Part shown: positions 1 to 64,000 of the stretch, one piece after another
Layout of the letters: each line of letters opens with the position of its first letter
Position numbering within the stretch: the stretch's first letter is position 1
Source: Algibacter sp. L1A34
GTDB taxonomy: Bacteria > Bacteroidota > Bacteroidia > Flavobacteriales > Flavobacteriaceae
Reading direction: 5' to 3'
DNA length: 64,000 nucleotides
Assembly: GCF_009796805.1 (NCBI RefSeq)
Contig: NZ_CP047029.1
Location: forward strand, 2,458,501-2,522,500
Notes under the pieces: model-generated
Seen by the model: the letters and a program-made list of their open reading frames with translations, nothing else
What the model was told of the DNA's origin: nothing
Databases searched by the model: none
Position numbers and translations under genes: made by a program

Positions 1-318
1 TATCTGAAACAAAATTACACAAAAGATGTTGTAAAAGATTCTACTGAAGAAAAAGTTGAAAAGCAAAAAACAAAAGTTGAAACAATGAGTCTAGCAGGTA
101 TTGGAAATGCTGTTGTAGGAACAGTAGTCGTAGAAGGAGTAAAACATATACTCACTACGCCTGAAAACAAACCAGCCACAAAAAAAGATATTCAAGACCT
201 CAGAGCTCTTATATTCGGTCGCTATTTACCCGTTAACAATACGGGCAAAGATTCAATGGGAAGATCTCCATTCTATGATGTTGAAACTGGGGATGTGGTG
301 TTTTTGTTTCATTCATAA
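1..318 (+). CDS. 3' end of an unrecognised protein gene (partial)
   Basis: The reading frame is open at the left edge of the window, so this is the last 105 codons of a longer gene. An internal ATG at 85 is not needed as a start. The visible part begins with a lysine- and glutamate-rich stretch (KDSTEEKVEKQKTKVE), likely helical, followed by a glycine/valine-rich segment (AGIGNAVVGTVVVEGVKHIL) and a polar tail ending in DVVFLFHS. I do not recognise the family. It is co-directional with the methyltransferase gene that follows, 300 bp away. Confidence 0.6.
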   Translation, partial: YLKQNYTKDVVKDSTEEKVEKQKTKVETMSLAGIGNAVVGTVVVEGVKHILTTPENKPATKKDIQDLRALIFGRYLPVNNTGKDSMGRSPFYDVETGDVVFLFHS

Positions 319-618
319 ATTTGTTATTTGGGTTCTATACCAAATCTTTTAATTGTGATTTATCCATTCGATAAACCAATATTATGGAATGTACTATAAT
401 GTTCTGCGTTATATAACTTGAACTTTGGTTAAAAGCGAAAGTTTAAACTACTACATTTTGTTATTTTTTCCTTCTAAAACTTTCTCTATGATATTAATGG
501 GACACGCTTTTACGAAACGACGATAGGAGATAAGTGAAATTTGTGTGGAGTGGATAAATGTGTTAATAATTCTATAAGAAAATATTGCGCAAATTTATAT
601 TATTAGTATATTCACATT
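319..618. other. 300-bp gene-free stretch before the methyltransferase gene
   Basis: AT-rich spacer with no open frame of note and none of the 125-bp repeats that fill the region further right. It presumably holds the promoter of the methyltransferase gene. I see no convincing TAnnTTTG box or terminator hairpin in it. Confidence 0.4.
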
Positions 619-1213
619 ATGAATTTTATTGACTTATTTTCAGGTGCAGGTGGACTTTCCGAAGGCTTTATAAAAGCTGGGTTCAATCCTATTGCTCATG
701 TTGAGATAGACTCTCATGCTTGTAATACTTTAGAAACCAGATTAGTTTATCACAAACTAAAAAACGAAAATAATCTAGACCATTACAACGATTACCTAAA
801 CGAGAAATTTTCACGTGAAAACTTCATATCTAAATTTGGCGATAAATCTTTATCAGATACTATTTTAAATATTGGTATTGGAGGCAAAAATAATGACCAT
901 ATTTTCAAGAAAATTGATGACTTGGCTGGAAATAACGAAATTGATTTAGTTATTGGCGGACCACCTTGTCAAGCATATTCATTAGTTGGAAGAGCTAGAG
1001 ATGAAAAAGGAATGAAAGATGACCCTAGAAATTTCCTTTATAAAGAATATGCTAAATTTTTAAAAAACTATAGACCAAAAGCATTTGTTTTTGAAAATGT
1101 ATTAGGTCTTATTTCGGCTGAAAAAGGTTTGTATTTTAAAAACATGCAAAAATATTTTCGCTCTATTGGTTATAATTTAGATTATAAAATTCAACACTCA
1201 GAAGATTTTGAAG
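619..1213 (+). pseudogene. C5-cytosine DNA methyltransferase, truncated by an IS element
   Basis: The first about 198 residues are a clear C5-cytosine methyltransferase. Motif I reads DLFSGAGGLSEGF at the N-terminus, the catalytic motif IV reads GGPPCQAYSLVGRAR near residue 115, and motif VI is FVFENVLGL. The frame stops in the terminal inverted repeat of the neighbouring IS3 element, exactly where motif VIII should read D-F-x-V-P-Q (here DFEV and then IS sequence). The target recognition domain and motifs IX-X are missing, where full enzymes have 330-420 residues. It should therefore be inactive. The missing 3' part is not found beyond the IS, so DNA was lost as well as interrupted. No restriction endonuclease gene is visible. 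Confidence 0.85.
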
Positions 1214-1242
1214 TGCACCCAAATGTTTAGACAAATTTATAA

Positions 1243-2025
1243 TTAATTTTGATAATAATTAGCTCGATATTCAATCGGGCTCATACCATTTAAATTTTGT
1301 TTAATTCTCTCATTATTATAATATTTTATATAGACTTTAATCTCTTTTTTTAACTGAGATATCGACTTATATTTATTTATATAAAACAATTCAGATTTTA
1401 GAATACCGAAGAAATTTTCTATCACAGCGTTATCTAAACAATTTCCTTTACGAGACATACTCTGAGTAATTCCTTTTTCTGTTAATAATCTTCGATACTG
1501 TTTCATTTGATACTGCCATCCTTGATCTGAATGTAATATTAAATTTGTTTGATCTGGTATTTTCTTAAAAGACTTTTTCAGCATAATAGCTACTTGTTTA
1601 AAATCAGGTTTTTCAGATAATTGATAACTTATTATTTCTCTATTAAAGAGATCAATTATTGGAGATAGATATAGTTTTTTTCCTAAAACTTTAAATTCTG
1701 TAATATCGGTAGCCCATTTTTTATTTGGCCTAATAGCTTTAAAATTTCGTTGTAATATATTAGGAGCTGTTTCTCCTATTCGCCCTTTATAAGACTTGTA
1801 TCTTTTAGCTCTGACTAAACTTTTTAAACCTAATTCACGCATTAACTTGAGTACTGTTTTATGATTTATTAGAGTGCCTATTTTGTTGATTTCTAAAGAG
1901 ATTCTTCTATAGCCATATCTTCCTTTGTGACGATGATATATTTGATGAATCAATAGTTTTATCTCTTTATATTTATCAACTAAAAGACTTCTTTTATGAT
2001 GATAATAATAACTACTTCTTGCCAT
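1243..2025 (-). CDS. IS3-family transposase OrfB (DDE integrase domain)
   Basis: This is the catalytic part of an IS3 transposase. The DDE triad is visible as WATDITEF, ILHSDQGWQY and NAVIENFFGILKSEL. The N-terminal region (HRHKGRYGYRRISLEINK) is the HTH_21 segment that precedes the integrase core. The frame remains open upstream of the ATG to about 2100 and encodes ELRHKYDLDILLYHTN, which matches the usual start of OrfB proteins. The natural product is therefore probably an OrfA-OrfB fusion made by a -1 ribosomal frameshift in the A-rich overlap near 2083-2105. Confidence 0.9.
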   Translation of the reverse strand: MARSSYYYHHKRSLLVDKYKEIKLLIHQIYHRHKGRYGYRRISLEINKIGTLINHKTVLKLMRELGLKSLVRAKRYKSYKGRIGETAPNILQRNFKAIRPNKKWATDITEFKVLGKKLYLSPIIDLFNREIISYQLSEKPDFKQVAIMLKKSFKKIPDQTNLILHSDQGWQYQMKQYRRLLTEKGITQSMSRKGNCLDNAVIENFFGILKSELFYINKYKSISQLKKEIKVYIKYYNNERIKQNLNGMSPIEYRANYYQN

Positions 2026-2075
2026 GTTCGTATGATATAATAAAATATCTAAATCATACTTATGCCTTAATTCTG

Positions 2076-2597
2076 TTATGGCTTTTGCTTTTTGTTTTGC
2101 TCTTGTTGAATTAAGGCCTGTAACTTTTTTAGCAAGTCCAGTTCTGCACGTAATGATTCATTTTCTAATAAAAGTTCCTCTTCTCTTGTTAAAGGTTTAT
2201 TAGACTTTTTTTTAGCTCTCTTAAATTGCATAGATTTTGGTTTACCTCTAGGTTTAATGTTTAAGCCTACAATACCCTCTTTTTTATAATTACGTTGCCA
2301 CTTCATAATTACAGATTTAGTAGGAATATTAAATTCTAAACAAGCTTGACTGAAAGATAATGAATCTTTGTCAATAGCTTTTAAAACTTTAAGTTTAAAA
2401 GGAATGCTATACACTTTGGTTTTTCTTGGTAATAGTGCTTTTTTACCATATTTTTCATAAAATCGAATCCAATCATGAAGGGTTGTATGATGACAACCAT
2501 ATAACTTAGACACATCTTCAACTGTTTGGTGATTTTTTAAAACTTGCTTTACACATCGAAGTTTAAATGCGTAATCATACTTGACTTTTCTTCCCAT
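2076..2597 (-). CDS. IS3-family transposase OrfA (helix-turn-helix protein)
   Basis: OrfA binds the ends of the element. Two helix-turn-helix units are visible, around residues 5-50 (QTVEDVSKLYGCHHTTLHDW) and 65-110 (FSQACLEFNIPTKSVIMKW). A leucine-zipper-like coiled coil follows near residues 137-165 (EEELLLENESLRAELDLLKK). At 173 residues it is longer than the roughly 100 of minimal OrfA proteins, as in the IS150 subgroup. Its 3' end overlaps the open extension of OrfB in the other frame, in an A-rich region suited to frameshifting. Confidence 0.85.
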   Translation of the reverse strand: MGRKVKYDYAFKLRCVKQVLKNHQTVEDVSKLYGCHHTTLHDWIRFYEKYGKKALLPRKTKVYSIPFKLKVLKAIDKDSLSFSQACLEFNIPTKSVIMKWQRNYKKEGIVGLNIKPRGKPKSMQFKRAKKKSNKPLTREEELLLENESLRAELDLLKKLQALIQQEQNKKQKP

Positions 2598-2640
2598 AAT
2601 AATACCCTCAAATAGTGTCTAACTTTTTGGGGGCAGTTCA

Positions 2641-2699
2641 AAATCCGCGAGGATTTTCGCAAGTAGGCAAAAAGCCAGCAATAAATTATATATGTTGTT
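2641..2699. repeat. attC-like repeat R1 (right half only)
   Basis: Only the central hairpin (AAAATCC-gcga-GGATTTT) and the right arm ending ATGTTGTT remain. The left half was lost at the IS3 junction. The outer sequence GTTGGCAGTA is the inverted complement of the bases before R2. Confidence 0.8.
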
Positions 2700-2730
2700 G
2701 GCAGTAGTTTTTATACCTCATTAATGAGTC

Positions 2731-3198
2731 TTATTCCGTTTGTGTTAATTGTTCATTTTTATTTATAGAAGATTTGGCAGTATTTTTATCTTTTCTATGA
2801 TTTTCAAAAATTTCCATTCCTGTCTTTAGCATTCCAATTAATCCAACTCCAAAAATGATAATTCCAAATGAAACTTCTTTTATATTTTGATTCTCTGAAA
2901 TAAAATATCCAAAAACTCCAAAAGCCAAAACTAAAAGAGTTGATATCGTAAGATAACGAATAAATATTTTTCCAAATTTTGGATTTTCCCAAAGTTTTTT
3001 TTCAAATTTAATAGAAACTTTATTTGTATCTTGAAGAGAAGCAAAACTAATTGCAAGTCCCAGAAAAATCAACATATTATTAAGGGCTTTCAGGAAATTA
3101 AATTCACTTGAGTTTAATTTAAATGTAAAATACATACCACCTATTAAAAAAGGGTATTGTAAATAACTTAAATAATGAAAGAATAATTTATTGTTCAT
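2731..3198 (-). CDS. Cassette gene: small multi-pass membrane protein
   Basis: Second gene of the cassette between R1 and R2. The 155-residue product has about four hydrophobic segments, near residues 13-30, 42-57, 85-103 and 110-125, with a polar lysine-rich C-terminal tail. I recognise no family. Its start overlaps the end of the upstream gene (3188-3388) by 11 bp, which suggests translational coupling and that the two form a two-gene cassette. Cassettes with two genes are a minority in this array. Confidence 0.65.
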   Translation of the reverse strand: MNNKLFFHYLSYLQYPFLIGGMYFTFKLNSSEFNFLKALNNMLIFLGLAISFASLQDTNKVSIKFEKKLWENPKFGKIFIRYLTISTLLVLAFGVFGYFISENQNIKEVSFGIIIFGVGLIGMLKTGMEIFENHRKDKNTAKSSINKNEQLTQTE

Positions 3199-3388
3199 TT
3201 TTTTTATTTGACTTTATAGTTACTGTTCTCATAATGCCATAAAACGCAATTAATATTCCAATAATTATTAAAATTAAAGCAGTTTTGTCATACTTTTTTA
3301 AGGATATAAGTATTATTCCTGCAAATGTAAATAGCATTCCTATTGCTGAATAAATTAATACACTCTTTTTATTTCTTAATTTTTCCAT
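3188..3388 (-). CDS. Cassette gene: 66-residue protein with two membrane segments
   Basis: A short basic N-terminus (MEKLRNKKS) is followed by two hydrophobic helices at about residues 10-29 and 34-51 and a polar basic tail. It lies upstream of the 155-residue membrane protein, and the two genes overlap by 11 bp. The start codon is about 30 bp inside the cassette from repeat R2. No family is recognised. The two products may work as a pair. Confidence 0.6.
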   Translation of the reverse strand: MEKLRNKKSVLIYSAIGMLFTFAGIILISLKKYDKTALILIIIGILIAFYGIMRTVTIKSNKKNEQ

Positions 3389-3417
3389 TTAGATTTCGTC
3401 TGTCTTAAATTACTGCC

Positions 3418-3543
3418 AACGTTTACGTATAAGAATAGTGCGTAGTTTGTGTGCGAGGATTTTCCGAAGGAAAATCAGATGCAAGCAAACGCGCATTAAC
3501 TCTTGGTTAGGCACTAAACTAAGCATTATTTTTATACAATGTT
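3418..3543. repeat. attC-like repeat R2
   Basis: 126 bp. Arms GTATAAGAATAGTGCG and GCATTATTTTTATAC pair. The central hairpin is GATTTTCC-gaa-GGAAAATC. The right outer bases GTTAGCAT are inverted before R3. Confidence 0.85.
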
Positions 3544-3820
3544 AGCATGCGTGTTTATTTTTGTCGGACTTATTTTACGAAATAGTTGCGTTTAATTTTT
3601 TAGAACCTCGAATTTTTTGAGCATGAGTAAAGTCAGTTGCTCGTTAACTTTGCGTAATGTTTGTTAAAAGTCAGATGTTTTTGCGCAAGAGTAAAGTCAG
3701 TCGCACGCAACAGTTGCGTTTTGAATGGTCAGAAGTCGGTTGAGTGAGATTTTAAGGAATCTATTTTAAACTACTTTTGAGTGATTTTTATTTTCCAGAG
3801 CTGAGTGAGACATGAATGCT
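3544..3820 (-). other. ORF-less cassette N1
   Basis: A 277-bp unit between R2 and R3 with no open frame of useful length on either strand. It contains GCACGCAACAGTTGCG, then TGGTCAGAAGTCGGTTGAGT, and near the right end GAGCTGAGTGAGACATGAAT. The same three segments recur in other gene-free units at 7281-7614 and 13972-14236, and in part at 9889-10226. Conserved sequence without a frame suggests an RNA, a regulatory unit or a decayed gene family. Confidence 0.6.
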
Positions 3821-3944
3821 AACGTTTATGTATAAGATTAGTTGCGGGTTTGTATGCGAGGGTTTTCCGAAGGAAAATCAGACGTTACTAACATGCAAAT
3901 ACCTTTGATTAAGCACTAAACCGCAATTATTTTTATACGGTGTT
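3821..3944. repeat. attC-like repeat R3
   Basis: 124 bp. Arms are GTATAAGATTAGTTGCGG and CCGCAATTATTTTTATAC. The central hairpin is GTTTTCC-gaa-GGAAAATC. The right outer bases GTTGTAAATA are matched exactly by TATTTACAAC at R4. Confidence 0.85.
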
Positions 3945-4122
3945 GTAAATAGTGATTTCTATACCATTTTAACTTATAAATCTCCATATTTATTTCATGA
4001 TGTTTTTCATTTTTAGATTTAAAAGTTACATTTTTATTCATGTTACGAGTAGTATATAATAAGTAACTTTCTTATGATTTTGTATAGAAAAGCATAAAAA
4101 AAAAGTTGTTTTAAAATGTTTT

Positions 4123-5103
4123 TTAAATTTCTTTGTTTAGGTCACTAATATCTTTAGAATTAATATTGTAAGATGTTTTTGAAGTTTTTCTAAATATTAT
4201 GTTCCCAGTTTTACCATTAATAACTGATATAATTTTATTTTCATTTACCTGAGTATGCATTAAATAGTAAAAATTTTCTTTCGAATTTAATATTTTATTA
4301 TTTAAATCTTCATTAGAAATTAGAGCATAATTATGATTATATTTCGAAAAATATTTTTCAGGTTTCTCTATTTTTTTAATTGTAGATGAAAAAGGGTCAT
4401 ACCTTTTCATCATCCAATGAGGAGCAAATAAAGTTGATTTTTTTAAATTTTTAATTTCATGTTTATCAATATAGAGGTCTCTCAATTTAGCATTAATATT
4501 TTTGTCTAAATGACTGTTTAAAAATTGAAAATAATTTTTAATATACCCTAACTCGAAATTGTAAAAACCTGCAATTTCTTTATTTTTTTTCTGCTTTTTC
4601 TTAATTATAGCTTTCTCAAGTATAGATTTTCTGTTAGAAGAATTGGTTATAACCTCCCTCTTTTTAATGTTTGGAGTGAAAAATATTTGGGCGACTGCAT
4701 TACTTTGACTTGGAGTAAAAAGACTAAAATTAAATATAATATATTCTTTTACTGTTTTATCAGGAACAGCACTATCGAATGTTACTTTGTCTTTGCGTCC
4801 TTCTTTATTTATTAATTTAATAATTACATTCTTGGAGAACTTATTATAATCAAAATTATCTTCGGAAATGAACTCAATATCATTTATTGTCCAAACATTA
4901 TTAATTATTTGCTTGAAACTATTTTCATCTAATTCATTGGGAATTACAAATATTGTTTTTGAATTTTTAATTTCATCAAATACATCTTGTTTTAATTCAG
5001 AAACGTAAATGTTTGCCCATGATTTACTTATTCCGATATTTACTTGTCCATAAGAACTTAACGCTAATAGTATTAGTAAAAAAGCGAGATTGTGTTTTTT
5101 CAT
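4123..5103 (-). CDS. Cassette gene: secreted protein of unknown function
   Basis: The 326-residue product starts with a signal peptide (MKKHNLAFLLILLALSSYGQ) with a likely cleavage after YG. The mature part is polar and basic, with a lysine-rich stretch near residues 165-180 (IIKKKQKKNKE) and no repeat or motif I recognise. This is the longest gene in the array. About 110 bp separate its start from R4, much more than in most cassettes, and the 3' side has 175 bp of spacer. It is not a family I can name. Confidence 0.65.
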   Translation of the reverse strand: MKKHNLAFLLILLALSSYGQVNIGISKSWANIYVSELKQDVFDEIKNSKTIFVIPNELDENSFKQIINNVWTINDIEFISEDNFDYNKFSKNVIIKLINKEGRKDKVTFDSAVPDKTVKEYIIFNFSLFTPSQSNAVAQIFFTPNIKKREVITNSSNRKSILEKAIIKKKQKKNKEIAGFYNFELGYIKNYFQFLNSHLDKNINAKLRDLYIDKHEIKNLKKSTLFAPHWMMKRYDPFSSTIKKIEKPEKYFSKYNHNYALISNEDLNNKILNSKENFYYLMHTQVNENKIISVINGKTGNIIFRKTSKTSYNINSKDISDLNKEI

Positions 5104-5217
5104 ATTTTTTTATTTAATCTTTAAAGGATATTTAGAGGTTACAAGCTTAATGAAAAGTATGAGATTTTTGAATTCACTCATTCCATAACATCTTCTTCAT
5201 TTTTTAGCATTATTTAC

Positions 5218-5340
5218 AACGTGATTGTGTATGGTTAGTTGCGTGGTTAAGCAACTAAGTTAGCAAACTTTTACGAACCCGTGAATATTCCGCAGGAATA
5301 TTCGCAAGTAGAGAATAATACAGCCATTAATTATACACGT
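5218..5340. repeat. attC-like repeat R4, interrupted by IS110 copy 1
   Basis: Left 123 bp of a repeat with the alternative hairpin GAATATTCC-gca-GGAATATTC and right arm AATTATACACG. The final GTT is found on the far side of the IS at 6570-6572 and is followed by GGCAAAT, the inverted complement of the bases before R5 (9 of 10). The IS therefore sits just inside the GTT core. Confidence 0.85.
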
Positions 5341-5394
5341 CTTAAGTTAGCATTTTAATAAAAACACTAAATTAAGGCCTAAAAATAAGAAAGC

Positions 5395-5530
5395 ACAAAA
5401 GAGAGGAGTAAGGTTAATATACACGCAGAAGCTTTAGACTTCGTCAACATTGAAAATCCCCTCTCTTTTCTACACAGATTTCGTACAGTTCTATGAGGCT
5501 TTTAGACCTCGATTTTAAGTCGTTGAAACT
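5395..5530 (+). ncRNA. Candidate bridge RNA of IS110 copy 1
   Basis: The left end can fold into a stem AAAAGAGAGG (5397-5406) with CCTCTCTTTT (5460-5469). The enclosed loop holds AATATACACG (5416-5425) and CAACA (5445-5449) around a small GAAG/CTTC hairpin. The first matches the left flank of the insertion sites (ATATACACG at copy 2, TATACACG at copy 1). The second is the complement of TGTTG on the right. A second loop holds ACAGTTCTATG (5485-5495), 9 of 11 identical to the right end of the IS, and TTTTAAG (5513-5519), complementary to CTTAAG at the left end. This is the layout of target and donor loops in IS110 bridge RNAs. Exact RNA ends are not known. Confidence 0.7.
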
Positions 5531-5564
5531 CGCGTAGATCGTCCTTTCAAAAAAACATTTTCTT

Positions 5565-6536
5565 ATGAATAAAGATATTAAATATTTTGGAATAGACATT
5601 AGTCATTTGGTGTTCGATGTCACGGACTCTGATGGTAATTACTATCAGTTTAAAAACAATGAACTTGGCTTTAAAAAGTTCACGAAACTTTTAAATAATA
5701 AGAGTCATTGCGTTATGGAAGCCACAGGCTATTATCATTATCAGTTAGCGTATCATTTGCTAGAATCTGGTATCAAAGTATCGGTTGAAAATCCATTGTC
5801 AGTAAAACGCTTTATACAGATGGGACTATCAAAAGTTAAGACAGATAAGAGCGATTCAAAACTTATTTGTGCTTACTCAGAGCAAGTAGAATTAAAGCTA
5901 TGGAAAGGAAATTCTAAGGAAGAAATAGAATGTCTTCAAATCGTTAGAACCCTTTCTGTATATACAAAACAAAGCACTATGCTAAAAAACAAACTACATG
6001 GAGAAGCGGTTTTGGGAAATCCAAGTAAGCTTGTTGTAACGTCTTTAAAACGTAGTTTAAGACAACTAACAAAAGAGATGAAAACTTTGGAGGATAAGCT
6101 GTTAATATTAGTAAAACAATCACATCAAGATTTATTTACCCGTTTAAAAACCATTCCAGGTATAGGACCAAAAATAGCCATTATGTTAGTGGTATTAACA
6201 GGTGGATTTGATCGTTTTACGAGCGCAAGTGAACTTTGTAGTTACGCTGGCCTTACACCTATGATCCGGCAAAGTGGAAGTAGTGTAAAAGGGAGGCCAC
6301 GAATAAGTAAAATGGGGAATCAAAAGCTTCGGAATTTATTATTTATGTGCAGTTTTAATGCGTGTAAATACAACAAAGCTTGCCGCGATCTTTATGAGCG
6401 AATCGTAGCGAAAGGAAAGAGCAAAAAATTAGCATTAATTGCCGTGTGTAATAAGCTACTAAAACAGGCTTTTGCACTAGCTAAATCAGGATTAATATAT
6501 GATGGAAACTATAAAAGTACTTTAGTGAAAAATTAA
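5565..6536 (+). CDS. IS110-family transposase (DEDD recombinase)
   Basis: A 323-residue IS110 recombinase. The RuvC-like DEDD residues appear as D11 (FGIDIS), E52 (MEATGYYHY), D94 and D97 (KTDKSDSK). The C-terminal Tnp20 domain has the helix-hairpin-helix-like TIPGIGPKIAIML and the segment RQSGSSVKGRPRISKMGN (about residues 235-252), which should carry the catalytic serine. It differs from the second copy by one residue, Ile204 here and Thr204 there. The protein uses the left-end RNA to choose its target. Confidence 0.93.
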   Translation: MNKDIKYFGIDISHLVFDVTDSDGNYYQFKNNELGFKKFTKLLNNKSHCVMEATGYYHYQLAYHLLESGIKVSVENPLSVKRFIQMGLSKVKTDKSDSKLICAYSEQVELKLWKGNSKEEIECLQIVRTLSVYTKQSTMLKNKLHGEAVLGNPSKLVVTSLKRSLRQLTKEMKTLEDKLLILVKQSHQDLFTRLKTIPGIGPKIAIMLVVLTGGFDRFTSASELCSYAGLTPMIRQSGSSVKGRPRISKMGNQKLRNLLFMCSFNACKYNKACRDLYERIVAKGKSKKLALIAVCNKLLKQAFALAKSGLIYDGNYKSTLVKN

Positions 6537-6587
6537 TACATTTTTACTTGTTTTTTACCACAGTACTTTGTTGGCAAATCGTATTTT

Positions 6588-7145
6588 TTAGTCTACCCAA
6601 CCTTGATAGTCTATTGTTTTCAGCGTGTCATTCTCAAAAGTAAAAATGAAAACAGATGTGTTCTCTAAATCTCCAATTTTGACTAAATCAGTTTCTAATT
6701 CCGATTTTAATATATTTTCAAGAGTTTTTTTATTAACTCCAATTTTGATAAATTCTAAAAACTTAAATTCCGAACTTCTTATTTTCGCAGCATAAATCCA
6801 TTCTTTGTCTTTAGCTCGATAAGAGTAAATTTTTGTTTTGTCAAATGTCTGTGTTTTAACAGTATCAGTTATTGTTTCGTTATGTGTATTTATTCTTGGT
6901 TCAGTTTTTAAATCAAACTTTGGGTTTAGAGCAAGTTTTTCCAAATCAGATTCCAGTAGAATTCGTAAACTATCGTTTTCAAAATATTGTTCAGGAATAG
7001 GAATTTCCTCAACTATTTTTTCCGTTTCTGCTTTTAATTCAGTTGTTGGTTTTTGTTCGTGAATTTCAATCTTTTGAGTTTCTTTTTGTTTGCAAGAAAT
7101 CAATAAAATTAGAATTCCGATTGAAGTTAGTAAGTGTCTTTTCAT
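6588..7145 (-). CDS. Cassette gene: lipoprotein of unknown function
   Basis: A 185-residue lipoprotein with signal MKRHLLTSIGILILLISCKQ and lipobox cysteine at residue 18. A charged glutamate/lysine-rich linker spans about residues 20-55, and a mixed alpha/beta domain follows, ending DYQGWVD. No family is recognised. The ATG lies only 9 bp inside the cassette from repeat R5 and the stop lies about 15 bp from the GTT core on the other side, so the unit is almost all gene. The plus-strand frames overlapping it are shadows. Confidence 0.75.
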   Translation of the reverse strand: MKRHLLTSIGILILLISCKQKETQKIEIHEQKPTTELKAETEKIVEEIPIPEQYFENDSLRILLESDLEKLALNPKFDLKTEPRINTHNETITDTVKTQTFDKTKIYSYRAKDKEWIYAAKIRSSEFKFLEFIKIGVNKKTLENILKSELETDLVKIGDLENTSVFIFTFENDTLKTIDYQGWVD

Positions 7146-7154
7146 ATGTTTGCC

Positions 7155-7280
7155 AACGTTTACGTATAAGAATAGTGCGTAGTTTGTGTGCGAGGATTTT
7201 CCGAAGGAAAATCAGATGCATGCAAACACGCATTTAGTCTTGATTAGGCACTAAATTACGCATTATTTTTATACAATGTT
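7155..7280. repeat. attC-like repeat R5
   Basis: 126 bp, nearly identical to R2 and R14 in arms and in the GATTTTCC/GGAAAATC hairpin. The right outer bases GTTAGCGCAC are matched exactly by GTGCGCTAAC at R6. Confidence 0.85.
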
Positions 7281-7614
7281 AGCGCACGTTGTTATGTTTT
7301 TCTCACAAGAGTATTTAAATATGATTTTTTCACGCAACAAAGAAAAGTCCGAAGCAACAGTTTCGTATTGTTTGGCAAGAGTCAGAATTTTTTAAACACA
7401 AGAGTTAAGTCAGTTGCGCGTAAACTTTACGTATTGCTTTGTCAGAAGTCGGTTTAATTTTTTATTTAATTTTAGTTTGCGAGAGTAAAATCAGACTTAG
7501 GTAACAGTTGCGTTTTGATTTGACAAAAATCAATTGAGTAAGTTTTAGTAATTGTTTTTAAAATACTTTGAGAAGGTTTATTGTTTTTTTTGAGCTGAGT
7601 GAGCAATGTGCGCT
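7281..7614 (-). other. ORF-less cassette N2
   Basis: A 334-bp unit without an open frame. It shares with N1 the element GTAACAGTTGCGTTTTGATT, GTCAGAAGTCGGTT and, at the right end, TTTGAGCTGAGTGAG. Similarity to N1 and N5 is patchy, so it looks like a more diverged member of the same family. Confidence 0.55.
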
Positions 7615-7738
7615 AACGTTTACGTATAAGAATAGTGCGGTTTTGTGTGCGAGGATTTTCCGAAGGAAAATCAGACGTAACAAAAGTGCACTAACCTTTG
7701 ATTAAGCAACTAATTTAGCATTATTTTTATACATTGTT
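7615..7738. repeat. attC-like repeat R6
   Basis: 124 bp with the GATTTTCC/GGAAAATC hairpin. The right outer bases GTTGGCAATA are matched exactly by TATTGCCAAC at R7. Confidence 0.85.
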
Positions 7739-7750
7739 GGCAATAGTTTT

Positions 7751-8359
7751 TTAATCCGAAATAACATCTCTTAATTCCAAAATATCTTCTCTAACTTTTT
7801 TGTCTTTTACCAAATTTAATGCCTTATTATTATACTTGTTGGAATTATTAAAATCATTCATTTTGTAATAAACATTAGCTATGTTGTAAAAAAAATATCC
7901 TTTTCGTTCAGAGTCCTGTTCATAATTCAATCCACTATTGTAAATAGCAATTGCTTTGTCAAATTCCTTATCCTTATTCAAAGCAACTCCATAATTCAAG
8001 TAAGTAAGTGAATATGTACTATCAATTTTAAGTGATTTTTCAAAATATTCAGAAGACTTTTTAAATTGAGATAATTCCGCTGTTTCATTTCCTAAAGCGT
8101 TAAGTATTATTTTATTATTTGGTTCGATAATATTTGCCTTTTTATATAAACTTTTAGCTTTTAAATGGTCGTTTTTTGCGCTTTTAGCAGATGCTAGGTC
8201 AAAAGTCAGAGAAGCGATTGAGTCTTTGATTTCGCCACTTTTAAATAGGTTCAAATAGTAGATTTCTGAATCTCCAGAATTTTTAGAAATTATTTTGTCA
8301 GTTTCGGTTTTGCAACTCAAAAATGTCAGAATTATAAATGCTAAGATTAGGTTTCTCAT
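7751..8359 (-). CDS. Cassette gene: tetratricopeptide-repeat lipoprotein
   Basis: The likely start is the ATG at 8359, giving MRNLILAFIILTFLSCKTE with a lipobox cysteine. An upstream ATG at 8371 overlaps the repeat core and is less likely. The mature protein has about four TPR units (NHLKAKSLYKKANIIEPNN, FKKSSEYFEKSLKIDSTYS, FDKAIAIYNSGLNYEQDSE, FNNSNKYNNKALNLVKD), so it is a helical protein-binding scaffold anchored in an outer membrane leaflet. The array holds a related but broken copy at 18159-18796. Confidence 0.8.
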   Translation of the reverse strand: MRNLILAFIILTFLSCKTETDKIISKNSGDSEIYYLNLFKSGEIKDSIASLTFDLASAKSAKNDHLKAKSLYKKANIIEPNNKIILNALGNETAELSQFKKSSEYFEKSLKIDSTYSLTYLNYGVALNKDKEFDKAIAIYNSGLNYEQDSERKGYFFYNIANVYYKMNDFNNSNKYNNKALNLVKDKKVREDILELRDVISD

Positions 8360-8369
8360 AATTATTGCC

Positions 8370-8496
8370 AACGGTTACGTATAAGAATAGTGCGTAGTTT
8401 GAGTGCGAGGATTTTCCGAAGGAAAATCAGATGCAAGCTAACAAGCACTAACTTTAGATTGAGGAATAAACTTACGCATTATTTTTATACATTGTT
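8370..8496. repeat. attC-like repeat R7
   Basis: 127 bp with the GATTTTCC/GGAAAATC hairpin. The right outer bases GTTGGCATTT match AATGCCAAC at R8 over 9 bp. Confidence 0.85.
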
Positions 8497-8509
8497 GGCA
8501 TTTCGTTTT

Positions 8510-9028
8510 TTATTCTTTTTTTAAACTCCAATCTAAATCAAAATATTTCATTGTCGAATTCACATAGTTTTCAGGAACATATTTTGAAACATAGTTTTTA
8601 AAATATCTTTCCCTAAATCCTAATGCAAAAGAGTCTACAGATTGGTTTTCATAGAATTCAAAAGGTTTTACATTCGGAATTTTAATCCATTTCGAATTAG
8701 ATTTTCCGTTTATTAAATTCACCATTTTGAATGAATCCTTTTTTTGTTCCACTTGAAATTTCAGAGTGTCAATTATCTTTCGGTTAGAGAAAGGGTCTCT
8801 CAAATATTGAATCAGTGTGTCAGATTTGAATTCATAAGATGATAAATAGCTCAATCCACTTTGATAAACAACCACGAATCCTGTGTCAGTTATATGAGCT
8901 TCGTAGTATCTTTCTTTTTCCGTTGAGTCCAAATTGTACCAAACTCCGTTTAATTCAGATGTTCTCTTTTTAGAGCACCCAATTATGAGTGAAATCAGAA
9001 TTAGTAAATATGTTTGCGGTTTTGTCAT
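8510..9028 (-). CDS. Cassette gene: small lipoprotein
   Basis: I chose the ATG at 9028, which gives MTKPQTYLLILISLIIGCSK, a good lipoprotein signal with cysteine at residue 18, and lies 12 bp from repeat R8. The frame continues upstream through the repeat but that part is repeat sequence. The mature protein of about 155 residues begins with LNGVWYNLDSTEKERYYEAHI and looks like a beta-rich, lipocalin-like fold (LNGxW start), which is only suggestive. No firm family assignment. Confidence 0.7.
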   Translation of the reverse strand: MTKPQTYLLILISLIIGCSKKRTSELNGVWYNLDSTEKERYYEAHITDTGFVVVYQSGLSYLSSYEFKSDTLIQYLRDPFSNRKIIDTLKFQVEQKKDSFKMVNLINGKSNSKWIKIPNVKPFEFYENQSVDSFALGFRERYFKNYVSKYVPENYVNSTMKYFDLDWSLKKE

Positions 9029-9039
9029 AAATGAATGCC

Positions 9040-9164
9040 AACGTTTATGTATATGGAAAGTTGCGTGTTTGTGTGCGAGGATTTTCCGAAGGAAAATCAG
9101 ACGTAACAAACGTGCAACGACCTTTTGATTTAGCTAAAAATAGCAATTTTTTATATACGGTGTT
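9040..9164. repeat. attC-like repeat R8
   Basis: 125 bp. Arms GTATATGGAAAGTTGC and GCAATTTTTTATATAC pair. The hairpin is GATTTTCC/GGAAAATC. The right outer bases GTTACCTACA are matched by TGTAGGTAAC at R9. Confidence 0.85.
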
Positions 9165-9177
9165 ACCTACAGTATTT

Positions 9178-9753
9178 TTAATTCAGATTCGTGTATATTA
9201 AATCCAAGAATAATTTCCGATACATTATTTTTTGAAATTTATCTTCTGGAATTTTATTCAGCGCGTCAATTAAATATTCGCTATCAGTTTTTAAATCTCC
9301 GTAAGCCTCAAATTTGTTATAAGCTAATCCAAATTCAAATTGCCAACTTGACTTGTCTAAAATTTTTAGTTGTTCAAATAAATAACCATAGCAAGATAAA
9401 TGGGAATTAATCGGAAATAACAAATATGGGTCAAATCCTAAATCCGATTTAAGTTTCTCAAAAAACTCAGGCTCTATTTCTTTGCGACTTGCCTTTTTTA
9501 ATAATTCCGTATATCCGTTTTTGCTTATTTCAATCAGATATTTTTCTTGAATTAGTGAATTTTCTAATAAACTATGAATATTTTGTTTGTAAATCAGCTT
9601 TCCCTCAATCGGTCCAACTTCCGTAACGAGTCGATTATATTTGATTTCAGAGCATAATTCAAACTTTTCGTCCGCAATTAGGTCAGTCGTATTTTTAGTT
9701 GAACCACAAGCTGTGATTAAAGTCAGAATTATTATTTGAAGCAGTTTTTTCAA
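9178..9753 (-). CDS. Cassette gene: lipoprotein of unknown function
   Basis: A 191-residue lipoprotein with signal MKKLLQIIILTLITACGSTK and cysteine at residue 16. The mature part is mostly charged and probably helical, with paired aromatic residues (SCYGYLFEQLKIL, SWQFEFGLAYNKFEAYGDL). I recognise no domain. The ATG lies 10 bp inside the cassette from R9, the tight spacing seen in most units of the array. Confidence 0.72.
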   Translation of the reverse strand: MKKLLQIIILTLITACGSTKNTTDLIADEKFELCSEIKYNRLVTEVGPIEGKLIYKQNIHSLLENSLIQEKYLIEISKNGYTELLKKASRKEIEPEFFEKLKSDLGFDPYLLFPINSHLSCYGYLFEQLKILDKSSWQFEFGLAYNKFEAYGDLKTDSEYLIDALNKIPEDKFQKIMYRKLFLDLIYTNLN

Positions 9754-9763
9754 TATTGTAGGT

Positions 9764-9888
9764 AACGTTGCATGTATGGAAAGTTGCGTTTTCGAGTGCG
9801 AGGATTTTCCGCAGGAAAATCAGCCGCTATCGAAAAAAGCACTAACCAAAGTGTTTGCCTAAAATAGCAATTTTTTATACATATTGTT
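9764..9888. repeat. attC-like repeat R9
   Basis: 125 bp with hairpin GATTTTCC-gca-GGAAAATC and arms GTATGGAAAGTTGC and GCAATTTTTTATAC. The right outer bases GTTAGCGTGC are matched by GCACGCTAA at R10. Confidence 0.85.
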
Positions 9889-10226
9889 AGCGTGCGTTTA
9901 CATATTTCACAAAAATACTTATCCGTTCTTGTTAAGTAATTTTTAAAACGTCCAGAAATTCAATCCGCCGTACAAGTTGCGCTTTGCTTTGATCAGAAAT
10001 TATAGATTTAGCTTTGCCGTGTAGAAAGTTAGTCCACCGCAACAGTTGCGTATTTAATGGTCAGAAATCGGTTGAGTGAGTTGTCCGTTGCGTAATCTAT
10101 TAAACATCTGTTTTCGCTTCGATTCCAAGAGCTAATAGTTCTTTAATTTTTTTGTTAAAATTAAATTTTTGCGAAAGAAAATAGGGGATAAGGAATTGCT
10201 TTTCAGAGTAGAGTGGAATGCACGCT
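9889..10226 (-). other. ORF-less cassette N3
   Basis: A 338-bp unit with no open frame. Its middle carries CCGCAACAGTTGCG, then TGGTCAGAAATCGGTTGAGT, shared with N1 and N5. The rest is unlike them. Confidence 0.55.
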
Positions 10227-10351
10227 AATGTTGTTGTATAAGCTTTGTTGCGTGGTTTAAGCAGTTAATTTAGTAAATAAAACACGAACGGCGAAATTCC
10301 GGAGGAATTTCCCAAGTGAGCCAAAACTAGCAATAAAGTTTATACGGTGTT
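10227..10351. repeat. attC-like repeat R10 (AAT in place of AAC)
   Basis: 125 bp. The left core reads AAT rather than AAC, the only such case in the array. The hairpin is GAAATTCC-gga-GGAATTTC. The right outer bases GTTAGCCA match TGGCTAAC at R11. Confidence 0.8.
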
Positions 10352-10901
10352 AGCCATTGGCTTTTTCCGTTTCTATTTTATGTCCGATTTCAATTAAGAA
10401 TTCACGCATTAATTCATAAGTTTTGAAATCAGCATTGATATGATTAAACAATTCAGTTTCCATATATTCACAGCTTAAACAAATATTCAATTGTTGAACA
10501 AGATTTTCATTTTTGTCATAAAATAAAATTGCATCTCGATAAATTGGCGCACACATCCAATTCGGAATATCTTTTATTTCTGTTTTCAGAATCTCAATCA
10601 AGCGTTTTGATTTAGAATCTGTTTTTTCAATTCGGTTTATCTTTTCTGCTGAAAAATGAAATTGTCCTTTTTTATTGATAATTACTTGAGTGAAATTCAA
10701 TAATTCATTTAATTCAGACAAGCGATTTTTCTGCGTTTCATTTCCGCCATTTTTGGATTTTATATTAGCAAATTCAGATTCTAAAGATTTTATTTTTTCC
10801 TCAAACTTTTCTCCTCGCTGAAGAGAATAAGTTTCAAAGTATTCAAAATCTATATTTTCAATAAATTCCGATGATTTTTTATATGTGTAGTTCGGTTTCA
10901 T
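10350..10901 (-). CDS. Cassette gene: soluble 183-residue protein
   Basis: No signal peptide or membrane segment is present, which is unusual in this array. Residues about 28-75 form a charged coiled coil (EEKIKSLESEFANIKSK, RLSELNELL). A cysteine pair CLSCEY occurs near residue 143. The stop codon TAA is made by the GCTAAC core of repeat R10, so the gene runs to the very end of its unit. The start is 11 bp from R11. I do not recognise the family. Confidence 0.68.
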   Translation of the reverse strand: MKPNYTYKKSSEFIENIDFEYFETYSLQRGEKFEEKIKSLESEFANIKSKNGGNETQKNRLSELNELLNFTQVIINKKGQFHFSAEKINRIEKTDSKSKRLIEILKTEIKDIPNWMCAPIYRDAILFYDKNENLVQQLNICLSCEYMETELFNHINADFKTYELMREFLIEIGHKIETEKANG

Positions 10902-10912
10902 TGCTTGTGGCT

Positions 10913-11037
10913 AACGGTCACGGCTATGGTTTCGTTGCGCGAAACATAGACGGTTTTTTTGTTAAGGCACTAAGATAGTAAAAATGGGAGGAATTTTCCA
11001 GCGGAAAATTCCAGCGCAATGAACTATAGGCAATGTT
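10913..11037. repeat. attC-like repeat R11 (diverged)
   Basis: 125 bp. The most diverged member, with the hairpin GGAATTTTCC-agc-GGAAAATTCC displaced to the right half. The right outer bases GTTAGCGACA are matched exactly by TGTCGCTAAC at R12. Confidence 0.75.
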
Positions 11038-11389
11038 AGCGACAGTTTATTGATTTAAGAATCAGAGAATCACGTTCAGCTTATCAGTCCGACATTGTTA
11101 AGCTGATTGACTGCGACAATCTCTAAGGCTCTAATTTGGCGGATTAGAAACAAGTCCAGCGTAATAGTTGGGTATTATAACTCCAGATTGGCCGTTCAGC
11201 TTGTCAGTCCGACGCAGTAGAGTAGGTGAGCGAGGCAGATCACTACGGAACTGAATTTGGCTGATGAGAAACGAGTCCGACGTCAAAGTTGTTTTTTAGG
11301 AGTTGAGTTTTTTGTTTTATTTGGCTTAAAATTCTAAAAAAAATCGCGAGAAAAGAAGCTGGCAAAAATTTGCGAAGTGGATTGTCGCT
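11038..11389 (-). other. ORF-less cassette N4
   Basis: A 352-bp unit with no long open frame and a higher GC content than its neighbours. It has two related segments, CGTTCAGCTTATCAGTCCGAC and CGTTCAGCTTGTCAGTCCGAC written here as variants of one 20-base motif about 120 bp apart, and AGAAACAAGTCC/AGAAACGAGTCC. It is therefore internally duplicated. It only weakly resembles N1. Confidence 0.5.
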
Positions 11390-11513
11390 AACGTTTATGT
11401 ATAAGAATAGTTGCGGGTTTGTATGCGAGGAATTTCCGAAGGAAATTCAGACGTTACAAACACGCAACGACCTTTGATTAAGCACTAAACCGCAATTATT
11501 TTTATACGGTGTT
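11390..11513. repeat. attC-like repeat R12
   Basis: 124 bp, nearly identical to R20, with which it shares the duplicated cassette to its right. The hairpin is GAATTTCC-gaa-GGAAATTC. The right outer bases GTTGCCATT match AATGGCAAC at R13. Confidence 0.85.
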
Positions 11514-11682
11514 GCCATTTCGTTGTTTTTCAGAGTTCAAATTATCCGATTAAACTCCGTTTTCCACTTTTCAGCGATTGAGTAAATTCATTCAGCGTTT
11601 TATTCCGCAATATTTTCAATTCCGAAACTAGCTAAATTCTACTCAAAATTCATTCAGCGTTTGAGCGATAATACAGTGTCTT

Positions 11683-11871
11683 TTATTCAGCCGTTTGCTT
11701 TTTATTCCTGAAAATTTTAAAAATTAATGAAGCATTAATAATAAATGCAGGAATTATAAAAACATCTTTAACTGTGTTTATTCCCAGAACGTCATATTGT
11801 AAAAATATCATCGAAAGGAAAATAATAATTGTCGAAATTATTAATCCAGTTTTTATGTAATTCATATTCAA
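11683..11871 (-). CDS. Cassette gene: 62-residue membrane protein (copy A)
   Basis: Two hydrophobic helices at about residues 6-26 and 36-54 with a basic C-terminal tail (RNKKQTAE). The protein is identical to the product of 19088-19276, and the surrounding cassette, including its repeat, is duplicated there. About 165 bp between the gene and R12 carry a recurring ATTCAGCGTTT motif but no frame. The function is unknown. Exact conservation of the protein in both copies fits recent duplication. Confidence 0.65.
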   Translation of the reverse strand: MNMNYIKTGLIISTIIIFLSMIFLQYDVLGINTVKDVFIIPAFIINASLIFKIFRNKKQTAE

Positions 11872-11995
11872 TTTGTTTTAGTTAGATTTTCGTAAAGTTA
11901 TTCAATTCAGTTTTTTATTCAACGTTTTATTTGTCAAAAATTAGCTTTTTCTAAATTCAGATTTCCCTTTTCGAGTGCGTTACGCAATGAATGGC

Positions 11996-12117
11996 AACGT
12001 GTTTGTGTATGGTTAGTTGCGTGGTTAAGCAACTAAGTTAGTAAACTTTAACGAACCCGTGAATATTCCGCAGGAATATTCGCAAGTAAGCTCAATGAAG
12101 CAATTAAATATACACGG
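11996..12117. repeat. attC-like repeat R13, interrupted by IS110 copy 2
   Basis: Left 122 bp with hairpin GAATATTCC-gca-GGAATATTC and right arm AAATATACACGG. The GTT core is completed at 13347-13349 beyond the IS and is followed by GTACGTA, the inverted complement of the bases before R14. Confidence 0.85.
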
Positions 12118-12171
12118 CTTAAGTTAGCATTTTAATAAAAACACTAAATTAAGGCCTAAAAATAAGAAAGC

Positions 12172-12307
12172 ACAAAAGAGAGGAGTAAGGTTAATATACA
12201 CGCAGAAGCTTTAGACTTCGTCAACATTGAAAATCCCCTCTCTTTTCTACACAGATTTCGTACAGTTCTATGAGGCTTTTAGACCTCGATTTTAAGTCGT
12301 TGAAACT
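12172..12307 (+). ncRNA. Candidate bridge RNA of IS110 copy 2
   Basis: Identical in layout to the candidate in copy 1. The guide-like AATATACACG lies at 12193-12202. The flank of this insertion reads AAATATACACGG, so the match is 9-10 bases without mismatch, better than at copy 1. Assignment is by sequence complementarity only. Confidence 0.7.
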
Positions 12308-12341
12308 CGCGTAGATCGTCCTTTCAAAAAAACATTTTCTT

Positions 12342-13313
12342 ATGAATAAAGATATTAAATATTTTGGAATAGACATTAGTCATTTGGTGTTCGATGTCAC
12401 GGACTCTGATGGTAATTACTATCAGTTTAAAAACAATGAACTTGGCTTTAAAAAGTTCACGAAACTTTTAAATAATAAGAGTCATTGCGTTATGGAAGCC
12501 ACAGGCTATTATCATTATCAGTTAGCGTATCATTTGCTAGAATCTGGTATCAAAGTATCGGTTGAAAATCCATTGTCAGTAAAACGCTTTATACAGATGG
12601 GACTATCAAAAGTTAAGACAGATAAGAGCGATTCAAAACTTATTTGTGCTTACTCAGAGCAAGTAGAATTAAAGCTATGGAAAGGAAATTCTAAGGAAGA
12701 AATAGAATGTCTTCAAATCGTTAGAACCCTTTCTGTATATACAAAACAAAGCACTATGCTAAAAAACAAACTACATGGAGAAGCGGTTTTGGGAAATCCA
12801 AGTAAGCTTGTTGTAACGTCTTTAAAACGTAGTTTAAGACAACTAACAAAAGAGATGAAAACTTTGGAGGATAAGCTGTTAATATTAGTAAAACAATCAC
12901 ATCAAGATTTATTTACCCGTTTAAAAACCATTCCAGGTATAGGACCAAAAACAGCCATTATGTTAGTGGTATTAACAGGTGGATTTGATCGTTTTACGAG
13001 CGCAAGTGAACTTTGTAGTTACGCTGGCCTTACACCTATGATCCGGCAAAGTGGAAGTAGTGTAAAAGGGAGGCCACGAATAAGTAAAATGGGGAATCAA
13101 AAGCTTCGGAATTTATTATTTATGTGCAGTTTTAATGCGTGTAAATACAACAAAGCTTGCCGCGATCTTTATGAGCGAATCGTAGCGAAAGGAAAGAGCA
13201 AAAAATTAGCATTAATTGCCGTGTGTAATAAGCTACTAAAACAGGCTTTTGCACTAGCTAAATCAGGATTAATATATGATGGAAACTATAAAAGTACTTT
13301 AGTGAAAAATTAA
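12342..13313 (+). CDS. IS110-family transposase, second copy
   Basis: A 323-residue DEDD recombinase with D11, E52, D94 and D97, identical to the first copy except Thr204 in place of Ile204 in the GIGPK motif region. The reading frame is intact, so both copies may be active. Confidence 0.93.
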   Translation: MNKDIKYFGIDISHLVFDVTDSDGNYYQFKNNELGFKKFTKLLNNKSHCVMEATGYYHYQLAYHLLESGIKVSVENPLSVKRFIQMGLSKVKTDKSDSKLICAYSEQVELKLWKGNSKEEIECLQIVRTLSVYTKQSTMLKNKLHGEAVLGNPSKLVVTSLKRSLRQLTKEMKTLEDKLLILVKQSHQDLFTRLKTIPGIGPKTAIMLVVLTGGFDRFTSASELCSYAGLTPMIRQSGSSVKGRPRISKMGNQKLRNLLFMCSFNACKYNKACRDLYERIVAKGKSKKLALIAVCNKLLKQAFALAKSGLIYDGNYKSTLVKN

Positions 13314-13362
13314 TACATTTTTACTTGTTTTTTACCACAGTACTTTGTTGTACGTAGTGTTT

Positions 13363-13836
13363 TTAAAATCCATCAAATACTTTGTCAACAGCATCACTTA
13401 TAACTTTTTCTTGACTTATCATATTTATATAGGTTTTATCCGATTTCAATTTTAATGTTTTTTCTATATTCGAAAAGCTCCAATCATAAGTTCCGCTAAA
13501 AATTTTATTTGTCAATTCAGATTCAGAGTTTGAGTGATTAGAGTTAATTTTCAATTTCCCTTTATCAAAAGTGAATTCTGTTTTTAATTTCTCTGATTCA
13601 AATCCAGGAAGAGTTATAGTTGAGTCAGCAACTTTAAAAGTCAAACTTTCAGAGTTTTCATATCCAGCATAAATAATTCGGATTGTTTGATTCAGAGTTT
13701 TTGGAAATACACTTTTTCCATCATAAGTCATTTCAGTTATAATCCAATTCCCATCCAGTTCGATTTGATTATTCGTATCACACGATAAAAAAGTCAAAAT
13801 CATTAATATAAGAATGAAGTTTCTCATTTGGTTCAC
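13363..13836 (-). CDS. Cassette gene: lipocalin-like lipoprotein
   Basis: A 157-residue lipoprotein. Starts at 13836 or at the ATG three codons in (MRNFILILMILTFLSC) both give a good lipobox, with cysteine 19 from the longer form. The mature part (LDGNWIITEMTYDGKSV, IIYAGYENSESLTFKVADS, FSGTYDWSFSNIEKTLKL) has the alternating pattern and GxW start of small lipocalin-like beta barrels. The family assignment is an inference. The start lies 9 bp from R14. Confidence 0.7.
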   Translation of the reverse strand: MNQMRNFILILMILTFLSCDTNNQIELDGNWIITEMTYDGKSVFPKTLNQTIRIIYAGYENSESLTFKVADSTITLPGFESEKLKTEFTFDKGKLKINSNHSNSESELTNKIFSGTYDWSFSNIEKTLKLKSDKTYINMISQEKVISDAVDKVFDGF

Positions 13837-13845
13837 ATTACGTAC

Positions 13846-13971
13846 AACGGTTACGTATAAGAATAGTGCGTAGTTTGTGTGCGAGGATTTTCCGAAGGAA
13901 AATCAGATGCAACCAAACGCGCATTTACTCTTGGTTAGGTACTAAACTAAGCATTATTTTTATACAATGTT
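13846..13971. repeat. attC-like repeat R14
   Basis: 126 bp, close to R2 and R5, with the GATTTTCC/GGAAAATC hairpin. The right outer bases GTTGGCAT match ATGCCAAC at R15. Confidence 0.85.
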
Positions 13972-14236
13972 GGCATGCGTGTTTTTTTTGTTGGACTTAT
14001 TTTACGACAGATATGCGTTTGAATTTAGAAAAGTGAGAGTTTTTTTGAGCATGAGTAAAGTCAGTCGCGCGTAATCTTTGAGTTTCGTTTGTCAAAAGTC
14101 AGATGTTTTGCGCAAGAGTAAAGTCAGTCGTAAGCAACAGTTGCGCTTTAAATGGTCAGAAGTCGGTTGAGTGAGTTTTTTAACAACTTTTAAGCTCGTT
14201 TATATATTTTTTTGAGCTGAGTGAGACATGAATGCC
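13972..14236 (-). other. ORF-less cassette N5
   Basis: A 265-bp unit that is plainly homologous to N1 along its whole length: TGGACTTATTTTACGA, GAGCATGAGTAAAGTCAGTC, TTGCGCAAGAGTAAAGTC, AGCAACAGTTGCG, TGGTCAGAAGTCGGTTGAGT and GAGCTGAGTGAGACATGAAT all recur in order. No open frame is present in either copy. Confidence 0.6.
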
Positions 14237-14362
14237 AACGTGATTGTGTATGGTTAGTTGCGTGATTTAAGGAACTAAGTTAGCAAATAAATCACAGATA
14301 GAATATTCCGCAGGAATGTTCGTAAGTAGGCTTAAAATAAGCAATTAATTATACACGGTGTT
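14237..14362. repeat. attC-like repeat R15
   Basis: 126 bp, of the subclass with right arm AATTATACACGGTGTT and hairpin GAATATTCC-gca-GGAATGTTC. The right outer bases GTTGTGGTG match CACCACAAC at R16. Confidence 0.85.
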
Positions 14363-14387
14363 GTGGTGTCGTTTTTTATTACTTCTA

Positions 14388-14945
14388 TTAATAATCAAAT
14401 TTATACGAATTAGTTGTATGTCCTTTTTTCCAATTTTTAAATTCAACGTTCACAATTACTTCTTGTGTTCCGTGAATTTTTTCTTTAAAATCAAAGTTTT
14501 CTTGATATGAAATTCCATATTTATTTAGGACTTCATCAATTTTGTTTTTTTCCAATTCCGCTTTTTTATATTCTCCTCTATATTTATTCAGTTTAGAGTA
14601 AGCAGCTGCCAGAAATGAAAATCCAGCTGCAATCATTCCAATTTTCACATACCATAAATACAAGCTAAATATTTTCCAGTCAGATAAAAAGTACCCAAGA
14701 AGTATTAAAAGAAAACCAATAATTATTGTGCCGTAAAAAGTCAGATGTGTTGACTTTTGGTTTCTGCGGATTATTTCCAATTCGAGATTTGCAATTTCTA
14801 ATTTTTCTTGAAATTTTTTGTCAAGTGTAATTTTTGAGCAAATATTATTAAAATCAGGTCTTTTATTGGTCAAATTACAAGTCAATCCTTTTTCAAGACT
14901 CGTTATTTGGTTTTCGCATAAATCACAATGTCGTGAAAAATTCAT
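14388..14945 (-). CDS. Cassette gene: membrane protein with N-terminal cysteine cluster
   Basis: The 185-residue product starts with cysteines at about positions 7, 10, 23 and 36 (CDLC, LTC, NNIC), suggesting a small zinc-binding unit. A helical segment follows, then two membrane helices at about 75-95 and 100-120 (IIIGFLLILLGYFL, IGMIAAGFSFLAAAY) and a charged C-terminal domain with a KKAELEKNKIDEVLNKYG helix. I do not recognise the family. It is one of the few cassette products with a possible metal site. Confidence 0.68.
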   Translation of the reverse strand: MNFSRHCDLCENQITSLEKGLTCNLTNKRPDFNNICSKITLDKKFQEKLEIANLELEIIRRNQKSTHLTFYGTIIIGFLLILLGYFLSDWKIFSLYLWYVKIGMIAAGFSFLAAAYSKLNKYRGEYKKAELEKNKIDEVLNKYGISYQENFDFKEKIHGTQEVIVNVEFKNWKKGHTTNSYKFDY

Positions 14946-15008
14946 TAAAATGTCAGTTCGGTTTTAGTCAGTTTTTGATTCCAGCGTTCGTTTTGGTAAA
15001 TGCACCAC

Positions 15009-15135
15009 AACGTTTATGTATATAATTCAGTAAGGAATTTAAAATTAACTGATTTTCAGATGTTTAACTGTCTTTTTTAAACGCGCGATTTACTCAAATT
15101 GATTACTTAACTCCTTATTGATTATATACTGTGTT
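15009..15135. repeat. attC-like repeat R16 (diverged)
   Basis: 127 bp. The arms GTATATAATTCAGTAAGGA and TCCTTATTGATTATATAC pair well, but the central hairpin is not of the TTCCGNAGGAA type. The right outer bases GTTGTATG match CATACAAC at R17, which lies 1.4 kb away. Confidence 0.75.
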
Positions 15136-15205
15136 GTATGTCAGGTGTTTTTATTTTCAGATTGTAAGTTAATTCTTTTTTATAACTTGTTCAAAAATAT
15201 AATTT

Positions 15206-15580
15206 ATGTCAGGTATTAAAAAAGATAAAATTCTAAAACTGCTTTTAAAAGTCTATGATGACAATAGTTATACAACGTCAAGAACAACAGATGGTGGTAA
15301 AACATTAAGTGTTGAGGATATCCATCGAAAAACTAATTATAGTTTAGATTCAGTTAATTTACTCATAGGTGCTCTCCACTATAACGACTATATTAAAAAA
15401 TTCCGATTACACGGTAAAGGCGAAACTGATTTTTGGGGAATAACTGATAAAGGACGAAATGCTATATCCGAAAACAACTTCGTTTGGTATTATAAGACTG
15501 ATAACATATTCAAAGTTATTGGGTTAGCACTCGCTTTATTTGGAACTCTAAATTCCATATTTCATTTTACAGATAGATAG
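15206..15580 (+). CDS. Cassette gene on the reverse orientation: winged-helix-like protein with membrane tail
   Basis: One of two plus-strand genes in the array, opposite to all other cargo. The first about 95 residues look like a winged helix (LSVEDIHRKTNYSLDSVNLLIGALHYNDYIKKF, then FWGITDKGRNAIS as the wing). Residues about 103-118 (VIGLALALFGTLNSIFHF) form one hydrophobic segment. The product is probably a DNA- or partner-binding domain held at the membrane. Its 3' end overlaps a small minus-strand frame at 15567-15701 by 14 bp. Confidence 0.65.
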   Translation: MSGIKKDKILKLLLKVYDDNSYTTSRTTDGGKTLSVEDIHRKTNYSLDSVNLLIGALHYNDYIKKFRLHGKGETDFWGITDKGRNAISENNFVWYYKTDNIFKVIGLALALFGTLNSIFHFTDR

Positions 15581-15701
15581 AGAGTATAACTGAAATTACT
15601 ATAAATATTGGTATAGCTATATCTGTTATTTTTCCAATTAATACCATTCTCTTTTCTGTTCGTTCTTCCTTTTCTATAAACTGTTTTAATTCTTCTGTCA
15701 T
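15567..15701 (-). CDS. Small ORF: 44-residue single-pass membrane peptide
   Basis: The frame begins ATG at 15701 and reads MTEELKQFIEKEERTEKRMV, then one hydrophobic helix (IAIPIFIVISVILSIYL) to the stop. A charged amphipathic start followed by a single helix is a typical small membrane protein. It has the normal cassette orientation and converges on the preceding plus-strand gene, overlapping it by 14 bp. It could be a chance frame. Confidence 0.4.
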   Translation of the reverse strand: MTEELKQFIEKEERTEKRMVLIGKITDIAIPIFIVISVILSIYL

Positions 15702-15851
15702 ATTCTTATTTCATTTCGTGCGTTATATGCCGCACAGTTAGTAATTCCGATTGAGTGAGCTTTTCACGTACTACTTGTCAGTCATACGTAACAGTTGCGT
15801 TGTGCTTTGGTCAGTCAGATTTTTATTATATTAGTAAAAAATATATTTTCA

Positions 15852-16298
15852 ATGTCAATCAATCATAATTTAGAAAACTTAACTAGCGAACAAAACCAAA
15901 ACTTAGGGTTAGCTAATACTCTTTTGGATAATCTTAATACCATCAAACCTTCTAATTTGAGAAAGTCTTCATTAAAATATGACGGTAATAAGTTTACTAT
16001 TGTGCAGACAGGTTTTAACCATAAGTTTTTAATAGATGATATTCATTTAGCTATAAAAGGTGATTATCAAGCTCATAAAGACTTTATTTTAAATTCTGTA
16101 CTAAAAGAGATAGACGATTATAATTTCAGTGATAAGAGTATGTCAAAGTATGGTAATATGAAAGTTATGTTAGAATCTATTATGAAATATTACGGTTTTG
16201 ACTGTAGTGTTAGATACCCTTTATATTCTAATAATGAAGATTTTAAAGGCTTTTTAAAAACCCTGAACATTTCTATAGAAAAAGTAACTCTTAATTAA
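15852..16298 (+). CDS. Cassette gene on the reverse orientation: unknown 148-residue protein
   Basis: The ATG at 15852 gives MSINHNLENLTSEQNQNLGLA. A longer frame begins at 15795 but its first 19 residues come from the conserved non-coding motif GTAACAGTTGCGTTG and look unsuitable. The product is soluble, with no signal peptide, and contains a hydrophobic core around FLIDDIHLAIKGDYQAHKDF and a basic tail. I do not recognise it. It converges on a small minus-strand frame with a 4-bp overlap. Confidence 0.55.
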   Translation: MSINHNLENLTSEQNQNLGLANTLLDNLNTIKPSNLRKSSLKYDGNKFTIVQTGFNHKFLIDDIHLAIKGDYQAHKDFILNSVLKEIDDYNFSDKSMSKYGNMKVMLESIMKYYGFDCSVRYPLYSNNEDFKGFLKTLNISIEKVTLN

Positions 16299-16462
16299 GG
16301 CTCTGTATTTATTTGTTTCAAAGTATTTATGTAGATACACTTATAATCTACTTCACATACACCTTTTTCTGGATGTTCAATATATACTAATTTTCCAAGC
16401 ATAAATCTTGATAAATCATCTCCAGTTATTTTTACAAGGCTTGGTCCAAGTTCAGTATTCAT
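16295..16462 (-). CDS. Small ORF: 55-residue cassette-oriented protein
   Basis: The frame runs from ATG at 16462 (MNTELGPSLVKITGDDLSRF) to TAA at 16295, overlapping the end of the plus-strand gene by 4 bp. The product is soluble with balanced charge and continues LGKLVYIEHPEKGVCEVDYK. It has the usual cassette orientation and lies about 70 bp from R17, so it may be the proper first gene of this 1.4-kb unit. No family is recognised. Confidence 0.45.
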   Translation of the reverse strand: MNTELGPSLVKITGDDLSRFMLGKLVYIEHPEKGVCEVDYKCIYINTLKQINTEP

Positions 16463-16531
16463 AAGTCATTGTTATTTCAACAACTCTTTTATATACTTCT
16501 ATACTGTATGAGTGGGTTAGTACTTGCATAC

Positions 16532-16658
16532 AACGGTTTTGTGTATGGTTAGTTGCGTGTTTAAGCAACTAATTTAGTAAACAAAAACGAACGCGAGAAA
16601 ATTCCGAAGGAATTTTCCAAATAAGCACTTGCCAAAGCAATTAATTATACACGGTGTT
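16532..16658. repeat. attC-like repeat R17
   Basis: 127 bp, subclass with right arm AATTATACACGGTGTT and hairpin GAAAATTCC-gaa-GGAATTTTC. The right outer bases GTTGCCAGTA are matched exactly by TACTGGCAAC at R18. Confidence 0.85.
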
Positions 16659-16669
16659 GCCAGTAGTTT

Positions 16670-17266
16670 TTATTCCTTTTCGGTCAGTTTTATTTCAATC
16701 GAACTTTCGGGAAAACCTATCAGTTTATTTTCAAAGATATACATTACTCTATCTCTCATTATTAAACTATCCTTTTCTATTTTATAATCATAGTTATTTA
16801 GAAACCGTAATGATAATTTCAGACTGTCTCCAAGTTTTTCATATTCTCCATAATATAGAGTCAAAATAGAATCTTTAGAATGTTTCTTTATTTCTCTTAA
16901 ACTTACTCCATCAGGATTTTTTTCAATGTGTATTATAAAACTTCTGTTATCGTTCGTGAAACTAAATTCCGAATAATCGAATGGATGATTTTCCAACCAA
17001 GAATTCCAAAAGAAAGTAAAAAGTAGGGGACAAATAATTCCGTTAATAAGGAACAAAGCTGAATATCCTTTTTTTATGAAGTATAGAATTATTGCAATCA
17101 ATAAGTTTATTCCGATAGTTATAAATCTAGGGAATGTAATTCCATTAGACATAAATATATTCGGCTCAATATCAGCAACCCATATTTTCAGTAGAAATAT
17201 GTCAATTAATAAAATCAGAACTCCAATTCCGATAAATAATTTTTTTTCTGATTTCGTCATTCTCAA
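16670..17266 (-). CDS. Cassette gene: membrane protein of unknown function
   Basis: 198 residues with three or four membrane helices in the first half (about 9-30, 45-63 and 68-88: LFIGIGVLILLIDIFLL, FITIGINLLIAIILYFI, ALFLINGIICPLLFTFFW). A soluble C-terminal half of about 100 residues follows and is rich in beta-like segments. A start two codons in (MTKSEKK, 17260) is equally good. The gene start is within 10-16 bp of R18 and the stop 12 bp from R17. No family is recognised. Confidence 0.68.
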   Translation of the reverse strand: MRMTKSEKKLFIGIGVLILLIDIFLLKIWVADIEPNIFMSNGITFPRFITIGINLLIAIILYFIKKGYSALFLINGIICPLLFTFFWNSWLENHPFDYSEFSFTNDNRSFIIHIEKNPDGVSLREIKKHSKDSILTLYYGEYEKLGDSLKLSLRFLNNYDYKIEKDSLIMRDRVMYIFENKLIGFPESSIEIKLTEKE

Positions 17267-17275
17267 ATTACTGGC

Positions 17276-17399
17276 AACGTTGATGTATAAGAATAGTTGC
17301 GGGTTTGTATGCGAGGATTTTCCGAAGGAAAATCAGATGTAGCAAACACGCAACTACCTTTTTTTTAGCACTAAACCGCAATTATTTTTATACGGTGTT
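17276..17399. repeat. attC-like repeat R18
   Basis: 124 bp with arms GTATAAGAATAGTTGCGG and CCGCAATTATTTTTATAC and the GATTTTCC/GGAAAATC hairpin. The right outer bases GTTAGGCACA are matched exactly by TGTGCCTAAC at R19. Confidence 0.85.
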
Positions 17400-17410
17400 A
17401 GGCACAGTTT

Positions 17411-18004
17411 TTATTCTTTTTTTATTTCTCCATTTTCGTTAAACAGAGTTGTTTTTATTAAAATTCCGTCATTGTCATAAACAGAAACTTCTTTAATTTT
17501 TCCGTTTTGATAATATCTTTTTAATTCTCCGATTACAAGTCCGTTTTTAAATTCCGCTTTCAGCCGAATTTTTCCGTTTGAGTAATAATCAGTTTCAATT
17601 CCGTCACAAACCTTTTCGCAATTCATAAACTTATAGTTAGGAATTATTCCAAGTTTTTTAAGTTGTTCCCGACTTGTGCCTTTTTTATAGGAAACATTTG
17701 TCTTTTTTATATATTCTTCGATTCTCGGTTTAACTAAAGTGTCTGAATTTATTAGTTTGTCAATTACAATTTTACGTACTTCTCCAATTTCGGTTGCGAC
17801 AAGTTTATACTCTCCTTTAGTCAGAAGAATTATTGTTCCGTCAAAGTCCGATATATTATACTTGGTTCCGTCCTTTTCAAGATGATAGTAATCACTTCTT
17901 TCAATTTCGTTTGAGCAAGAATCTTTCAAAAATAGATTGAATTTAATTTCTTGACTAAATCCAGAAATGGTAGAAAAAAGTAATATTAAAATCGTTAATT
18001 TCAT
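17411..18004 (-). CDS. Cassette gene: secreted YwqK/MORN-variant repeat protein
   Basis: The 197-residue product has a signal peptide (MKLTILILLFSTISGFSQ). The last about 60 residues carry three MORN-variant repeats of the YwqK type (DYYSNGKIRLKAEFKNG, RYYQNGKIKEVSVYDNDG, TLFNENGEIKKE). Such proteins are common in Bacteroidota and are often annotated as toxin-antitoxin YwqK family antitoxins, but that role is not shown for secreted forms. The N-terminal half is not recognised. Confidence 0.75.
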   Translation of the reverse strand: MKLTILILLFSTISGFSQEIKFNLFLKDSCSNEIERSDYYHLEKDGTKYNISDFDGTIILLTKGEYKLVATEIGEVRKIVIDKLINSDTLVKPRIEEYIKKTNVSYKKGTSREQLKKLGIIPNYKFMNCEKVCDGIETDYYSNGKIRLKAEFKNGLVIGELKRYYQNGKIKEVSVYDNDGILIKTTLFNENGEIKKE

Positions 18005-18024
18005 TGGTCTGTCAAATTGTGCCT

Positions 18025-18150
18025 AACGGTTACGTATATGGAAAGTTGCGTGTTTGTATGCGAGGATTTTCCGAAGGAAAATCAGCAGCTAGCAAACAAA
18101 GCAACTAAGATTGGTTAAGCTAAAAATAGCAATTTTTTATATACAATGTT
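18025..18150. repeat. attC-like repeat R19
   Basis: 126 bp with arms GTATATGGAAAGTTGC and GCAATTTTTTATATAC and the GATTTTCC/GGAAAATC hairpin. The right outer bases GTTGGCAGTA are matched exactly at R20 and are the same ten bases as at the R1-R2 cassette. Confidence 0.85.
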
Positions 18151-18158
18151 GGCAGTAG

Positions 18159-18796
18159 TTATTTTTCATTTATTGTTTCTCTAAATTTCAGAATCTCTTT
18201 TTTCAAAACTTCGTCGTTAACCAATTGAATTGATTTATTGATGTTAATTTTAGCATTGCTATCGTCATACAGTTGATAATATGCTCGTGACATATTATAA
18301 TGAAAATAACCTCTTTTTTCTCCACTTCTTTTCAAGACTAATTCCTTTGTTGTATAGGTTCGATTGCTTTATTAAATTCATCGTTTCTTGCTCTTGAAAA
18401 GCCATAATTCAAATAGGTTATTGCATCAAGGCTATCAATCCGCAAAGATTGTTCAAAGTATTCATAGGACTTATCAAAGTCTTTAAGGTCAGCACTTACA
18501 TTCCCTAAAGCATTAATTATAATTGTATTATTAGGTTCTAGTTTATTTGCGGATTCATAAAATCCTCTAGAGCTTTTAAAGTTCAGTTGGGAACTTTGCT
18601 CAATACCTTTGTCAAAGTCAAAAGCAGCTATTGAGTCTTTAATCAGTCCATTTTCAAACGAGTTTTTATAAAACACATTTGTATTTCCGTCTTTTGTTGT
18701 AACAATTTTTTCTTTGTCAGAATAGATATCATTCTTACAGCTCAAAATGAAAATAAAAATTATTAATATGTACAGGTGTTTCATAATTACTGCCAA
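18159..18796 (-). pseudogene. Frameshifted paralogue of the tetratricopeptide lipoprotein cassette gene
   Basis: The open part (18338-18796, best start ATG at 18784) reads MKHLYILIIFIFILSCKNDI and continues through two TPR units closely related to the gene at 7751-8359 (SYEYFEQSLRIDSLDAITYLN against SEYFEKSLKIDSTYSLTYLN). It then stops early after KAIEPIQQRN. The missing C-terminus is present in other frames: YNKGISLEK, then SGEKRGYFHYNMSRAYYQLY through to FRETINEK and a stop at 18159. Two small frameshifts explain this. Sequencing error is an alternative explanation. Confidence 0.75.
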
Positions 18797-18918
18797 CGTT
18801 TATGTATAAGAATAGTTGCGGGTTTGTATGCGAAGATTTTCCGAAGGAAAATCAGACGTTACAAACACGCAACGACCTTTGATTAAGCACTAAACCGCAA
18901 TTATTTTTATACGGTGTT
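18795..18918. repeat. attC-like repeat R20
   Basis: 124 bp, near copy of R12. They differ mainly in the hairpin stem (GATTTTCC here, GAATTTCC in R12). The right outer bases GTTGCCATT match AATGGCAAC at R21. Confidence 0.85.
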
Positions 18919-19087
18919 GCCATTTCGTTGTTTTTCAGAGTTCAAATTATCCGATTAAACTCCGTTTTCCACTTTTCAGCGATTGAGTAAATTCATTCAG
19001 CGTTTTATTCCGCAATATTTTCAATTCCGAAACTAGCTAAATTCTACTCAAAATTCATTCAGCGTTTGAGTGATTATACAGAGTCTT

Positions 19088-19276
19088 TTATTCAGCCGTT
19101 TGCTTTTTATTCCTGAAAATTTTAAAAATTAATGAAGCATTAATAATAAATGCAGGAATTATAAAAACATCTTTAACTGTGTTTATTCCCAGAACGTCAT
19201 ATTGTAAAAATATCATCGAAAGGAAAATAATAATTGTCGAAATTATTAATCCAGTTTTTATGTAATTCATATTCAA
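19088..19276 (-). CDS. Cassette gene: 62-residue membrane protein (copy B)
   Basis: The product is identical in all 62 residues to that of 11683-11871. The whole unit from the repeat through the gene is duplicated, with scattered single-base differences outside the frame. Two membrane helices, no family recognised. One copy lies second from the recombinase and the other far down the array, as expected if a cassette was excised or copied and re-inserted near the attI end. Confidence 0.65.
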   Translation of the reverse strand: MNMNYIKTGLIISTIIIFLSMIFLQYDVLGINTVKDVFIIPAFIINASLIFKIFRNKKQTAE

Positions 19277-19400
19277 TTTGTTTTAGTTAGATTTTCGTAA
19301 AGTTATTCAATTCAGTTTTTTATTCAACGTTTTATTTGTCAAAAATTAGCTTTTTCTAAATTCAGCTTTCCCTTTTCGAGTGCGTTACGCAATGAATGGC

Positions 19401-19526
19401 AACGTGATTGTGTATGGTTAGTTGCGTGGTTAAGCAACTAATTTAGTAAATAAATCACAGATAGAATATTCCGCAGGAATGTTCGTAAGTCGGCAGTGAA
19501 CCAAGCAATTAATTATACACGGTGTT
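19401..19526. repeat. attC-like repeat R21
   Basis: 126 bp, subclass with right arm AATTATACACGGTGTT and hairpin GAATATTCC-gca-GGAATGTTC. The right outer bases GTTACCAAC are matched by GTTGGTAAC at about 20262-20270, which marks the boundary of the first cassette. Confidence 0.85.
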
Positions 19527-20181
19527 ACCAACTGTGTTTTCTATCTGGGATTCTATAATTTATCGAAATCCTATCTTCAATTTTGACTAACTTCGTTTTT
19601 GCAGGTTTTGGTGTTTGGTTATCCTCTTTTTGATGCGGTTCTGATTCATCAAATTCAATCAGTTCAATATTGGTCTCTGGAATTATATAAACTTGCGAAT
19701 AATCTGTATCGATATCTAATCGACCAAATCTTTTTATATTTTTAAAATAAATAGTCAATTGTTGAATACCATTGTGTCTCATTAAAGTTCCTATTTCAAA
19801 TGTTTTTGAGCTACTTGGATGGTCATTAATTACATAACCATATTTATCAGATTGTTTACTCAAGTCTTTAGTCAGATATAGAGTATCACTAATTTTAATT
19901 TCAATATTTTCCTTTATTCCATAATATAGAAGTTGAATAACATTTGATGTGTCATTTTTAATCGCTATTTGCTTTTCTAATGCATTCAGTTTTATTTTTT
20001 CTTTTCTTTTTTGAGTGAAACTTTCCCATTTTTTAGAGTTAATAGTATCTGAGAGGCTAACAATTCGAGCTGGTTTAAAATCCTCTATTCTAGTTATTTC
20101 TTTATATTCTTTATATTCTTTATTCTGTCCAAATAAATTAATTTGAACAAGAACAATCGATATAAATATAAGTTTTTTCAT
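19525..20181 (-). CDS. First cassette gene: secreted protein of unknown function
   Basis: I place the start at ATG 20181, which gives the signal peptide MKKLIFISIVLVQINLFGQ. A frame beginning at 20274 with TTG adds 31 residues that lack sense as a leader. The mature protein of about 200 residues is polar with a beta-rich middle (YGVINDHPSSSKTFEIGTLM, VYIIPETNIELIEFDESEP) and a proline/lysine linker. The stop codon TAA is the TGGTAAC core of R21. This is the unit next to the recombinase and so, by integron logic, the latest to be inserted. Confidence 0.68.
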   Translation of the reverse strand: MKKLIFISIVLVQINLFGQNKEYKEYKEITRIEDFKPARIVSLSDTINSKKWESFTQKRKEKIKLNALEKQIAIKNDTSNVIQLLYYGIKENIEIKISDTLYLTKDLSKQSDKYGYVINDHPSSSKTFEIGTLMRHNGIQQLTIYFKNIKRFGRLDIDTDYSQVYIIPETNIELIEFDESEPHQKEDNQTPKPAKTKLVKIEDRISINYRIPDRKHSW

Positions 20182-20261
20182 TTTTGGTAACGTATTTTTC
20201 TTAAAATTCAGAAAGCGATAAATTCGGATTCGGAACAGGTTTTTGCTTTTCACGAACCACA

Positions 20262-20343
20262 TTGTTGGTAACAATTGTATATAGTTAGTACTAACTATAT
20301 ATCTATTATATGTAGTACTAACTATATATCTATTATATGCGCA
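20262..20343. other. Candidate attI-like integration site with tandem 27-bp repeats
   Basis: Between the first cassette boundary (GTTGGTAAC, 20262-20270) and the end of the recombinase gene lie two adjacent copies of a 27-bp unit, beginning TAGTACTAACTATATATCTA and ending TTATATG, preceded by a partial copy. The unit contains the near-palindrome TAGTTAGTACTAACTA. Position and direct repeats resemble attI sites of integrons, but the sequence is unrelated to known attI. Confidence 0.55.
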
Positions 20344-21471
20344 CTAAGATAGTAAATCTTTAATTTCTGTAAAGGAACTTGTAGCAACATGTGTATAAAT
20401 TTCTGTAGTTTTAGTAGAGTTATGTCCTAAAAGTAATTGAATGTAGCGAATATCTGTACCACTTTCCAGTAAATGCGTGGCAAAACTATGTCTTAACATA
20501 TGGGGAGTAACTCTTTGTTTAATACCTGCATTTTTGGCAGATTTAACAACAATTTGTAATACACTAGAGCTACTGTATGGATTGCCAGGAATGGGATTTT
20601 CAAACAAATATGTTTTAGGTCTGTAAATTTTAAAATACGTTCTCATGTCTTCCAGAACACTTTTGTTGAGAACTGTATAGCGGTCTTTATTACCTTTAGC
20701 TTGTTCAACTCTAATAACCATTCTTTTACTATCAATGTCTTTTATTTTTAATTGTAAGAGTTCATTTCTTCGTAAGCCAGAAGAGTACAATAAGCTTATA
20801 ATACATTTATGTTTTATGTTGTTCGTAAAGTTAATTATTGTAATTATTTCTTCTTTCGATAATACTTTTGGCAATTTAGATTCTTTTCTAGGTCTTTCAA
20901 TAGAGTAGAACCGGTTAGGCATTCCTAAAACCATTTCGTAATAAAATTTAATAGCATTGATAGACATATTAATATATGAATTAGACTTGTCTTCTTTAAT
21001 TAGTTTTTGAAGATAGAGCCTAATATCATTTTCGTTAATACTAAATAATTCCCTTTGTTTATAATGATTAATAAATTTCTCAAAACTATGAACATAGTTT
21101 TTTACTGTGCTATTCGAATATTTTTTTAGTTCTAATTTTTGTAGAAATTCATCAGGACATGTTCTAAAATTTTTTTTTATAGATCGTTCTCTAAACCAAG
21201 ATACATCCGTAGTTTTGTTATCACTATTAAGTTTTCTGTCTTTAAAAAAGTAGTTGCAATTAACCCAGGCAACACCCTTAAATTTTTCAAAAACCAAACT
21301 GACATTAGATTTGTTGTTTAGAATATATACCATATTAAACTCTTTACTCCATTTAGGGTTTGGTAATTCTTTAATTAGAGCTTGAATGACTTTATCTGAG
21401 TTGAATTGTAAGCCAATACATTGTTTTTCTTTAATAAAAAGATGTTTCAATGTGATATGTTTATTTAGCAT
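20344..21471 (-). CDS. Tyrosine recombinase of the cassette array (XerC/D-like, not a typical IntI)
   Basis: The 375-residue tyrosine recombinase has all catalytic residues: R234 (SGLRRNEL), K259 (AKGNKDR), H324 and R327 (TPHMLRHSFATH), H350 (LLGHNS) and Y359 (TEIYTHV). A SAM-like core-binding domain spans about 107-185. Residues 1-105 are an additional N-terminal domain absent from XerC/D and IntI1. The stretch between the lysine motif and HxLR has only the usual 60 residues, so the extra IntI-specific segment is missing. It lies directly beside the array and is transcribed in the same direction as the cassettes, unlike class 1 integrons, where intI points away. It is the obvious candidate for moving the cassettes. 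Confidence 0.9.
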   Translation of the reverse strand: MLNKHITLKHLFIKEKQCIGLQFNSDKVIQALIKELPNPKWSKEFNMVYILNNKSNVSLVFEKFKGVAWVNCNYFFKDRKLNSDNKTTDVSWFRERSIKKNFRTCPDEFLQKLELKKYSNSTVKNYVHSFEKFINHYKQRELFSINENDIRLYLQKLIKEDKSNSYINMSINAIKFYYEMVLGMPNRFYSIERPRKESKLPKVLSKEEIITIINFTNNIKHKCIISLLYSSGLRRNELLQLKIKDIDSKRMVIRVEQAKGNKDRYTVLNKSVLEDMRTYFKIYRPKTYLFENPIPGNPYSSSSVLQIVVKSAKNAGIKQRVTPHMLRHSFATHLLESGTDIRYIQLLLGHNSTKTTEIYTHVATSSFTEIKDLLS

Positions 21472-21562
21472 ATAAATATTTTGAATACAAGGTATTTATA
21501 TGAAACGAAATAGTCGTATCTTAAACGAATAGTATTCGTGTAATACACACTTAAATTTATTT

Positions 21563-21943
21563 ATGAAATTAAAGAAAAAAGAATGTTTAGCTTGTGGAAA
21601 AGAATTGATTGGACGTTCGGATAAAAGGTTTTGTGATTTGCATTGCAAAAGTTCTTATCATTATCGTAAATCTTTAGAAGAAACTCCTAGGTTTTATAGT
21701 AAAGTAGATAATCAGTTAAAACTGAATCGAAAAATTCTTAAGAACTACAATAAATCTGGAAAAGCAACTATACGAGCATTGACAGTTTTAGGTTTAGGTT
21801 TTAATCCTAGCTTTTTTACACATTATTGGAAAAATGCAAAAGGGGATGTTTATCTTTTTGTTTATGAATTTGGCTTTTTGAAAAAGAAAGAAAATAATGT
21901 TGAAAAATACATTTTAATAAAATGGCAGGAGTATATGGAGTAA
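21563..21943 (+). CDS. Small zinc-finger protein, divergent from the recombinase
   Basis: The 126-residue basic protein begins with a likely zinc-binding unit, C-x2-C-x11-C-x3-C (ECLACGKEL, FCDLHCKSSYHYRK). A helical basic segment follows (QLKLNRKILKNYNKSGKATIRALTVLG), then a beta-rich end. It is divergent from the recombinase with 91 bp between the starts and could bind the shared promoter or DNA ends. I know of similar unnamed proteins in Flavobacteriaceae but cannot assign a function. Confidence 0.7.
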   Translation: MKLKKKECLACGKELIGRSDKRFCDLHCKSSYHYRKSLEETPRFYSKVDNQLKLNRKILKNYNKSGKATIRALTVLGLGFNPSFFTHYWKNAKGDVYLFVYEFGFLKKKENNVEKYILIKWQEYME

Positions 21944-22058
21944 TAAAATAATCTATTATATTTTATTCAAATATTTATACAACAAGTGAACATAAAGTTG
22001 AACACAATTCTACAAAACAATAGCACTAAACACCAGTAAAATGGTTTAAAAAATGAAG

Positions 22059-22113
22059 GTCTCGGAGATCATCACCCAAAGGTCACTGGTTCGATTCCAG
22101 TTCCCGCTACTAG
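22059..22113 (+). pseudogene. Degenerate 3' half of a tRNA
   Basis: The segment CACTGGTTCGATTCCAGT forms an intact T-arm, followed by the acceptor strand TCCCGCT and ACTA. Upstream, ATCATCACCCAAAGGTC resembles an anticodon-loop 3' side and variable loop, similar to CAT-type tRNAs, but the 5' half that should pair with it is absent. This is a remnant, as often left where an integrative element uses the 3' end of a tRNA gene. Confidence 0.6.
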
Positions 22114-22205
22114 AAAAATTAAGCCTTTACAGGAATTTGAGAGCTTTTTTATGCCTTGGGCACAACATTTCAAGGATCAAGTAATGTTATAGGAGGCAAC
22201 TCAAT

Positions 22206-22378
22206 TTATGCATATAATTTAGTTAGTCTAAAGAAGACGAATTCTACACCTCTTACGCCTCTGAACTGAGTTCTAAATTCTTTAAATTTGGCATTAAAAG
22301 ATTCGGCAGAGACATTGGTACTTCTGTTATTAAAATAGTTCAACATAGAATTATTGTGCATCTGTAATGATTTAGATT
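22206..22378 (-). pseudogene. C-terminal remnant of a transposase (IS204/IS1001-like)
   Basis: The minus strand encodes LNYFNNRSTNVSAESFNAKF, then KEFRTQFRGVRGVEFVFFRL to a stop at 22206. This matches the conserved C-terminus of the ISL3/IS204-type transposases common in Bacteroidota. The frame has no start and is lost upstream at about 22378, just before the SGNH gene. It is dead IS debris at the edge of the array region. Confidence 0.65.
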
Positions 22379-22382
22379 TTTT

Positions 22383-23327
22383 TTAATTTGTAAGTTTTTT
22401 AATATCTTGAGCTAGTATTTTTGTAAATAACTCAGCTCCTTTTTTATTTAAATGTTGTGAATCATAGAAGTATTCTTTTGAAAGTGAAAGTGAATTATTT
22501 GAATAATTAAGAAAGGGAACTTGATATTTTTTAGATATTTTAGTGTAGTATGAGATAATCTGATCTTGGTTTTTTATATATTGGTTGTATTCGTAGTAGT
22601 TTGGAGGATAAACAAAAAAGATATTTATTTTACTTTTTTTACACTTTGCAATATAAATCTCAAATAATTTCATTGATTCAGGATCCATTTTTATAAATCT
22701 ACCGTCCTTATAGTTTTTTTTGAATTTATCAAAAGCACTATTCCATTCCAAGTTCTGTTCAAAATAGCCTTTATATCCAGTGGGTTTTCTTAATTCTAAA
22801 CCGAAAAAACTGAAAAATCCATCTATAATATCTAAAGGACTTCCATAATATCTAATAAACGGAATATAATAATCTAAAACTGAAAACCCTTTATACATTT
22901 TGGTTACTTTTTTAACCTCATTCGTATCTAAATAAGGAGAGAATTGCATATAACCAATTAATTTTTCTCTTTTAAATAATTCAAGGTCACCTAATATTTG
23001 AAGTACTATTTTTGGCTTTTTATTATATTTTAAATAGAGATCACTTTGTAAGTTTTGAGGGATAAATCCTATTCCTTCCATACCAAGATTATAGGAGTTT
23101 AGCTCCAAAATAGAATCAAGTAAGTATGGTGATATTTGAAATTTAGCTGCAGAGCTACCGTTAATTATTAAATCAGAATTTAACTCACTATTGTATATTT
23201 TTGTTAAATTATTAAATGTATGAAAATGCGTTTTTCTTAAACCTTTTGTAACAGTATAATCTAATAAATATAAAATGGAGATTATAATTGAGCAAAATAA
23301 AATTATATTTCCAATAAATTTTTTCAT
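22383..23327 (-). CDS. Membrane-anchored SGNH/GDSL-like protein (DltD/AlgJ-like role)
   Basis: The 314-residue product has one N-terminal membrane helix (about 5-25) and a periplasmic SGNH-hydrolase-like domain. The serine motif is LIINGSSAAKFQIS and the Asp-His pair is YDSQHLNKKGAELF near the C-terminus. Proteins of this type sit next to MBOAT acyltransferases (DltD with DltB, AlgJ/AlgX with AlgI) and finish transfer of an acyl or alanyl group to a surface polymer. It is the last gene of the set, 13 bp after the MBOAT gene. Confidence 0.75.
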   Translation of the reverse strand: MKKFIGNIILFCSIIISILYLLDYTVTKGLRKTHFHTFNNLTKIYNSELNSDLIINGSSAAKFQISPYLLDSILELNSYNLGMEGIGFIPQNLQSDLYLKYNKKPKIVLQILGDLELFKREKLIGYMQFSPYLDTNEVKKVTKMYKGFSVLDYYIPFIRYYGSPLDIIDGFFSFFGLELRKPTGYKGYFEQNLEWNSAFDKFKKNYKDGRFIKMDPESMKLFEIYIAKCKKSKINIFFVYPPNYYEYNQYIKNQDQIISYYTKISKKYQVPFLNYSNNSLSLSKEYFYDSQHLNKKGAELFTKILAQDIKKLTN

Positions 23328-23340
23328 TTAATTTTTTCAT

Positions 23341-24804
23341 TTAAAATTGAACATAAATAAAGACTTGTTTTCCTCCAGTAAATATTATTGTTGATAATAA
23401 AATAAGAATATAGATAACCCAACGGCTATATTTATTTTTCATTTTATCTAGTTGGAATAATGGACATTCTGTTTCTTTACCATACCATTCAATCAGCATA
23501 AAAATAATTATAAAAATAATAATTATAAAAATTAATGCTAAATTGTGACTTGTGAATTTTGGAGCATTAAGAATGGAGGGAGAAAAAATGTTTAAGAAAT
23601 AATTCCAAGCCTGAAGAATATTATCAGCTCTAAAAATGATTAAACTTAATGTCCAAATTGAAAATGTACCAATAATTCTAAAAAAATCGTTTATCGATGG
23701 TAGCCCATACTTGTTTACATTTAGTTCCTTCTTTTTAAAAATTGTTCCTGTAAGAATCAGAGGAATAAAAAGTAACCCATGAAAAAGACCATAAATAACA
23801 AAGGTCCAATTTGCTCCATGCCATAGCCCAACTAATATGAAATTAATAATTATAGCCAAAATTAAACCCCAATTACCAAAAGATCGAAACTTGAAACTTA
23901 ATGGCATAAAAATATAATCTGTTAACCAAGATGTTAAAGATATATGCCAGTTTCGCCAGAATTCTGCTATATTTCGCGAAAAATATGGGTAATTAAAGTT
24001 TTTAGTAATATGGAAACCAAGAATTTTACCAACACCAATTGCCATATGCGAATATCCAGAAAAGTCGGTGTATAGTTGAAAGCTATAAAGAATTGCAATA
24101 AGGAGTAATTTACTCGCTGATTGGTTTGGGATATCATCCCAAACTTCATTAATAATCGTAGCTAAATTATCTGCAATTACTGCTTTTTGAAATAAACCCC
24201 ACAGAATTTGTCTACAACCATTTACGGTCAAATCATATTTGAATGATCGTTTGCTTAAAAGTTGAGGAATAAAATTATTTGGTCTATCTATTGGGCCAGA
24301 CATAATTGTAGGGAAAAAAGCTATATACGTTGCAAAGACTCCAAAATCTTTAGATGGTTCAATTTGGCCACTATGAACTTCAATAATATAACTAATTAGT
24401 TTAAAAGTAAAAAAACTTATACCAATAGGCATAATAATATTGAAGGTTCCTATATTTGATTTTAATCCTAACGTGTTTAAAACGGATGAAAATGAATCAA
24501 TAAAAAAATTGAAATACTTGAAATAAACTAATAAACCAACTCCTAGCAGTATACCTAGGGTTGCTAACCAAGAAGATTTCTTTTCATTTTCTTCAGTTGA
24601 ATGAATTGCAATACCTAAAGTAAATATTATAACAGTAGCAATTAAGAGTATTGGGATAATTTTCCAATTTACATATCCATAAAAGAAATAACTTGAAAGA
24701 AGTAATATCCAATTTTGGTACTTGGTATTTTCTTTAAATAAGAAATAATATAAAAAGAATACAATAACAAAAAATATTAAAAAACTGAGAGAGTTAAAAA
24801 TCAT
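23341..24804 (-). CDS. MBOAT-family O-acyltransferase (AlgI/DltB-like)
   Basis: A 487-residue protein with about eleven membrane helices. The family signature FWRNWHISLTSWLTDYIFMP and the catalytic histidine motif LVGLWHGANWTF are both present, along with SGPIDRPNNFIPQL. Length and motifs fit AlgI and DltB. It probably receives an acyl or aminoacyl group from the carrier protein encoded 6 bp upstream and passes it across the membrane to the SGNH partner. Confidence 0.9.
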   Translation of the reverse strand: MIFNSLSFLIFFVIVFFLYYFLFKENTKYQNWILLLSSYFFYGYVNWKIIPILLIATVIIFTLGIAIHSTEENEKKSSWLATLGILLGVGLLVYFKYFNFFIDSFSSVLNTLGLKSNIGTFNIIMPIGISFFTFKLISYIIEVHSGQIEPSKDFGVFATYIAFFPTIMSGPIDRPNNFIPQLLSKRSFKYDLTVNGCRQILWGLFQKAVIADNLATIINEVWDDIPNQSASKLLLIAILYSFQLYTDFSGYSHMAIGVGKILGFHITKNFNYPYFSRNIAEFWRNWHISLTSWLTDYIFMPLSFKFRSFGNWGLILAIIINFILVGLWHGANWTFVIYGLFHGLLFIPLILTGTIFKKKELNVNKYGLPSINDFFRIIGTFSIWTLSLIIFRADNILQAWNYFLNIFSPSILNAPKFTSHNLALIFIIIIFIIIFMLIEWYGKETECPLFQLDKMKNKYSRWVIYILILLSTIIFTGGKQVFIYVQF

Positions 24805-24810
24805 GATTGG

Positions 24811-25053
24811 TTATTCTGTTTTTAATACTAAAAGATCAATCATATCTCCAACATTTTTCATTTTATTCAAATCTCTTAATTTAAACTTTATATTAAAAGT
24901 ATTCTCCACTTCTACAATTAGTAACATGTGGGTTAAAGAATCCCAATTATCAACATCGTTTGCAGTCATTGTCATGTTAATTACTAATTTATCGTCATCA
25001 AAAACTTTTCTGAAGATATCTTCAACTTCTTGTGTTATTTTAGTCTTATTCAT
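24811..25053 (-). CDS. Acyl carrier protein (DltC-like)
   Basis: An 80-residue four-helix carrier protein. The phosphopantetheine serine is Ser39 in DVDNWDSLTHMLL. Its position between the adenylation enzyme and MBOAT genes mirrors DltC. The sequence LLIVEVENTFNIKF of helix III is typical of carrier proteins. 253 bp separate it from the VOC gene upstream, with no gene visible in the gap. Confidence 0.88.
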   Translation of the reverse strand: MNKTKITQEVEDIFRKVFDDDKLVINMTMTANDVDNWDSLTHMLLIVEVENTFNIKFKLRDLNKMKNVGDMIDLLVLKTE

Positions 25054-25306
25054 ATTAATTATTTTATGGTTAGTAATATTTTTCTATGATCTATTAATAG
25101 CTAAGGTATAGAGTATGTATTAAACTTTATTTTATGAGATTTAATTAATCTTTTTTTTTTAACATATTTAGTTTTAAAATACTGACCTTAAACTGAATAG
25201 GCTGAAAATTTATTTTATAGCTCTTTTTTATATTTTAAATTTAAATGCAAGAATAAAAGAATGAATTCCTATTAGTATTATTATATAAATATAATTAACG
25301 AGTATC

Positions 25307-25714
25307 TTAAATTTGTTTTTGATATAATTCTATAAATCCACAATTAACAGAATATAGGTAGCAAAATAAACCATTATCCATTGTGTCTGAAATTTTAGGT
25401 TCAAATAACAATCTAAACCCACTATCTTCTAATTCGTCTGCTGCGGCAACAATATCAGTTACCTCATAACAAGTGTGATATACTGTTGATCCCATTTTCT
25501 TCAGTATTAAGGATATGGCTGAATCTTCATTTAATTCTTCAATTATCTCAATTATTGGATTATCTTCTTTTTTTAAGAAACAAATTCGTACATTTTGGGA
25601 AGGTTCGATTTTAATGTCAGACGGTGAATACCCCAGCTTCTCATAAAATGTTATGCATTTATTAATGCTCTTTGTTGCAATCCCTATATGATGAAATTTA
25701 TAGTTAATGTTCAT
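25307..25714 (-). CDS. VOC-family protein (methylmalonyl-CoA epimerase-like)
   Basis: The 135-residue protein has the two beta-alpha-beta-beta-beta units of the vicinal oxygen chelate fold. Likely metal ligands are His in FHHIGIATKSI, His in VYHTCYEV and Glu in CGFIELYQ, the pattern of glyoxalase I and methylmalonyl-CoA epimerase. In this operon, 8 bp from the adenylation gene, it may epimerise or otherwise process the group that is loaded on the carrier. The true substrate is unknown. VOC genes are not part of classical dlt operons. Confidence 0.75.
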   Translation of the reverse strand: MNINYKFHHIGIATKSINKCITFYEKLGYSPSDIKIEPSQNVRICFLKKEDNPIIEIIEELNEDSAISLILKKMGSTVYHTCYEVTDIVAAADELEDSGFRLLFEPKISDTMDNGLFCYLYSVNCGFIELYQKQI

Positions 25715-25722
25715 AATACACC

Positions 25723-27240
25723 TTATTTTATTAATGATTTTAGTTCTAGTCGATTAATTTTTCCACTCGTATTTAATGGAAATTCATTTAAAAAATATAG
25801 TTTAGAAGGAAGCATGTATGGAGGTAACTGTGTTGATAAATAATTTTTAATGTCATCGCCAGAAACCTCTTTGCTTTCTACAAATAATGCTAGTTCAGTA
25901 TTACCGGTATTGTTAGTAAAAGCGATTGATATAGCATTTACACCATTAAGATAATCTCTAACTTTATATTCTATTTCTCCAAGCTCTATTCTATACCCTT
26001 GTATTTTTACTTGGTAATCAATTCTCCCGTACAATAAAATGTCTCCATCATTATCAAAATTACATGAATCGCCAGTTCTGTAAAACCTTAGCTCTTTATT
26101 ATTAATTATTTTAGTGATAAACGAGTCTTTATTCTTGCTATCATTTTTCCAATAACCAGGAGTAACTTGGTCTCCAGCAACACATAATTCTCCTTTAATT
26201 CCTGGCGCTTTCGTAATATCACCATCAATAAGAATAACAGCCTCTAAACCTTCCATTGCTTTACCAATAGAAAACATGCCGTTTAATGATTTATTTTTAG
26301 AATCTCTAAGAATCTCATAATATGTACAATATATTGTAGCTTCAGTTGGTCCATAAAAATTAAATAATCGTGCATTTGGCAGGCATGTTTTCCATTCATC
26401 AACCAATTCAATAGGAGAGGCTTCGGCTGTAAGAATATTATACCTCATGCTAGGAATATTAATTTCATCAAAATAAGGACGAAGATATCTTAACATAGAC
26501 GGTGCCATAGCTCCAAAAGTAATTTCATGATCTTCTAAAAGGCCAAATACATAACTAAATTTTATTTGGTCGTGGGGTATTGTAAATGTGCATGCTCCTC
26601 TAGTTAGTGGGACTAAGTATGATTGAACAGAAACATCAAACGTTAAATCGAAAACCTGTAAACACCTGTCTTTTTCGGTAATATCAAATCCTATTTCAAA
26701 AAAAGATTTGATAAATGTTCCAACATTTCCTCTTGTAATCGACACACCTTTTGGTTTTCCTGTGCTTCCTGAAGTAAATAATATATAAGCGAGTTCGCTA
26801 TCTGCTATTTCCTTTATTTCTAAATTGAATTTATTAAAGACTAATTCGTTTGTAGCTATTTTTTCGAATTTTTCATATTTGCTAACCAATGACGAGTCTA
26901 ATATTAAACTCACCTCTGCTTGATCGATTATTTCAATATTTCTTTCAATTGGCTGTAGCGGATGCAGAGGTACATAGGCTAAACCTTCTAACCAAATAGC
27001 AAATATTGAGGCGTAAGTTTCTAAATCGTCATTTACAACTAAGCCTACATTTTTAGAAACAACTTTTTGTAGTTGTAAACAATCTCTAATTTTAGAAATA
27101 CTTTTAGTAAAGTCTTTATATGTAAAAAATGTTTCATTTATACAGAAAGCATTTAAATCTTTATTAATCTGATTAATGAATGGTTTTAATATATGATCGT
27201 TAAAAACGATGGGTTTTAGTTCTTTTCTGTGTTTTTGCAT
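25723..27240 (-). CDS. Stand-alone adenylation enzyme (DltA-like amino acid activating)
   Basis: A 505-residue ANL enzyme. Core motifs are A3 ILFTSGSTGKPKGV, A5 FYGPTEATIYCTYYE, A7 FYRTGDSCNFDNDGDILL, A8 KIQGYRIELGEIE and A10 PLNTSGKINRLEL with its catalytic lysine. Length and motif spacing fit DltA and single NRPS adenylation domains. It should activate an amino acid or similar acid as the adenylate and load it on the carrier protein downstream. The binding-pocket residues do not let me name the substrate. Confidence 0.88.
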   Translation of the reverse strand: MQKHRKELKPIVFNDHILKPFINQINKDLNAFCINETFFTYKDFTKSISKIRDCLQLQKVVSKNVGLVVNDDLETYASIFAIWLEGLAYVPLHPLQPIERNIEIIDQAEVSLILDSSLVSKYEKFEKIATNELVFNKFNLEIKEIADSELAYILFTSGSTGKPKGVSITRGNVGTFIKSFFEIGFDITEKDRCLQVFDLTFDVSVQSYLVPLTRGACTFTIPHDQIKFSYVFGLLEDHEITFGAMAPSMLRYLRPYFDEINIPSMRYNILTAEASPIELVDEWKTCLPNARLFNFYGPTEATIYCTYYEILRDSKNKSLNGMFSIGKAMEGLEAVILIDGDITKAPGIKGELCVAGDQVTPGYWKNDSKNKDSFITKIINNKELRFYRTGDSCNFDNDGDILLYGRIDYQVKIQGYRIELGEIEYKVRDYLNGVNAISIAFTNNTGNTELALFVESKEVSGDDIKNYLSTQLPPYMLPSKLYFLNEFPLNTSGKINRLELKSLIK

Positions 27241-27849
27241 AGATTCTATTTTTTAGTTTAGCATATTACTAGTAATATGCTATTAAAAAAGTTAGAACTA
27301 TTAATAATAATGAAGGGAGCTTTATTATTTAATATGGTTGAAAAATAATAATTAAAAATGTAAATATTGTAAATAAAGATAATTAATTTGAATATTTAAA
27401 AATAAAAACACCTTTAAAGGTACTATTTTATCAACCTTCCTTCAGGAAAGTAGTTAATTCATAAGAAGTTATGAGTATCAAAAAAAAAATAAAGAAAGCT
27501 TAAGCATAATTATGAAGTATATCTATTTAAATTCATCTCTATTTTGAAAGTAGAAAATTTGAGGGAAAATAAATTAACGCCAATCTTTAAAAAGAAACCT
27601 GATAAATAAAATATAGACGAACATTGGGGATCGCAATGCTAAAACGAGAAAATAACAATATAATACTACCTGTAATTTCTTTTGAAATTAATTATAAGAA
27701 ACCTGCCCGCTATTATGAGTTTATCACGCTAAAAACAATAATTAAAGAAATGCCAAAAGTTCTAATTTTTATTAATCTGAATATAATCGCACAATTTGTT
27801 TTCATAAAAGATTATTTAGTTTTTATTATTCAGGAATAAGATACTGCCA
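27241..27849. other. Gene-free stretch between the adenylation and FG-GAP genes
   Basis: About 600 bp, very AT-rich. It contains a small palindrome ACCTTTAAAGGT and a short hairpin TTCCTTCAGGAA near 27411-27447, which may end transcripts or mark the promoter of the dlt-like set. The plus-strand frame from about 27636 (67 residues) has poor composition and no neighbours to support it, so I do not call it a gene. Confidence 0.4.
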
Positions 27850-27884
27850 AAAAAAGCCAACCAATTAATGGCTGGCTTTTATAA
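27850..27884 (-). terminator. Rho-independent terminator overlapping the stop codon of the FG-GAP gene
   Basis: On the minus strand AAAAGCCAGCC and GGTTGGCTTTTTTT form a GC-containing hairpin followed by T residues. The TAA of the upstream gene lies in the loop. The symmetric A/T flanks allow activity in both directions. Confidence 0.7.
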
Positions 27885-30800
27885 ATTGTAAAAAGTCGTT
27901 ATTTTTTGCAACAACAATATATTTTACACCTTGCACTTCAATTTCTGCTAGATCTTTTGTGTCGCCTTTAATAAAGAAACCACTTTTACTTGGGGTAATT
28001 GCTTTAAAATCACCTTTTCCATTTCCTTTTAAAAAGTTACCAAAACTGCCGTCATTTCGTGGAGTTTCAACTTCCGAAACATATAAGTTGCCAGCAATTA
28101 AAGCATCTAAATTGCCGTCTTTATCATAATCATCCACCAATATCTTATTAATACTTGAAAACTGTGCTTCAACTGGTAGTTTATGAGATACAAATTGAGT
28201 GCCTTTATTTTCTAAATAAATACTTGCAAACGATTTTACTTGATAATGCAACGACGATTCTAATCCTTTTTTAGTATAAACATCTACTAGTGTAGCTTCA
28301 GAAAAAGTATTGTAATCTTTAAATTTTTGTTTAATACCAGGTATTTGTTGAGAAGAGCACGAACGCCCTCTTACAGGAACTTGGTTGCCTTCACTATAAT
28401 AACTTAATACTATATCTTCTTGATTGTTGTGATCAAAATCATTAAAATAAATATCGAAAGTTTCATTCTCTGTAGCTTTGTATTTATAGTTTAAGCCATT
28501 ATTTCCTAAGAGATAATCCATATCACCATCACCATCAAAATCACCTTGATTAATACTCCACCACCAACCGGCAGTATCAGGGCCTAAACCCATTTTTTTA
28601 GATACATCTTTAAAACCGGTCTTAATGTTTTTAAATACTTTTATCGGCATCCATTCACCAACAATTATAATATCTAACCAACTATCATTATCAAAATCGG
28701 AAATAATAGCACTTGTTGCCATTCCTAAATTTAAAAATTCTTTCGCTAATTTATCCGTTTCATTTACAAAAAGAACTCCTTTTTCCGAACTTCTGTTCAT
28801 TAATAAATAACTACTAGCAGGAGTAGGGTAGTGTCCAGGAATTTGCCTTCCAAGGACTAATAAATCTTCTTTTCCATCTTTATCAAAATCGGCATGATAT
28901 ACCTTGGAACCACTAGTTTTCATTTCTGGAAGTGGTGTTTTTAAGAATTCACCCTTTCCATTATTTAAATACAATCTGTCTTGACATAATTTAGATTCTT
29001 TTGCAAACTCATAACCTCCACTTACTACGTATAAATCGTTATCTCCGTCGGCATCAGCATCAAATATCAAGGCACCAACATCTTCACTTAAATTATCTTG
29101 TTTTAAAAAGTTTACTGTAGCTTCATTAAAACCTTTATTATTTTGAAAATAAATACTTCCCGTATTCCCGTATGCGCCTCCAATAAAAATATCCTCTAGA
29201 CCATCATTATTTAAATCTTCTATGGCTAGAGCTGGTCCAAATGCAGACATTTTATGTGGTAGTAATATTTGTGTTGAAAAATCGTCATATTGATTTTCAA
29301 TGTGTTTATGTTTTGGAAAAAAACTTGTAGTATCTGTTTTAAACAATGTCGCTGTTTTATTGATTTTATTAGCGGAAATCTCCAAATCTTTATGATTTAA
29401 AACAAGGTTTTGGTTTGCTTTTACATTATCCATAGTCTGTACTTGCCCATCTGCCCATACAATCTTTAGTTTATCTATGTTTTTATAAGTTCCTAAACCG
29501 AAATGAAGTCTTGTGGATACAGACGATTGAAAGCCTCTACTCAAGGTTAATTCTTGCATTTGGGTTTCGTTTTCTGTGGTAACATAAACTCTATTGCCTA
29601 TTCCGAATTTATTCTGAGATTCATCTTCAAAACGTATGCTTAAATAGTTATTCGTTTCCGAGCTATTGTTTTTGTACACAGAAGCAAAATCGTCAATATT
29701 ATTCGTGATTATTTCTAAATCGCCATCATTATCTAAATCGGCATAAGCAACACCATTAGAAAACCCTTTGTATTCAATACCCCATTCTTGATTCGCTTTT
29801 TCAAAGTCTAAGTTTGCTTTATTTTTAAAGATAAAATTATCAGTTTTTTCTGAAGGAATTTTTAAACTCTTTTCAAGTTTAGTATAATTGGTTGTATCGT
29901 TCTTTGAATAAGTATTAAAGAAATCGGTGTTATTAATTTCCCTTCGTATGCCATTAGTAATAAATAAATCTTTATTTCCATCGTTATCAAAATCGGCAAA
30001 GAGAGGTCCCCAACTCCAATCGGTTGAAGAGGTTCCTGTTAATCTTGAAATATTTGAAAACTGCGGAACACTATCTACTAATATACCGCTATTTAACTGC
30101 ATGCAATTATGCATGTATTGATAATGAAAACCCATAAAAATGATCTCTTTAAATACGCTAGGGTTCATGCTAGACATATTGGCTTTTTGTCTGCGGTTAC
30201 TATTAGCATCCATATCTGCTTGAAAAATATCTAAATTCCCATCGTTATTAAAATCGGCAATATCGAGACCCATACCATAAAAGGCGGTCTGGCTTGTGGC
30301 TTGTTTTAAAACTTCTTTAAATGTGCCATCCCTATTATTGAGATAGAAGTAATCTGGAACGCTGTAATCACTAGAAATATATAAATCTTGCCATCCATCA
30401 TTATTTAAATCACCAGCTGTTACACCTAAAGAAAACCCGTAGCTTTTTACCCCAGATATTTCTGAAACGTTTGTAAATATATCTCCATCATTTCTGAAAA
30501 GTTTATCGGACTCCTTATCTGTAACCGTTTTCATTCTATTTAAATAAGTAAAGTTTGAAGTATTTACATTAGAAATTGGATAATTAGCAACATATAAATC
30601 TAAATCGCCATCCTTGTCATAATCAAAAAAAGTGCCTTGTACAGAGTTCGCGGCATCATCAATACCAAGTTTTCCTGCCATTTCAATGAAAGTACCATCT
30701 CTATTATTCATAAAAAGTTGATTTCTTTTTTCATTCGAAATTCCTGCTACCGAGCAGTAAATGTCTAAAAAGCCATCACCGTTAACGTCTGCCATTGTAG

Positions 30801-31152
30801 AGCCTGTATACCAACGTTTATCTCCTGCTACGTTTGCTTTTTTAGTAATGTCTTCAAAATGTAGACCTCCTTTGTTTAGAAATAATTTATTTTCAACTTG
30901 GTTTCCTGTAAAAAACACATCGATTAAACCATCATTATTAATATCTCCAGTAGAAACACCTCCTCCGAAATAAATAGAGGTGTAGTTGAAGTAATTCATA
31001 GAATCATTTTCAATTAAAATGTTTTTAAAATTAATTCCTGTAGAATTAGCCTTTAAGCTTGTAAATATTTTGCCAGTAAGTTTGTTCTCCTCTTTTTTAC
31101 AACTAGATAAAACCAATAAAGTTATTAGAAAAAATATGTTTTTATATGGCAT
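27865..31152 (-). CDS. FG-GAP repeat lipoprotein with ASPIC/UnbV domain
   Basis: A 1095-residue outer-membrane-type lipoprotein (MPYKNIFFLITLLVLSSCKK). It carries many FG-GAP/VCBS beta-propeller blades with calcium-binding signatures (GDINNDGLIDVFFTG, ADVNGDGFLDIYC, DFNNDGNLDIFQAD, DFDKDGKEDLLVLG). Between two propellers, at about residues 500-580, lies an ASPIC/UnbV domain (GIGNRVYVTTENETQMQEL, STRLHFGLGTYKNIDKLKIVW). Such proteins often follow SusC/SusD genes in flavobacteria and probably sit on the cell surface beside the transporter. The exact role is not known. It lies 118 bp after susD. Confidence 0.88.
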   Translation of the reverse strand: MPYKNIFFLITLLVLSSCKKEENKLTGKIFTSLKANSTGINFKNILIENDSMNYFNYTSIYFGGGVSTGDINNDGLIDVFFTGNQVENKLFLNKGGLHFEDITKKANVAGDKRWYTGSTMADVNGDGFLDIYCSVAGISNEKRNQLFMNNRDGTFIEMAGKLGIDDAANSVQGTFFDYDKDGDLDLYVANYPISNVNTSNFTYLNRMKTVTDKESDKLFRNDGDIFTNVSEISGVKSYGFSLGVTAGDLNNDGWQDLYISSDYSVPDYFYLNNRDGTFKEVLKQATSQTAFYGMGLDIADFNNDGNLDIFQADMDANSNRRQKANMSSMNPSVFKEIIFMGFHYQYMHNCMQLNSGILVDSVPQFSNISRLTGTSSTDWSWGPLFADFDNDGNKDLFITNGIRREINNTDFFNTYSKNDTTNYTKLEKSLKIPSEKTDNFIFKNKANLDFEKANQEWGIEYKGFSNGVAYADLDNDGDLEIITNNIDDFASVYKNNSSETNNYLSIRFEDESQNKFGIGNRVYVTTENETQMQELTLSRGFQSSVSTRLHFGLGTYKNIDKLKIVWADGQVQTMDNVKANQNLVLNHKDLEISANKINKTATLFKTDTTSFFPKHKHIENQYDDFSTQILLPHKMSAFGPALAIEDLNNDGLEDIFIGGAYGNTGSIYFQNNKGFNEATVNFLKQDNLSEDVGALIFDADADGDNDLYVVSGGYEFAKESKLCQDRLYLNNGKGEFLKTPLPEMKTSGSKVYHADFDKDGKEDLLVLGRQIPGHYPTPASSYLLMNRSSEKGVLFVNETDKLAKEFLNLGMATSAIISDFDNDSWLDIIIVGEWMPIKVFKNIKTGFKDVSKKMGLGPDTAGWWWSINQGDFDGDGDMDYLLGNNGLNYKYKATENETFDIYFNDFDHNNQEDIVLSYYSEGNQVPVRGRSCSSQQIPGIKQKFKDYNTFSEATLVDVYTKKGLESSLHYQVKSFASIYLENKGTQFVSHKLPVEAQFSSINKILVDDYDKDGNLDALIAGNLYVSEVETPRNDGSFGNFLKGNGKGDFKAITPSKSGFFIKGDTKDLAEIEVQGVKYIVVAKNNDFLQFIKASH

Positions 31153-31270
31153 CTTTACTCTTTTTTATGTTTTAATATAGATATACAAGCTTTCTTAAAT
31201 AGAAAAACAACGTGAATTACCACGCTGCTTTTCAAAACTAAACAAACTCAAACTATGAAATTCTTTTTTA

Positions 31271-32797
31271 TTAATATCCAGAGTTTTGATCTGCAATGGT
31301 TAGTGCGTCATTTTTATCAATTTCTGATGCTGGAATTGGAAATAAATCATTTTTTGATGTATAACCAGCAGAAGATAATTCTTCGTTTGCTTTTCCCCAT
31401 CTCACTAAATCCCAAAAACGTTGACCTTCATGTGCTAACTCTAAATATTTTTCATTTACAATAGCATCAAATAAAGCATCATCTGCTAAGGTTGCATCTA
31501 CATCATCTAACCCTGCTCGATCTCTTACTTTATTTAACTCTGTTCTCGCATTATCATCTTGTCCTTCTGCATTATAGGCCTCTGCTGCTAAAAGTAATAC
31601 TTCCGCATACCTAAACACTCTCCAGTTTGTGGTGTAATTTAGTTCTGCAACACCATCACTAACTGTTTGTGACGAACGTGTAGCATACTTGGTTCTAAAT
31701 GCGCCTTCGTAATCCCAAGGCGTACCTGTAAGACTTCCACCTACGGCAACAAGTTCGGCTTCCGTCATTAGGGTAGCGGCTTTGCGATCTACATCTCCAG
31801 CTGCTTCAAATGCACTTACTAATTTAGCTGTTGGTAAATTAAATCCCCAACCATTTATAAGTCCTGTTCCTGTTAAATCGAAGAAACCATCACCACGAGG
31901 TCCCATTAATTGGATGTGTAAATTACTTTCCATTCTACCTCCCCAAGCTACATTACCCCAATCGACACCATTAGTTGATATATAACCTAATTCGAATAAT
32001 GATTCAACTCCAAACTCTGTGCTTTCTAACCAAATATCTGCTACGTTTGGTTCTAAATCGTGAGCTGGATTAGCTATTACAGCTGCCAAAAACGGAATCG
32101 CTTCATCATTTCTTCCTTGAAAGACTAATACTTTTCCTAAAAATGCTTGAGCTGCACCTTTTGATACTCTAAAGTTATGACTTACGGCGCTTTTATCTGG
32201 CAAACCAGCTATGGCATCAACTAAATCTAATTCTACTTGTGTATAAATTTGTGCTCTTGTACTCTTTGGTATTGCAAACGCTTCTGGACTAATTGCTGTA
32301 GGATTTACTAATCTTAATGGTACATCTCCCCACATGGTTGTTAATTCAAAATAGCACCAAGCTCTCATAAATTTAGCTTCTGCAAGAACAAATTCTTTGT
32401 TACTTAACGTACCTGTTTCAACTTCATTTATAATAGTATTAGCTAAAGCAATAGTTTTATAATATCCAGACCAAACACTTTCTATGGAAGGGTTTGATAT
32501 TGAGATGCTTGTATAATCATCGATGTCTTGTAATTGAGTTTGATCTGTTGAGCTTCCTCCGCCTGCATTTGCTGCATCACCTGGTAATTGTTTTAAAAAG
32601 AAGGCACTACTCCAATCCTTAGAATAGTTATATTGCATGATATCATACAAACCTATTAAGGCTTCTTCCGCATTACTTTCACTTTGAAAGAATGTAGAAC
32701 TCTCTAGAACACCTACAGGTGCTACTTCTGTAAAATCTTCGCTACACGATACACCTGCAAAAAATACAAGTACAACGCTATATAATATTTTTTTCAT
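31271..32797 (-). CDS. SusD/RagB-family glycan-binding lipoprotein
   Basis: The start at 32797 gives MKKILYSVVLVFFAGVSCSE, a lipoprotein signal with cysteine at residue 18. The frame extends nine codons further but overlaps the susC stop. The rest is a full-length SusD protein: N-terminal ESSTFFQSESNAEEALIGLYD, TPR-like helices, and the C-terminal ELNKVRDRAGL and EGQRFWDLVRWGKAN that close RagB/SusD domains. It binds glycan at the surface as the lid of the SusC channel. Confidence 0.93.
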   Translation of the reverse strand: MKKILYSVVLVFFAGVSCSEDFTEVAPVGVLESSTFFQSESNAEEALIGLYDIMQYNYSKDWSSAFFLKQLPGDAANAGGGSSTDQTQLQDIDDYTSISISNPSIESVWSGYYKTIALANTIINEVETGTLSNKEFVLAEAKFMRAWCYFELTTMWGDVPLRLVNPTAISPEAFAIPKSTRAQIYTQVELDLVDAIAGLPDKSAVSHNFRVSKGAAQAFLGKVLVFQGRNDEAIPFLAAVIANPAHDLEPNVADIWLESTEFGVESLFELGYISTNGVDWGNVAWGGRMESNLHIQLMGPRGDGFFDLTGTGLINGWGFNLPTAKLVSAFEAAGDVDRKAATLMTEAELVAVGGSLTGTPWDYEGAFRTKYATRSSQTVSDGVAELNYTTNWRVFRYAEVLLLAAEAYNAEGQDDNARTELNKVRDRAGLDDVDATLADDALFDAIVNEKYLELAHEGQRFWDLVRWGKANEELSSAGYTSKNDLFPIPASEIDKNDALTIADQNSGY

Positions 32798-32813
32798 ATT
32801 TATTATTTTTTTA

Positions 32814-35800
32814 TTAAAATTCAATTGATAACCCTAACAATATTTTTGAAGGTATTGGATAAAATCCTCTATCTACACCAATACTATTATCAGAAAAACT
32901 TCCTGCTTCTGGATCTAAACCGTTGTATTTTGTAAAGGTGAAATAGTCATCTAAAGAAATATAAGTTCTTAACTTTTTAAGCTTAATTTTTTCAACTAAA
33001 TTTAAAGGAAAATTAAAGCCTAATTGAATTTGTTTAATTCTCATATAGGATCCATCTTCAACCATTAAATCTGTGTCGTATGCTGTAGTAGCATTCGCTG
33101 CAGATGGGTATGTTGCATTGTCTCCTGCTTGTTGCCATCTCCCTGTGAAAAACTCAACAGGTTTGTTAGTAATTGGTCTTGAAGGTTGATGGTAAGCTGC
33201 AAAAATATCGTTGCCTTGTGTACCTTGAAATCTAACATTTAAATCTAAGTTTTTATATCCTAAATTTATACTACCTCCATAAAGTACATCTGGATGTGGA
33301 GAACCTATATTAGTTTTATCATTAGATGTTATTCCTGCTACACCATCGGTATCTACAATAATAATTTCGCCTGTGGCAGGATCTATACCATCTGTTTTAT
33401 ATCCATGAAAATACCAAAGCGGTAATCCTTTTTTAAAGCGTGTAACACCATCATTATTTTGAGGCGCACCAGCACCAACAATAAATCCATCATCACCTAC
33501 AAAATTAATTTCGGTAACTTCATTTTTAAGGGTAGATAAATTTAAGTTAATACCATAAGTAAAGCCACTTTCTGTGGTGTCTCCATAGCCAATTTCGAAT
33601 TCAAGTCCTTTATTTTCTACGGTTCCTGCGTTAATTGAAGGTACACCTACTCCTAAAGAAGGTGGAGCAATAATGTTTCCATCAACAAGAAGTAAGTCTT
33701 TGGTTGTTTTAATATAATAATCTACAGAGAAGTTTAGTTTACTATTAAAAGCTCTAAAATCTACACCAAGATCTAATTGCTCAGAACGTTCCCAACCTAA
33801 ATCTGGATTTGGTAAATTACCTGGTGTAATCCCTGTAACACCCTCATAAACAACAGGTACAACACCGCTTTCGCGAGCTACTGTTTGAAATATTAAACTG
33901 TTAATATAAGTTCCTAAATTATTATCACTACCATTTTGTCCCCAACTAGCACGAAACTTAGCATAGTTTAATTTAGAATTTTCATTCCAAAAACTCTCTT
34001 TAGAAACAACCCAACCAGCGGAAACAGCAGGGAAATATCCTGATTTTTTATCTGTAGGGAAGAAACTTGAGGTATCATATCTTAGCGATCCTTCTAGTAA
34101 ATATTTTCCTAAATAATCATAAGATAATCTGCCAAAAACAGATTTGCCTGTTCTTTCAAAAATACCACCACCAATAACATCGTTATCTCTGTTAGCAAAA
34201 TCGAAATAAGCAAATTCATCTGTTTGTTCATGAACATCAGATCCTCTTAAAGTATATGATGGTGCTTTAACTTTTTCAGATGAATATCCTAATAATCCAG
34301 TTAAATTATGATTACCTAATTCTTTAGTATAGGTTGCAAAGTTTTCCCATAACCATCTTGAGTTTCTATCGATTTTATTATTTAAAAGTACTGAAGTGTT
34401 TTGTGCTTCAGATGAAACAGACCAGATAGGTGTCCATCTATTATCGAATGTATTGGATCTTTCATATCCAAATCTTGATGTGAATGATAAACCTTCGGCT
34501 AATTTTAATTTGGCATAAACTGATGATAAAATTTTATCTGTATCAATACCGCCTCTATATCTAAAATTAGCAGATGCTACAGGATTTGTAACCTCTCCAG
34601 TAGAATATGTTGGGTATCCATAAACGTTACCATTTTCATCTACCATAGCAGTACCTGCTGCAACTCCATCTTGAGCTCTTTGTGGTAATGTTCCCGAATA
34701 AATAACAGGTGTTAATGGATCTATAAGTAATGCATGGTTTATAATTCCTCCAGTAGAATCATCTTCTGCAATAGGTGATGATGCTATATTTGAATATGTA
34801 ATGTTAGTACCTAATTCTAACCAATCATTCACTTGGGTTTTTAAATTAAGCCTGCCGGTAAACCTTTTATAATCAGAATCATTTCCAACTACACCTTCTT
34901 GATCCACATAAGATCCTGAAAAATAAAATGATGTTTTTTCGTTTGCACCAGAAACACTAATATCATGTCTTTGGCTAAAAGCGTTGTTAAAGGTTTCATC
35001 TAACCAATTGGTGTTAATTCCATTATCAACTACTTGAGTTTGGCCTGCTTCTTGAAAATAGGTTACAAATTGAGAAGCATCCATTAGTTCCATTGATGTT
35101 CTAACCGATTGCGTTGCTATTTGCGTACTGTAGCTAACCACCGTTTCACCAACTTTACCTTGTTTAGTTGTAATTATAATAACGCCATTTGCTCCTTGTG
35201 TACCATAAATAGCACAAGAGGCTGCATCTTTTAAAACCTCAATGTTGGCAACATCGTTAGGAGAGATATTATCAATAGAACTTACTTTAATTCCGTCAAC
35301 AATATATAATGGATCTGAGTTTCCATTAGATCCTGCACCTCTAATTCTTATTTTTGCTCCTGATCCTGGCGCTCCAGATGAAGATACTACAGTTACCCCA
35401 GAAGTTTTACCTTGTAAAACACCCTCTATACGAGGCGCTGAGTTGTTTTGAATATCTTTAGAGTCAATACTAGAAATGGCTCCAGTAACCAAACTTTTCT
35501 GTTTTGTACCGTAACCAACTACAACAACCTCGTTTAATTGGGCTGCATCTTCTTCTAATAATATTTTTATTGAAGATTGTCCTGTGTAATTGAGTTCTTG
35601 TGTAACATATCCAACAAAAGAAAAGATTAAAACATCTCCTTTACTGGCTTTAACCTCAAATTCTCCATCAAAGTCGGTTACAGCTCCTACAGTAGTTCCT
35701 TTAACAACAACATTAACACCGGGAATTGGTCCTGTAACATCGGAAACCGTACCCTTAGCGGTTGTTTGCGCATAAATAATACTTCCTATTAATAAAAATA

Positions 35801-35837
35801 CGGGAAGTACTAATTTTTTTAGTAATCTGTTTTTCAT
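32814..35837 (-). CDS. SusC/RagA-family TonB-dependent transporter
   Basis: A 1007-residue outer membrane transporter. A signal peptide (MKNRLLKKLVLPVFLLIGSI) is followed by a carboxypeptidase-D-like domain (GPIPGVNVVVKGTTVGAVTD), a TonB-box-like segment (LNEVVVVGYGTKQKSLVTGA), the plug (IRIRGAGSNGNSDPLYIVDG) and a 22-strand barrel that ends YPIPSKILLGLSIEF. It imports oligosaccharides across the outer membrane with SusD, whose gene follows 16 bp downstream. A candidate operator for the neighbouring regulator lies about 250 bp upstream. Confidence 0.95.
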   Translation of the reverse strand: MKNRLLKKLVLPVFLLIGSIIYAQTTAKGTVSDVTGPIPGVNVVVKGTTVGAVTDFDGEFEVKASKGDVLIFSFVGYVTQELNYTGQSSIKILLEEDAAQLNEVVVVGYGTKQKSLVTGAISSIDSKDIQNNSAPRIEGVLQGKTSGVTVVSSSGAPGSGAKIRIRGAGSNGNSDPLYIVDGIKVSSIDNISPNDVANIEVLKDAASCAIYGTQGANGVIIITTKQGKVGETVVSYSTQIATQSVRTSMELMDASQFVTYFQEAGQTQVVDNGINTNWLDETFNNAFSQRHDISVSGANEKTSFYFSGSYVDQEGVVGNDSDYKRFTGRLNLKTQVNDWLELGTNITYSNIASSPIAEDDSTGGIINHALLIDPLTPVIYSGTLPQRAQDGVAAGTAMVDENGNVYGYPTYSTGEVTNPVASANFRYRGGIDTDKILSSVYAKLKLAEGLSFTSRFGYERSNTFDNRWTPIWSVSSEAQNTSVLLNNKIDRNSRWLWENFATYTKELGNHNLTGLLGYSSEKVKAPSYTLRGSDVHEQTDEFAYFDFANRDNDVIGGGIFERTGKSVFGRLSYDYLGKYLLEGSLRYDTSSFFPTDKKSGYFPAVSAGWVVSKESFWNENSKLNYAKFRASWGQNGSDNNLGTYINSLIFQTVARESGVVPVVYEGVTGITPGNLPNPDLGWERSEQLDLGVDFRAFNSKLNFSVDYYIKTTKDLLLVDGNIIAPPSLGVGVPSINAGTVENKGLEFEIGYGDTTESGFTYGINLNLSTLKNEVTEINFVGDDGFIVGAGAPQNNDGVTRFKKGLPLWYFHGYKTDGIDPATGEIIIVDTDGVAGITSNDKTNIGSPHPDVLYGGSINLGYKNLDLNVRFQGTQGNDIFAAYHQPSRPITNKPVEFFTGRWQQAGDNATYPSAANATTAYDTDLMVEDGSYMRIKQIQLGFNFPLNLVEKIKLKKLRTYISLDDYFTFTKYNGLDPEAGSFSDNSIGVDRGFYPIPSKILLGLSIEF

Positions 35838-35891
35838 AAAATTTAGTTTAGAATTAGGTTTTGTTTAAGTTGTATACAAGAAAAGAGATTT

Positions 35892-35990
35892 CTAAAAAAT
35901 ATAGATTATAACAAATACTACTAGAGCTATTATAGCTACTAATAATACTATTTCTATAACTTTATACCATTTGGAAAAATCGATTTTCAT
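35892..35990 (-). CDS. Small ORF upstream of susC: 32-residue membrane peptide
   Basis: The frame runs ATG 35990 to TAG 35892 and reads MKIDFSKWYKVIEIVLLVA, then IIALVVFVIIYIF. It has an amphipathic basic start and one long aliphatic membrane helix, and lies 54 bp before susC in the same direction. Composition this clean in so short a frame is unlikely by chance, though conservation must be tested. It may be a small membrane protein of the locus or a leader. Confidence 0.45.
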   Translation of the reverse strand: MKIDFSKWYKVIEIVLLVAIIALVVFVIIYIF

Positions 35991-36083
35991 ACAATACAAA
36001 TGTTAAGAAAATATTAAAATATTAATATGAACTTTAGAGCGACCTATGATATTTTTGTAGCATTTATTGATTTCACACTTTCA

Positions 36084-36121
36084 ATGCAACATTTATTATA
36101 GTTTATGCAACAATTATTATG
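36084..36121. promoter_or_regulatory. Candidate regulator-binding site upstream of susC
   Basis: Two direct ATGCAACA boxes 21 bp apart (36084 and 36105) with TTTATTATAGTT between them. The first 25 bp agree at 22 positions with the site upstream of the GH30 gene at 40849. A spacing of two helical turns suits the AraC-type domain of the hybrid regulator encoded between the two sites. Confidence 0.6.
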
Positions 36122-36446
36122 AAGTAATAAGAGGTTTTAAGACGTTGATTTAAAACATTGTAGAAGGTAGGTTTTAGTTTTACAATTGAATACGTATTTA
36201 GGCTTAATAACATTCTGAAAAAGGTTTTGTTTTATATGAATATGAGCATTAAATTATATTGAAGTTTGATTAGGCTAATGAGTAAAAGGCCCATACGGTT
36301 TGCAACTTTATATGATAAATGAAGTTGGACAACTAGAGCTATTAGAGGTAAGTGCTTTATTCTAAAGCAGTCAGGTTGAATTAATTTTAACATTAAATTT
36401 TCTGTTGAAGAAATAAAAAAGGGGAGTAGCCTAATAGTTTGAATAA

Positions 36447-39400
36447 TTATTTATTTTTATTAAATACCTCGGTAGGTAAAATATCAAAGTAACTTTTAAA
36501 ACATTTTGTAAAATACGAAGGTGAAGAAAAACCTGTTTTAAAGCAAACCTCACTAATACTAACATTTCCTGTTTCTAAAATTTGTTTCGCCTTTTGGAGT
36601 CTAATATTTCGTAAAAACTCATTCGCAGTTTGGTTTGTAAGCGCTTTAATTTTTCTGTAAAATTGGCTTCTACTTAAGCTTAATTTATCGGCTAGCATAC
36701 CCACATTTAGCTCTGGGTTTTCAATATTTTTATGAATATGGTTTAGTACTTTTTCTATAAATTCTTTATCTATTGAGGAGGTTCTAATACCTTCTGGCAT
36801 TTCACTAATGGCACTAAAGTATTTATTAAATATAAGTTGTCTGCTGGTTATTAACTGAGATAAACGTAGCCTTAACAACCTCATATCAAAAGGTTTTACC
36901 ATGTAAGCATCTGCGCCAACTTCTATACCATCCATTCTATCTTCAATTTTAGCTTTTGCCGTTAGCATTAATAGAGGGATATGGCTTGTGCGAATATCAC
37001 TTTTTATATGTTTACAAAAATCGACTCCATCCATTTCAGGCATCATAACATCTGTCATAATTACATCTGGAAGTAACTCTTTAGCTAGTTCAAGTCCTTT
37101 TTTTCCGTTACTAGCGAGTAGTACTTTATATTCACTTCCTATTTCTTGTTTTAAATAATCTAAGAGTTCTATATTATCTTCTACTATTAATAATGTGTAT
37201 TTATGAGCGTCTGGGGTATCGTTAACTTCAGTATCTGTTAAAACACTTGTAGCTACAAGCCTTTCTTTTTGGTTTTGGAGTTCTGTACTTTCAGATCTTA
37301 TTTCAGCTTCGTTAAAATGTGTGTTTCCTGCAGGTAATTTTATCGTAAAAGTTGTGCCTTCTCCTATTTTACTTTCAACTTTAATGGCACCTTTATGCAA
37401 GCTTATAAAATCTCGAACAACTTCTAGGCCTATTCCTGTGCCTCCATAGTAACCTTTATTAAGGCTTTTAGATTGATAGAAACGTTCAAAAATACGTTCG
37501 ACTTCTTCTTCTTCAATTCCTGGTCCTGTATCAGAAATTATTATTTTCACAACTTGAACAGGTTCTTTTTCGTTAACCAAAGGTAATACGTATAGCGTAT
37601 CGGTAGACTCTAAATCTATACTTATAGAACCACCTCTTGGCGTTACTTTTAAAGCATTTGATAGTATGTTGAATATTACTTTTTCCATCATACTTGCATC
37701 ACACCACAGCGGAATATTTGTTACGTCTGCATCTAAGTTAAGATCTATTCCGTTAGACAATGCTTCTTCTTTAAAATACCCAACAATATCTTTTGTGAAA
37801 TCTACTAAATTTAAATTCTCTGCCTTAACTCTAGCTTTATTCAACTCTAGTTTTCTAAAATCTAAGAGTTCATTTATTAATCTATAAAGCCGTTGCGTAT
37901 TCTTATAAATTATGTTGTGTTTTTGCTTTACAGCAAGAGGTAAATTTAAACTATGATCTTTTATAATATCGTTTATAGGATTCATAATGAGAGTAAGTGG
38001 CGTTCTAAACTCATGAGAAATATTAGTGAAAAATTGAAATTTCTTCTCGTTTAAAGCTGCTTCTTGCAACCTTTTATTTTGTTCTAAGGTTATTGCCTGT
38101 TTTTCAATCATTCTTAATTGTGCTAGTCTATTTAAAAAATAGATTCCAGAAACAAATAAAATTATATATATAAATAAAGCCTCGTATGTTTTCCACCATG
38201 GTGGCAATACACATATATCTAAGCTTAGTGGTTCATCATTCCAAACCCCGTCGCTATTAGACGATTTTAATTTAAAGGTGTATTCACCATGATCTAAATT
38301 GGTATAGGTGGCACTTCTTAAATCGCCAACATAATTCCAGTTTTCTTCTAAGCCCTCTAAGTAGTAAGCGTATTGGTTTTTCTCTGGTCTTGTATAATTA
38401 ATTCCAGTGTACTCAATAGTAAAAACAGATTCTTTATGATTTAAGGTAATATGATTTGTTTCTCCAATAACACTTTCTAGAGGCGATTTATCTTTATTAG
38501 GGAAAATAGTCTCATTAAATAGCTTGAAACCTGTTAGATATAAAGAAGGAACGGTGTTGTTAACTAAAATATTTGAAGGTTTGAAATAGTCGATTCCTTT
38601 ATAATTTCCAAAATAAAGACTTCCGTCGTCATCTCTAAAAGTTGAATTTATATAAAAGTCGTTAGAAAGTAACCCATCGTTTTTTGTGAATTGGGTAAAT
38701 GTATCTGTTTTTACATCTAATTTTGTAATTCCAGAGTTAGAGCTAAGCCAAATATTACCTTCTAAATCCTCAGTAACGCTAGTTATGTTTATTGCTTCTA
38801 GGCCATTTAGCTTGTTATACCAAAAGAGAGTATCAAGTTTAATGTTGTATTTACATAAGCCGGCTCCTCTTGTTCCAATCCATATGGATCCATTGGTTCC
38901 TTCTGCTAAGGATAGTACATGCTTAGCTGTAGAATGATTATTAAATTCTTTAGACATTCTACTTGCCATAGATGTTATTGAAAAGTTACCATCACTTAAT
39001 TTATTAATTTTAAATAGGCCTTTATTGGTGGTAGCTAACCATAGGTTGCCTTTTTTATCTATTATTATCTTTCTTGAGTAAGCATCTACAATGCCATGTT
39101 TAATGAAAACATCGCTTTCATGATGCGTAAATTTTTTGGTATTGGGGTTGTAAGAATGCAAACCTTTATCCCAACTAGCAAACCAAATGGTACCTTCTAG
39201 ATCTTCTGCAATACTTAAGATGTTATTAGATTCTAATTCTCCTACTTTATTCGTTTTATTGTAATTAATAAATTTTTTGGTTCCGTACTTTAAAAAATAC
39301 AAGCCTTGGTTCCAGCTACCTGCCCAAATATTTTTTTTACTATCTATAAAAAGAGATTCAATGTAATCATTAGTTATGCCGGAGTATGCTCCGTTTGTTA

Positions 39401-40610
39401 AACTATTAATATGGGTGAATTGATCTGAATTGGGGTTGTAAACATCAATACCACCTCCATCCATGGCAATCCATATTTTATCGAATTCGTCTTTTGTTAT
39501 AGCCGTTACAGCAGCATTTTGTAATGAATTTGGATTGTTGGGTAAGCTTTCTATATCATCAAACTTATCATATAGTTCATCATAAAGTCCTATTCCTGCG
39601 TTATAATATCCCATCCAAATACGCTCATTATGGTCTAAAAATAGAACCCATATTGAATTAGACATTATACCTTTTGCATTTGTTTTTTTAGATAGGTAAT
39701 GATTAAAAACGTCTCCCTTATTGTTCATGTGGTATAAGCCATCGTTTTCGATAGTACTCATTATTGAACCATCTGGTAATTTGAGAATAGATAAAGTTCT
39801 GTTTTCCGAAATTAAAATTTTATCGAGCTTTCTACTTTCTATGCTGTCGTTATCAATATTTTTAATTTTATAAAGACCTTTAGACATAGAACCTGCCCAT
39901 AGATTGTTTTGGTCTATAAGTAAACATTGAAAGTTTTCTTTAACAATGTCTTTATATTTGTTACTATTATACAAAAATGAATCTAGCGTATTTGTATCAG
40001 GGTTGTATTGTTTTATTCCTTCATCTGTTGCAACATAAACTTGTCCGTTAGCATCAATTTCAAGAGCATTTACAATTAAAGGGGTTGAAAAACCGACTCC
40101 TTTTTCAGTTATCTTCTCGGCTTTAAAAGTATCCGAATTAATCTTATACAAGCCTAAGCCGTAGGTGCCTACAAATAAATCTCCTTTTTTGTCACCTTTA
40201 ATACTTGTTACACGAAGTATTGTTTTGCTTTCTTCATTACCTATTAATTTAATTCTTTTAAATCGATCATTCTTATCGTCATATAAATTAATTCCGTTAT
40301 CGGTTCCAAACCATAGTCTGTTTTTTGAATCAAGGAAAGAGCAGTTAACTGTATTACTGCTTAATGATGTAGAATCGTTTATTTCAGATTTATAGCTTCT
40401 ATAATCTATGCCGTCAAAACGATTTAAACCAGTACCATTGGTGCCTATCCAAATAAAATCATGCTGATCCTGAATTATAGTATGTACCCCAATTTTTGAA
40501 ACACTTTCCTTTATATTAACAAAAGCGAATTTTTTACTAGGCTTTTGGGCCCAAATATTTAATGATAATAATAGGAGATAGCAAACAAAAAACCAGTATT
40601 TTTTCTTCAT
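36447..40610 (-). CDS. Hybrid two-component system sensor-regulator (HTCS) of the glycan locus
   Basis: A 1387-residue one-protein signalling system. After a signal peptide come two periplasmic seven-bladed propellers of Reg_prop repeats (about 25-680, for example IWIGTNGTGLNRFDG, LWFGTDNGINLYD), a Y_Y_Y domain to about 790 and one membrane helix near 807-825. The cytoplasmic part has a histidine kinase (NISHEFRTPLTLIMNP near 865, ATPase box DTGPGIEEEE near 1026), a receiver domain (LLIVEDN near 1140, phosphoacceptor in MTDVMMPEMDG) and an AraC-type DNA-binding domain (about 1283-1385). It should sense a breakdown product in the periplasm and activate the flanking susC and GH30 transcription units. 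Confidence 0.94.
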   Translation of the reverse strand: MKKKYWFFVCYLLLLSLNIWAQKPSKKFAFVNIKESVSKIGVHTIIQDQHDFIWIGTNGTGLNRFDGIDYRSYKSEINDSTSLSSNTVNCSFLDSKNRLWFGTDNGINLYDDKNDRFKRIKLIGNEESKTILRVTSIKGDKKGDLFVGTYGLGLYKINSDTFKAEKITEKGVGFSTPLIVNALEIDANGQVYVATDEGIKQYNPDTNTLDSFLYNSNKYKDIVKENFQCLLIDQNNLWAGSMSKGLYKIKNIDNDSIESRKLDKILISENRTLSILKLPDGSIMSTIENDGLYHMNNKGDVFNHYLSKKTNAKGIMSNSIWVLFLDHNERIWMGYYNAGIGLYDELYDKFDDIESLPNNPNSLQNAAVTAITKDEFDKIWIAMDGGGIDVYNPNSDQFTHINSLTNGAYSGITNDYIESLFIDSKKNIWAGSWNQGLYFLKYGTKKFINYNKTNKVGELESNNILSIAEDLEGTIWFASWDKGLHSYNPNTKKFTHHESDVFIKHGIVDAYSRKIIIDKKGNLWLATTNKGLFKINKLSDGNFSITSMASRMSKEFNNHSTAKHVLSLAEGTNGSIWIGTRGAGLCKYNIKLDTLFWYNKLNGLEAINITSVTEDLEGNIWLSSNSGITKLDVKTDTFTQFTKNDGLLSNDFYINSTFRDDDGSLYFGNYKGIDYFKPSNILVNNTVPSLYLTGFKLFNETIFPNKDKSPLESVIGETNHITLNHKESVFTIEYTGINYTRPEKNQYAYYLEGLEENWNYVGDLRSATYTNLDHGEYTFKLKSSNSDGVWNDEPLSLDICVLPPWWKTYEALFIYIILFVSGIYFLNRLAQLRMIEKQAITLEQNKRLQEAALNEKKFQFFTNISHEFRTPLTLIMNPINDIIKDHSLNLPLAVKQKHNIIYKNTQRLYRLINELLDFRKLELNKARVKAENLNLVDFTKDIVGYFKEEALSNGIDLNLDADVTNIPLWCDASMMEKVIFNILSNALKVTPRGGSISIDLESTDTLYVLPLVNEKEPVQVVKIIISDTGPGIEEEEVERIFERFYQSKSLNKGYYGGTGIGLEVVRDFISLHKGAIKVESKIGEGTTFTIKLPAGNTHFNEAEIRSESTELQNQKERLVATSVLTDTEVNDTPDAHKYTLLIVEDNIELLDYLKQEIGSEYKVLLASNGKKGLELAKELLPDVIMTDVMMPEMDGVDFCKHIKSDIRTSHIPLLMLTAKAKIEDRMDGIEVGADAYMVKPFDMRLLRLRLSQLITSRQLIFNKYFSAISEMPEGIRTSSIDKEFIEKVLNHIHKNIENPELNVGMLADKLSLSRSQFYRKIKALTNQTANEFLRNIRLQKAKQILETGNVSISEVCFKTGFSSPSYFTKCFKSYFDILPTEVFNKNK

Positions 40611-40848
40611 AAAAACATTACTCTTTTATCCTATAAAATTTAAATTTTCAAAAAAATAACGAAACTTTAGGATTAGAAATTAAGGAAAATATTTAAAATA
40701 TAAATCGTATCTGAATTAATTCTAAGATAAAGACATATTCGTTTTTAAATAGATTAATAATCTCAATTAATTTAGCAATGCTCTAAACTAAAGTTTTTAA
40801 TTCAATTCGTATAATTTTTATAAACATTTAAAGCTGCTAAACTGAATT

Positions 40849-40886
40849 ATACAACATTTTTTATAGTATATGCGCAATTTTTGCTA
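40849..40886. promoter_or_regulatory. Candidate regulator-binding site upstream of the GH30 gene
   Basis: The sequence ATACAACATTTTTTATAGTA and the following TATGCGCAA match the site at 36084 at 22 of the first 25 positions, with the second box again 21 bp from the first. It ends about 20 bp before a good TAnnTTTG box, which is where an activator would bind. Confidence 0.6.
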
Positions 40887-40915
40887 TCGTCTACTTATCG
40901 CTTAAAATAACTTTG
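40881..40915 (+). promoter_or_regulatory. Candidate Bacteroidota-type promoter of the GH30-GH3-symporter operon
   Basis: TAACTTTG at 40908-40915 fits the -7 consensus TAnnTTTG. A TTG at 40881-40883 could be the -33 box, with a rather long 24-bp spacer. It would put the transcript start about 70 bp before the GH30 ATG. Long spacing is consistent with need for an activator. Confidence 0.45.
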
Positions 40916-40992
40916 TACTTAAGCTTATTACAGGGTTTATTTTAAATTAAACTTAGTTGTATTTGGTTTGAATATAATCGAAAACATAAAAA

Positions 40993-42459
40993 ATGGGAAA
41001 GAGAAACAATTTTAAAATAGGGCAGTTTGCTGTTTTGTTTTTTATTACTTTAGGAGTTATTAATGCACAAGAAAATATGGTTCGAGAACAAGGCTTTAAT
41101 AAAAAAAATGTAAAAGTATATACAACCGCTAAAGACAGTAATTTAAAACTATCCCTAACTAAAGAAACAACTTTTAAACCTAGTAGCCAACCAACAGAAA
41201 CTGAGATTTCAATTTTTGTAAATCCAAATAAAACATTTCAGAAATTTTTGGGTATTGGTGGAGCAATTACAGATGCATCGGCTGAGGTTTTTGCAACGCT
41301 TAGCCAAGAAAAACAAGATCAACTTTTGCAATCTTATTTTGGTAAAGATGGTATTGGTTATAATGTAATTAGAACTAATATCCATAGTTGTGATTTTAGT
41401 TCTGGAAGTTACACTTATATAGATGAAGGTGATGCTGAGTTAAAATCCTTCTCTATAGAAAAAGATAAGCAATTTAGATTGCCTATGATAAAAAGGGCGG
41501 CAGCGTTAATAGGAAATAGTATGGTGTTTTATGCTAGCCCTTGGAGCCCTCCTGCTTTTATGAAATCTAATAAAGATATGCTGCATGGTGGTAAGTTGCT
41601 ACCAGAGTTTAATCAAGCTTGGGCAAATTATTATGTAAAATTTATTGAAGCTTATGAAGCTGAAGGATTGCCTGTTTGGGGTGTAACCATACAAAACGAA
41701 CCAATGGCGGTGCAAATTTGGGAATCTTGTATTTACACTGCGGAAGAAGAACGCGATTTTCTAAAAAACTATTTAGGACCAACGTTTGAAAAAGCTGGAA
41801 TGAGTGATAAAAACATTGTAGTTTGGGATCATAATAGAGATTTATTATCGCAGCGTTCTAATACAATTTTTGAAGATCCAGAAGCTGCAAAATACGCTTG
41901 GGGAACTGGTTTTCATTGGTATGAGACATGGACAGGAGGAGAACCCATGTATGATAATCTTAAAAATTTTAAAGAATCATTCCCTTCTAAAAATTTATTA
42001 TTTACAGAAGGATGTAACGAAAAGTTTGATGCCGATAAATACCAATATTGGCCAAATGCCGAACGTTATGGCAATTCTATGATTAGCGATTTTAATAATG
42101 GCACCGTAGGTTGGACAGATTGGAATATTCTCCTAAATGAAAAAGGAGGCCCTAATCATGTTGGTAATTTATGTTTTGCCCCTGTGCATGCAGATACACA
42201 AACTGGAGAACTTATTTATACACCTGCTTACTATTATATTGGACACTTTTCCAAATTTATAAAAAAAGGAGCTTTGCGTGTAAGCACTACCTCAAGTAGA
42301 AGTACACTAGATAGTACAACATTCCAAAATACAGATGGTTCATTTGTAACAGTAGTAATGAATAAAACTGATAATAAAATAACTTACAACTTAATTGTAA
42401 AAAACCGTAAGGTTTCTTTAGAAATTGAACCTCACGCTATGCAATCTATACTATATTAA
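40993..42459 (+). CDS. GH30 glycoside hydrolase (probable beta-1,6-glucanase/glucosidase)
   Basis: A 488-residue secreted enzyme with an N-terminal signal (GQFAVLFFITLGVINAQ). The TIM barrel starts with QKFLGIGGAITDASAEVFATL. The catalytic acid/base is Glu236 in VTIQNEPMA and the nucleophile is Glu339 in LLFTEGCNE. A beta-sandwich closes the protein. Overall it resembles the GH30 group that contains exo- and endo-beta-1,6-glucanases and glucosylceramidases. With GH3, SusC/SusD and HTCS neighbours, a beta-1,6-glucan or branched laminarin substrate is most likely. Confidence 0.88.
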   Translation: MGKRNNFKIGQFAVLFFITLGVINAQENMVREQGFNKKNVKVYTTAKDSNLKLSLTKETTFKPSSQPTETEISIFVNPNKTFQKFLGIGGAITDASAEVFATLSQEKQDQLLQSYFGKDGIGYNVIRTNIHSCDFSSGSYTYIDEGDAELKSFSIEKDKQFRLPMIKRAAALIGNSMVFYASPWSPPAFMKSNKDMLHGGKLLPEFNQAWANYYVKFIEAYEAEGLPVWGVTIQNEPMAVQIWESCIYTAEEERDFLKNYLGPTFEKAGMSDKNIVVWDHNRDLLSQRSNTIFEDPEAAKYAWGTGFHWYETWTGGEPMYDNLKNFKESFPSKNLLFTEGCNEKFDADKYQYWPNAERYGNSMISDFNNGTVGWTDWNILLNEKGGPNHVGNLCFAPVHADTQTGELIYTPAYYYIGHFSKFIKKGALRVSTTSSRSTLDSTTFQNTDGSFVTVVMNKTDNKITYNLIVKNRKVSLEIEPHAMQSILY

Positions 42460-42463
42460 AAAT

Positions 42464-44773
42464 ATGAAAAACTACTCACTCTACATCTTGCTTATTTGCA
42501 TCATTACATCATGCAACGATTTAAAAAATAACACAAGTGTATCTCAAAAAGATCCAGGACAACAGATTATTCATTCGGGTTTTGATGATCAAATTAGCGA
42601 TTTAATGGCTAAAATGACCTTAAAAGAAAAAATTGGTCAAATGAATCAATACAATGGGTTTTGGGATGCTACTGGCCCAAGTCCAGATAAAGGAAAATCG
42701 GCAATGAAATATGAGCACATAAGAAATGGATATGTCGGTTCTATGCTTAATATCAAAGGAGGGGTAAAACAAGTGAAAGCTGTCCAAAAAATAGCAGTAG
42801 AAGAAACCAGATTGGGTATTCCGTTAATAATAGCTTTCGATGTGATACATGGGTTTAAAACTATTGCACCTATTCCATTAGCAGAATCTGCAAGTTGGGA
42901 TATGGAAACAATAAAAAAATCTGCCCAAAATGCTGCCGAAGAGGCTGCTGCATCAGGTATAAACTGGACTTTTGCTCCTATGATAGATACTTCTCGAGAT
43001 GCACGTTGGGGACGGGTTATGGAAGGTGGAGGAGAAGACCCTTTTTTAGGTTCTAAAATAGCTATTGCAAGAGTAAAAGGTTTTCAAGGTGAAGATTTAT
43101 CCACTTCAAATACTATCGCGGCATGTGCAAAACACTTTGCAGGTTATGGTTTTGCAGAAGCAGGCCGAGAGTATAATACGGTGGATGTTGGTACTTCTAC
43201 TTTAAATAATATCATTTTTCCTCCTTTTAAAGCTGCGGCTGAAGCTGGAGTTAAAACATTTATGAATTCTTTTAACGAACTTAATGGAATCCCTGCTACA
43301 GGTAACAAATATTTACAACGAGAAGTTTTAAAAGGGAAATGGGGTTTTGATGGATTTGTTGTTTCAGATTGGGGATCTATGATGGAAATGACGGCCCACG
43401 GACATGCGAAAGACTTAAAGCAAGCTGCCGAGTTTTCTATTAAAGCAGGTTCAGATATGGATATGGAATCTTATGTTTATGTAGAGCATTTAGCCGATTT
43501 AGTTAACGAAGGCACTGTCGATGTCTCACTTGTAGATGATGCTGTAAGACGTATTTTAAAAGTGAAATTTGAATTGGGTCTTTTTGAAGACCCTTATAGG
43601 TATTGTGATGAAGAAAGAGAAAAAGCAATAACCGGAAAAAAAGAGTTTATTGATGATGCTTTAGATATGGCAAAAAAATCGATTGTTCTTCTTAAAAATA
43701 ATAATAACCTATTACCCTTAAAAAAGGAGAATCAAAAAATTGCTTTAATTGGTGCATTAGCAAATGATAAAACAAGTCCATTAGGAAACTGGAGTTTGGC
43801 AGGAGAACCAGGATCTGCAATTTCAGTTTTAGAAGGATTACAGCAGTATAAAGGAAATAATTTATCTTATGCTAAAGGAGCAGATGTAGTTGTTCCAAAA
43901 TCTAAAGCTGCTTGGGCTGATGAGGTTGTTGTAAATAAAACGGATACCTCTGGTTTTGTTGAAGCTATTGCATTGGCTAAAAAATCTGATGTTGTTGTTA
44001 TGGTTTTGGGAGAACATGGTATGCAAAGTGGAGAAGCAAAAAGTAGAGCGAATATTGATTTACCAGGAGTGCAACAGGAGCTTTTGGAAGCTGTTTATAA
44101 AGTGAATAAAAACATTGTTCTCGTGCTAACCAACGGAAGGCCATTGGCTATTCCATGGGCCGATGAAAATATTCCTTCTATTGTTGAAGCATGGCAATTA
44201 GGTGTGCAGAGTGGAAATGCCATTGCACAAGTACTTTATGGTGATTATAATCCAAGTGGTAAGTTACCCATGACGTTTCCTAGAAGCGTGGGGCAAGTAC
44301 CTATTTATTACAATCACAAAAATACAGGTAGACCAAGTGCAGAAAACGTTTTTTGGTCTCATTATTCAGATGAAGAAAATACGCCTTTATATCCGTTTGG
44401 ATACGGTTTGAGTTATACTACTTTTTCATATGAAAATTTAAAAATTGATACCGTGAGTGATAGAGAGATTAAAATTTCTGTCGATTTAACTAATACAGGG
44501 GAAGTAAAAGGAAAGGAAGTTGCTCAATTATATATCCATGATCTATTTGCTTCAGTTACTAGACCTGTAAGAGAATTAAAAGGATTTGAACTCGTAGAAT
44601 TAGAGCCAAAAGAAACTAAGACTGTTCATTTTACATTATCAGAAAAGGAATTGGGTTTTTATGATAATAATGAAACATATGTCATAGAACCGGGTGAATT
44701 TAATATTTATATTGGGGGCGATTCTGGAGCATTACTTCAGGATAGTTTCAAACTAAAAAAACAATCAAACTAA
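42464..44773 (+). CDS. GH3 beta-glucosidase (BglX-like)
   Basis: The start at 42464, 4 bp after the GH30 stop, gives a lipoprotein signal MKNYSLYILLICIITSCND. A frame opening at 42425 overlaps GH30 and is not needed. The 769-residue protein has the (alpha/beta)8 domain (CAKHFAGYGFAEAGREYNTV), nucleophile Asp302 in VVSDWGSMMEMTA, the second alpha/beta domain (MVLGEHGMQSGEAKSRANID) and the C-terminal fibronectin-like domain (YTTFSYENLKI). It should release glucose from oligosaccharides made by GH30. It is coupled to GH30 in one operon. Confidence 0.92.
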   Translation: MKNYSLYILLICIITSCNDLKNNTSVSQKDPGQQIIHSGFDDQISDLMAKMTLKEKIGQMNQYNGFWDATGPSPDKGKSAMKYEHIRNGYVGSMLNIKGGVKQVKAVQKIAVEETRLGIPLIIAFDVIHGFKTIAPIPLAESASWDMETIKKSAQNAAEEAAASGINWTFAPMIDTSRDARWGRVMEGGGEDPFLGSKIAIARVKGFQGEDLSTSNTIAACAKHFAGYGFAEAGREYNTVDVGTSTLNNIIFPPFKAAAEAGVKTFMNSFNELNGIPATGNKYLQREVLKGKWGFDGFVVSDWGSMMEMTAHGHAKDLKQAAEFSIKAGSDMDMESYVYVEHLADLVNEGTVDVSLVDDAVRRILKVKFELGLFEDPYRYCDEEREKAITGKKEFIDDALDMAKKSIVLLKNNNNLLPLKKENQKIALIGALANDKTSPLGNWSLAGEPGSAISVLEGLQQYKGNNLSYAKGADVVVPKSKAAWADEVVVNKTDTSGFVEAIALAKKSDVVVMVLGEHGMQSGEAKSRANIDLPGVQQELLEAVYKVNKNIVLVLTNGRPLAIPWADENIPSIVEAWQLGVQSGNAIAQVLYGDYNPSGKLPMTFPRSVGQVPIYYNHKNTGRPSAENVFWSHYSDEENTPLYPFGYGLSYTTFSYENLKIDTVSDREIKISVDLTNTGEVKGKEVAQLYIHDLFASVTRPVRELKGFELVELEPKETKTVHFTLSEKELGFYDNNETYVIEPGEFNIYIGGDSGALLQDSFKLKKQSN

Positions 44774-44783
44774 TTAATAGAAT

Positions 44784-46436
44784 ATGACAACACATTTTGA
44801 ATTTTGGGATTACTTTATTTTTGTAGCCTATGCTGTTTTAATATTAGGCGTCGGTTTATGGGTTTCTAGAGATAAAGAAGGACATCAAAAAAATGCAGAA
44901 GATTATTTTTTAGCAAGTAAATCATTGCCATGGTGGGCTATTGGAGCTTCACTAATCGCAGCCAATATTTCTGCAGAACAATTTATAGGGATGTCTGGTT
45001 CTGGATTTGCTTTAGGACTCGCCATAGCATCTTATGAGTGGATGGCAGCTATAACCTTAATAATTGTTGGTAAATATTTTCTACCCATTTTTATCGAAAA
45101 AGGATTGTATACCATTCCTGAGTTTGTCGAAAAGAGATTCTCTACCAATTTAAAAACCATTTTAGCCGTTTTCTGGATTGCATTATATGTGTTTGTAAAC
45201 TTAGCATCAGTATTATATTTAGGTAGTTTGGCTTTAGAAACTATTATGGGAATACCTATGATGTATGGTGTTATTGGCTTGGCATTATTTGCAGCGGCTT
45301 ATTCATTATATGGTGGACTTTCAGCAGTAGCTTGGACCGATGTTATTCAAGTCATCTTCTTAGTTTTAGGAGGTTTAGTTACAACTTATATTGCTTTAAA
45401 TACAGTTTCTGGAGGTGAAGGTGTTATCTCGGGTATAAAAATAGTCTACGAAGCAGCACCAGATCGATTTACTATGATTTTTGATAAATCGAACGCATAT
45501 TACGATATGTTGCCAGGTATAGGTGTTTTAATAGGTGGTATGTGGGTTGCAAACCTTTATTATTGGGGTTTCAATCAATATATCATTCAAAGAACATTAG
45601 CGGCAAAATCATTAAAAGAAGCGCAAAAAGGGATATTATTAGCCGCATTTTTAAAATTAGTGATTCCATTAATAGTAGTGATTCCTGGAATTGCAGCTTA
45701 TGTTATGATTAACGATCCTGAGATTATGGCAAGGTTAGGAGATTCAGCCTTGAATAATTTACCATCATTAGAACAAGCAGATAAAGCATACCCTTGGTTA
45801 TTACAGTTTTTACCAACAGGAATGAAGGGGATTGCATTTGCAGCATTGGCAGCGGCCATTGTTTCGTCTTTAGCATCGATGCTAAATTCAACATCAACTA
45901 TTTTTACAATGGATATTTATAAGCAATATATTAATCCAAAAGCTACAGATAGAGCAACGGTTAATGTAGGTCGATTATCTGCTGCTGCAGCTTTAATTAT
46001 AGCATGTATTATGGCGCCATTGTTAGGTGGTATAGATCAAGCATTTCAATTTATACAAGAATATACAGGTATTGTAAGTCCTGGTATTTTAGCTGTATTT
46101 ATGTTAGGATTATTCTGGAAGAAAACAACAAACAAGGCAGCCATTTTTGGAGCTTTAGTATCAGTACCAATAGCTATGTATTTTAAAGTAGCACCAAATG
46201 GCTGGTCTGGCTCAGCAATTTTTGTTAATGTGCCATTTATGGACCAAATGGGGTATACCACTCTATTAACTATGATTGTAATTGCAGTGTATAGTTACAT
46301 TCAACATAAAGGCGCAGATGATGAAAAAGGAATAGAAATTACAAAAGAGTCTTTTAAAACGAGTCCGTTGTTTAATATAGGTGCTTTTGCAGTTTTTCTT
46401 ATTGTGGCGGCATTGTATGCTTCGTTTTGGAATTAA
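44784..46436 (+). CDS. Sodium/solute symporter (SSS family, SGLT-like)
   Basis: A 550-residue inner membrane protein with about 14 helices. The family pattern is clear: DYFLASKSLPWWAIGASLIAANIS near the start, GLSAVAWTDVIQVIFLVLGG in the middle, and SSLASMLNSTSTIFTMDIYKQ, the SSS signature. It is last in the GH30-GH3 operon (10 bp after GH3) and should import the released sugar with sodium. No sugar kinase gene accompanies it. Confidence 0.93.
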   Translation: MTTHFEFWDYFIFVAYAVLILGVGLWVSRDKEGHQKNAEDYFLASKSLPWWAIGASLIAANISAEQFIGMSGSGFALGLAIASYEWMAAITLIIVGKYFLPIFIEKGLYTIPEFVEKRFSTNLKTILAVFWIALYVFVNLASVLYLGSLALETIMGIPMMYGVIGLALFAAAYSLYGGLSAVAWTDVIQVIFLVLGGLVTTYIALNTVSGGEGVISGIKIVYEAAPDRFTMIFDKSNAYYDMLPGIGVLIGGMWVANLYYWGFNQYIIQRTLAAKSLKEAQKGILLAAFLKLVIPLIVVIPGIAAYVMINDPEIMARLGDSALNNLPSLEQADKAYPWLLQFLPTGMKGIAFAALAAAIVSSLASMLNSTSTIFTMDIYKQYINPKATDRATVNVGRLSAAAALIIACIMAPLLGGIDQAFQFIQEYTGIVSPGILAVFMLGLFWKKTTNKAAIFGALVSVPIAMYFKVAPNGWSGSAIFVNVPFMDQMGYTTLLTMIVIAVYSYIQHKGADDEKGIEITKESFKTSPLFNIGAFAVFLIVAALYASFWN

Positions 46437-46483
46437 TTAATAATAGTGATTTAGCTATAGTCTGAGTCACAAATTTTAACTCA

Positions 46484-46521
46484 TAAAAAAACGGTTTAGT
46501 TTTCTCTAGGCCGTTTTTTTT
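46484..46521 (+). terminator. Rho-independent terminator after the symporter gene
   Basis: AAAAAAACGG and CCGTTTTTTT flank a loop of about 16 bases, 48 bp after the symporter stop. The A- and T-runs make it symmetric. The remaining 245 bp before the next gene hold nothing else I can identify. Confidence 0.75.
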
Positions 46522-46765
46522 ATGCTTAAAATTCAACTTGTTATTATGTTTACAAAGAACTTAACTAAGAGTGATAATTTTTTGGAATGGCAAAACAAGA
46601 GGAATAGAAATATATAAGGAGGGTATTCAAAAGAGTTAACATTATAAGCGGTTGAGCACAGGTTAGTCATCTTTTGACTTTAATTTTATCATTATATTAT
46701 AATAGATGTGTTTTTGTTTGTCTTAAATCGGGCATGTTTCAACTTAAATTTAAAAAACTATAATT

Positions 46766-47491
46766 ATGAATTTTTCAAACCTTTCAGTTATTTACATTAA
46801 TTGCACATTAAAAAAATCACCTCAAAAAAGTCATACCGATACCTTAATGGGGATCTCTCAAGATATTTTGAAAAAAGAAAATGTGTCTTTTGAAACTATT
46901 CGATTAGTAGATGAAGAAGTTGCCGTTGGTGTATATCCTGATATGACGGAACATGGTTTTGATAAAGATGCTTGGCCAGAAATATTTGATAAAGTAATGG
47001 CTGCAGATGTTCTAATTATTGGCACACCAATATGGTTAGGCGAGAAATCTTCCGAAGCTCAAAAACTTATAGAACGTTTGTATGCTATGAGTTCTAAAAC
47101 TAATAATAAAGGGCAATACATATTTTATGGAAAAGTTGGAGGCTGTATGATAACAGGGAATGAAGATGGTGTTAAGCATTGCGCTATGGGTATTTTGTAT
47201 GCTTTGCAACATGTTGGTTATTCCATTCCACCTCAAGCAGATTGTGGGTGGATTGGTAAAGTTGGTCCTGGTCCAAGTTATGGAGATACAGAATGGAAAA
47301 AGGAAAAATTAGATGCTCCCGCCGGTTTTGATTCGGATTTCACCAATAGAAACGCTACATTTATGACTTACAACTTACTGCATTTGGCAAAAATGCTAAA
47401 AGAAAATAATGGTTATTCCAATTATGGTAATTCTCGAGAGAAATGGGATGATGGTACACATTGGGCTTTTAAAAACCCGGAATACAGATAG
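46766..47491 (+). CDS. Flavodoxin-like NAD(P)H-dependent FMN reductase family protein
   Basis: The 241-residue protein has the flavodoxin-like fold: first strand SVIYINCTLKKSPQKSHTDTL with the FMN phosphate loop, then ADVLIIGTPIWLGEKSSEAQKLIERL, the usual isoalloxazine contact, then GKVGGCMITGNEDGVKHCAMGI. The C-terminal extension (GPGPSYGDTEWKKEK) is typical of the larger bacterial quinone/FMN reductases. It precedes the ergothioneine genes in the same direction but is separated by 135 bp. A role in the same pathway is unproven. Confidence 0.82.
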   Translation: MNFSNLSVIYINCTLKKSPQKSHTDTLMGISQDILKKENVSFETIRLVDEEVAVGVYPDMTEHGFDKDAWPEIFDKVMAADVLIIGTPIWLGEKSSEAQKLIERLYAMSSKTNNKGQYIFYGKVGGCMITGNEDGVKHCAMGILYALQHVGYSIPPQADCGWIGKVGPGPSYGDTEWKKEKLDAPAGFDSDFTNRNATFMTYNLLHLAKMLKENNGYSNYGNSREKWDDGTHWAFKNPEYR

Positions 47492-47626
47492 ATTACCAAT
47501 AGAATAACCAAAGCAATTAGTAAAAATTGTTTTAATCTTTATTTTCTTTAATTTACCAATTCTAGAAGAGATATAAGGTAAGTTTCTAATACAAAACCCG
47601 TCTGATATTTAATTACATGATTTAGA

Positions 47627-48781
47627 ATGAATATTATTGAACACTATAAGCAAACAAGAAATCTTACTAATTCGCTTTGTAAACCTTTAGAAATTGAAGA
47701 TTATACACCGCAGTCTGCAGCTTTTGCAAGTCCACCAAAATGGCATTTAGCTCATACTACATGGTTTTTTGAAGAGATGATTCTAAAACCATTTTTAAAG
47801 GATTATATGGTGTTTAACGTTGAGTTTAGTTTTTTGTTTAATAGTTATTACAATACTTTAGGTAAGCGTATAGCTAGGCATGAACGCGGTTTAATTACAA
47901 GGCCAAGTGTTGAAAATATTTATAAATACAGAGAATACGTAGATAAGCATATAGAAAAACTTTTGGGAGATTCTCAAATTAATGAAGACGTTTCTAAGCT
48001 AATTGTTTTAGGAATTAATCATGAGCAGCAGCATCAGGAGTTATTAATTACGGATATTAAATATACACTTTCTAGAAACCCTACGTATCCAAAATTATAT
48101 GAAGTAGCATATGCAAACATGTTACAGGAAACAGATCCTTTAAAATTTATTGATATAAAGGAAGGTATTTATAATATTGGTTATAATAAAAATGAATTTT
48201 GTTATGATAACGAGTTTGGTTTTCATCGTGTATTTGTAGAAAATTATGCTATTGCAAATAGATTAATTACTAATGGAGAATACATTGAGTTTATAAATGC
48301 AAATGGATATAGCACATCTAAATATTGGTTAGATGATGGTTGGTATTTTATTAATACAAATAACATAGAATACCCATTGTATTGGGAACAAGAAAATGAG
48401 ATTTGGTATGTTTATACATTGGCAGGAAAAGAGCTCTTAAATTTGGATGCTCCGGTAACTCACATCTCATTTTATGAAGCAAATGCTTATGCTAGCTTTA
48501 AAAATAAACGATTGGCTACCGAGTTTGAGTGGGAAATAGCCAATGCGCAATTTAATTGGGGAAAAACTTGGGAATGGACTAATTCTGCCTATTTACCATA
48601 CCCTAATTATAAACAAGATGAAGGTGCTGTTGGCGAGTACAATGGTAAATTTATGATTAATCTTATGGTTTTGAGAGGGCATAGCGTTGCAACATCACCA
48701 AACCATAGTAGACCAACTTATAGAAACTTTTTTTCACCGGAAACACGTTGGCAGTTTTCTGGTATACGTTTAGCAAAATAA
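47627..48781 (+). CDS. egtB: Ergothioneine biosynthesis sulfoxide synthase EgtB
   Basis: The 384-residue iron enzyme joins hercynine to a thiol using oxygen. The N-terminal DinB-like domain supplies the three histidines for iron: His43 in KWHLAHTTWFFEE and His132/His136 in GINHEQQHQELL. The C-terminal part is an FGE-sulfatase (SUMF1-like) domain (ITNGEYIEFINANGYS, VTHISFYEANAYASFKNKRL, RPTYRNFFSPETRWQFSGIR). It is paired with egtD 1 bp away. No egtC amidohydrolase is nearby, so the enzyme may use cysteine directly, as described for some other EgtB types. Confidence 0.9.
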   Translation: MNIIEHYKQTRNLTNSLCKPLEIEDYTPQSAAFASPPKWHLAHTTWFFEEMILKPFLKDYMVFNVEFSFLFNSYYNTLGKRIARHERGLITRPSVENIYKYREYVDKHIEKLLGDSQINEDVSKLIVLGINHEQQHQELLITDIKYTLSRNPTYPKLYEVAYANMLQETDPLKFIDIKEGIYNIGYNKNEFCYDNEFGFHRVFVENYAIANRLITNGEYIEFINANGYSTSKYWLDDGWYFINTNNIEYPLYWEQENEIWYVYTLAGKELLNLDAPVTHISFYEANAYASFKNKRLATEFEWEIANAQFNWGKTWEWTNSAYLPYPNYKQDEGAVGEYNGKFMINLMVLRGHSVATSPNHSRPTYRNFFSPETRWQFSGIRLAK

Positions 48782-48782
48782 T

Positions 48783-49706
48783 ATGAATATACAATTTAAA
48801 ATAGATGTTTCTAGTGGTTTAACCAAATCACCAAAAACTTTACCTTCAAAGTATTTTTATGATGAAATAGGGGATAAACTCTTTGTTAAAATCATGAACT
48901 TACCCGAGTATTATCTAACGCGTGCAGAATATGAGATTTTTGATACGAAATCTGAAGATATAATTCGTAAATTAAAAATAAATCCTTCGGATACTATCGA
49001 TTTAATAGAGTTAGGGGCTGGAGATGGTAAAAAAACAAAAACCTTTTTAAAGGTATTATTAGAGAAAAAATATAATTTTAAATATGTACCAATAGATATT
49101 TCTATACATGCATTGAAGGCTTTAGAAACATCTTGTAAAATGGAGTTTTCTAATCTTGATATAGAAATAAAACAAGGTGAATATTTTGGTGTTTTAGAGG
49201 ATGTAAAAACAAATAAATCGCAAAAAATAATTATGTTTTTAGGTTCTAATTTAGGTAACTTAGAAGATGAAGCTGCTCAAGATTTTTTAACCAAACTGAG
49301 TAATGCTTTACAAGTGGGCGATAAAATAATTTTAGGATTAGATTGTATCAAACCGGAAGAGATTGTGCTACCTGCATACAACGATAGCCAAGGCGTGACT
49401 AAAGCATTTAATTTAAACTTACTACATCGAATAAACAAAGAACTTCATGCCGATTTTGATGTGTCGAATTTTGATCATGTACCTGAGTATGATGAAAAAA
49501 CAGGTATTGCAAAAAGTTTTTTAGTTAGTAAAAAAGAACAAAAAGTAAGTTTCAATGGGGATAAAACATATTACAAGTTTTCAAAAGGAGAAAAAATTCA
49601 AACTGAAACGTCCAGAAAATATAATGACCGTATTTTACAGACGCTTTTAAGAAATACAAATTTAGTTCAGATTTCTAAAATCAGTGATTCTAATAATTAT
49701 TTTTAA
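48783..49706 (+). CDS. egtD: L-histidine N-alpha-methyltransferase EgtD
   Basis: A 307-residue SAM-dependent enzyme that trimethylates histidine to hercynine, the first step to ergothioneine. Visible are the family N-terminus LPSKYFYDEIGDKLFVKIM and NLPEYYLTRAEYEI, the SAM site IELGAGDGKKTKTFL and the IMFLGSNLGNLEDE strand. It follows egtB with one base between stop and start, so they are translated together. Length matches the family (about 320). Confidence 0.92.
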   Translation: MNIQFKIDVSSGLTKSPKTLPSKYFYDEIGDKLFVKIMNLPEYYLTRAEYEIFDTKSEDIIRKLKINPSDTIDLIELGAGDGKKTKTFLKVLLEKKYNFKYVPIDISIHALKALETSCKMEFSNLDIEIKQGEYFGVLEDVKTNKSQKIIMFLGSNLGNLEDEAAQDFLTKLSNALQVGDKIILGLDCIKPEEIVLPAYNDSQGVTKAFNLNLLHRINKELHADFDVSNFDHVPEYDEKTGIAKSFLVSKKEQKVSFNGDKTYYKFSKGEKIQTETSRKYNDRILQTLLRNTNLVQISKISDSNNYF

Positions 49707-49733
49707 TAGTTATATTTTAGAACGTGTTTAACA

Positions 49734-50387
49734 ATGGAGCAGTTAATTATTTTAGGTTTAGGAGCTAGAAGCACATTGTTTTATCAAGAGAAATTACATG
49801 AGTTATATTTCTGTAAAAAAGGAGGTTACAGTACATTTCCTTTTATATTAAAGCAACTCGATTTTAATTCTATTAACCCATATTTACCTAATAATACCTC
49901 TGTTATAGCGCCAATACTTCAGCGTGAACTTAAAGATTACAATCGCGCAGAAGTTAAGTTGTTAGTTCCAAACATTACCATTCATAAAATATTGGATAGG
50001 ATTGAGTTTAATTTACAGATTATTCACCCTTACGAGTTGTTAAATAAGGAGTTAGAAAATAGTGAATTGAGTAATTTGGTGTTTTTCGGAACCAAGTTTA
50101 CCAATAATGATTCTTATATAGCATCGTATATTAAGGATAGATCAATAGAGAAATTAAGGGATGATGAGGTTCTCTTTTTGGATGATTTAAGAAAAAATGT
50201 ATATGCTAATACTGAAAATAATGAGGATATTATAATTTACAATAAGTTGATTGAAAAGTATTCAGAGAATTATATTGTTATTATTGCATGTACAGAATTA
50301 TCTATACTAAACTCTAGTAAGAATAAAAATGTTATCGATTTGTCAATACTTCAGTGTCGAGAAAGCATGAAAATTATAGCTCAATAA
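49734..50387 (+). CDS. Aspartate/glutamate racemase-like protein with one catalytic cysteine
   Basis: The 217-residue protein matches Asp/Glu racemases in overall pattern, with the second catalytic cysteine in VIIACTELSIL. The first cysteine motif (usually C-N-T) reads LLVPNITIHKIL here, so that residue is not cysteine. Some one-cysteine relatives such as E. coli YgeA also deviate at the first position. It lies 27 bp after egtD and probably in the same transcript. The link to ergothioneine is unknown. Confidence 0.72.
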   Translation: MEQLIILGLGARSTLFYQEKLHELYFCKKGGYSTFPFILKQLDFNSINPYLPNNTSVIAPILQRELKDYNRAEVKLLVPNITIHKILDRIEFNLQIIHPYELLNKELENSELSNLVFFGTKFTNNDSYIASYIKDRSIEKLRDDEVLFLDDLRKNVYANTENNEDIIIYNKLIEKYSENYIVIIACTELSILNSSKNKNVIDLSILQCRESMKIIAQ

Positions 50388-50438
50388 AGATCATATAGGT
50401 GTTAATTAATACGAACTTAAAGTTACATAGTTTTATAA

Positions 50439-50639
50439 TTAAATATAATCGTCTCTATTATTTGTATTGAAGTTAACGCTTTTATAAAAAGGACAAAAAG
50501 CGGTTATACTTGCAAAGGCAAACATAACAGAAACAACAATTAACATTATGCCAAAAACACCTCTTATTTCTCCTATAAAAAATAATGATAGCAATAGTAA
50601 GGAGACTATAAATCTTACAAGTCTATCAAAATTACTCAT
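50439..50639 (-). CDS. DUF2892-type small membrane protein
   Basis: The likely start at 50639 gives MSNFDRLVRFIVSLLLLSLF. The frame opens seven codons earlier but that part is poor. The product has two membrane helices and the characteristic ITAFCPFYKSVNFNT ending of the YgaP-like DUF2892 family. Function unknown, often near rhodanese or thiol-related genes. It converges on the racemase gene. Confidence 0.75.
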   Translation of the reverse strand: MSNFDRLVRFIVSLLLLSLFFIGEIRGVFGIMLIVVSVMFAFASITAFCPFYKSVNFNTNNRDDYI

Positions 50640-50934
50640 GTTTTTTTTTAGTTTCAGCATAATTGAGAGGTATTAGTTATAGATTTTGGGCGGTACAAAT
50701 TTAACTTTTTTTTATGGAACACAAGGTTTTAGCTTACGGTTATTGCGCTTTAATTGGTTTTAATAGCCTTTTATCGGGTATTTTGTTGATTTAATAATTT
50801 TAGATAATGTCTGGTTTAGAACAAATTGCAAAATTTGCGAGATTTTAAATATATAAGTTATGGAAGAATAAAATAGAACAATAAGGTTAACACATGCCTG
50901 TGAAGTTTATAATCTCCTAATCTTTTTCTTGAGA

Positions 50935-52419
50935 TTACGTTTCTGTTTGTTGCTTTATTTTTGCGATTAATTGATTGCTTTGATAGAATGGTAATTTATC
51001 TAATGCTTCAAGTAAAATAGTTATTTCATTACTTGATAAACTTATTTGAACTTCTTTTTCTCCATTAATAGTTTTTATTTGATGGGTGAATTTAAGTATG
51101 ATAAATTCTGCTGGGCGGTTAGGAGCAAGACCAATTTCGAATGTCATTCGTCCCTCAAGAATATCTTGTGTAGTCATAGTTTCATTTAAACCAATACGAA
51201 CATAAAAGGCATGTTCGGCTTTAGTTCCAGCTAAAGCGCCTTGTCTCCATAATGAAGATAGGTAGTTTTCAATAATTGTTCTTGTTTTTATCCAGGTGGT
51301 AGCGTCGTTAACTTCAAAGGAGACAAAGGTTGTCGATTTTTTTATCGATTCCTCAACCATATTAAATAACCTTCTTACTGGTATATAACGCCATTCATTG
51401 TTATTTCCTGCTAAAGTTCTTGCACCCCAAATCAATGTGCCTTTTCCGGGAAAACTTCGAATAGCATTGATGGATTTGCCAGATGCTTGATTAGCGTTTA
51501 AGCTATTTTGTTCGCTTTCGCTTATTGTATGCGTTGGATCAATAATACTACTTATAGATACATTTGCTGGAGCTTTCCATACGCCACGATTATTATCCGT
51601 TTGAACATAAATACCGGCTACTGCGCAACTTGGTGGTAAGATTACTGTATGTTTTACTAATTCAGATTTTACAAAATTGTAGACATCAGGATTTGAATCC
51701 TTAAGCAGGTTGAGTGTGGTTTTTACTGGTGTTGAAGTCTCTTGATTATTAATAACAGATACTTTATTTTCGTTATATTTATAGCTAAATGATGAGTTAA
51801 GATATGGCATATATGCGGCTCCATATTTTAAATCTCCAACGATACCATTTCTAAATTTGATAGTAGATTCATCTATTTGATCTTCCATTAATACATCGAA
51901 AATTGCAAACCTATCCTTTAGAGCGCTACATTGGCGTAGAACTTCTTGGCATAGTATATAATAATCATTACCAAGTTGAATAGCATCGGGACAAACTAAA
52001 AGTGTTACTTCATCGATTTCGGCAACTGCTTTTAGAGCCTTCTCGTATTTTTCCTTGTTAGCATTGGTAAATAGTGGAGAAATGTAGCAAGGACCACCTC
52101 CATTGGAAAAATAAAGTTTGATAGCATAAAACATAATTGCCTTTTCGGCATCTAAGTCTTTTTCCAATTTTACTAGTTCAATAGTATTTGTTCTAGTGTT
52201 TTGTTTAATAGTTACGTGATATTCGTATGGTTTAGAAGTGCCAAAGTGATGTTCATATTCTAAGAGAGAACTGATTTTAACAGGTGTAAATTCACCATTT
52301 TCCGGCACGATTTGAGTTTTACCAATAAAGGCAGGAATTGCAGAAGCTACTTGTGTAATCGAATTTGGAAAGGATGAGGTTTCCTCAACATAAACTCCAG
52401 GTGAATTATTAGTTGGCAT
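50935..52419 (-). CDS. Orphan contractile-tail sheath protein
   Basis: The start at 52419 gives MPTNNSPGVYVEETSSFPNS, the typical N-terminus of sheath proteins. Eight more codons are possible upstream. The 494-residue length, IRSFPGKGTLIWGARTLAGN, the segment FVSFEVNDATTWIKTRTIIE and the GALAGTKAEHAFYVRIGLN near the C-terminus are characteristic of phage and extracellular contractile injection sheaths. No tube, baseplate, spike or ATPase gene is nearby. It may serve as an assembly part supplied from elsewhere or be a relic. The frame is intact. Confidence 0.87.
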   Translation of the reverse strand: MPTNNSPGVYVEETSSFPNSITQVASAIPAFIGKTQIVPENGEFTPVKISSLLEYEHHFGTSKPYEYHVTIKQNTRTNTIELVKLEKDLDAEKAIMFYAIKLYFSNGGGPCYISPLFTNANKEKYEKALKAVAEIDEVTLLVCPDAIQLGNDYYILCQEVLRQCSALKDRFAIFDVLMEDQIDESTIKFRNGIVGDLKYGAAYMPYLNSSFSYKYNENKVSVINNQETSTPVKTTLNLLKDSNPDVYNFVKSELVKHTVILPPSCAVAGIYVQTDNNRGVWKAPANVSISSIIDPTHTISESEQNSLNANQASGKSINAIRSFPGKGTLIWGARTLAGNNNEWRYIPVRRLFNMVEESIKKSTTFVSFEVNDATTWIKTRTIIENYLSSLWRQGALAGTKAEHAFYVRIGLNETMTTQDILEGRMTFEIGLAPNRPAEFIILKFTHQIKTINGEKEVQISLSSNEITILLEALDKLPFYQSNQLIAKIKQQTET

Positions 52420-52466
52420 AGTTTTATCTGTTTTAATTTTCAAATGTCTAGTTCTGATTATAATTA

Positions 52467-52490
52467 CAGGGTAAAATTAATTTTACCCTG
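52467..52490. promoter_or_regulatory. Perfect 24-bp palindrome upstream of the sheath gene
   Basis: CAGGGTAAAATT is followed directly by its exact inverse AATTTTACCCTG, 48 bp before the sheath start. It could be an operator for a dimeric regulator. As a hairpin without a loop or T-run in a fixed direction it is a weak terminator. The remaining 290 bp up to the feoB gene hold nothing recognisable. Confidence 0.5.
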
Positions 52491-52781
52491 ATTATTTATA
52501 TACCATATTAGTGGTCTTGAAGACTAAAGATAAATGTAATTATAATTCAATGTACGAATTAATTACGTTTTTTTATAAAACTTACTTTTTTAAAGTGCTG
52601 TTTTTTAGTGGTTTATTTGTTTGTATGCTGAATAAGCTTATAACTTACTCAGGTGGGTTTTGATTTGTTTTCAGTATAAAAACTGTTTAGAATTATATAA
52701 TTTTTATTAAGGACGCGTCTATTTAATCAAACCTGAATCTATGCTATTAAAATATTTTCTTCATTTTAGATCACTTATTTG

Positions 52782-54200
52782 TTAAATGAAAATTCTCCAG
52801 ATTTGAGCAACTAAAAAAGTAACAATAAAACCTGCAATAACAGGAAGTATAGATGCTACAACTGTCCATTTCATACTATTGGTCTCTTTGTATATTGTGT
52901 ATATTGTAGTACTACAAGGGTTATGTAATAAGCTAAATAGCATCACATTTATGGCAGTAAGTAACGTCCATCCACCAGCTTTTAAAATATCTGCTGTGGC
53001 TGTAACGGAATCTAATTCGAACATAACGCCATCACCAACTCCTCCAGAAATACCAGTTACCATTACGGTAAGCATTAATATTGTAGGGATTACTATTTCG
53101 TTAGCAGGAATGGCAACAATATAAGCTAATAAAATAACGCCATTTAAACCTAATAAAAAGCCAAAGCCATCTAAGGAGTTAATCGCCCAAGAAGCAATAC
53201 TTACATCTCCTATAAAAATATTAGAAATCAACCAAATAACAGCTCCTGCTGGTGCCGCAAAAACAATGGCTCTCCATAAAACTATCATTGTTCTATCTAT
53301 TAATGATGTATAAATGGTTTTCCAAAAAACAGGTGGTCTATAAGGAGGTAATTCTAAGTTAAAGGTTGAAACTTCTCCTTTTAAAACGGTTTTAGATAAT
53401 GCCCAAGAAAAGAAAAACATAAACGCAATACCTAAAACAGCAATACCTATTACTGCAGATAAAGAAGCCAAACTTGAATAAGATGCTGGTACAACTGCTC
53501 CAATAAATATTGTGGCTAGTAATATTTGTGTAGGCCAACGACCATTACATAAAGAAAAATTATTAGTAATAATGGCAATTAAGCGTTCTCTAGGACTATC
53601 TATAATACGTGTAGCTACAACACCTGCAGCATTACAGCCAAAGCCCATACTCATGGTTAATGCTTGTTTTCCGTGTGCTCCAGATTTTTTAAAAAGGTTA
53701 TCCATATTAAAAGCAACTCTTGGTAAATAACCAAAATCTTCTAAAAGGGTAAACAAAGGGAAAAATATGGCCATTGGTGGTAGCATTACTGCTATAACCC
53801 AAGCAACCGCTAAATATACTCCATCGAATAAAAACCCATTTAACCACCAAGGAAAACCTATATTAGTTCCAACAGTTTTTAAAAAGGGATGAATATTGTC
53901 TAGTAGTAATGTTGCCAACATAGAAGACGGGTAGTTCGCACCAATAATAGTGAGCCACAATACAGCTCCTAAAATAAAGAGCATAATTGGGAAGCCCCAA
54001 ATTCTACTTGTAACAATTTTATCTATTTTAGCATCTAACCTAAATTTAGTTTTTTTGTTATCTTTCGTTACAGCACCTTCAACAATCTTAGAAGCATCGG
54101 CATAAATACTTTCGGCTAAATTATCGTGAAAATCATCACCAATTTCCCAGCGTAATTCTTCTGATAATGCGATTATGTCATCTATATTTTTAGTATTCAT
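52782..54200 (-). CDS. feoB: FeoB membrane (ferrous iron permease) domain as a separate gene
   Basis: 472 residues equal to the C-terminal two-thirds of FeoB. After a linker ([20 protein letters not shown]) come the two Gate/nucleoside-recognition domains and FeoB core with conserved [41 protein letters not shown] and [15 protein letters not shown]. It takes Fe(II) across the inner membrane. The GTPase domain is encoded by the preceding gene and the two frames overlap by 11 bp. The C-terminal half keeps its cysteine motif [16 protein letters not shown]. Confidence 0.92.
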
Positions 54201-54966
54201 TGGTTGCTATTTTACCTGTTTTTAATGCTTCTATTATTTGAGTGTCTCCTTCTAATAATCTAAAAGCAATCCATCTACTATTTGAAATATTAGGATATTC
54301 TTTTTCTATAGTTTCACTCAATTCTTTAACAGAATTTTCAATATTTTTAGGAATATTTTTTATTCTTCGTGGTTTGCATTTTATTTTACCATTTGCCAAT
54401 TCACTAATAGTTTGAATGAGTTCTGGAATTCCTCTTTGAAACCTTGCACTTGTTGGTACAACCGGAATTCCAAGATCTTTTGATAAAACTCTCGTGTCTA
54501 TTTGAATGTTATTTCTTTCAGCTTCATCTATTAAATTTAGACACAAAACGGCATTGTTTGTAATTTCTAAAATTTGTAAAACTAAATTTAAATTACGTTC
54601 TAATCGGCTAGCATCTACAACAATTACAGTAACAGTAGGTTTTCCGAAAAGGATAAAATCTCTAGCAACTTCTTCATCTTCCGAAGTTGATAATAAAGAA
54701 TAGGTTCCTGGTAAATCTACAAGCTTATATTTTTGATCATTATACTCAAAACCACCTTCGGCTCTTGTTACCGTTTTGCCTGGCCAATTTCCTGTATGTT
54801 GGCGTAAACCAGTAAGTGAGTTAAAAACCGTACTTTTTCCTGTGTTAGGATTGCCGGCCAATGCTACAACAAAATCAAAATCGCCAGTTTTTACGCCTAA
54901 TTTTTTAAGTCCATCTGCATTAAAATGAGCGCAGGTTTCGCAAGCGCTTTTTGTTTTATTTTCCAT
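54190..54966 (-). CDS. FeoB GTPase domain as a separate gene
   Basis: The 258-residue product is the cytoplasmic part of FeoB. It has the Bacteroidota-type N-terminal ACETCAHF, G1 in GNPNTGKST (38-46), G3 in DLPGTYSLL (from 84), G4 NLIDE and a SAR-type G5, then the helical GDI domain ending [20 protein letters not shown]. It ends where a normal FeoB goes on into the membrane domain. The next gene starts inside its last codons (ATG within CCAATGAATAC, one base out of frame). Either a natural split or a single frameshift could explain this. Confidence 0.9.
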
Positions 54967-55987
54967 GACTAATTTTGTTTATTAAAATTTTTGATGCTTG
55001 GTCTTCCCTTAATGCAATGGCTGTTCCTTTTATTAAAAATGCTTTTGGATCACCTAATGGATTTAGCAAATCTATCCCTACAGAAGCACCTCTTACAAAT
55101 CCTAAATCTAATAATCGTCTTCTACTTTCTCCTCTACATTCTTTAGATAGTCCAATAATTTTAGCTGTTTCATCTATTTTTAAACTGGATAAACGCGCAA
55201 TGTTTTCTTCTTGAATTTCAGTTTTTTCTAATACAGATACGGTAATATTTCCTGCTACTATTGGAGCTAAAACAAATTGTTCACCTTCTGAATGAAATAC
55301 CAAACGTGTATTATTGTTTTCTATAACTCTAATAATGGAGTATAGATGTATGTTTTCGGCCAATATTTGCTTGTAAATAATATCTGGTTCATCTTCAATA
55401 TGAATAATTTTACCTATATCATTTTCTTTAAGAGAGGATAGGAGCACACCTCTTTTACTTACCATTTTTCCTTTTCTTGTTGGTATGGGATCTCCGTGTG
55501 GGTCAAATTTTGGATAACCTAAAAGATTAGCAAGGTTATTAACGTCCGATTCGCTTAATTCATGTTCTTTTTTTTCTGCTCTGTCGTGCCATTCTTCTTT
55601 ATGAAAACCGGTTTTTTCGGATAAATATTTTTCCCATAATCGGTGCGCTCTTATAATTTGCAAGGCATATTCATTTCCATTTGGAGTTAATTTATAGCTA
55701 TCTTTTTCTAATATAATTAACTCATTATCCATCATTTTATTAAGACTTTCAATAATAGATGAATTTGAGAAATTTAAAGTATTAGTTAAATCTGTAGTGG
55801 TTATTGAGTTATTGGACGTTTGATTGTGATAAAGGAATTTTAATATATCCTCTATAATGGTTTTATCCTTTTTGTGGTAGGTGCTTTTCAGTAAAAAGTA
55901 AATTCCTTTTTTAGGTCGGAAAATTAAAAAAATCAATAAACTAATTCCAAAAAAGAAGTATAGAGCGGTGATTGGGTTGTAATTCAT
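54956..55987 (-). CDS. Membrane-anchored DtxR-like/FeoA fusion protein
   Basis: The 343-residue product has one N-terminal membrane helix ([18 protein letters not shown]), then a winged helix and metal-binding/dimer region like DtxR ([43 protein letters not shown]). Two SH3-like modules follow, the last a FeoA domain ([35 protein letters not shown]). Its start overlaps the regulator gene before it by 4 bp and its end overlaps the FeoB GTPase gene by 11 bp. FeoA normally helps FeoB. The anchored regulator-like part is unusual, and it may sense iron at the membrane. Confidence 0.82.
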
Positions 55988-56637
55988 ATTTTTAGGTATA
56001 AATTTTTTATTACATTTTCAGAAATATTAAATTGTTTTTTATCTATTTCTATTTTGAATGAATTATCGAATTCTTCTTTATCAACGACTTTAATTTTAGC
56101 ACCAATTGTAAGGTTGTTTTTTGTTAAATATTTTAAAAATGTATCGGAATCATCTTTTACTTCAACAAAAATACCTTCGTCTTCAATTTTGAGCTTATCA
56201 AGGCAAATAGTATCAAGAATTGTAAACTTACCATTAGCATCGGGAATGGGATCTCCGTGAGGATCAACTTTAGGGAAATTTAAAAAAGCATCTAATTGGT
56301 TGGTTAGTTTATCTGAATGGATATGCTCCAATTGTTCCGCAATATCATGTACTTCATCCCAACTAAAGTTTAGTTTTTCTACAAGAAAAGTTTCCCATAG
56401 TCTATGTTTTCTAATAATAGAAAGTGCTGCTTTTTCACCTTTAGTGTTAAGCTTAACTCCTTTATATTTTTGATATATTAACAGGCTTTTTTTTGCTAAT
56501 TTCTTTAGCATATCTGTAACAGAAGATGCTTTTGTTTCCATTCTTTCGGCGAGAAGATTGGTGTTTATATCTGTTTTATGTTTCTGCTCTAAAGCATAAA
56601 TTTCTTTGATGTAATTCTCTTCAGATTTTGTTAACAT
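55984..56637 (-). CDS. DtxR/MntR-family metal-dependent transcriptional regulator
   Basis: A 217-residue repressor. Winged helix at about 8-60 (NTNLLAERMETKASSVTDMLKK), metal-binding and dimer domain ([44 protein letters not shown]) and a C-terminal FeoA-like SH3 domain. It is first in the four-gene iron operon and a palindromic box in its promoter suggests that it represses itself and feo genes when metal is plentiful. Iron is favoured over manganese by context. Confidence 0.88.
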   Translation of the reverse strand: MLTKSEENYIKEIYALEQKHKTDINTNLLAERMETKASSVTDMLKKLAKKSLLIYQKYKGVKLNTKGEKAALSIIRKHRLWETFLVEKLNFSWDEVHDIAEQLEHIHSDKLTNQLDAFLNFPKVDPHGDPIPDANGKFTILDTICLDKLKIEDEGIFVEVKDDSDTFLKYLTKNNLTIGAKIKVVDKEEFDNSFKIEIDKKQFNISENVIKNLYLKI

Positions 56638-56653
56638 TAAATAATGGTTTACG

Positions 56654-56685
56654 CAAATATAAATAATCTTTTAGTCTTGACTAAA
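56654..56685 (-). promoter_or_regulatory. Promoter with a DtxR-type palindromic operator
   Basis: On the minus strand TATATTTG (56654-56661) fits the TAnnTTTG -7 box. Immediately upstream, TTTAGTC-tt-GACTAAA (56670-56685) is an exact inverted repeat placed between the -7 and -33 positions, ideal for repression. It lies 33-48 bp before the regulator's ATG. Confidence 0.6.
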
Positions 56686-56802
56686 TTTTAAAACATAAAA
56701 AAAAGCTAATTTTTTCTGGCTAGTTTTCTAGAATAATTTGATAACGGAAGTTTTTATAATATTAATTTTAAGCATCTTGTTTGCAGGTATTTATCCAGTT
56801 GG

Positions 56803-58260
56803 TTATTTGAGTTTTTTGCCAGTTGAACTCATTTCTATAGAGGTTTTAAAAATAACTTTTTGAGGGATTTTATAAAGTGATAAATTTTTAGAGCATTCCT
56901 GGAGTATTTTTTCTTTTATTTTATCTTCATCCATTTTACTGCGAAGTACAATTGTTGCTTGTATTGCTTCTCCCAAAAGATCATCATCAAACCCTGTAAT
57001 TGTACAATCCACTACATCTTCAATAGATAATATTACGGCTTCAATTTCTTTAGGACTTACTCTTTTACCACCAACTTTTATAATCTCTTTTTTTCTTGCA
57101 ACTAAGTATATAAATCCCTCTTCGTCAATTTTGGCAATATCACCTGTATATAACCATCCATTTTTAACGGTATTTCTTGTTTCAATCTTATCTTTATAAT
57201 ACCCTAACATAATGTTTTCGCCACGTGCTAAGAGCTCTCCTTCCTCATTTATTTCCGCCTCTTTTCCTTTATCATTAATAACCTTTAATTCTACATCTGG
57301 AATAGCTTTACCTATTGAGCTTGTTTTGGTTTTTACTAAGTTTGGAGGTAAATACGATAATCGTGCTGTAGCCTCCGTTTGTCCATACATAACATAAAAT
57401 TTTTTAGTTGGAAATGCGTCTATAAACTCTTTAATAAAAACGGTATGTAATTTTCCACCCGCTTGTGTAACGTATTTTAAGTGCGGAAATTCTGTTGTTT
57501 TAAAGCTTTGCGATTTTTTTAGCAATATCTGAAAATGACTTGGTACTCCTGCAAACCCAGTACACTTATAATTCTTTAAATCATTAATTACGGTTCCTAA
57601 AAACATGAAGCTATTATTTAAAACTATGGAACCGCCTACTTTTAAATGTGTATGTAAAAGTGATAAGCCATAACAGTAATAAAAAGGTATTACCACAGCC
57701 ATAATATCGTTTGAAGACAGCTTTAAATAATCCGTAATTGACGTTGTATTTGCTATTATATTTTGATGACTTAACATAACTCCTTTTGGTTCTCCAGTAG
57801 AACCAGAAGTAAAAATGATCTCGGCAACTCGATTTTTATTAAAGTCTGAATTAAATTCAACTAACTGTTGATTATCTATAATTCCCAAAGATTCATCTTC
57901 ATCAATTAATCGAATATTATTACCAAAATTCAACTTACGTTTTAATCCTTTTGCAATAAAAACAGTTGTACTTTCAGTTGTGTTTAATATATAATCCAAA
58001 TTACTTTGCTCGATTACAAAATTAAGCGGAATACAAATATTACCAGATTTTATAACCCCCAAATAAGCTGTTAAAAAAAACACTGAATTTGGACTAATTA
58101 ATAGAATATTTTTATTTTCTCCAATAGTTTTTTTTAGATAAGACGCTATTTTTAAACTATCATTATATAACTTTTTAAATGACATTGTTTCTTTTGAACC
58201 TAATAAAAAATCCTTTTCAAGATCTTTGGTTGAATCAAATAAGTAGTCAAAAATATTCAT
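56803..58260 (-). CDS. AMP-dependent acyl/aryl ligase
   Basis: The 485-residue ANL enzyme carries IFTSGSTGEPKGVMLSHQN, the YGQTEATARLSYLPP motif, WLYTGDIAKIDEEGFIYLVARKK and, near the end, SSTGKKLK with the catalytic lysine. It is similar to acyl-CoA or acyl-carrier ligases and not to DltA. It is the last gene of the carrier/amidotransferase cluster, 11 bp after the NadE-like gene, and may load an acid on the carrier protein encoded at 63313. The substrate is not evident. Confidence 0.85.
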   Translation of the reverse strand: MNIFDYLFDSTKDLEKDFLLGSKETMSFKKLYNDSLKIASYLKKTIGENKNILLISPNSVFFLTAYLGVIKSGNICIPLNFVIEQSNLDYILNTTESTTVFIAKGLKRKLNFGNNIRLIDEDESLGIIDNQQLVEFNSDFNKNRVAEIIFTSGSTGEPKGVMLSHQNIIANTTSITDYLKLSSNDIMAVVIPFYYCYGLSLLHTHLKVGGSIVLNNSFMFLGTVINDLKNYKCTGFAGVPSHFQILLKKSQSFKTTEFPHLKYVTQAGGKLHTVFIKEFIDAFPTKKFYVMYGQTEATARLSYLPPNLVKTKTSSIGKAIPDVELKVINDKGKEAEINEEGELLARGENIMLGYYKDKIETRNTVKNGWLYTGDIAKIDEEGFIYLVARKKEIIKVGGKRVSPKEIEAVILSIEDVVDCTITGFDDDLLGEAIQATIVLRSKMDEDKIKEKILQECSKNLSLYKIPQKVIFKTSIEMSSTGKKLK

Positions 58261-58271
58261 GATTTTAAGTT

Positions 58272-59255
58272 CTAAAATATGGGTCTCATTCGTAAATACT
58301 CGGTTGTTTTTCTTTTTCTTTTAAAGTTTTTATAGATATTCTCAATATCTTGAGTTGATCGATCCATAACCTTTGCAACGTCATTAGCTGGATAATTATT
58401 TTCCCAACCATACCATATTAAATCCATTTGCTCGAATGGCATTTGATAAAAGAAATCTTCCTGTGTTTGCTCCGCAGTATACGTATCTGTTGTAGGTGTT
58501 CTATCAATAATTTCTTGTGGAACTCCCAAATATTTTGCTATTTGATAAACTTGCGTTTTATATAAGTGCCCAATTGGCATAACATCTGCTGCGCCATCAC
58601 CGTGCTTAACAAAAAAACCTTGTTCTACCTCATGTTTATTTGGTGTACCTATTACTGCATAGTGCAATCTTTCGGCATGATAATACAGCATACTCATTCT
58701 ACTGCGTTGTTTAAAATTTGTAGAAGCCACAATTTGAAGATATTCTTTTACTGGTAATATCTTACTTACCTTTTCTCCATTGGGTTTAATAACAGTTATA
58801 GAAAAAATTGGAGGTAAATTTGAAGCTACATCTTGCTTAATTTCAATTTTAGCTTTATCAATGTGTGGATTGAAATCGAGAATTACTCTTGCAATAGCTT
58901 CATCCCTTCTTTGGTAACAACCAAAACCATCTAAAATCTTCGTTATATCTTCCACCAATGTATTGGTAACCCCGAATTTAGCTGCTAATTTTTCGGCTAA
59001 TACTTGGCTGTCTTTGCTCGAGTCTTGTTCCGGAAGCATGATTGCAGTTACTTTTTTGGAACCAAAAGCTTTCGCTGATAATGCCATACAAACAGAAGAA
59101 TCAATTCCTCCACTAATACCTATTATAGCACCTTTACGTTGTAGTTTTTTAGCAACGTTTGTCCTTAGTTTTTCTATTATTTCGTTACAAACAATGTCAA
59201 TATTTTCAATGTGTAAAATATCTTTTGAAAACGGTTTAGTTGTAATTGACCTCAT
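58272..59255 (-). CDS. NadE-like ammonia-dependent synthetase
   Basis: The 327-residue ATP pyrophosphatase has the PP-loop GISGGIDSSVCMAL, then VIGTPNKHEVEQGFFVKHGDGAADVMPIGHLYKTQV and RTPTTDTYTAEQTQEDFFY, all features of NAD synthetase without a glutaminase domain. It may make NAD, but its place between asnB-type and AMP-ligase genes in a biosynthetic cluster suggests use as a dedicated amide-forming enzyme. It is 21 bp after the amidotransferase gene. Confidence 0.82.
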   Translation of the reverse strand: MRSITTKPFSKDILHIENIDIVCNEIIEKLRTNVAKKLQRKGAIIGISGGIDSSVCMALSAKAFGSKKVTAIMLPEQDSSKDSQVLAEKLAAKFGVTNTLVEDITKILDGFGCYQRRDEAIARVILDFNPHIDKAKIEIKQDVASNLPPIFSITVIKPNGEKVSKILPVKEYLQIVASTNFKQRSRMSMLYYHAERLHYAVIGTPNKHEVEQGFFVKHGDGAADVMPIGHLYKTQVYQIAKYLGVPQEIIDRTPTTDTYTAEQTQEDFFYQMPFEQMDLIWYGWENNYPANDVAKVMDRSTQDIENIYKNFKRKRKTTEYLRMRPIF

Positions 59256-59276
59256 AGCTAATTTGTTTTTAGTTGA

Positions 59277-61256
59277 TTATTCTAATACTGTTTTATTAAA
59301 TACCACTAATTCTCTTTCTTGTATTTTAGGTATGGAATGATTAATAAATAAATCATATAAAACTTGTGTTGATAATATGGCTGTAATGGCCATATTGTCA
59401 ATTTCAGATACTTGTTTATTTAATTTCATTTTACGTATTAATTGATTTACAAATTTTGGGTTGAAAATTCCAAAACGTATAATTTTTCTATCAGATAACA
59501 TATCCTTTAAATATATTGGCATTTCTTCAGAAAAGAAAGCACTTTGTATAGGTGCTCTATAGGCTTGTTTGGGTCTGTTTAATATAGATTCAGGCAATTT
59601 ACCTTTCATCATTTTCTTCAATAGGTATTTTTCATTTAATCCATGTAATTTTAGATCAGGATTTAGTTTCATGGAAAACTCGATGACTCTATGGTCTAAA
59701 AAAGGATAACGTCCTTCAATAGAATTTGCCATGGCCATTCTATCTCCTTGTGAGGATAGTAAATATTTAGGTAAAAATAATTCGAACTCAATACATTGTG
59801 CTTTTGTAAGATAATCGTAGTCTTTAAATCTATCTTGTAATTGCTTTTCTATTTCAGAAATTGGGTTGTGATTTTTAATAATTTCTTTGTAATCTTTAGA
59901 TAAATAATTATTAATTCTGGAAGTGTTATTCCATCTCAATACATGCGAATAAATAGGCGATTCTGTTTCATTTAATTTATACCCAAAAAACATTTTTAAT
60001 ACATTGCTATTCGCCGTCTTAATTTGCGGAATATATGGGTACAATTTTTTTAGTAATAAAGGACGATACTTTGATTCTGGATCCTTGGCCCAAAAGTGTT
60101 TGATTTTGGTTTCTTTGAAAATATTATATCCTCCAAAAAGCTCATCGGCACCTTCTCCAGTAATAACTACTTTTATGTTATGGTCTCGAACATTTTTAGC
60201 TAAAATACTCATTGGTGTAGGTGCTGTACGTAACAAAGGTGCTTCTGAGTGCCAAATAATATTTTTAAAATTATCTGCAATATCTTTAGGGCTACAAGTA
60301 ACATTTGCGTGTTGAGTCTTAAAATAATCTTTAGCTATATTTTGATAGGACGATTCATCAAAATCCTTTTCGGTAAAACCAATTGAAAAGGTTCGAAGGC
60401 TGCTACCTGGCGTTGTTTTTTTTATAAATGATGTTGTTATGCTTGAGTCTAATCCACCGCTTAAATAAGCTGCTACTGGTACATCTGATCTTAATCTTAA
60501 TTTTACAGCATCAGTAAATATTGTTTCAAATTCTATTGCTGCTTCTTCTAAATTATTGAATTCATATTCATTGGGTTTAGTAATGGGTAATTGCCAATAA
60601 CTTTTTATGGTTTTAGAATGTGCGTTAATGGTTATGTAATTTCCTGGTGGTAATTCAAAAACACCTTCAAAAGCAGTATTTGATGATAGCGATGTCCAAA
60701 AAGTAAAATACTCTGATAAAGCTTTCGCTGAAATTTTTGGGTTGAAGCCTGGAAATTCTAAAAAAGATTTTATTTCCGAAGCAAAAACAAAAGAATTTCC
60801 AACTGTGGTGTAAAATAATGGTCTGATACCAACTCGATCTCTAGCCAAAAATAATTCTTGTTTATTTTTATCCCAGATAGCTATAGCAAATTGACCATTT
60901 AATTTGTTAAGAAATTCAGGGCCGTATTCTTCATATAAATGAATAATGACTTCTGTATCACTATGCGTTTTAAACTTGTGGTTTTTTGATAATAACTCTT
61001 CTCTAAGCTCAATATAATTGAATATCTCACCATTGAAGACAATCCATAACGATTCATCTTTGTTAGACAATGGCATAGTGCCAGTACTTAAATCGATAAT
61101 ACTTAGTCGTACACTTCCAAGACCAACAGTGTCAGATAAATAAATTCCACTTTCGTCTGGTCCTCTATGCTTAATTCTGGTTAGCATATGCCTTAAAGTG
61201 TTTACTTTATTATCTGTGCTTGAATTAAATTGGAAAAAGCCTGTAATGCCGCACAT
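59277..61256 (-). CDS. AsnB-type glutamine-dependent amidotransferase
   Basis: The 659-residue protein begins MCGITGFFQF, so Cys2 is the glutaminase nucleophile after Met removal. The N-terminal glutaminase domain (RIKHRGPDESGIY, LWIVFNGEIFNYIELREEL, TDTEVIIHLYEEYG written in short) is followed by the synthetase domain with PP-loop AAYLSGGLDSSITTSF and GEGADELFGGYNIFKE. Length exceeds AsnB of E. coli by about 100 residues and fits the paralogues of polysaccharide and exosortase-type clusters. It probably amidates a sugar acid or a carrier-bound acid. Confidence 0.88.
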   Translation of the reverse strand: MCGITGFFQFNSSTDNKVNTLRHMLTRIKHRGPDESGIYLSDTVGLGSVRLSIIDLSTGTMPLSNKDESLWIVFNGEIFNYIELREELLSKNHKFKTHSDTEVIIHLYEEYGPEFLNKLNGQFAIAIWDKNKQELFLARDRVGIRPLFYTTVGNSFVFASEIKSFLEFPGFNPKISAKALSEYFTFWTSLSSNTAFEGVFELPPGNYITINAHSKTIKSYWQLPITKPNEYEFNNLEEAAIEFETIFTDAVKLRLRSDVPVAAYLSGGLDSSITTSFIKKTTPGSSLRTFSIGFTEKDFDESSYQNIAKDYFKTQHANVTCSPKDIADNFKNIIWHSEAPLLRTAPTPMSILAKNVRDHNIKVVITGEGADELFGGYNIFKETKIKHFWAKDPESKYRPLLLKKLYPYIPQIKTANSNVLKMFFGYKLNETESPIYSHVLRWNNTSRINNYLSKDYKEIIKNHNPISEIEKQLQDRFKDYDYLTKAQCIEFELFLPKYLLSSQGDRMAMANSIEGRYPFLDHRVIEFSMKLNPDLKLHGLNEKYLLKKMMKGKLPESILNRPKQAYRAPIQSAFFSEEMPIYLKDMLSDRKIIRFGIFNPKFVNQLIRKMKLNKQVSEIDNMAITAILSTQVLYDLFINHSIPKIQERELVVFNKTVLE

Positions 61257-61356
61257 ACTTCAATAATATTTTGTCTGTTAAAAACCTGAAAGTTCTTTTT
61301 AAAAATTAAGATTTACAATTTTGACTTTTTATTAAATATAATCTTAACTATTTGTT

Positions 61357-62415
61357 TTAATATTTAATATTACATCGATAACATGGGAAATATTCTAAGC
61401 AGGTTTTATGCGAAAAAACACAATCTATTTTCTGCTTATGTTTATCTCTAACTAAGTTTTCATAAACCTGTTCATTCACAATATATCTCCAAATTTTGAA
61501 ATCTTTTATTTCCTTAGAAAACCCCGATTTAAAATAAAATAGGGAGTCTGTTTTGCCTCCTACTCCACCACCTAAATTAAAGAATGTAAACTTTTCTTTT
61601 GTTGCCCTAATCCGCATGTCATCTATCAATAATTTTATTGGGTTTAAGGATAAATACTCATTTTTTACTCCAGATAAATGATATTGAACAATGTTATTCT
61701 TTTTAACAAACATGGCTCCACCAATAATTTCCTTAGAGTCGTTATCAATAGCTAATAATATATCGGTATCGAAGCTATTTGATTTAATAAAATCAAAAAA
61801 ATAGGCTTTCGTAAAAAAGTATGAATCAATTGCTTTTACACGCCTCATGTTTTCATAGTACATGTCAATAAACGTCTCAATGTCTTGGTTTTTTTTAGCT
61901 AAACGTGTACTATATTGCTTTCTAGATTTATTAATATAGGTTTTTAATCTCCTATTGTAATCGACTTTTTGACTTTCAATATCTTTTGTGAGATCAATAT
62001 CTATGACTTGGCCAGGAGAATAAATTTGCCCTAAACCTTTGAGAATAGTTTCTTGGTGTTTTATATAAGGGTTTAGTCTGGAAAAAACCGATACAATATT
62101 ATTTTCATATAAAAACCGATACATTTTTTTTATGAAAATGGTATTGTTAAAATCCTCTGTTAAATTAATGGAAATAGGGCCAGGGTAGCCATAAACCGAA
62201 GTAGCGTCTTTAAATTCTGTTCCTTCAATTTTTCTTATTAGTAGTGGTAACACAATAACTAAATCATCCTCGTTGTATTTTATTAAAATAGGAGTTTCAT
62301 CTTCTTTTTTAGAAATTAAATGATAATCATAAGTATGATAGAAATCGGATTCGACAAATAATTTAATTGTTGAGTCCCATTCCAATTTGTTTTTTATGAT
62401 TTCTAATTCACTCAT
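61357..62415 (-). CDS. FemAB/GNAT-like acyltransferase
   Basis: The 352-residue protein has two tandem acetyltransferase-like halves. The second contains DTDILLAIDNDSKEIIGGAM and NIVQYHLSGVKNEYLSLNPI, and later FTFFNLGGGVGGKTDSLFYF, KSGFSKE, the pattern of FemX/BioF2-like acyltransferases in polysaccharide clusters. It is likely cytoplasmic and transfers an amino acid or acyl group to a sugar or lipid. A cysteine-rich tail (CVFSHKTCLEYFPCYRC) is odd and may bind metal. Confidence 0.75.
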   Translation of the reverse strand: MSELEIIKNKLEWDSTIKLFVESDFYHTYDYHLISKKEDETPILIKYNEDDLVIVLPLLIRKIEGTEFKDATSVYGYPGPISINLTEDFNNTIFIKKMYRFLYENNIVSVFSRLNPYIKHQETILKGLGQIYSPGQVIDIDLTKDIESQKVDYNRRLKTYINKSRKQYSTRLAKKNQDIETFIDMYYENMRRVKAIDSYFFTKAYFFDFIKSNSFDTDILLAIDNDSKEIIGGAMFVKKNNIVQYHLSGVKNEYLSLNPIKLLIDDMRIRATKEKFTFFNLGGGVGGKTDSLFYFKSGFSKEIKDFKIWRYIVNEQVYENLVRDKHKQKIDCVFSHKTCLEYFPCYRCNIKY

Positions 62416-62535
62416 AAATATTAAAATATATTTTTATAATTTAAAACTTCTCTTGTTTATTAGCCATCGATGCAATTATTAGTTTGAAAAAATTGAGATA
62501 TGTAGTTATTTGTAAATTAAATTATTTTATTAGTA

Positions 62536-63204
62536 TTAAATTTTTCGTAAAACTGATTTGTTGAAAAATGTCATTAACTCATCTGAAACCTTGCTAAAAA
62601 TTACCTTTTTTTTGAATAAAAACCATTTTTCCGTTCGTATTATATAAGGCGTATACCCAGCATAAACTATTGATCGTAATGCTATGATGTTATCTTTAAG
62701 CACAAAAGTTATTATATGTTTAATTCCTTGTTCCTTTCCTTTTTCCGAAATTAAATTCGTGGCTGTGGGCATAACCCCAAAACCTCTGTATTTAGATACA
62801 GTGTAAGCACTTTCTAATAAAGCTTCACCCTTTTTTAGGACAGGATAGGAATTGCCCCAAAAGCCATGAATCTTAGAGTTTTCAGATGAATCCATAAGCC
62901 ATTGTCGAAAGCAGGGGTTGCCATCTTTATTAAGTGCAACATAACAAGTGTTAATGTTTTTTTCAATTAATCCATGGTTGTTGTTATCTAATCGAAAATA
63001 TTCGCTATCATTTGGTTGATAAGGTCTAATAGATATATTAATGAGTGATCTAGGAGGCGTCCATTCTAGAGATAGGTCTCGCTTTAGTCCAAAAGCTATA
63101 TTTTCCGATTTAATTCGTTTTTTAATTCCATTCCACGCAAATAAATAGTCACCATTCTTCAATAAATTCTTAACGAAAATTATTTTTTTTAAAACTTCTA
63201 CCAT
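62536..63204 (-). CDS. GNAT-like N-acetyltransferase
   Basis: The 222-residue product has an acetyl-CoA fold: LLESAYTVSKYRGFGVMPTA carries the R-x-x-G-x-G type loop, followed by GIKHIITFVLKDNIIALRSI and VYAGYTPYIIRTEKWFLF. The first about 55 residues are a basic extra segment. It lies between the carrier and FemAB-like genes, so it is likely to acylate an intermediate. The function is inferred from the fold only. Confidence 0.7.
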   Translation of the reverse strand: MVEVLKKIIFVKNLLKNGDYLFAWNGIKKRIKSENIAFGLKRDLSLEWTPPRSLINISIRPYQPNDSEYFRLDNNNHGLIEKNINTCYVALNKDGNPCFRQWLMDSSENSKIHGFWGNSYPVLKKGEALLESAYTVSKYRGFGVMPTATNLISEKGKEQGIKHIITFVLKDNIIALRSIVYAGYTPYIIRTEKWFLFKKKVIFSKVSDELMTFFNKSVLRKI

Positions 63205-63312
63205 AATAATTCTATTCTAGTATGAGATAAAAACAGAGTGATAAATTTGATTTTGGTAATTAAATGAGGTAAAGTTCAGTTTCCCTTATATTTAAAGAGT
63301 GAAATACAGAAG

Positions 63313-63561
63313 TTATGTTTTATTTTTTATGAAAGTAACGATGCTATTAATAGATTGAAAATTATCAATCACAAGTTCCTCATCATTAGTTGTAATACCA
63401 AATTCTTCCTTTAAGAATTCTATTAAAAAAAGTAAACCCATGGAATCAAGAACTCCTTCTTCGAAAATAAGAGTTTCATCCGTTATTTTTTTTACATCAT
63501 CAAAAGTAGATTCGATAATATAGTCTCGGATTTTATTTTTTATATCAATTTCTTTTTCCAC
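63313..63561 (-). CDS. Acyl carrier protein
   Basis: The 82-residue carrier protein has the phosphopantetheine serine at Ser40 in EEGVLDSMGLLFLIEFLKEEF. It is the first visible gene of the minus-strand cluster that ends with the AMP ligase. It differs clearly from the DltC-like protein at 24811. The 439 bp upstream to the window edge carry no gene, and the promoter should lie there. Confidence 0.85.
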   Translation of the reverse strand: MEKEIDIKNKIRDYIIESTFDDVKKITDETLIFEEGVLDSMGLLFLIEFLKEEFGITTNDEELVIDNFQSINSIVTFIKNKT

Positions 63562-64000
63562 GATCTTATTTTTTTAATCCCACTATTGCAGCTTAGTACA
63601 AGTTATAAAATGATTGTAAACTCATCAATGTTATTGATTCTGTTTCAAAAGCTCTTTTTAGGACAGTCTTGTATCACATTTAGTATCTGATTTCGAATGT
63701 TTAAAGGTTAAATATTTTTGTTAAAATAAACATGATAATAATCATTTTAGATTAATTTAAATCGTTCTGTTTTTTCATAGATAATTTGTGATATAAGTAG
63801 TTAATTATCTATTTATTAGATAAATATTAAAACAGAATTAGTAGGTTTTATTTATGTTACTTTGAAAGTTTTTCGTTGATTGATTAATGATTGTTTTATC
63901 ATAGAAATATCTTTGGATAATATAAAAACCATCTGTAGTTCCTTTTTTGTTTAAACAATAGTTGTGATATTGTTATATGCTCATAAAAAAACTGGTTCAA
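63562..64000. other. Gene-free end of the window
   Basis: 439 bp of AT-rich DNA upstream of the carrier protein gene. No open frame of note, no repeat of the cassette type, and no clear terminator. It probably holds the promoter of the cluster at 56803-63561. Confidence 0.4.

Follow-up and report, generated by a model that had tools for sequence, protein, structure and literature searches.

A 64,000-nt stretch of the Algibacter sp. L1A34 chromosome (the window) carries an array of small gene units separated by palindromic repeats, with a tyrosine recombinase gene beside it. This locus raises the question of whether gene cassettes can be moved by a recombinase other than IntI, through which integrons are currently defined and searched. 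PMC8138268 describes the IntI insertion as essential to integron function. If another recombinase clade does the job of IntI without this insertion, the rules of folding-site recombination need to be widened.

We read the locus, with high confidence, as a 21-unit integron-like array in which the neighbouring tyrosine recombinase likely excises and inserts units at sites whose single strands are predicted to fold. The first-pass annotation had proposed a cassette-capture system served by a non-IntI recombinase, and this is supported by exact copies of single units and by the linkage of the sites with the recombinase.

Recombination sites of the array

The region from 2641 to 21943 holds 21 units, the last of which ends at an attI-like junction at 20270. 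The 21 small units and 21 palindromic repeats (one halved) counted in the first-pass annotation were all recovered, the repeats as 18 intact sites, two sites split by IS110 elements and one right half, all on the plus strand. The intact sites measure 124-127 nt from AAC to GTT and are R2 (3418-3543), R3 (3821-3944), R5 (7155-7280), R6 (7615-7738), R7 (8370-8496), R8 (9040-9164), R9 (9764-9888), R10 (10227-10351), R11 (10913-11037), R12 (11390-11513), R14 (13846-13971), R15 (14237-14362), R16 (15009-15135), R17 (16532-16658), R18 (17276-17399), R19 (18025-18150), R20 (18795-18918) and R21 (19401-19526). The split sites, R4 (5218-6572, transposase 5565-6536, plus strand) and R13 (11996-13349, transposase 12342-13313, plus strand), are 1354-1355 nt long. 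The half site (2641-2699) has only the right arm, being truncated by an IS3-family element; over 2640-2714 the sequence matches the sites of a relative at 84%.

The AAC/GTT cores were borne out, with one exception, the left end of R10, which is AAT. Letters beyond these cores had been said not to fit RYYYAAC/GTTRRRY; among units where both AAC and GTT were found, only 4 of 74 conform, while GTTR alone is present in 74 of 74. Identity between the repeats of about 125 bp reaches 99%. A model (R1) built from the 18 intact window sites and run on the 4.64-Mb genome returned 98 sites at E 1e-3, grouped into a few arrays, with scores down to 1e-30 (150 candidates scored). The repeat set is thus far above chance expectation. 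In all 18 intact window sites, predicted stability favours the bottom over the top strand, by 4.6 kcal/mol on average, and these imperfect palindromes are accordingly predicted to fold on the bottom strand.

Units and their movement

The seven arrays of this genome contain 92 units, of which 76 have an ORF of at least 60 aa. Gene orientation is near-uniform, as first described, with 67 of these 76 sharing one direction. Letters outside AAC/GTT pair between the two ends of the same unit in 21 of 21 window units (at least 5 letters). The complementary run averages 6.3 letters between unit ends versus 1.2 in shuffled sequence, a value matched by 0 of 50,000 shuffles, and only 0.9 within the window repeats themselves. 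Complementarity of at least 4 letters was found in 25 of 29 units of array B and 25 of 27 of array C. In other species, 85 of 92 units (26 loci) are end-complementary, versus 15 of 141 when the comparison is made within sites. By these pairings, each unit is the carrier of both halves of its own site. Read in gene orientation, the cassette layout is GTT, 5-7 variable letters, the gene, the complementary letters followed by AAC, the site body and C|GTT.

Exact unit copies occur at different array positions of the same genome: six of 515 nt, and others of 752, 609 and 463 nt. In the window, all on the minus strand, the 752-nt cassette with a 197-aa MORN_2 protein (17276-18027) recurs exactly in array B, at a distance of about 1.46 Mb, and the 463-nt cassette (7155-7617) has an exact copy in array C. 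A further cassette is present in three copies: that at 18795-19403 is 100% identical to an array C unit, and that at 11390-11998 is identical to it at 602 of 609 positions. The sixth copy of the 515-nt unit is joined directly to the attI of array B (515/515 identical). Identity of copied units breaks off at AACG on either side, which in gene orientation places their ends at CGTT; in 14 of 14 pairs examined, out of 21 copied-unit pairs, the match is lost 0-4 nt ahead of AAC on one side and 4-11 nt past the start of the next AAC on the other. Neighbours of exact units in separate arrays are mostly unrelated, and in one copied pair (C26/C04) the following 100 nt are also common, at 99% identity.

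Movement was also looked for across species. Among the candidates listed, at least one cassette is common to another species of the genus (G470): the gene and both ends at 9142-9769 (minus strand) match there at 98%, on a different site body. The identity begins in the right arm of the site, about 20 nt before GTT. Site bodies would therefore be exchangeable too, and such an exchange lies outside the prediction of a simple unit model. The 752-nt cassette was absent from the four other genomes of the genus searched, and none of the own unit cores was found at the nucleotide level in 80 relatives' loci. Taken together, the exact single-unit copies beside different neighbours and the G470 match show, as far as sequence comparison can tell, that single units have changed place inside an array and from one array to another, which bears out the unit-level movement implied by the first-pass annotation.

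Homologous recombination or unequal crossing-over could also shuffle interspersed palindromic repeats with no site-specific enzyme. The highly similar repeats are usable as homology, sites are found without the recombinase in 15 of 100 genomes, and the left breakpoint of the G470 cassette falls inside a site arm. Such a process would, however, carry identity across the 125-bp repeat, while in the 14 pairs examined it stops beside AACG; it also leaves the unit-end complementarity without a cause and does not fit exact units lying among mostly unrelated neighbours. We consider this explanation very improbable compared with site-specific movement of units.

IS110 elements are known to reside in recombination sites, those of the IS1111-attC group being an example. 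The same is seen here, where all 7 IS110 copies detected in this genome adjoin sites; the sites that host them belong to the present type and not to IntI attC. The array could thus be mobilised in trans by these elements, or by host XerC/D, since Xer relatives are encoded in the genome. Against this, the termini of IS110 are next to GTT in the right arm, while the boundary of copied units is the AAC of the left arm, and IS110 is missing from 18 of the 20 two-armed sites of the window array. The Xer relatives are located outside the arrays, and neither they nor IS110 account for an attI behind the recombinase. Mobilisation in trans is accordingly given very little credence, and the adjacent recombinase is preferred.

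The recombinase, its attI-like site and its partner gene

The tyrosine recombinase reported beside the array was confirmed at 20344-21471 (minus strand); it is a 375-aa Phage_integrase protein with an extra N-terminal domain (residues ~1-95), a SAM-like domain (107-183) and a catalytic domain (202-364), in which an alignment points to Y359 as the active-site tyrosine. Two motifs could be measured in 69 of the 80 relatives tried (11 did not have both), and their spacing is 64-66 residues in 68 of them, with one outlier at 141. The same motifs are 106 residues apart in true-IntI loci (9 of 10, with both motifs found). When aligned to the structure 2a3v, the protein has 20 residues in the insertion region versus 61. 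The clade is thus without the ~40-residue IntI insertion near patch III, in agreement with the absence of an IntI-specific segment first noted.

The profile searches that the first-pass annotation had proposed against IntI and XerC/D placed the protein below all three cut-offs: TIGR02249 (207 bits, cut-off 265) and the XerC/XerD equivalogs TIGR02225 (194.6, cut-off 329.6) and TIGR02224 (187.4, cut-off 335.15). The enzyme might nevertheless be an integrase whose clade descends from within IntI and has shed the insertion, and would then not be a separate or older line. The tree sets the clade (FX) beside IntI, with a support of 100/96 for FX+IntI against Xer, and the best Foldseek match in the PDB is 2a3v, an integron integrase. 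Sequence comparison against the PDB, in contrast, ranked the archaeal XerC-like 4a8e first, the XerA-type profile NF040815 is above its cut-off whereas TIGR02249 is below, and AU tests did not reject alternative placements of the clade (p 0.09). We consider a derived IntI less likely than not. The motif spacing is also close to that of archaeal XerA and bacterial XerC-XerD (66-72). Their dif systems serve chromosome dimer resolution at one or few sites, unlike the present clade with its extra domain and site arrays.

An attI-like site was recognized at 20270-20343 (minus strand), with a 24-nt perfect palindrome (20278-20301), 5 nt and a GTT junction (20270-20272). Of 80 sequences, comprising the window and 79 loci, 54 have palindrome, spacer and GTT behind the recombinase, and the palindrome rule gave no site in the other 26. 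Across the window and its four closest relatives, identity is 70-100% over the 20 nt that precede GTT and drops to 22-48% over the 60 nt that follow; the sequence past this GTT differs among all species compared. Array B likewise has an attI. By these features, a palindromic attI-like site lies beside the integrase gene, with the first cassette joined at GTT.

Divergent to the recombinase lies a gene for a 126-aa protein (21563-21943, plus strand), relatives of which some sources name DUF2116 family Zn-ribbon. This partner is present at 76 of 81 loci, in divergent orientation in all 76. Hypothetically, the extra N-terminal domain and the partner are candidates for the role of the missing IntI insertion.

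From its position beside the array, we infer that the recombinase catalyses cassette movement. A unit would be excised as a circle, the bottom strand of which would fold into a long hairpin; the recombinase would then join the folded unit to attI or another site, and the product would be resolved by replication.

Distribution and relation to known integrons

Of 100 genomes sampled from the Flavobacteriaceae, the family of the window, 82 contain sites. Sites and recombinase co-occur in 67 genomes, 13 have neither, 15 only sites and 5 only the recombinase (p 1.9e-5). Sites follow the recombinase at 44 of the 49 loci in relatives where downstream sequence extends 1.5 kb or more, so that they are tied to it and not merely scattered. 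Array C has no adjoining recombinase.

The array could still be a canonical IntI integron or its remnant, with IntI elsewhere or lost and the nearby recombinase a bystander. Its integron-like architecture and AAC/GTT cores would fit, and outside the family many members of the phylum have a true IntI, with 57 of 198 genomes above the cut-off. No canonical IntI was detected at E 1e-50, however, in this genome or in 18 other family genomes listed (0/19), and the 10 true-IntI loci searched with model R1, only 36 kb in all, had no hit at E<0.01. With the poor fit to RYYYAAC/GTTRRRY and the 44 linked loci, this makes a bystander role highly unlikely. The recombinase clade appears instead to stand in for IntI within the family.

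Integrons have been reported in Bacteroidetes/Chlorobi, for example in Salinibacter ruber M1, in the accessible part of PMC9024848. They share the broad phylum and the integron architecture with the present arrays; in that text they were detected with IntI and attC models, and Flavobacteriaceae are not named. As in sedentary chromosomal IntI integrons, the units are mostly single-gene and of one orientation, with inverted AAC/GTT cores, complementary core halves carried by the unit, a (here predicted) bottom-strand folding bias, an attI adjoining the integrase gene and some arrays without integrase elsewhere. What sets the present system apart from IntI integrons is the additional N-terminal domain of its integrase, a divergent partner gene that is conserved, a palindromic attI and a recombinase gene with the same direction as the cassettes. 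The system works like an integron but departs from IntI integrons in the insertion and in RYYYAAC/GTTRRRY, and we regard it as a new integron variant. A broader proposal, on which our confidence is evenly divided, is a second integron class, in which a line of tyrosine recombinases devoid of the IntI insertion captures cassettes through folded sites, with a palindromic attI of its own, a Zn-ribbon partner and an extra N-terminal domain whose fold may be XPB-DRD/HARP-like. This class would hold most of the cassettes of marine Flavobacteriaceae and be invisible to IntI and classical-attC tools.

No description of the system was found in the open-access literature searched. Gene arrays with sites predicted to form hairpins occur in most flavobacterial genera sampled, and a gene-capture system has therefore probably been overlooked. 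At 43 of 80 loci the contig ends no more than 2.5 kb past the recombinase on the downstream side, and at 5 on the upstream side; the arrays seem to break assemblies, which could partly explain why they escaped notice. If the present reading is true, the cassette pool of the 82 site-bearing genomes opens to searching. A type IIG restriction enzyme is among the cassette products, as are AriAB-like and PDC-S42-like proteins, and the pool may therefore be a store of defence genes.

Array layout and unit ends

The window corresponds to positions 2458501-2522500 on a single contig of 4.64 Mb. Judged by the recombinase, the closest named relatives are Algibacter, and on this basis we assign the genome to the Flavobacteriaceae. 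The array covers positions 2641-19526 and includes 18 intact sites (imperfect palindromes of 124-127 nt, with AAC at the left end and GTT at the right), two further sites, each split by an IS110 element (5218-6572 and 11996-13349), and one half site truncated by an IS3-family element. Between the sites lie 21 units, most of which carry one short minus-strand gene. They are followed by a gene for a 375-aa tyrosine recombinase (20344-21471, minus strand) and a divergent gene for a 126-aa partner protein (21563-21943, plus strand). This layout agrees with the first-pass annotation, which had described palindromic repeats of 124-127 bp (one of them halved), 21 small units of near-uniform orientation and an adjacent tyrosine recombinase without the IntI-specific segment; this insertion is indeed missing. 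All seven IS110 copies found in the genome abut sites, always at the same arm position, and we take this element to resemble the IS1111-attC group. A DNA cytosine methylase fragment (619-1230) stops at the IS3-family element that also truncates the half site. Six of 76 own-genome sites measured have a length of about 190 nt and so exceed the others by some 60 nt, in otherwise normal arrays; the same was seen in relatives' loci L040, L032, L012 and more.

If a unit is mobile, the letters beyond AAC and GTT are expected to pair between opposite ends of the same unit and not within one repeat. A complementary run of at least five letters was present next to AAC/GTT in 21/21 window units (mean 6.3, shuffled 1.2; 0 of 50,000 shuffles reached the observed value; this mean sets the last unit boundary at 20189, and with the boundary at 20270 the run of that unit is six), while the run within window repeats averaged only 0.9. 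At least four complementary letters were found in 25 of 29 units of array B and 25 of 27 of array C, two further arrays of this genome, in 16 of the 18 model-detected window units, and in 3/3, 1/3 and 3/4 units of the smaller arrays D, E and F. Among 26 loci of other species, this four-letter bar was passed by 85/92 units, versus 15/141 sites tested within themselves. The 26-locus test omitted elongated, cut-off and upstream matches to R1, the model built from the 18 intact sites, and the 141 sites are those of 196 matches that had both AAC and GTT. By its sequence, a unit is thus a gene together with both halves of its own site.

The recombinase platform and its linkage to the sites

Directly past the recombinase stop codon, 54 of 80 sequences (79 loci and the window) have a palindrome of varying letters, a spacer of 3-11 nt and GTT. 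In the window, the palindrome of this attI-like site lies at 20278-20301 and the GTT junction at 20270-20272. In the 45 rows that were long enough, identity averaged 55% over the 20 nt before GTT and 35% (maximum 60%) over the 60 nt after it; restricting the comparison to the window and four near relatives gave 70-100% before GTT and 22-48% after. Compared with six near relatives' loci, the homology of the window spans about 20261 to 21943-22110, and outside it only sites and short flanking stretches match, which indicates that the recombinase, the partner gene and attI form a platform. On a Chryseobacterium plasmid (L109, NZ_CP041688.1), a relative of the recombinase is followed by three R1 sites (E 7e-8 to 2e-6), so the platform also occurs on plasmids.

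Under stricter filters, R1 sites were present in 82 of 100 family genomes, this one among them, and in 32 of 198 genomes of the class sample. All five genomes of the genus had R1 sites as well. The recombinase was detected in 72/100 family genomes at E 1e-45, a cut-off chosen between the own-genome paralogue and Xer relatives. Of these 100 genomes, 67 have both, 13 neither, 15 sites only and 5 the recombinase only (p 1.9e-5). At least 1.5 kb of downstream sequence was available for 49 of the 80 recombinase loci kept, and 44 of these 49 carry sites there (R1, E 0.01); R1 matches upstream of the recombinase numbered three. In the own genome, a second recombinase of the same kind (44% identity) heads array B, and the third large array, array C (C1:4288136-4331937, about 30 sites), is without an adjacent recombinase. 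Lone sites occur at about six other places. True IntI exceeded the cut-off in 57/198 genomes of the phylum, with one in the class, and in none of the 19 family genomes listed (this genome and 18 others); the list excludes 120 genomes that gave no match.

Movement of single units

Exact copies of single window units are present in other arrays: 17276-18027 (752 nt) in array B, and 18795-19403 (609 nt) and 7155-7617 (463 nt) in array C. A 515-nt unit has five exact copies in array B and a sixth directly at the attI of that array (515/515). In all 14 copied pairs examined (of 21), identity runs from 0-4 nt ahead of AAC to 4-11 nt past the start of the next AAC. These limits place the exchange point at AACG, which in gene orientation reads CGTT, and count against homologous recombination across the repeat. 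One pair, C26/C04, stays 99% identical into the next site. Units have moved singly, which fits the cassette-capture system that the first-pass annotation inferred.

Two results point against such movement: the 752-nt unit was present in one of five genus genomes, namely the one studied here, and no nucleotide-level sharing of own unit cores was found with the 80 relatives' loci. At least one cassette (9142-9769) has a 98% identical counterpart in G470, a different species of the same genus. Between this counterpart (L114, G470:C6:485900-487600) and window 9040-9769, the gene, its end letters and roughly the final 20 nt of the site differ little, and the remaining site body does not match. One cassette gene thus stands on two site bodies, which indicates that site bodies are exchanged too; the sequences are compatible with homology or with a crossover at the other core, either one possible. 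Lacinutrix algicola has sites that match window sites at up to 99% identity, against 81% for the recombinase region, a difference that points to transfer of sites between genera.

Proposed mechanism, related loci and cassette content

In integrons, the integrase releases a cassette as a circle, the cassette's site folds from its bottom strand, and the enzyme joins the folded site to attI or to another site. By analogy, excision by the present recombinase would yield a circular unit with a site that folds from its bottom strand; the recombinase would join this site to attI or to another one, and replication would resolve the joined product. The sequences show the unit with its limits, its movement, attI and the link between sites and recombinase; the circle, the choice of strand and the role of the enzyme follow from the analogy. 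In the consensus of the 18 sites both arms pair, and 11 of 21 pairs are preserved by double changes, one on each side, in one or more sequences (relatedness ignored). With a unit's own ends joined, the bottom strand (relative to the genes) was predicted to be more stable than the top strand in 18/18 intact sites, by 4.6 kcal/mol on average. The prediction likewise favoured it, in 18/18 and by a mean of 6.1 kcal/mol, over the form that the site has within the array.

The IntI insertion is described as essential to integron function in section 7 of PMC8138268. Its absence here leads to the hypothesis that a different part takes over this role, with the N-terminal domain and the partner protein as candidates. 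The predicted fold of recombinase residues 1-79 is closest to archaeal XPB damage-recognition domains and, more weakly, to SMARCAL1 HARP. No description of this system was found in the open-access papers searched.

On plasmid pHH1107 (L108; 5043-5708, 5904-7064), a tpnF fragment 54% identical to recombinase residues 145-374 directly precedes tet(X3). The same tpnF-type match appears in 22 of 30 among the matches listed, nearly all Acinetobacter plasmids. tet(X3) could at one time have been captured behind a recombinase platform of this sort; L108 yielded no convincing site like those of the window. A Parabacteroides distasonis plasmid (L111), in which R1 found no site, has a related integrase followed by a same-strand run of small genes (Tdi1-domain immunity, SMI1/KNR4).

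Most window cassette proteins scanned had no Pfam match over the cut-off; one TPR and one MORN_2 protein were present. PADLOC was run on seven proteins, including the partner protein, which gave no match. It identified a type IIG restriction enzyme in array B (1189 bits), PDC-S42-like and HEC-06-like proteins in array C, and an AriAB-like protein in a small array.
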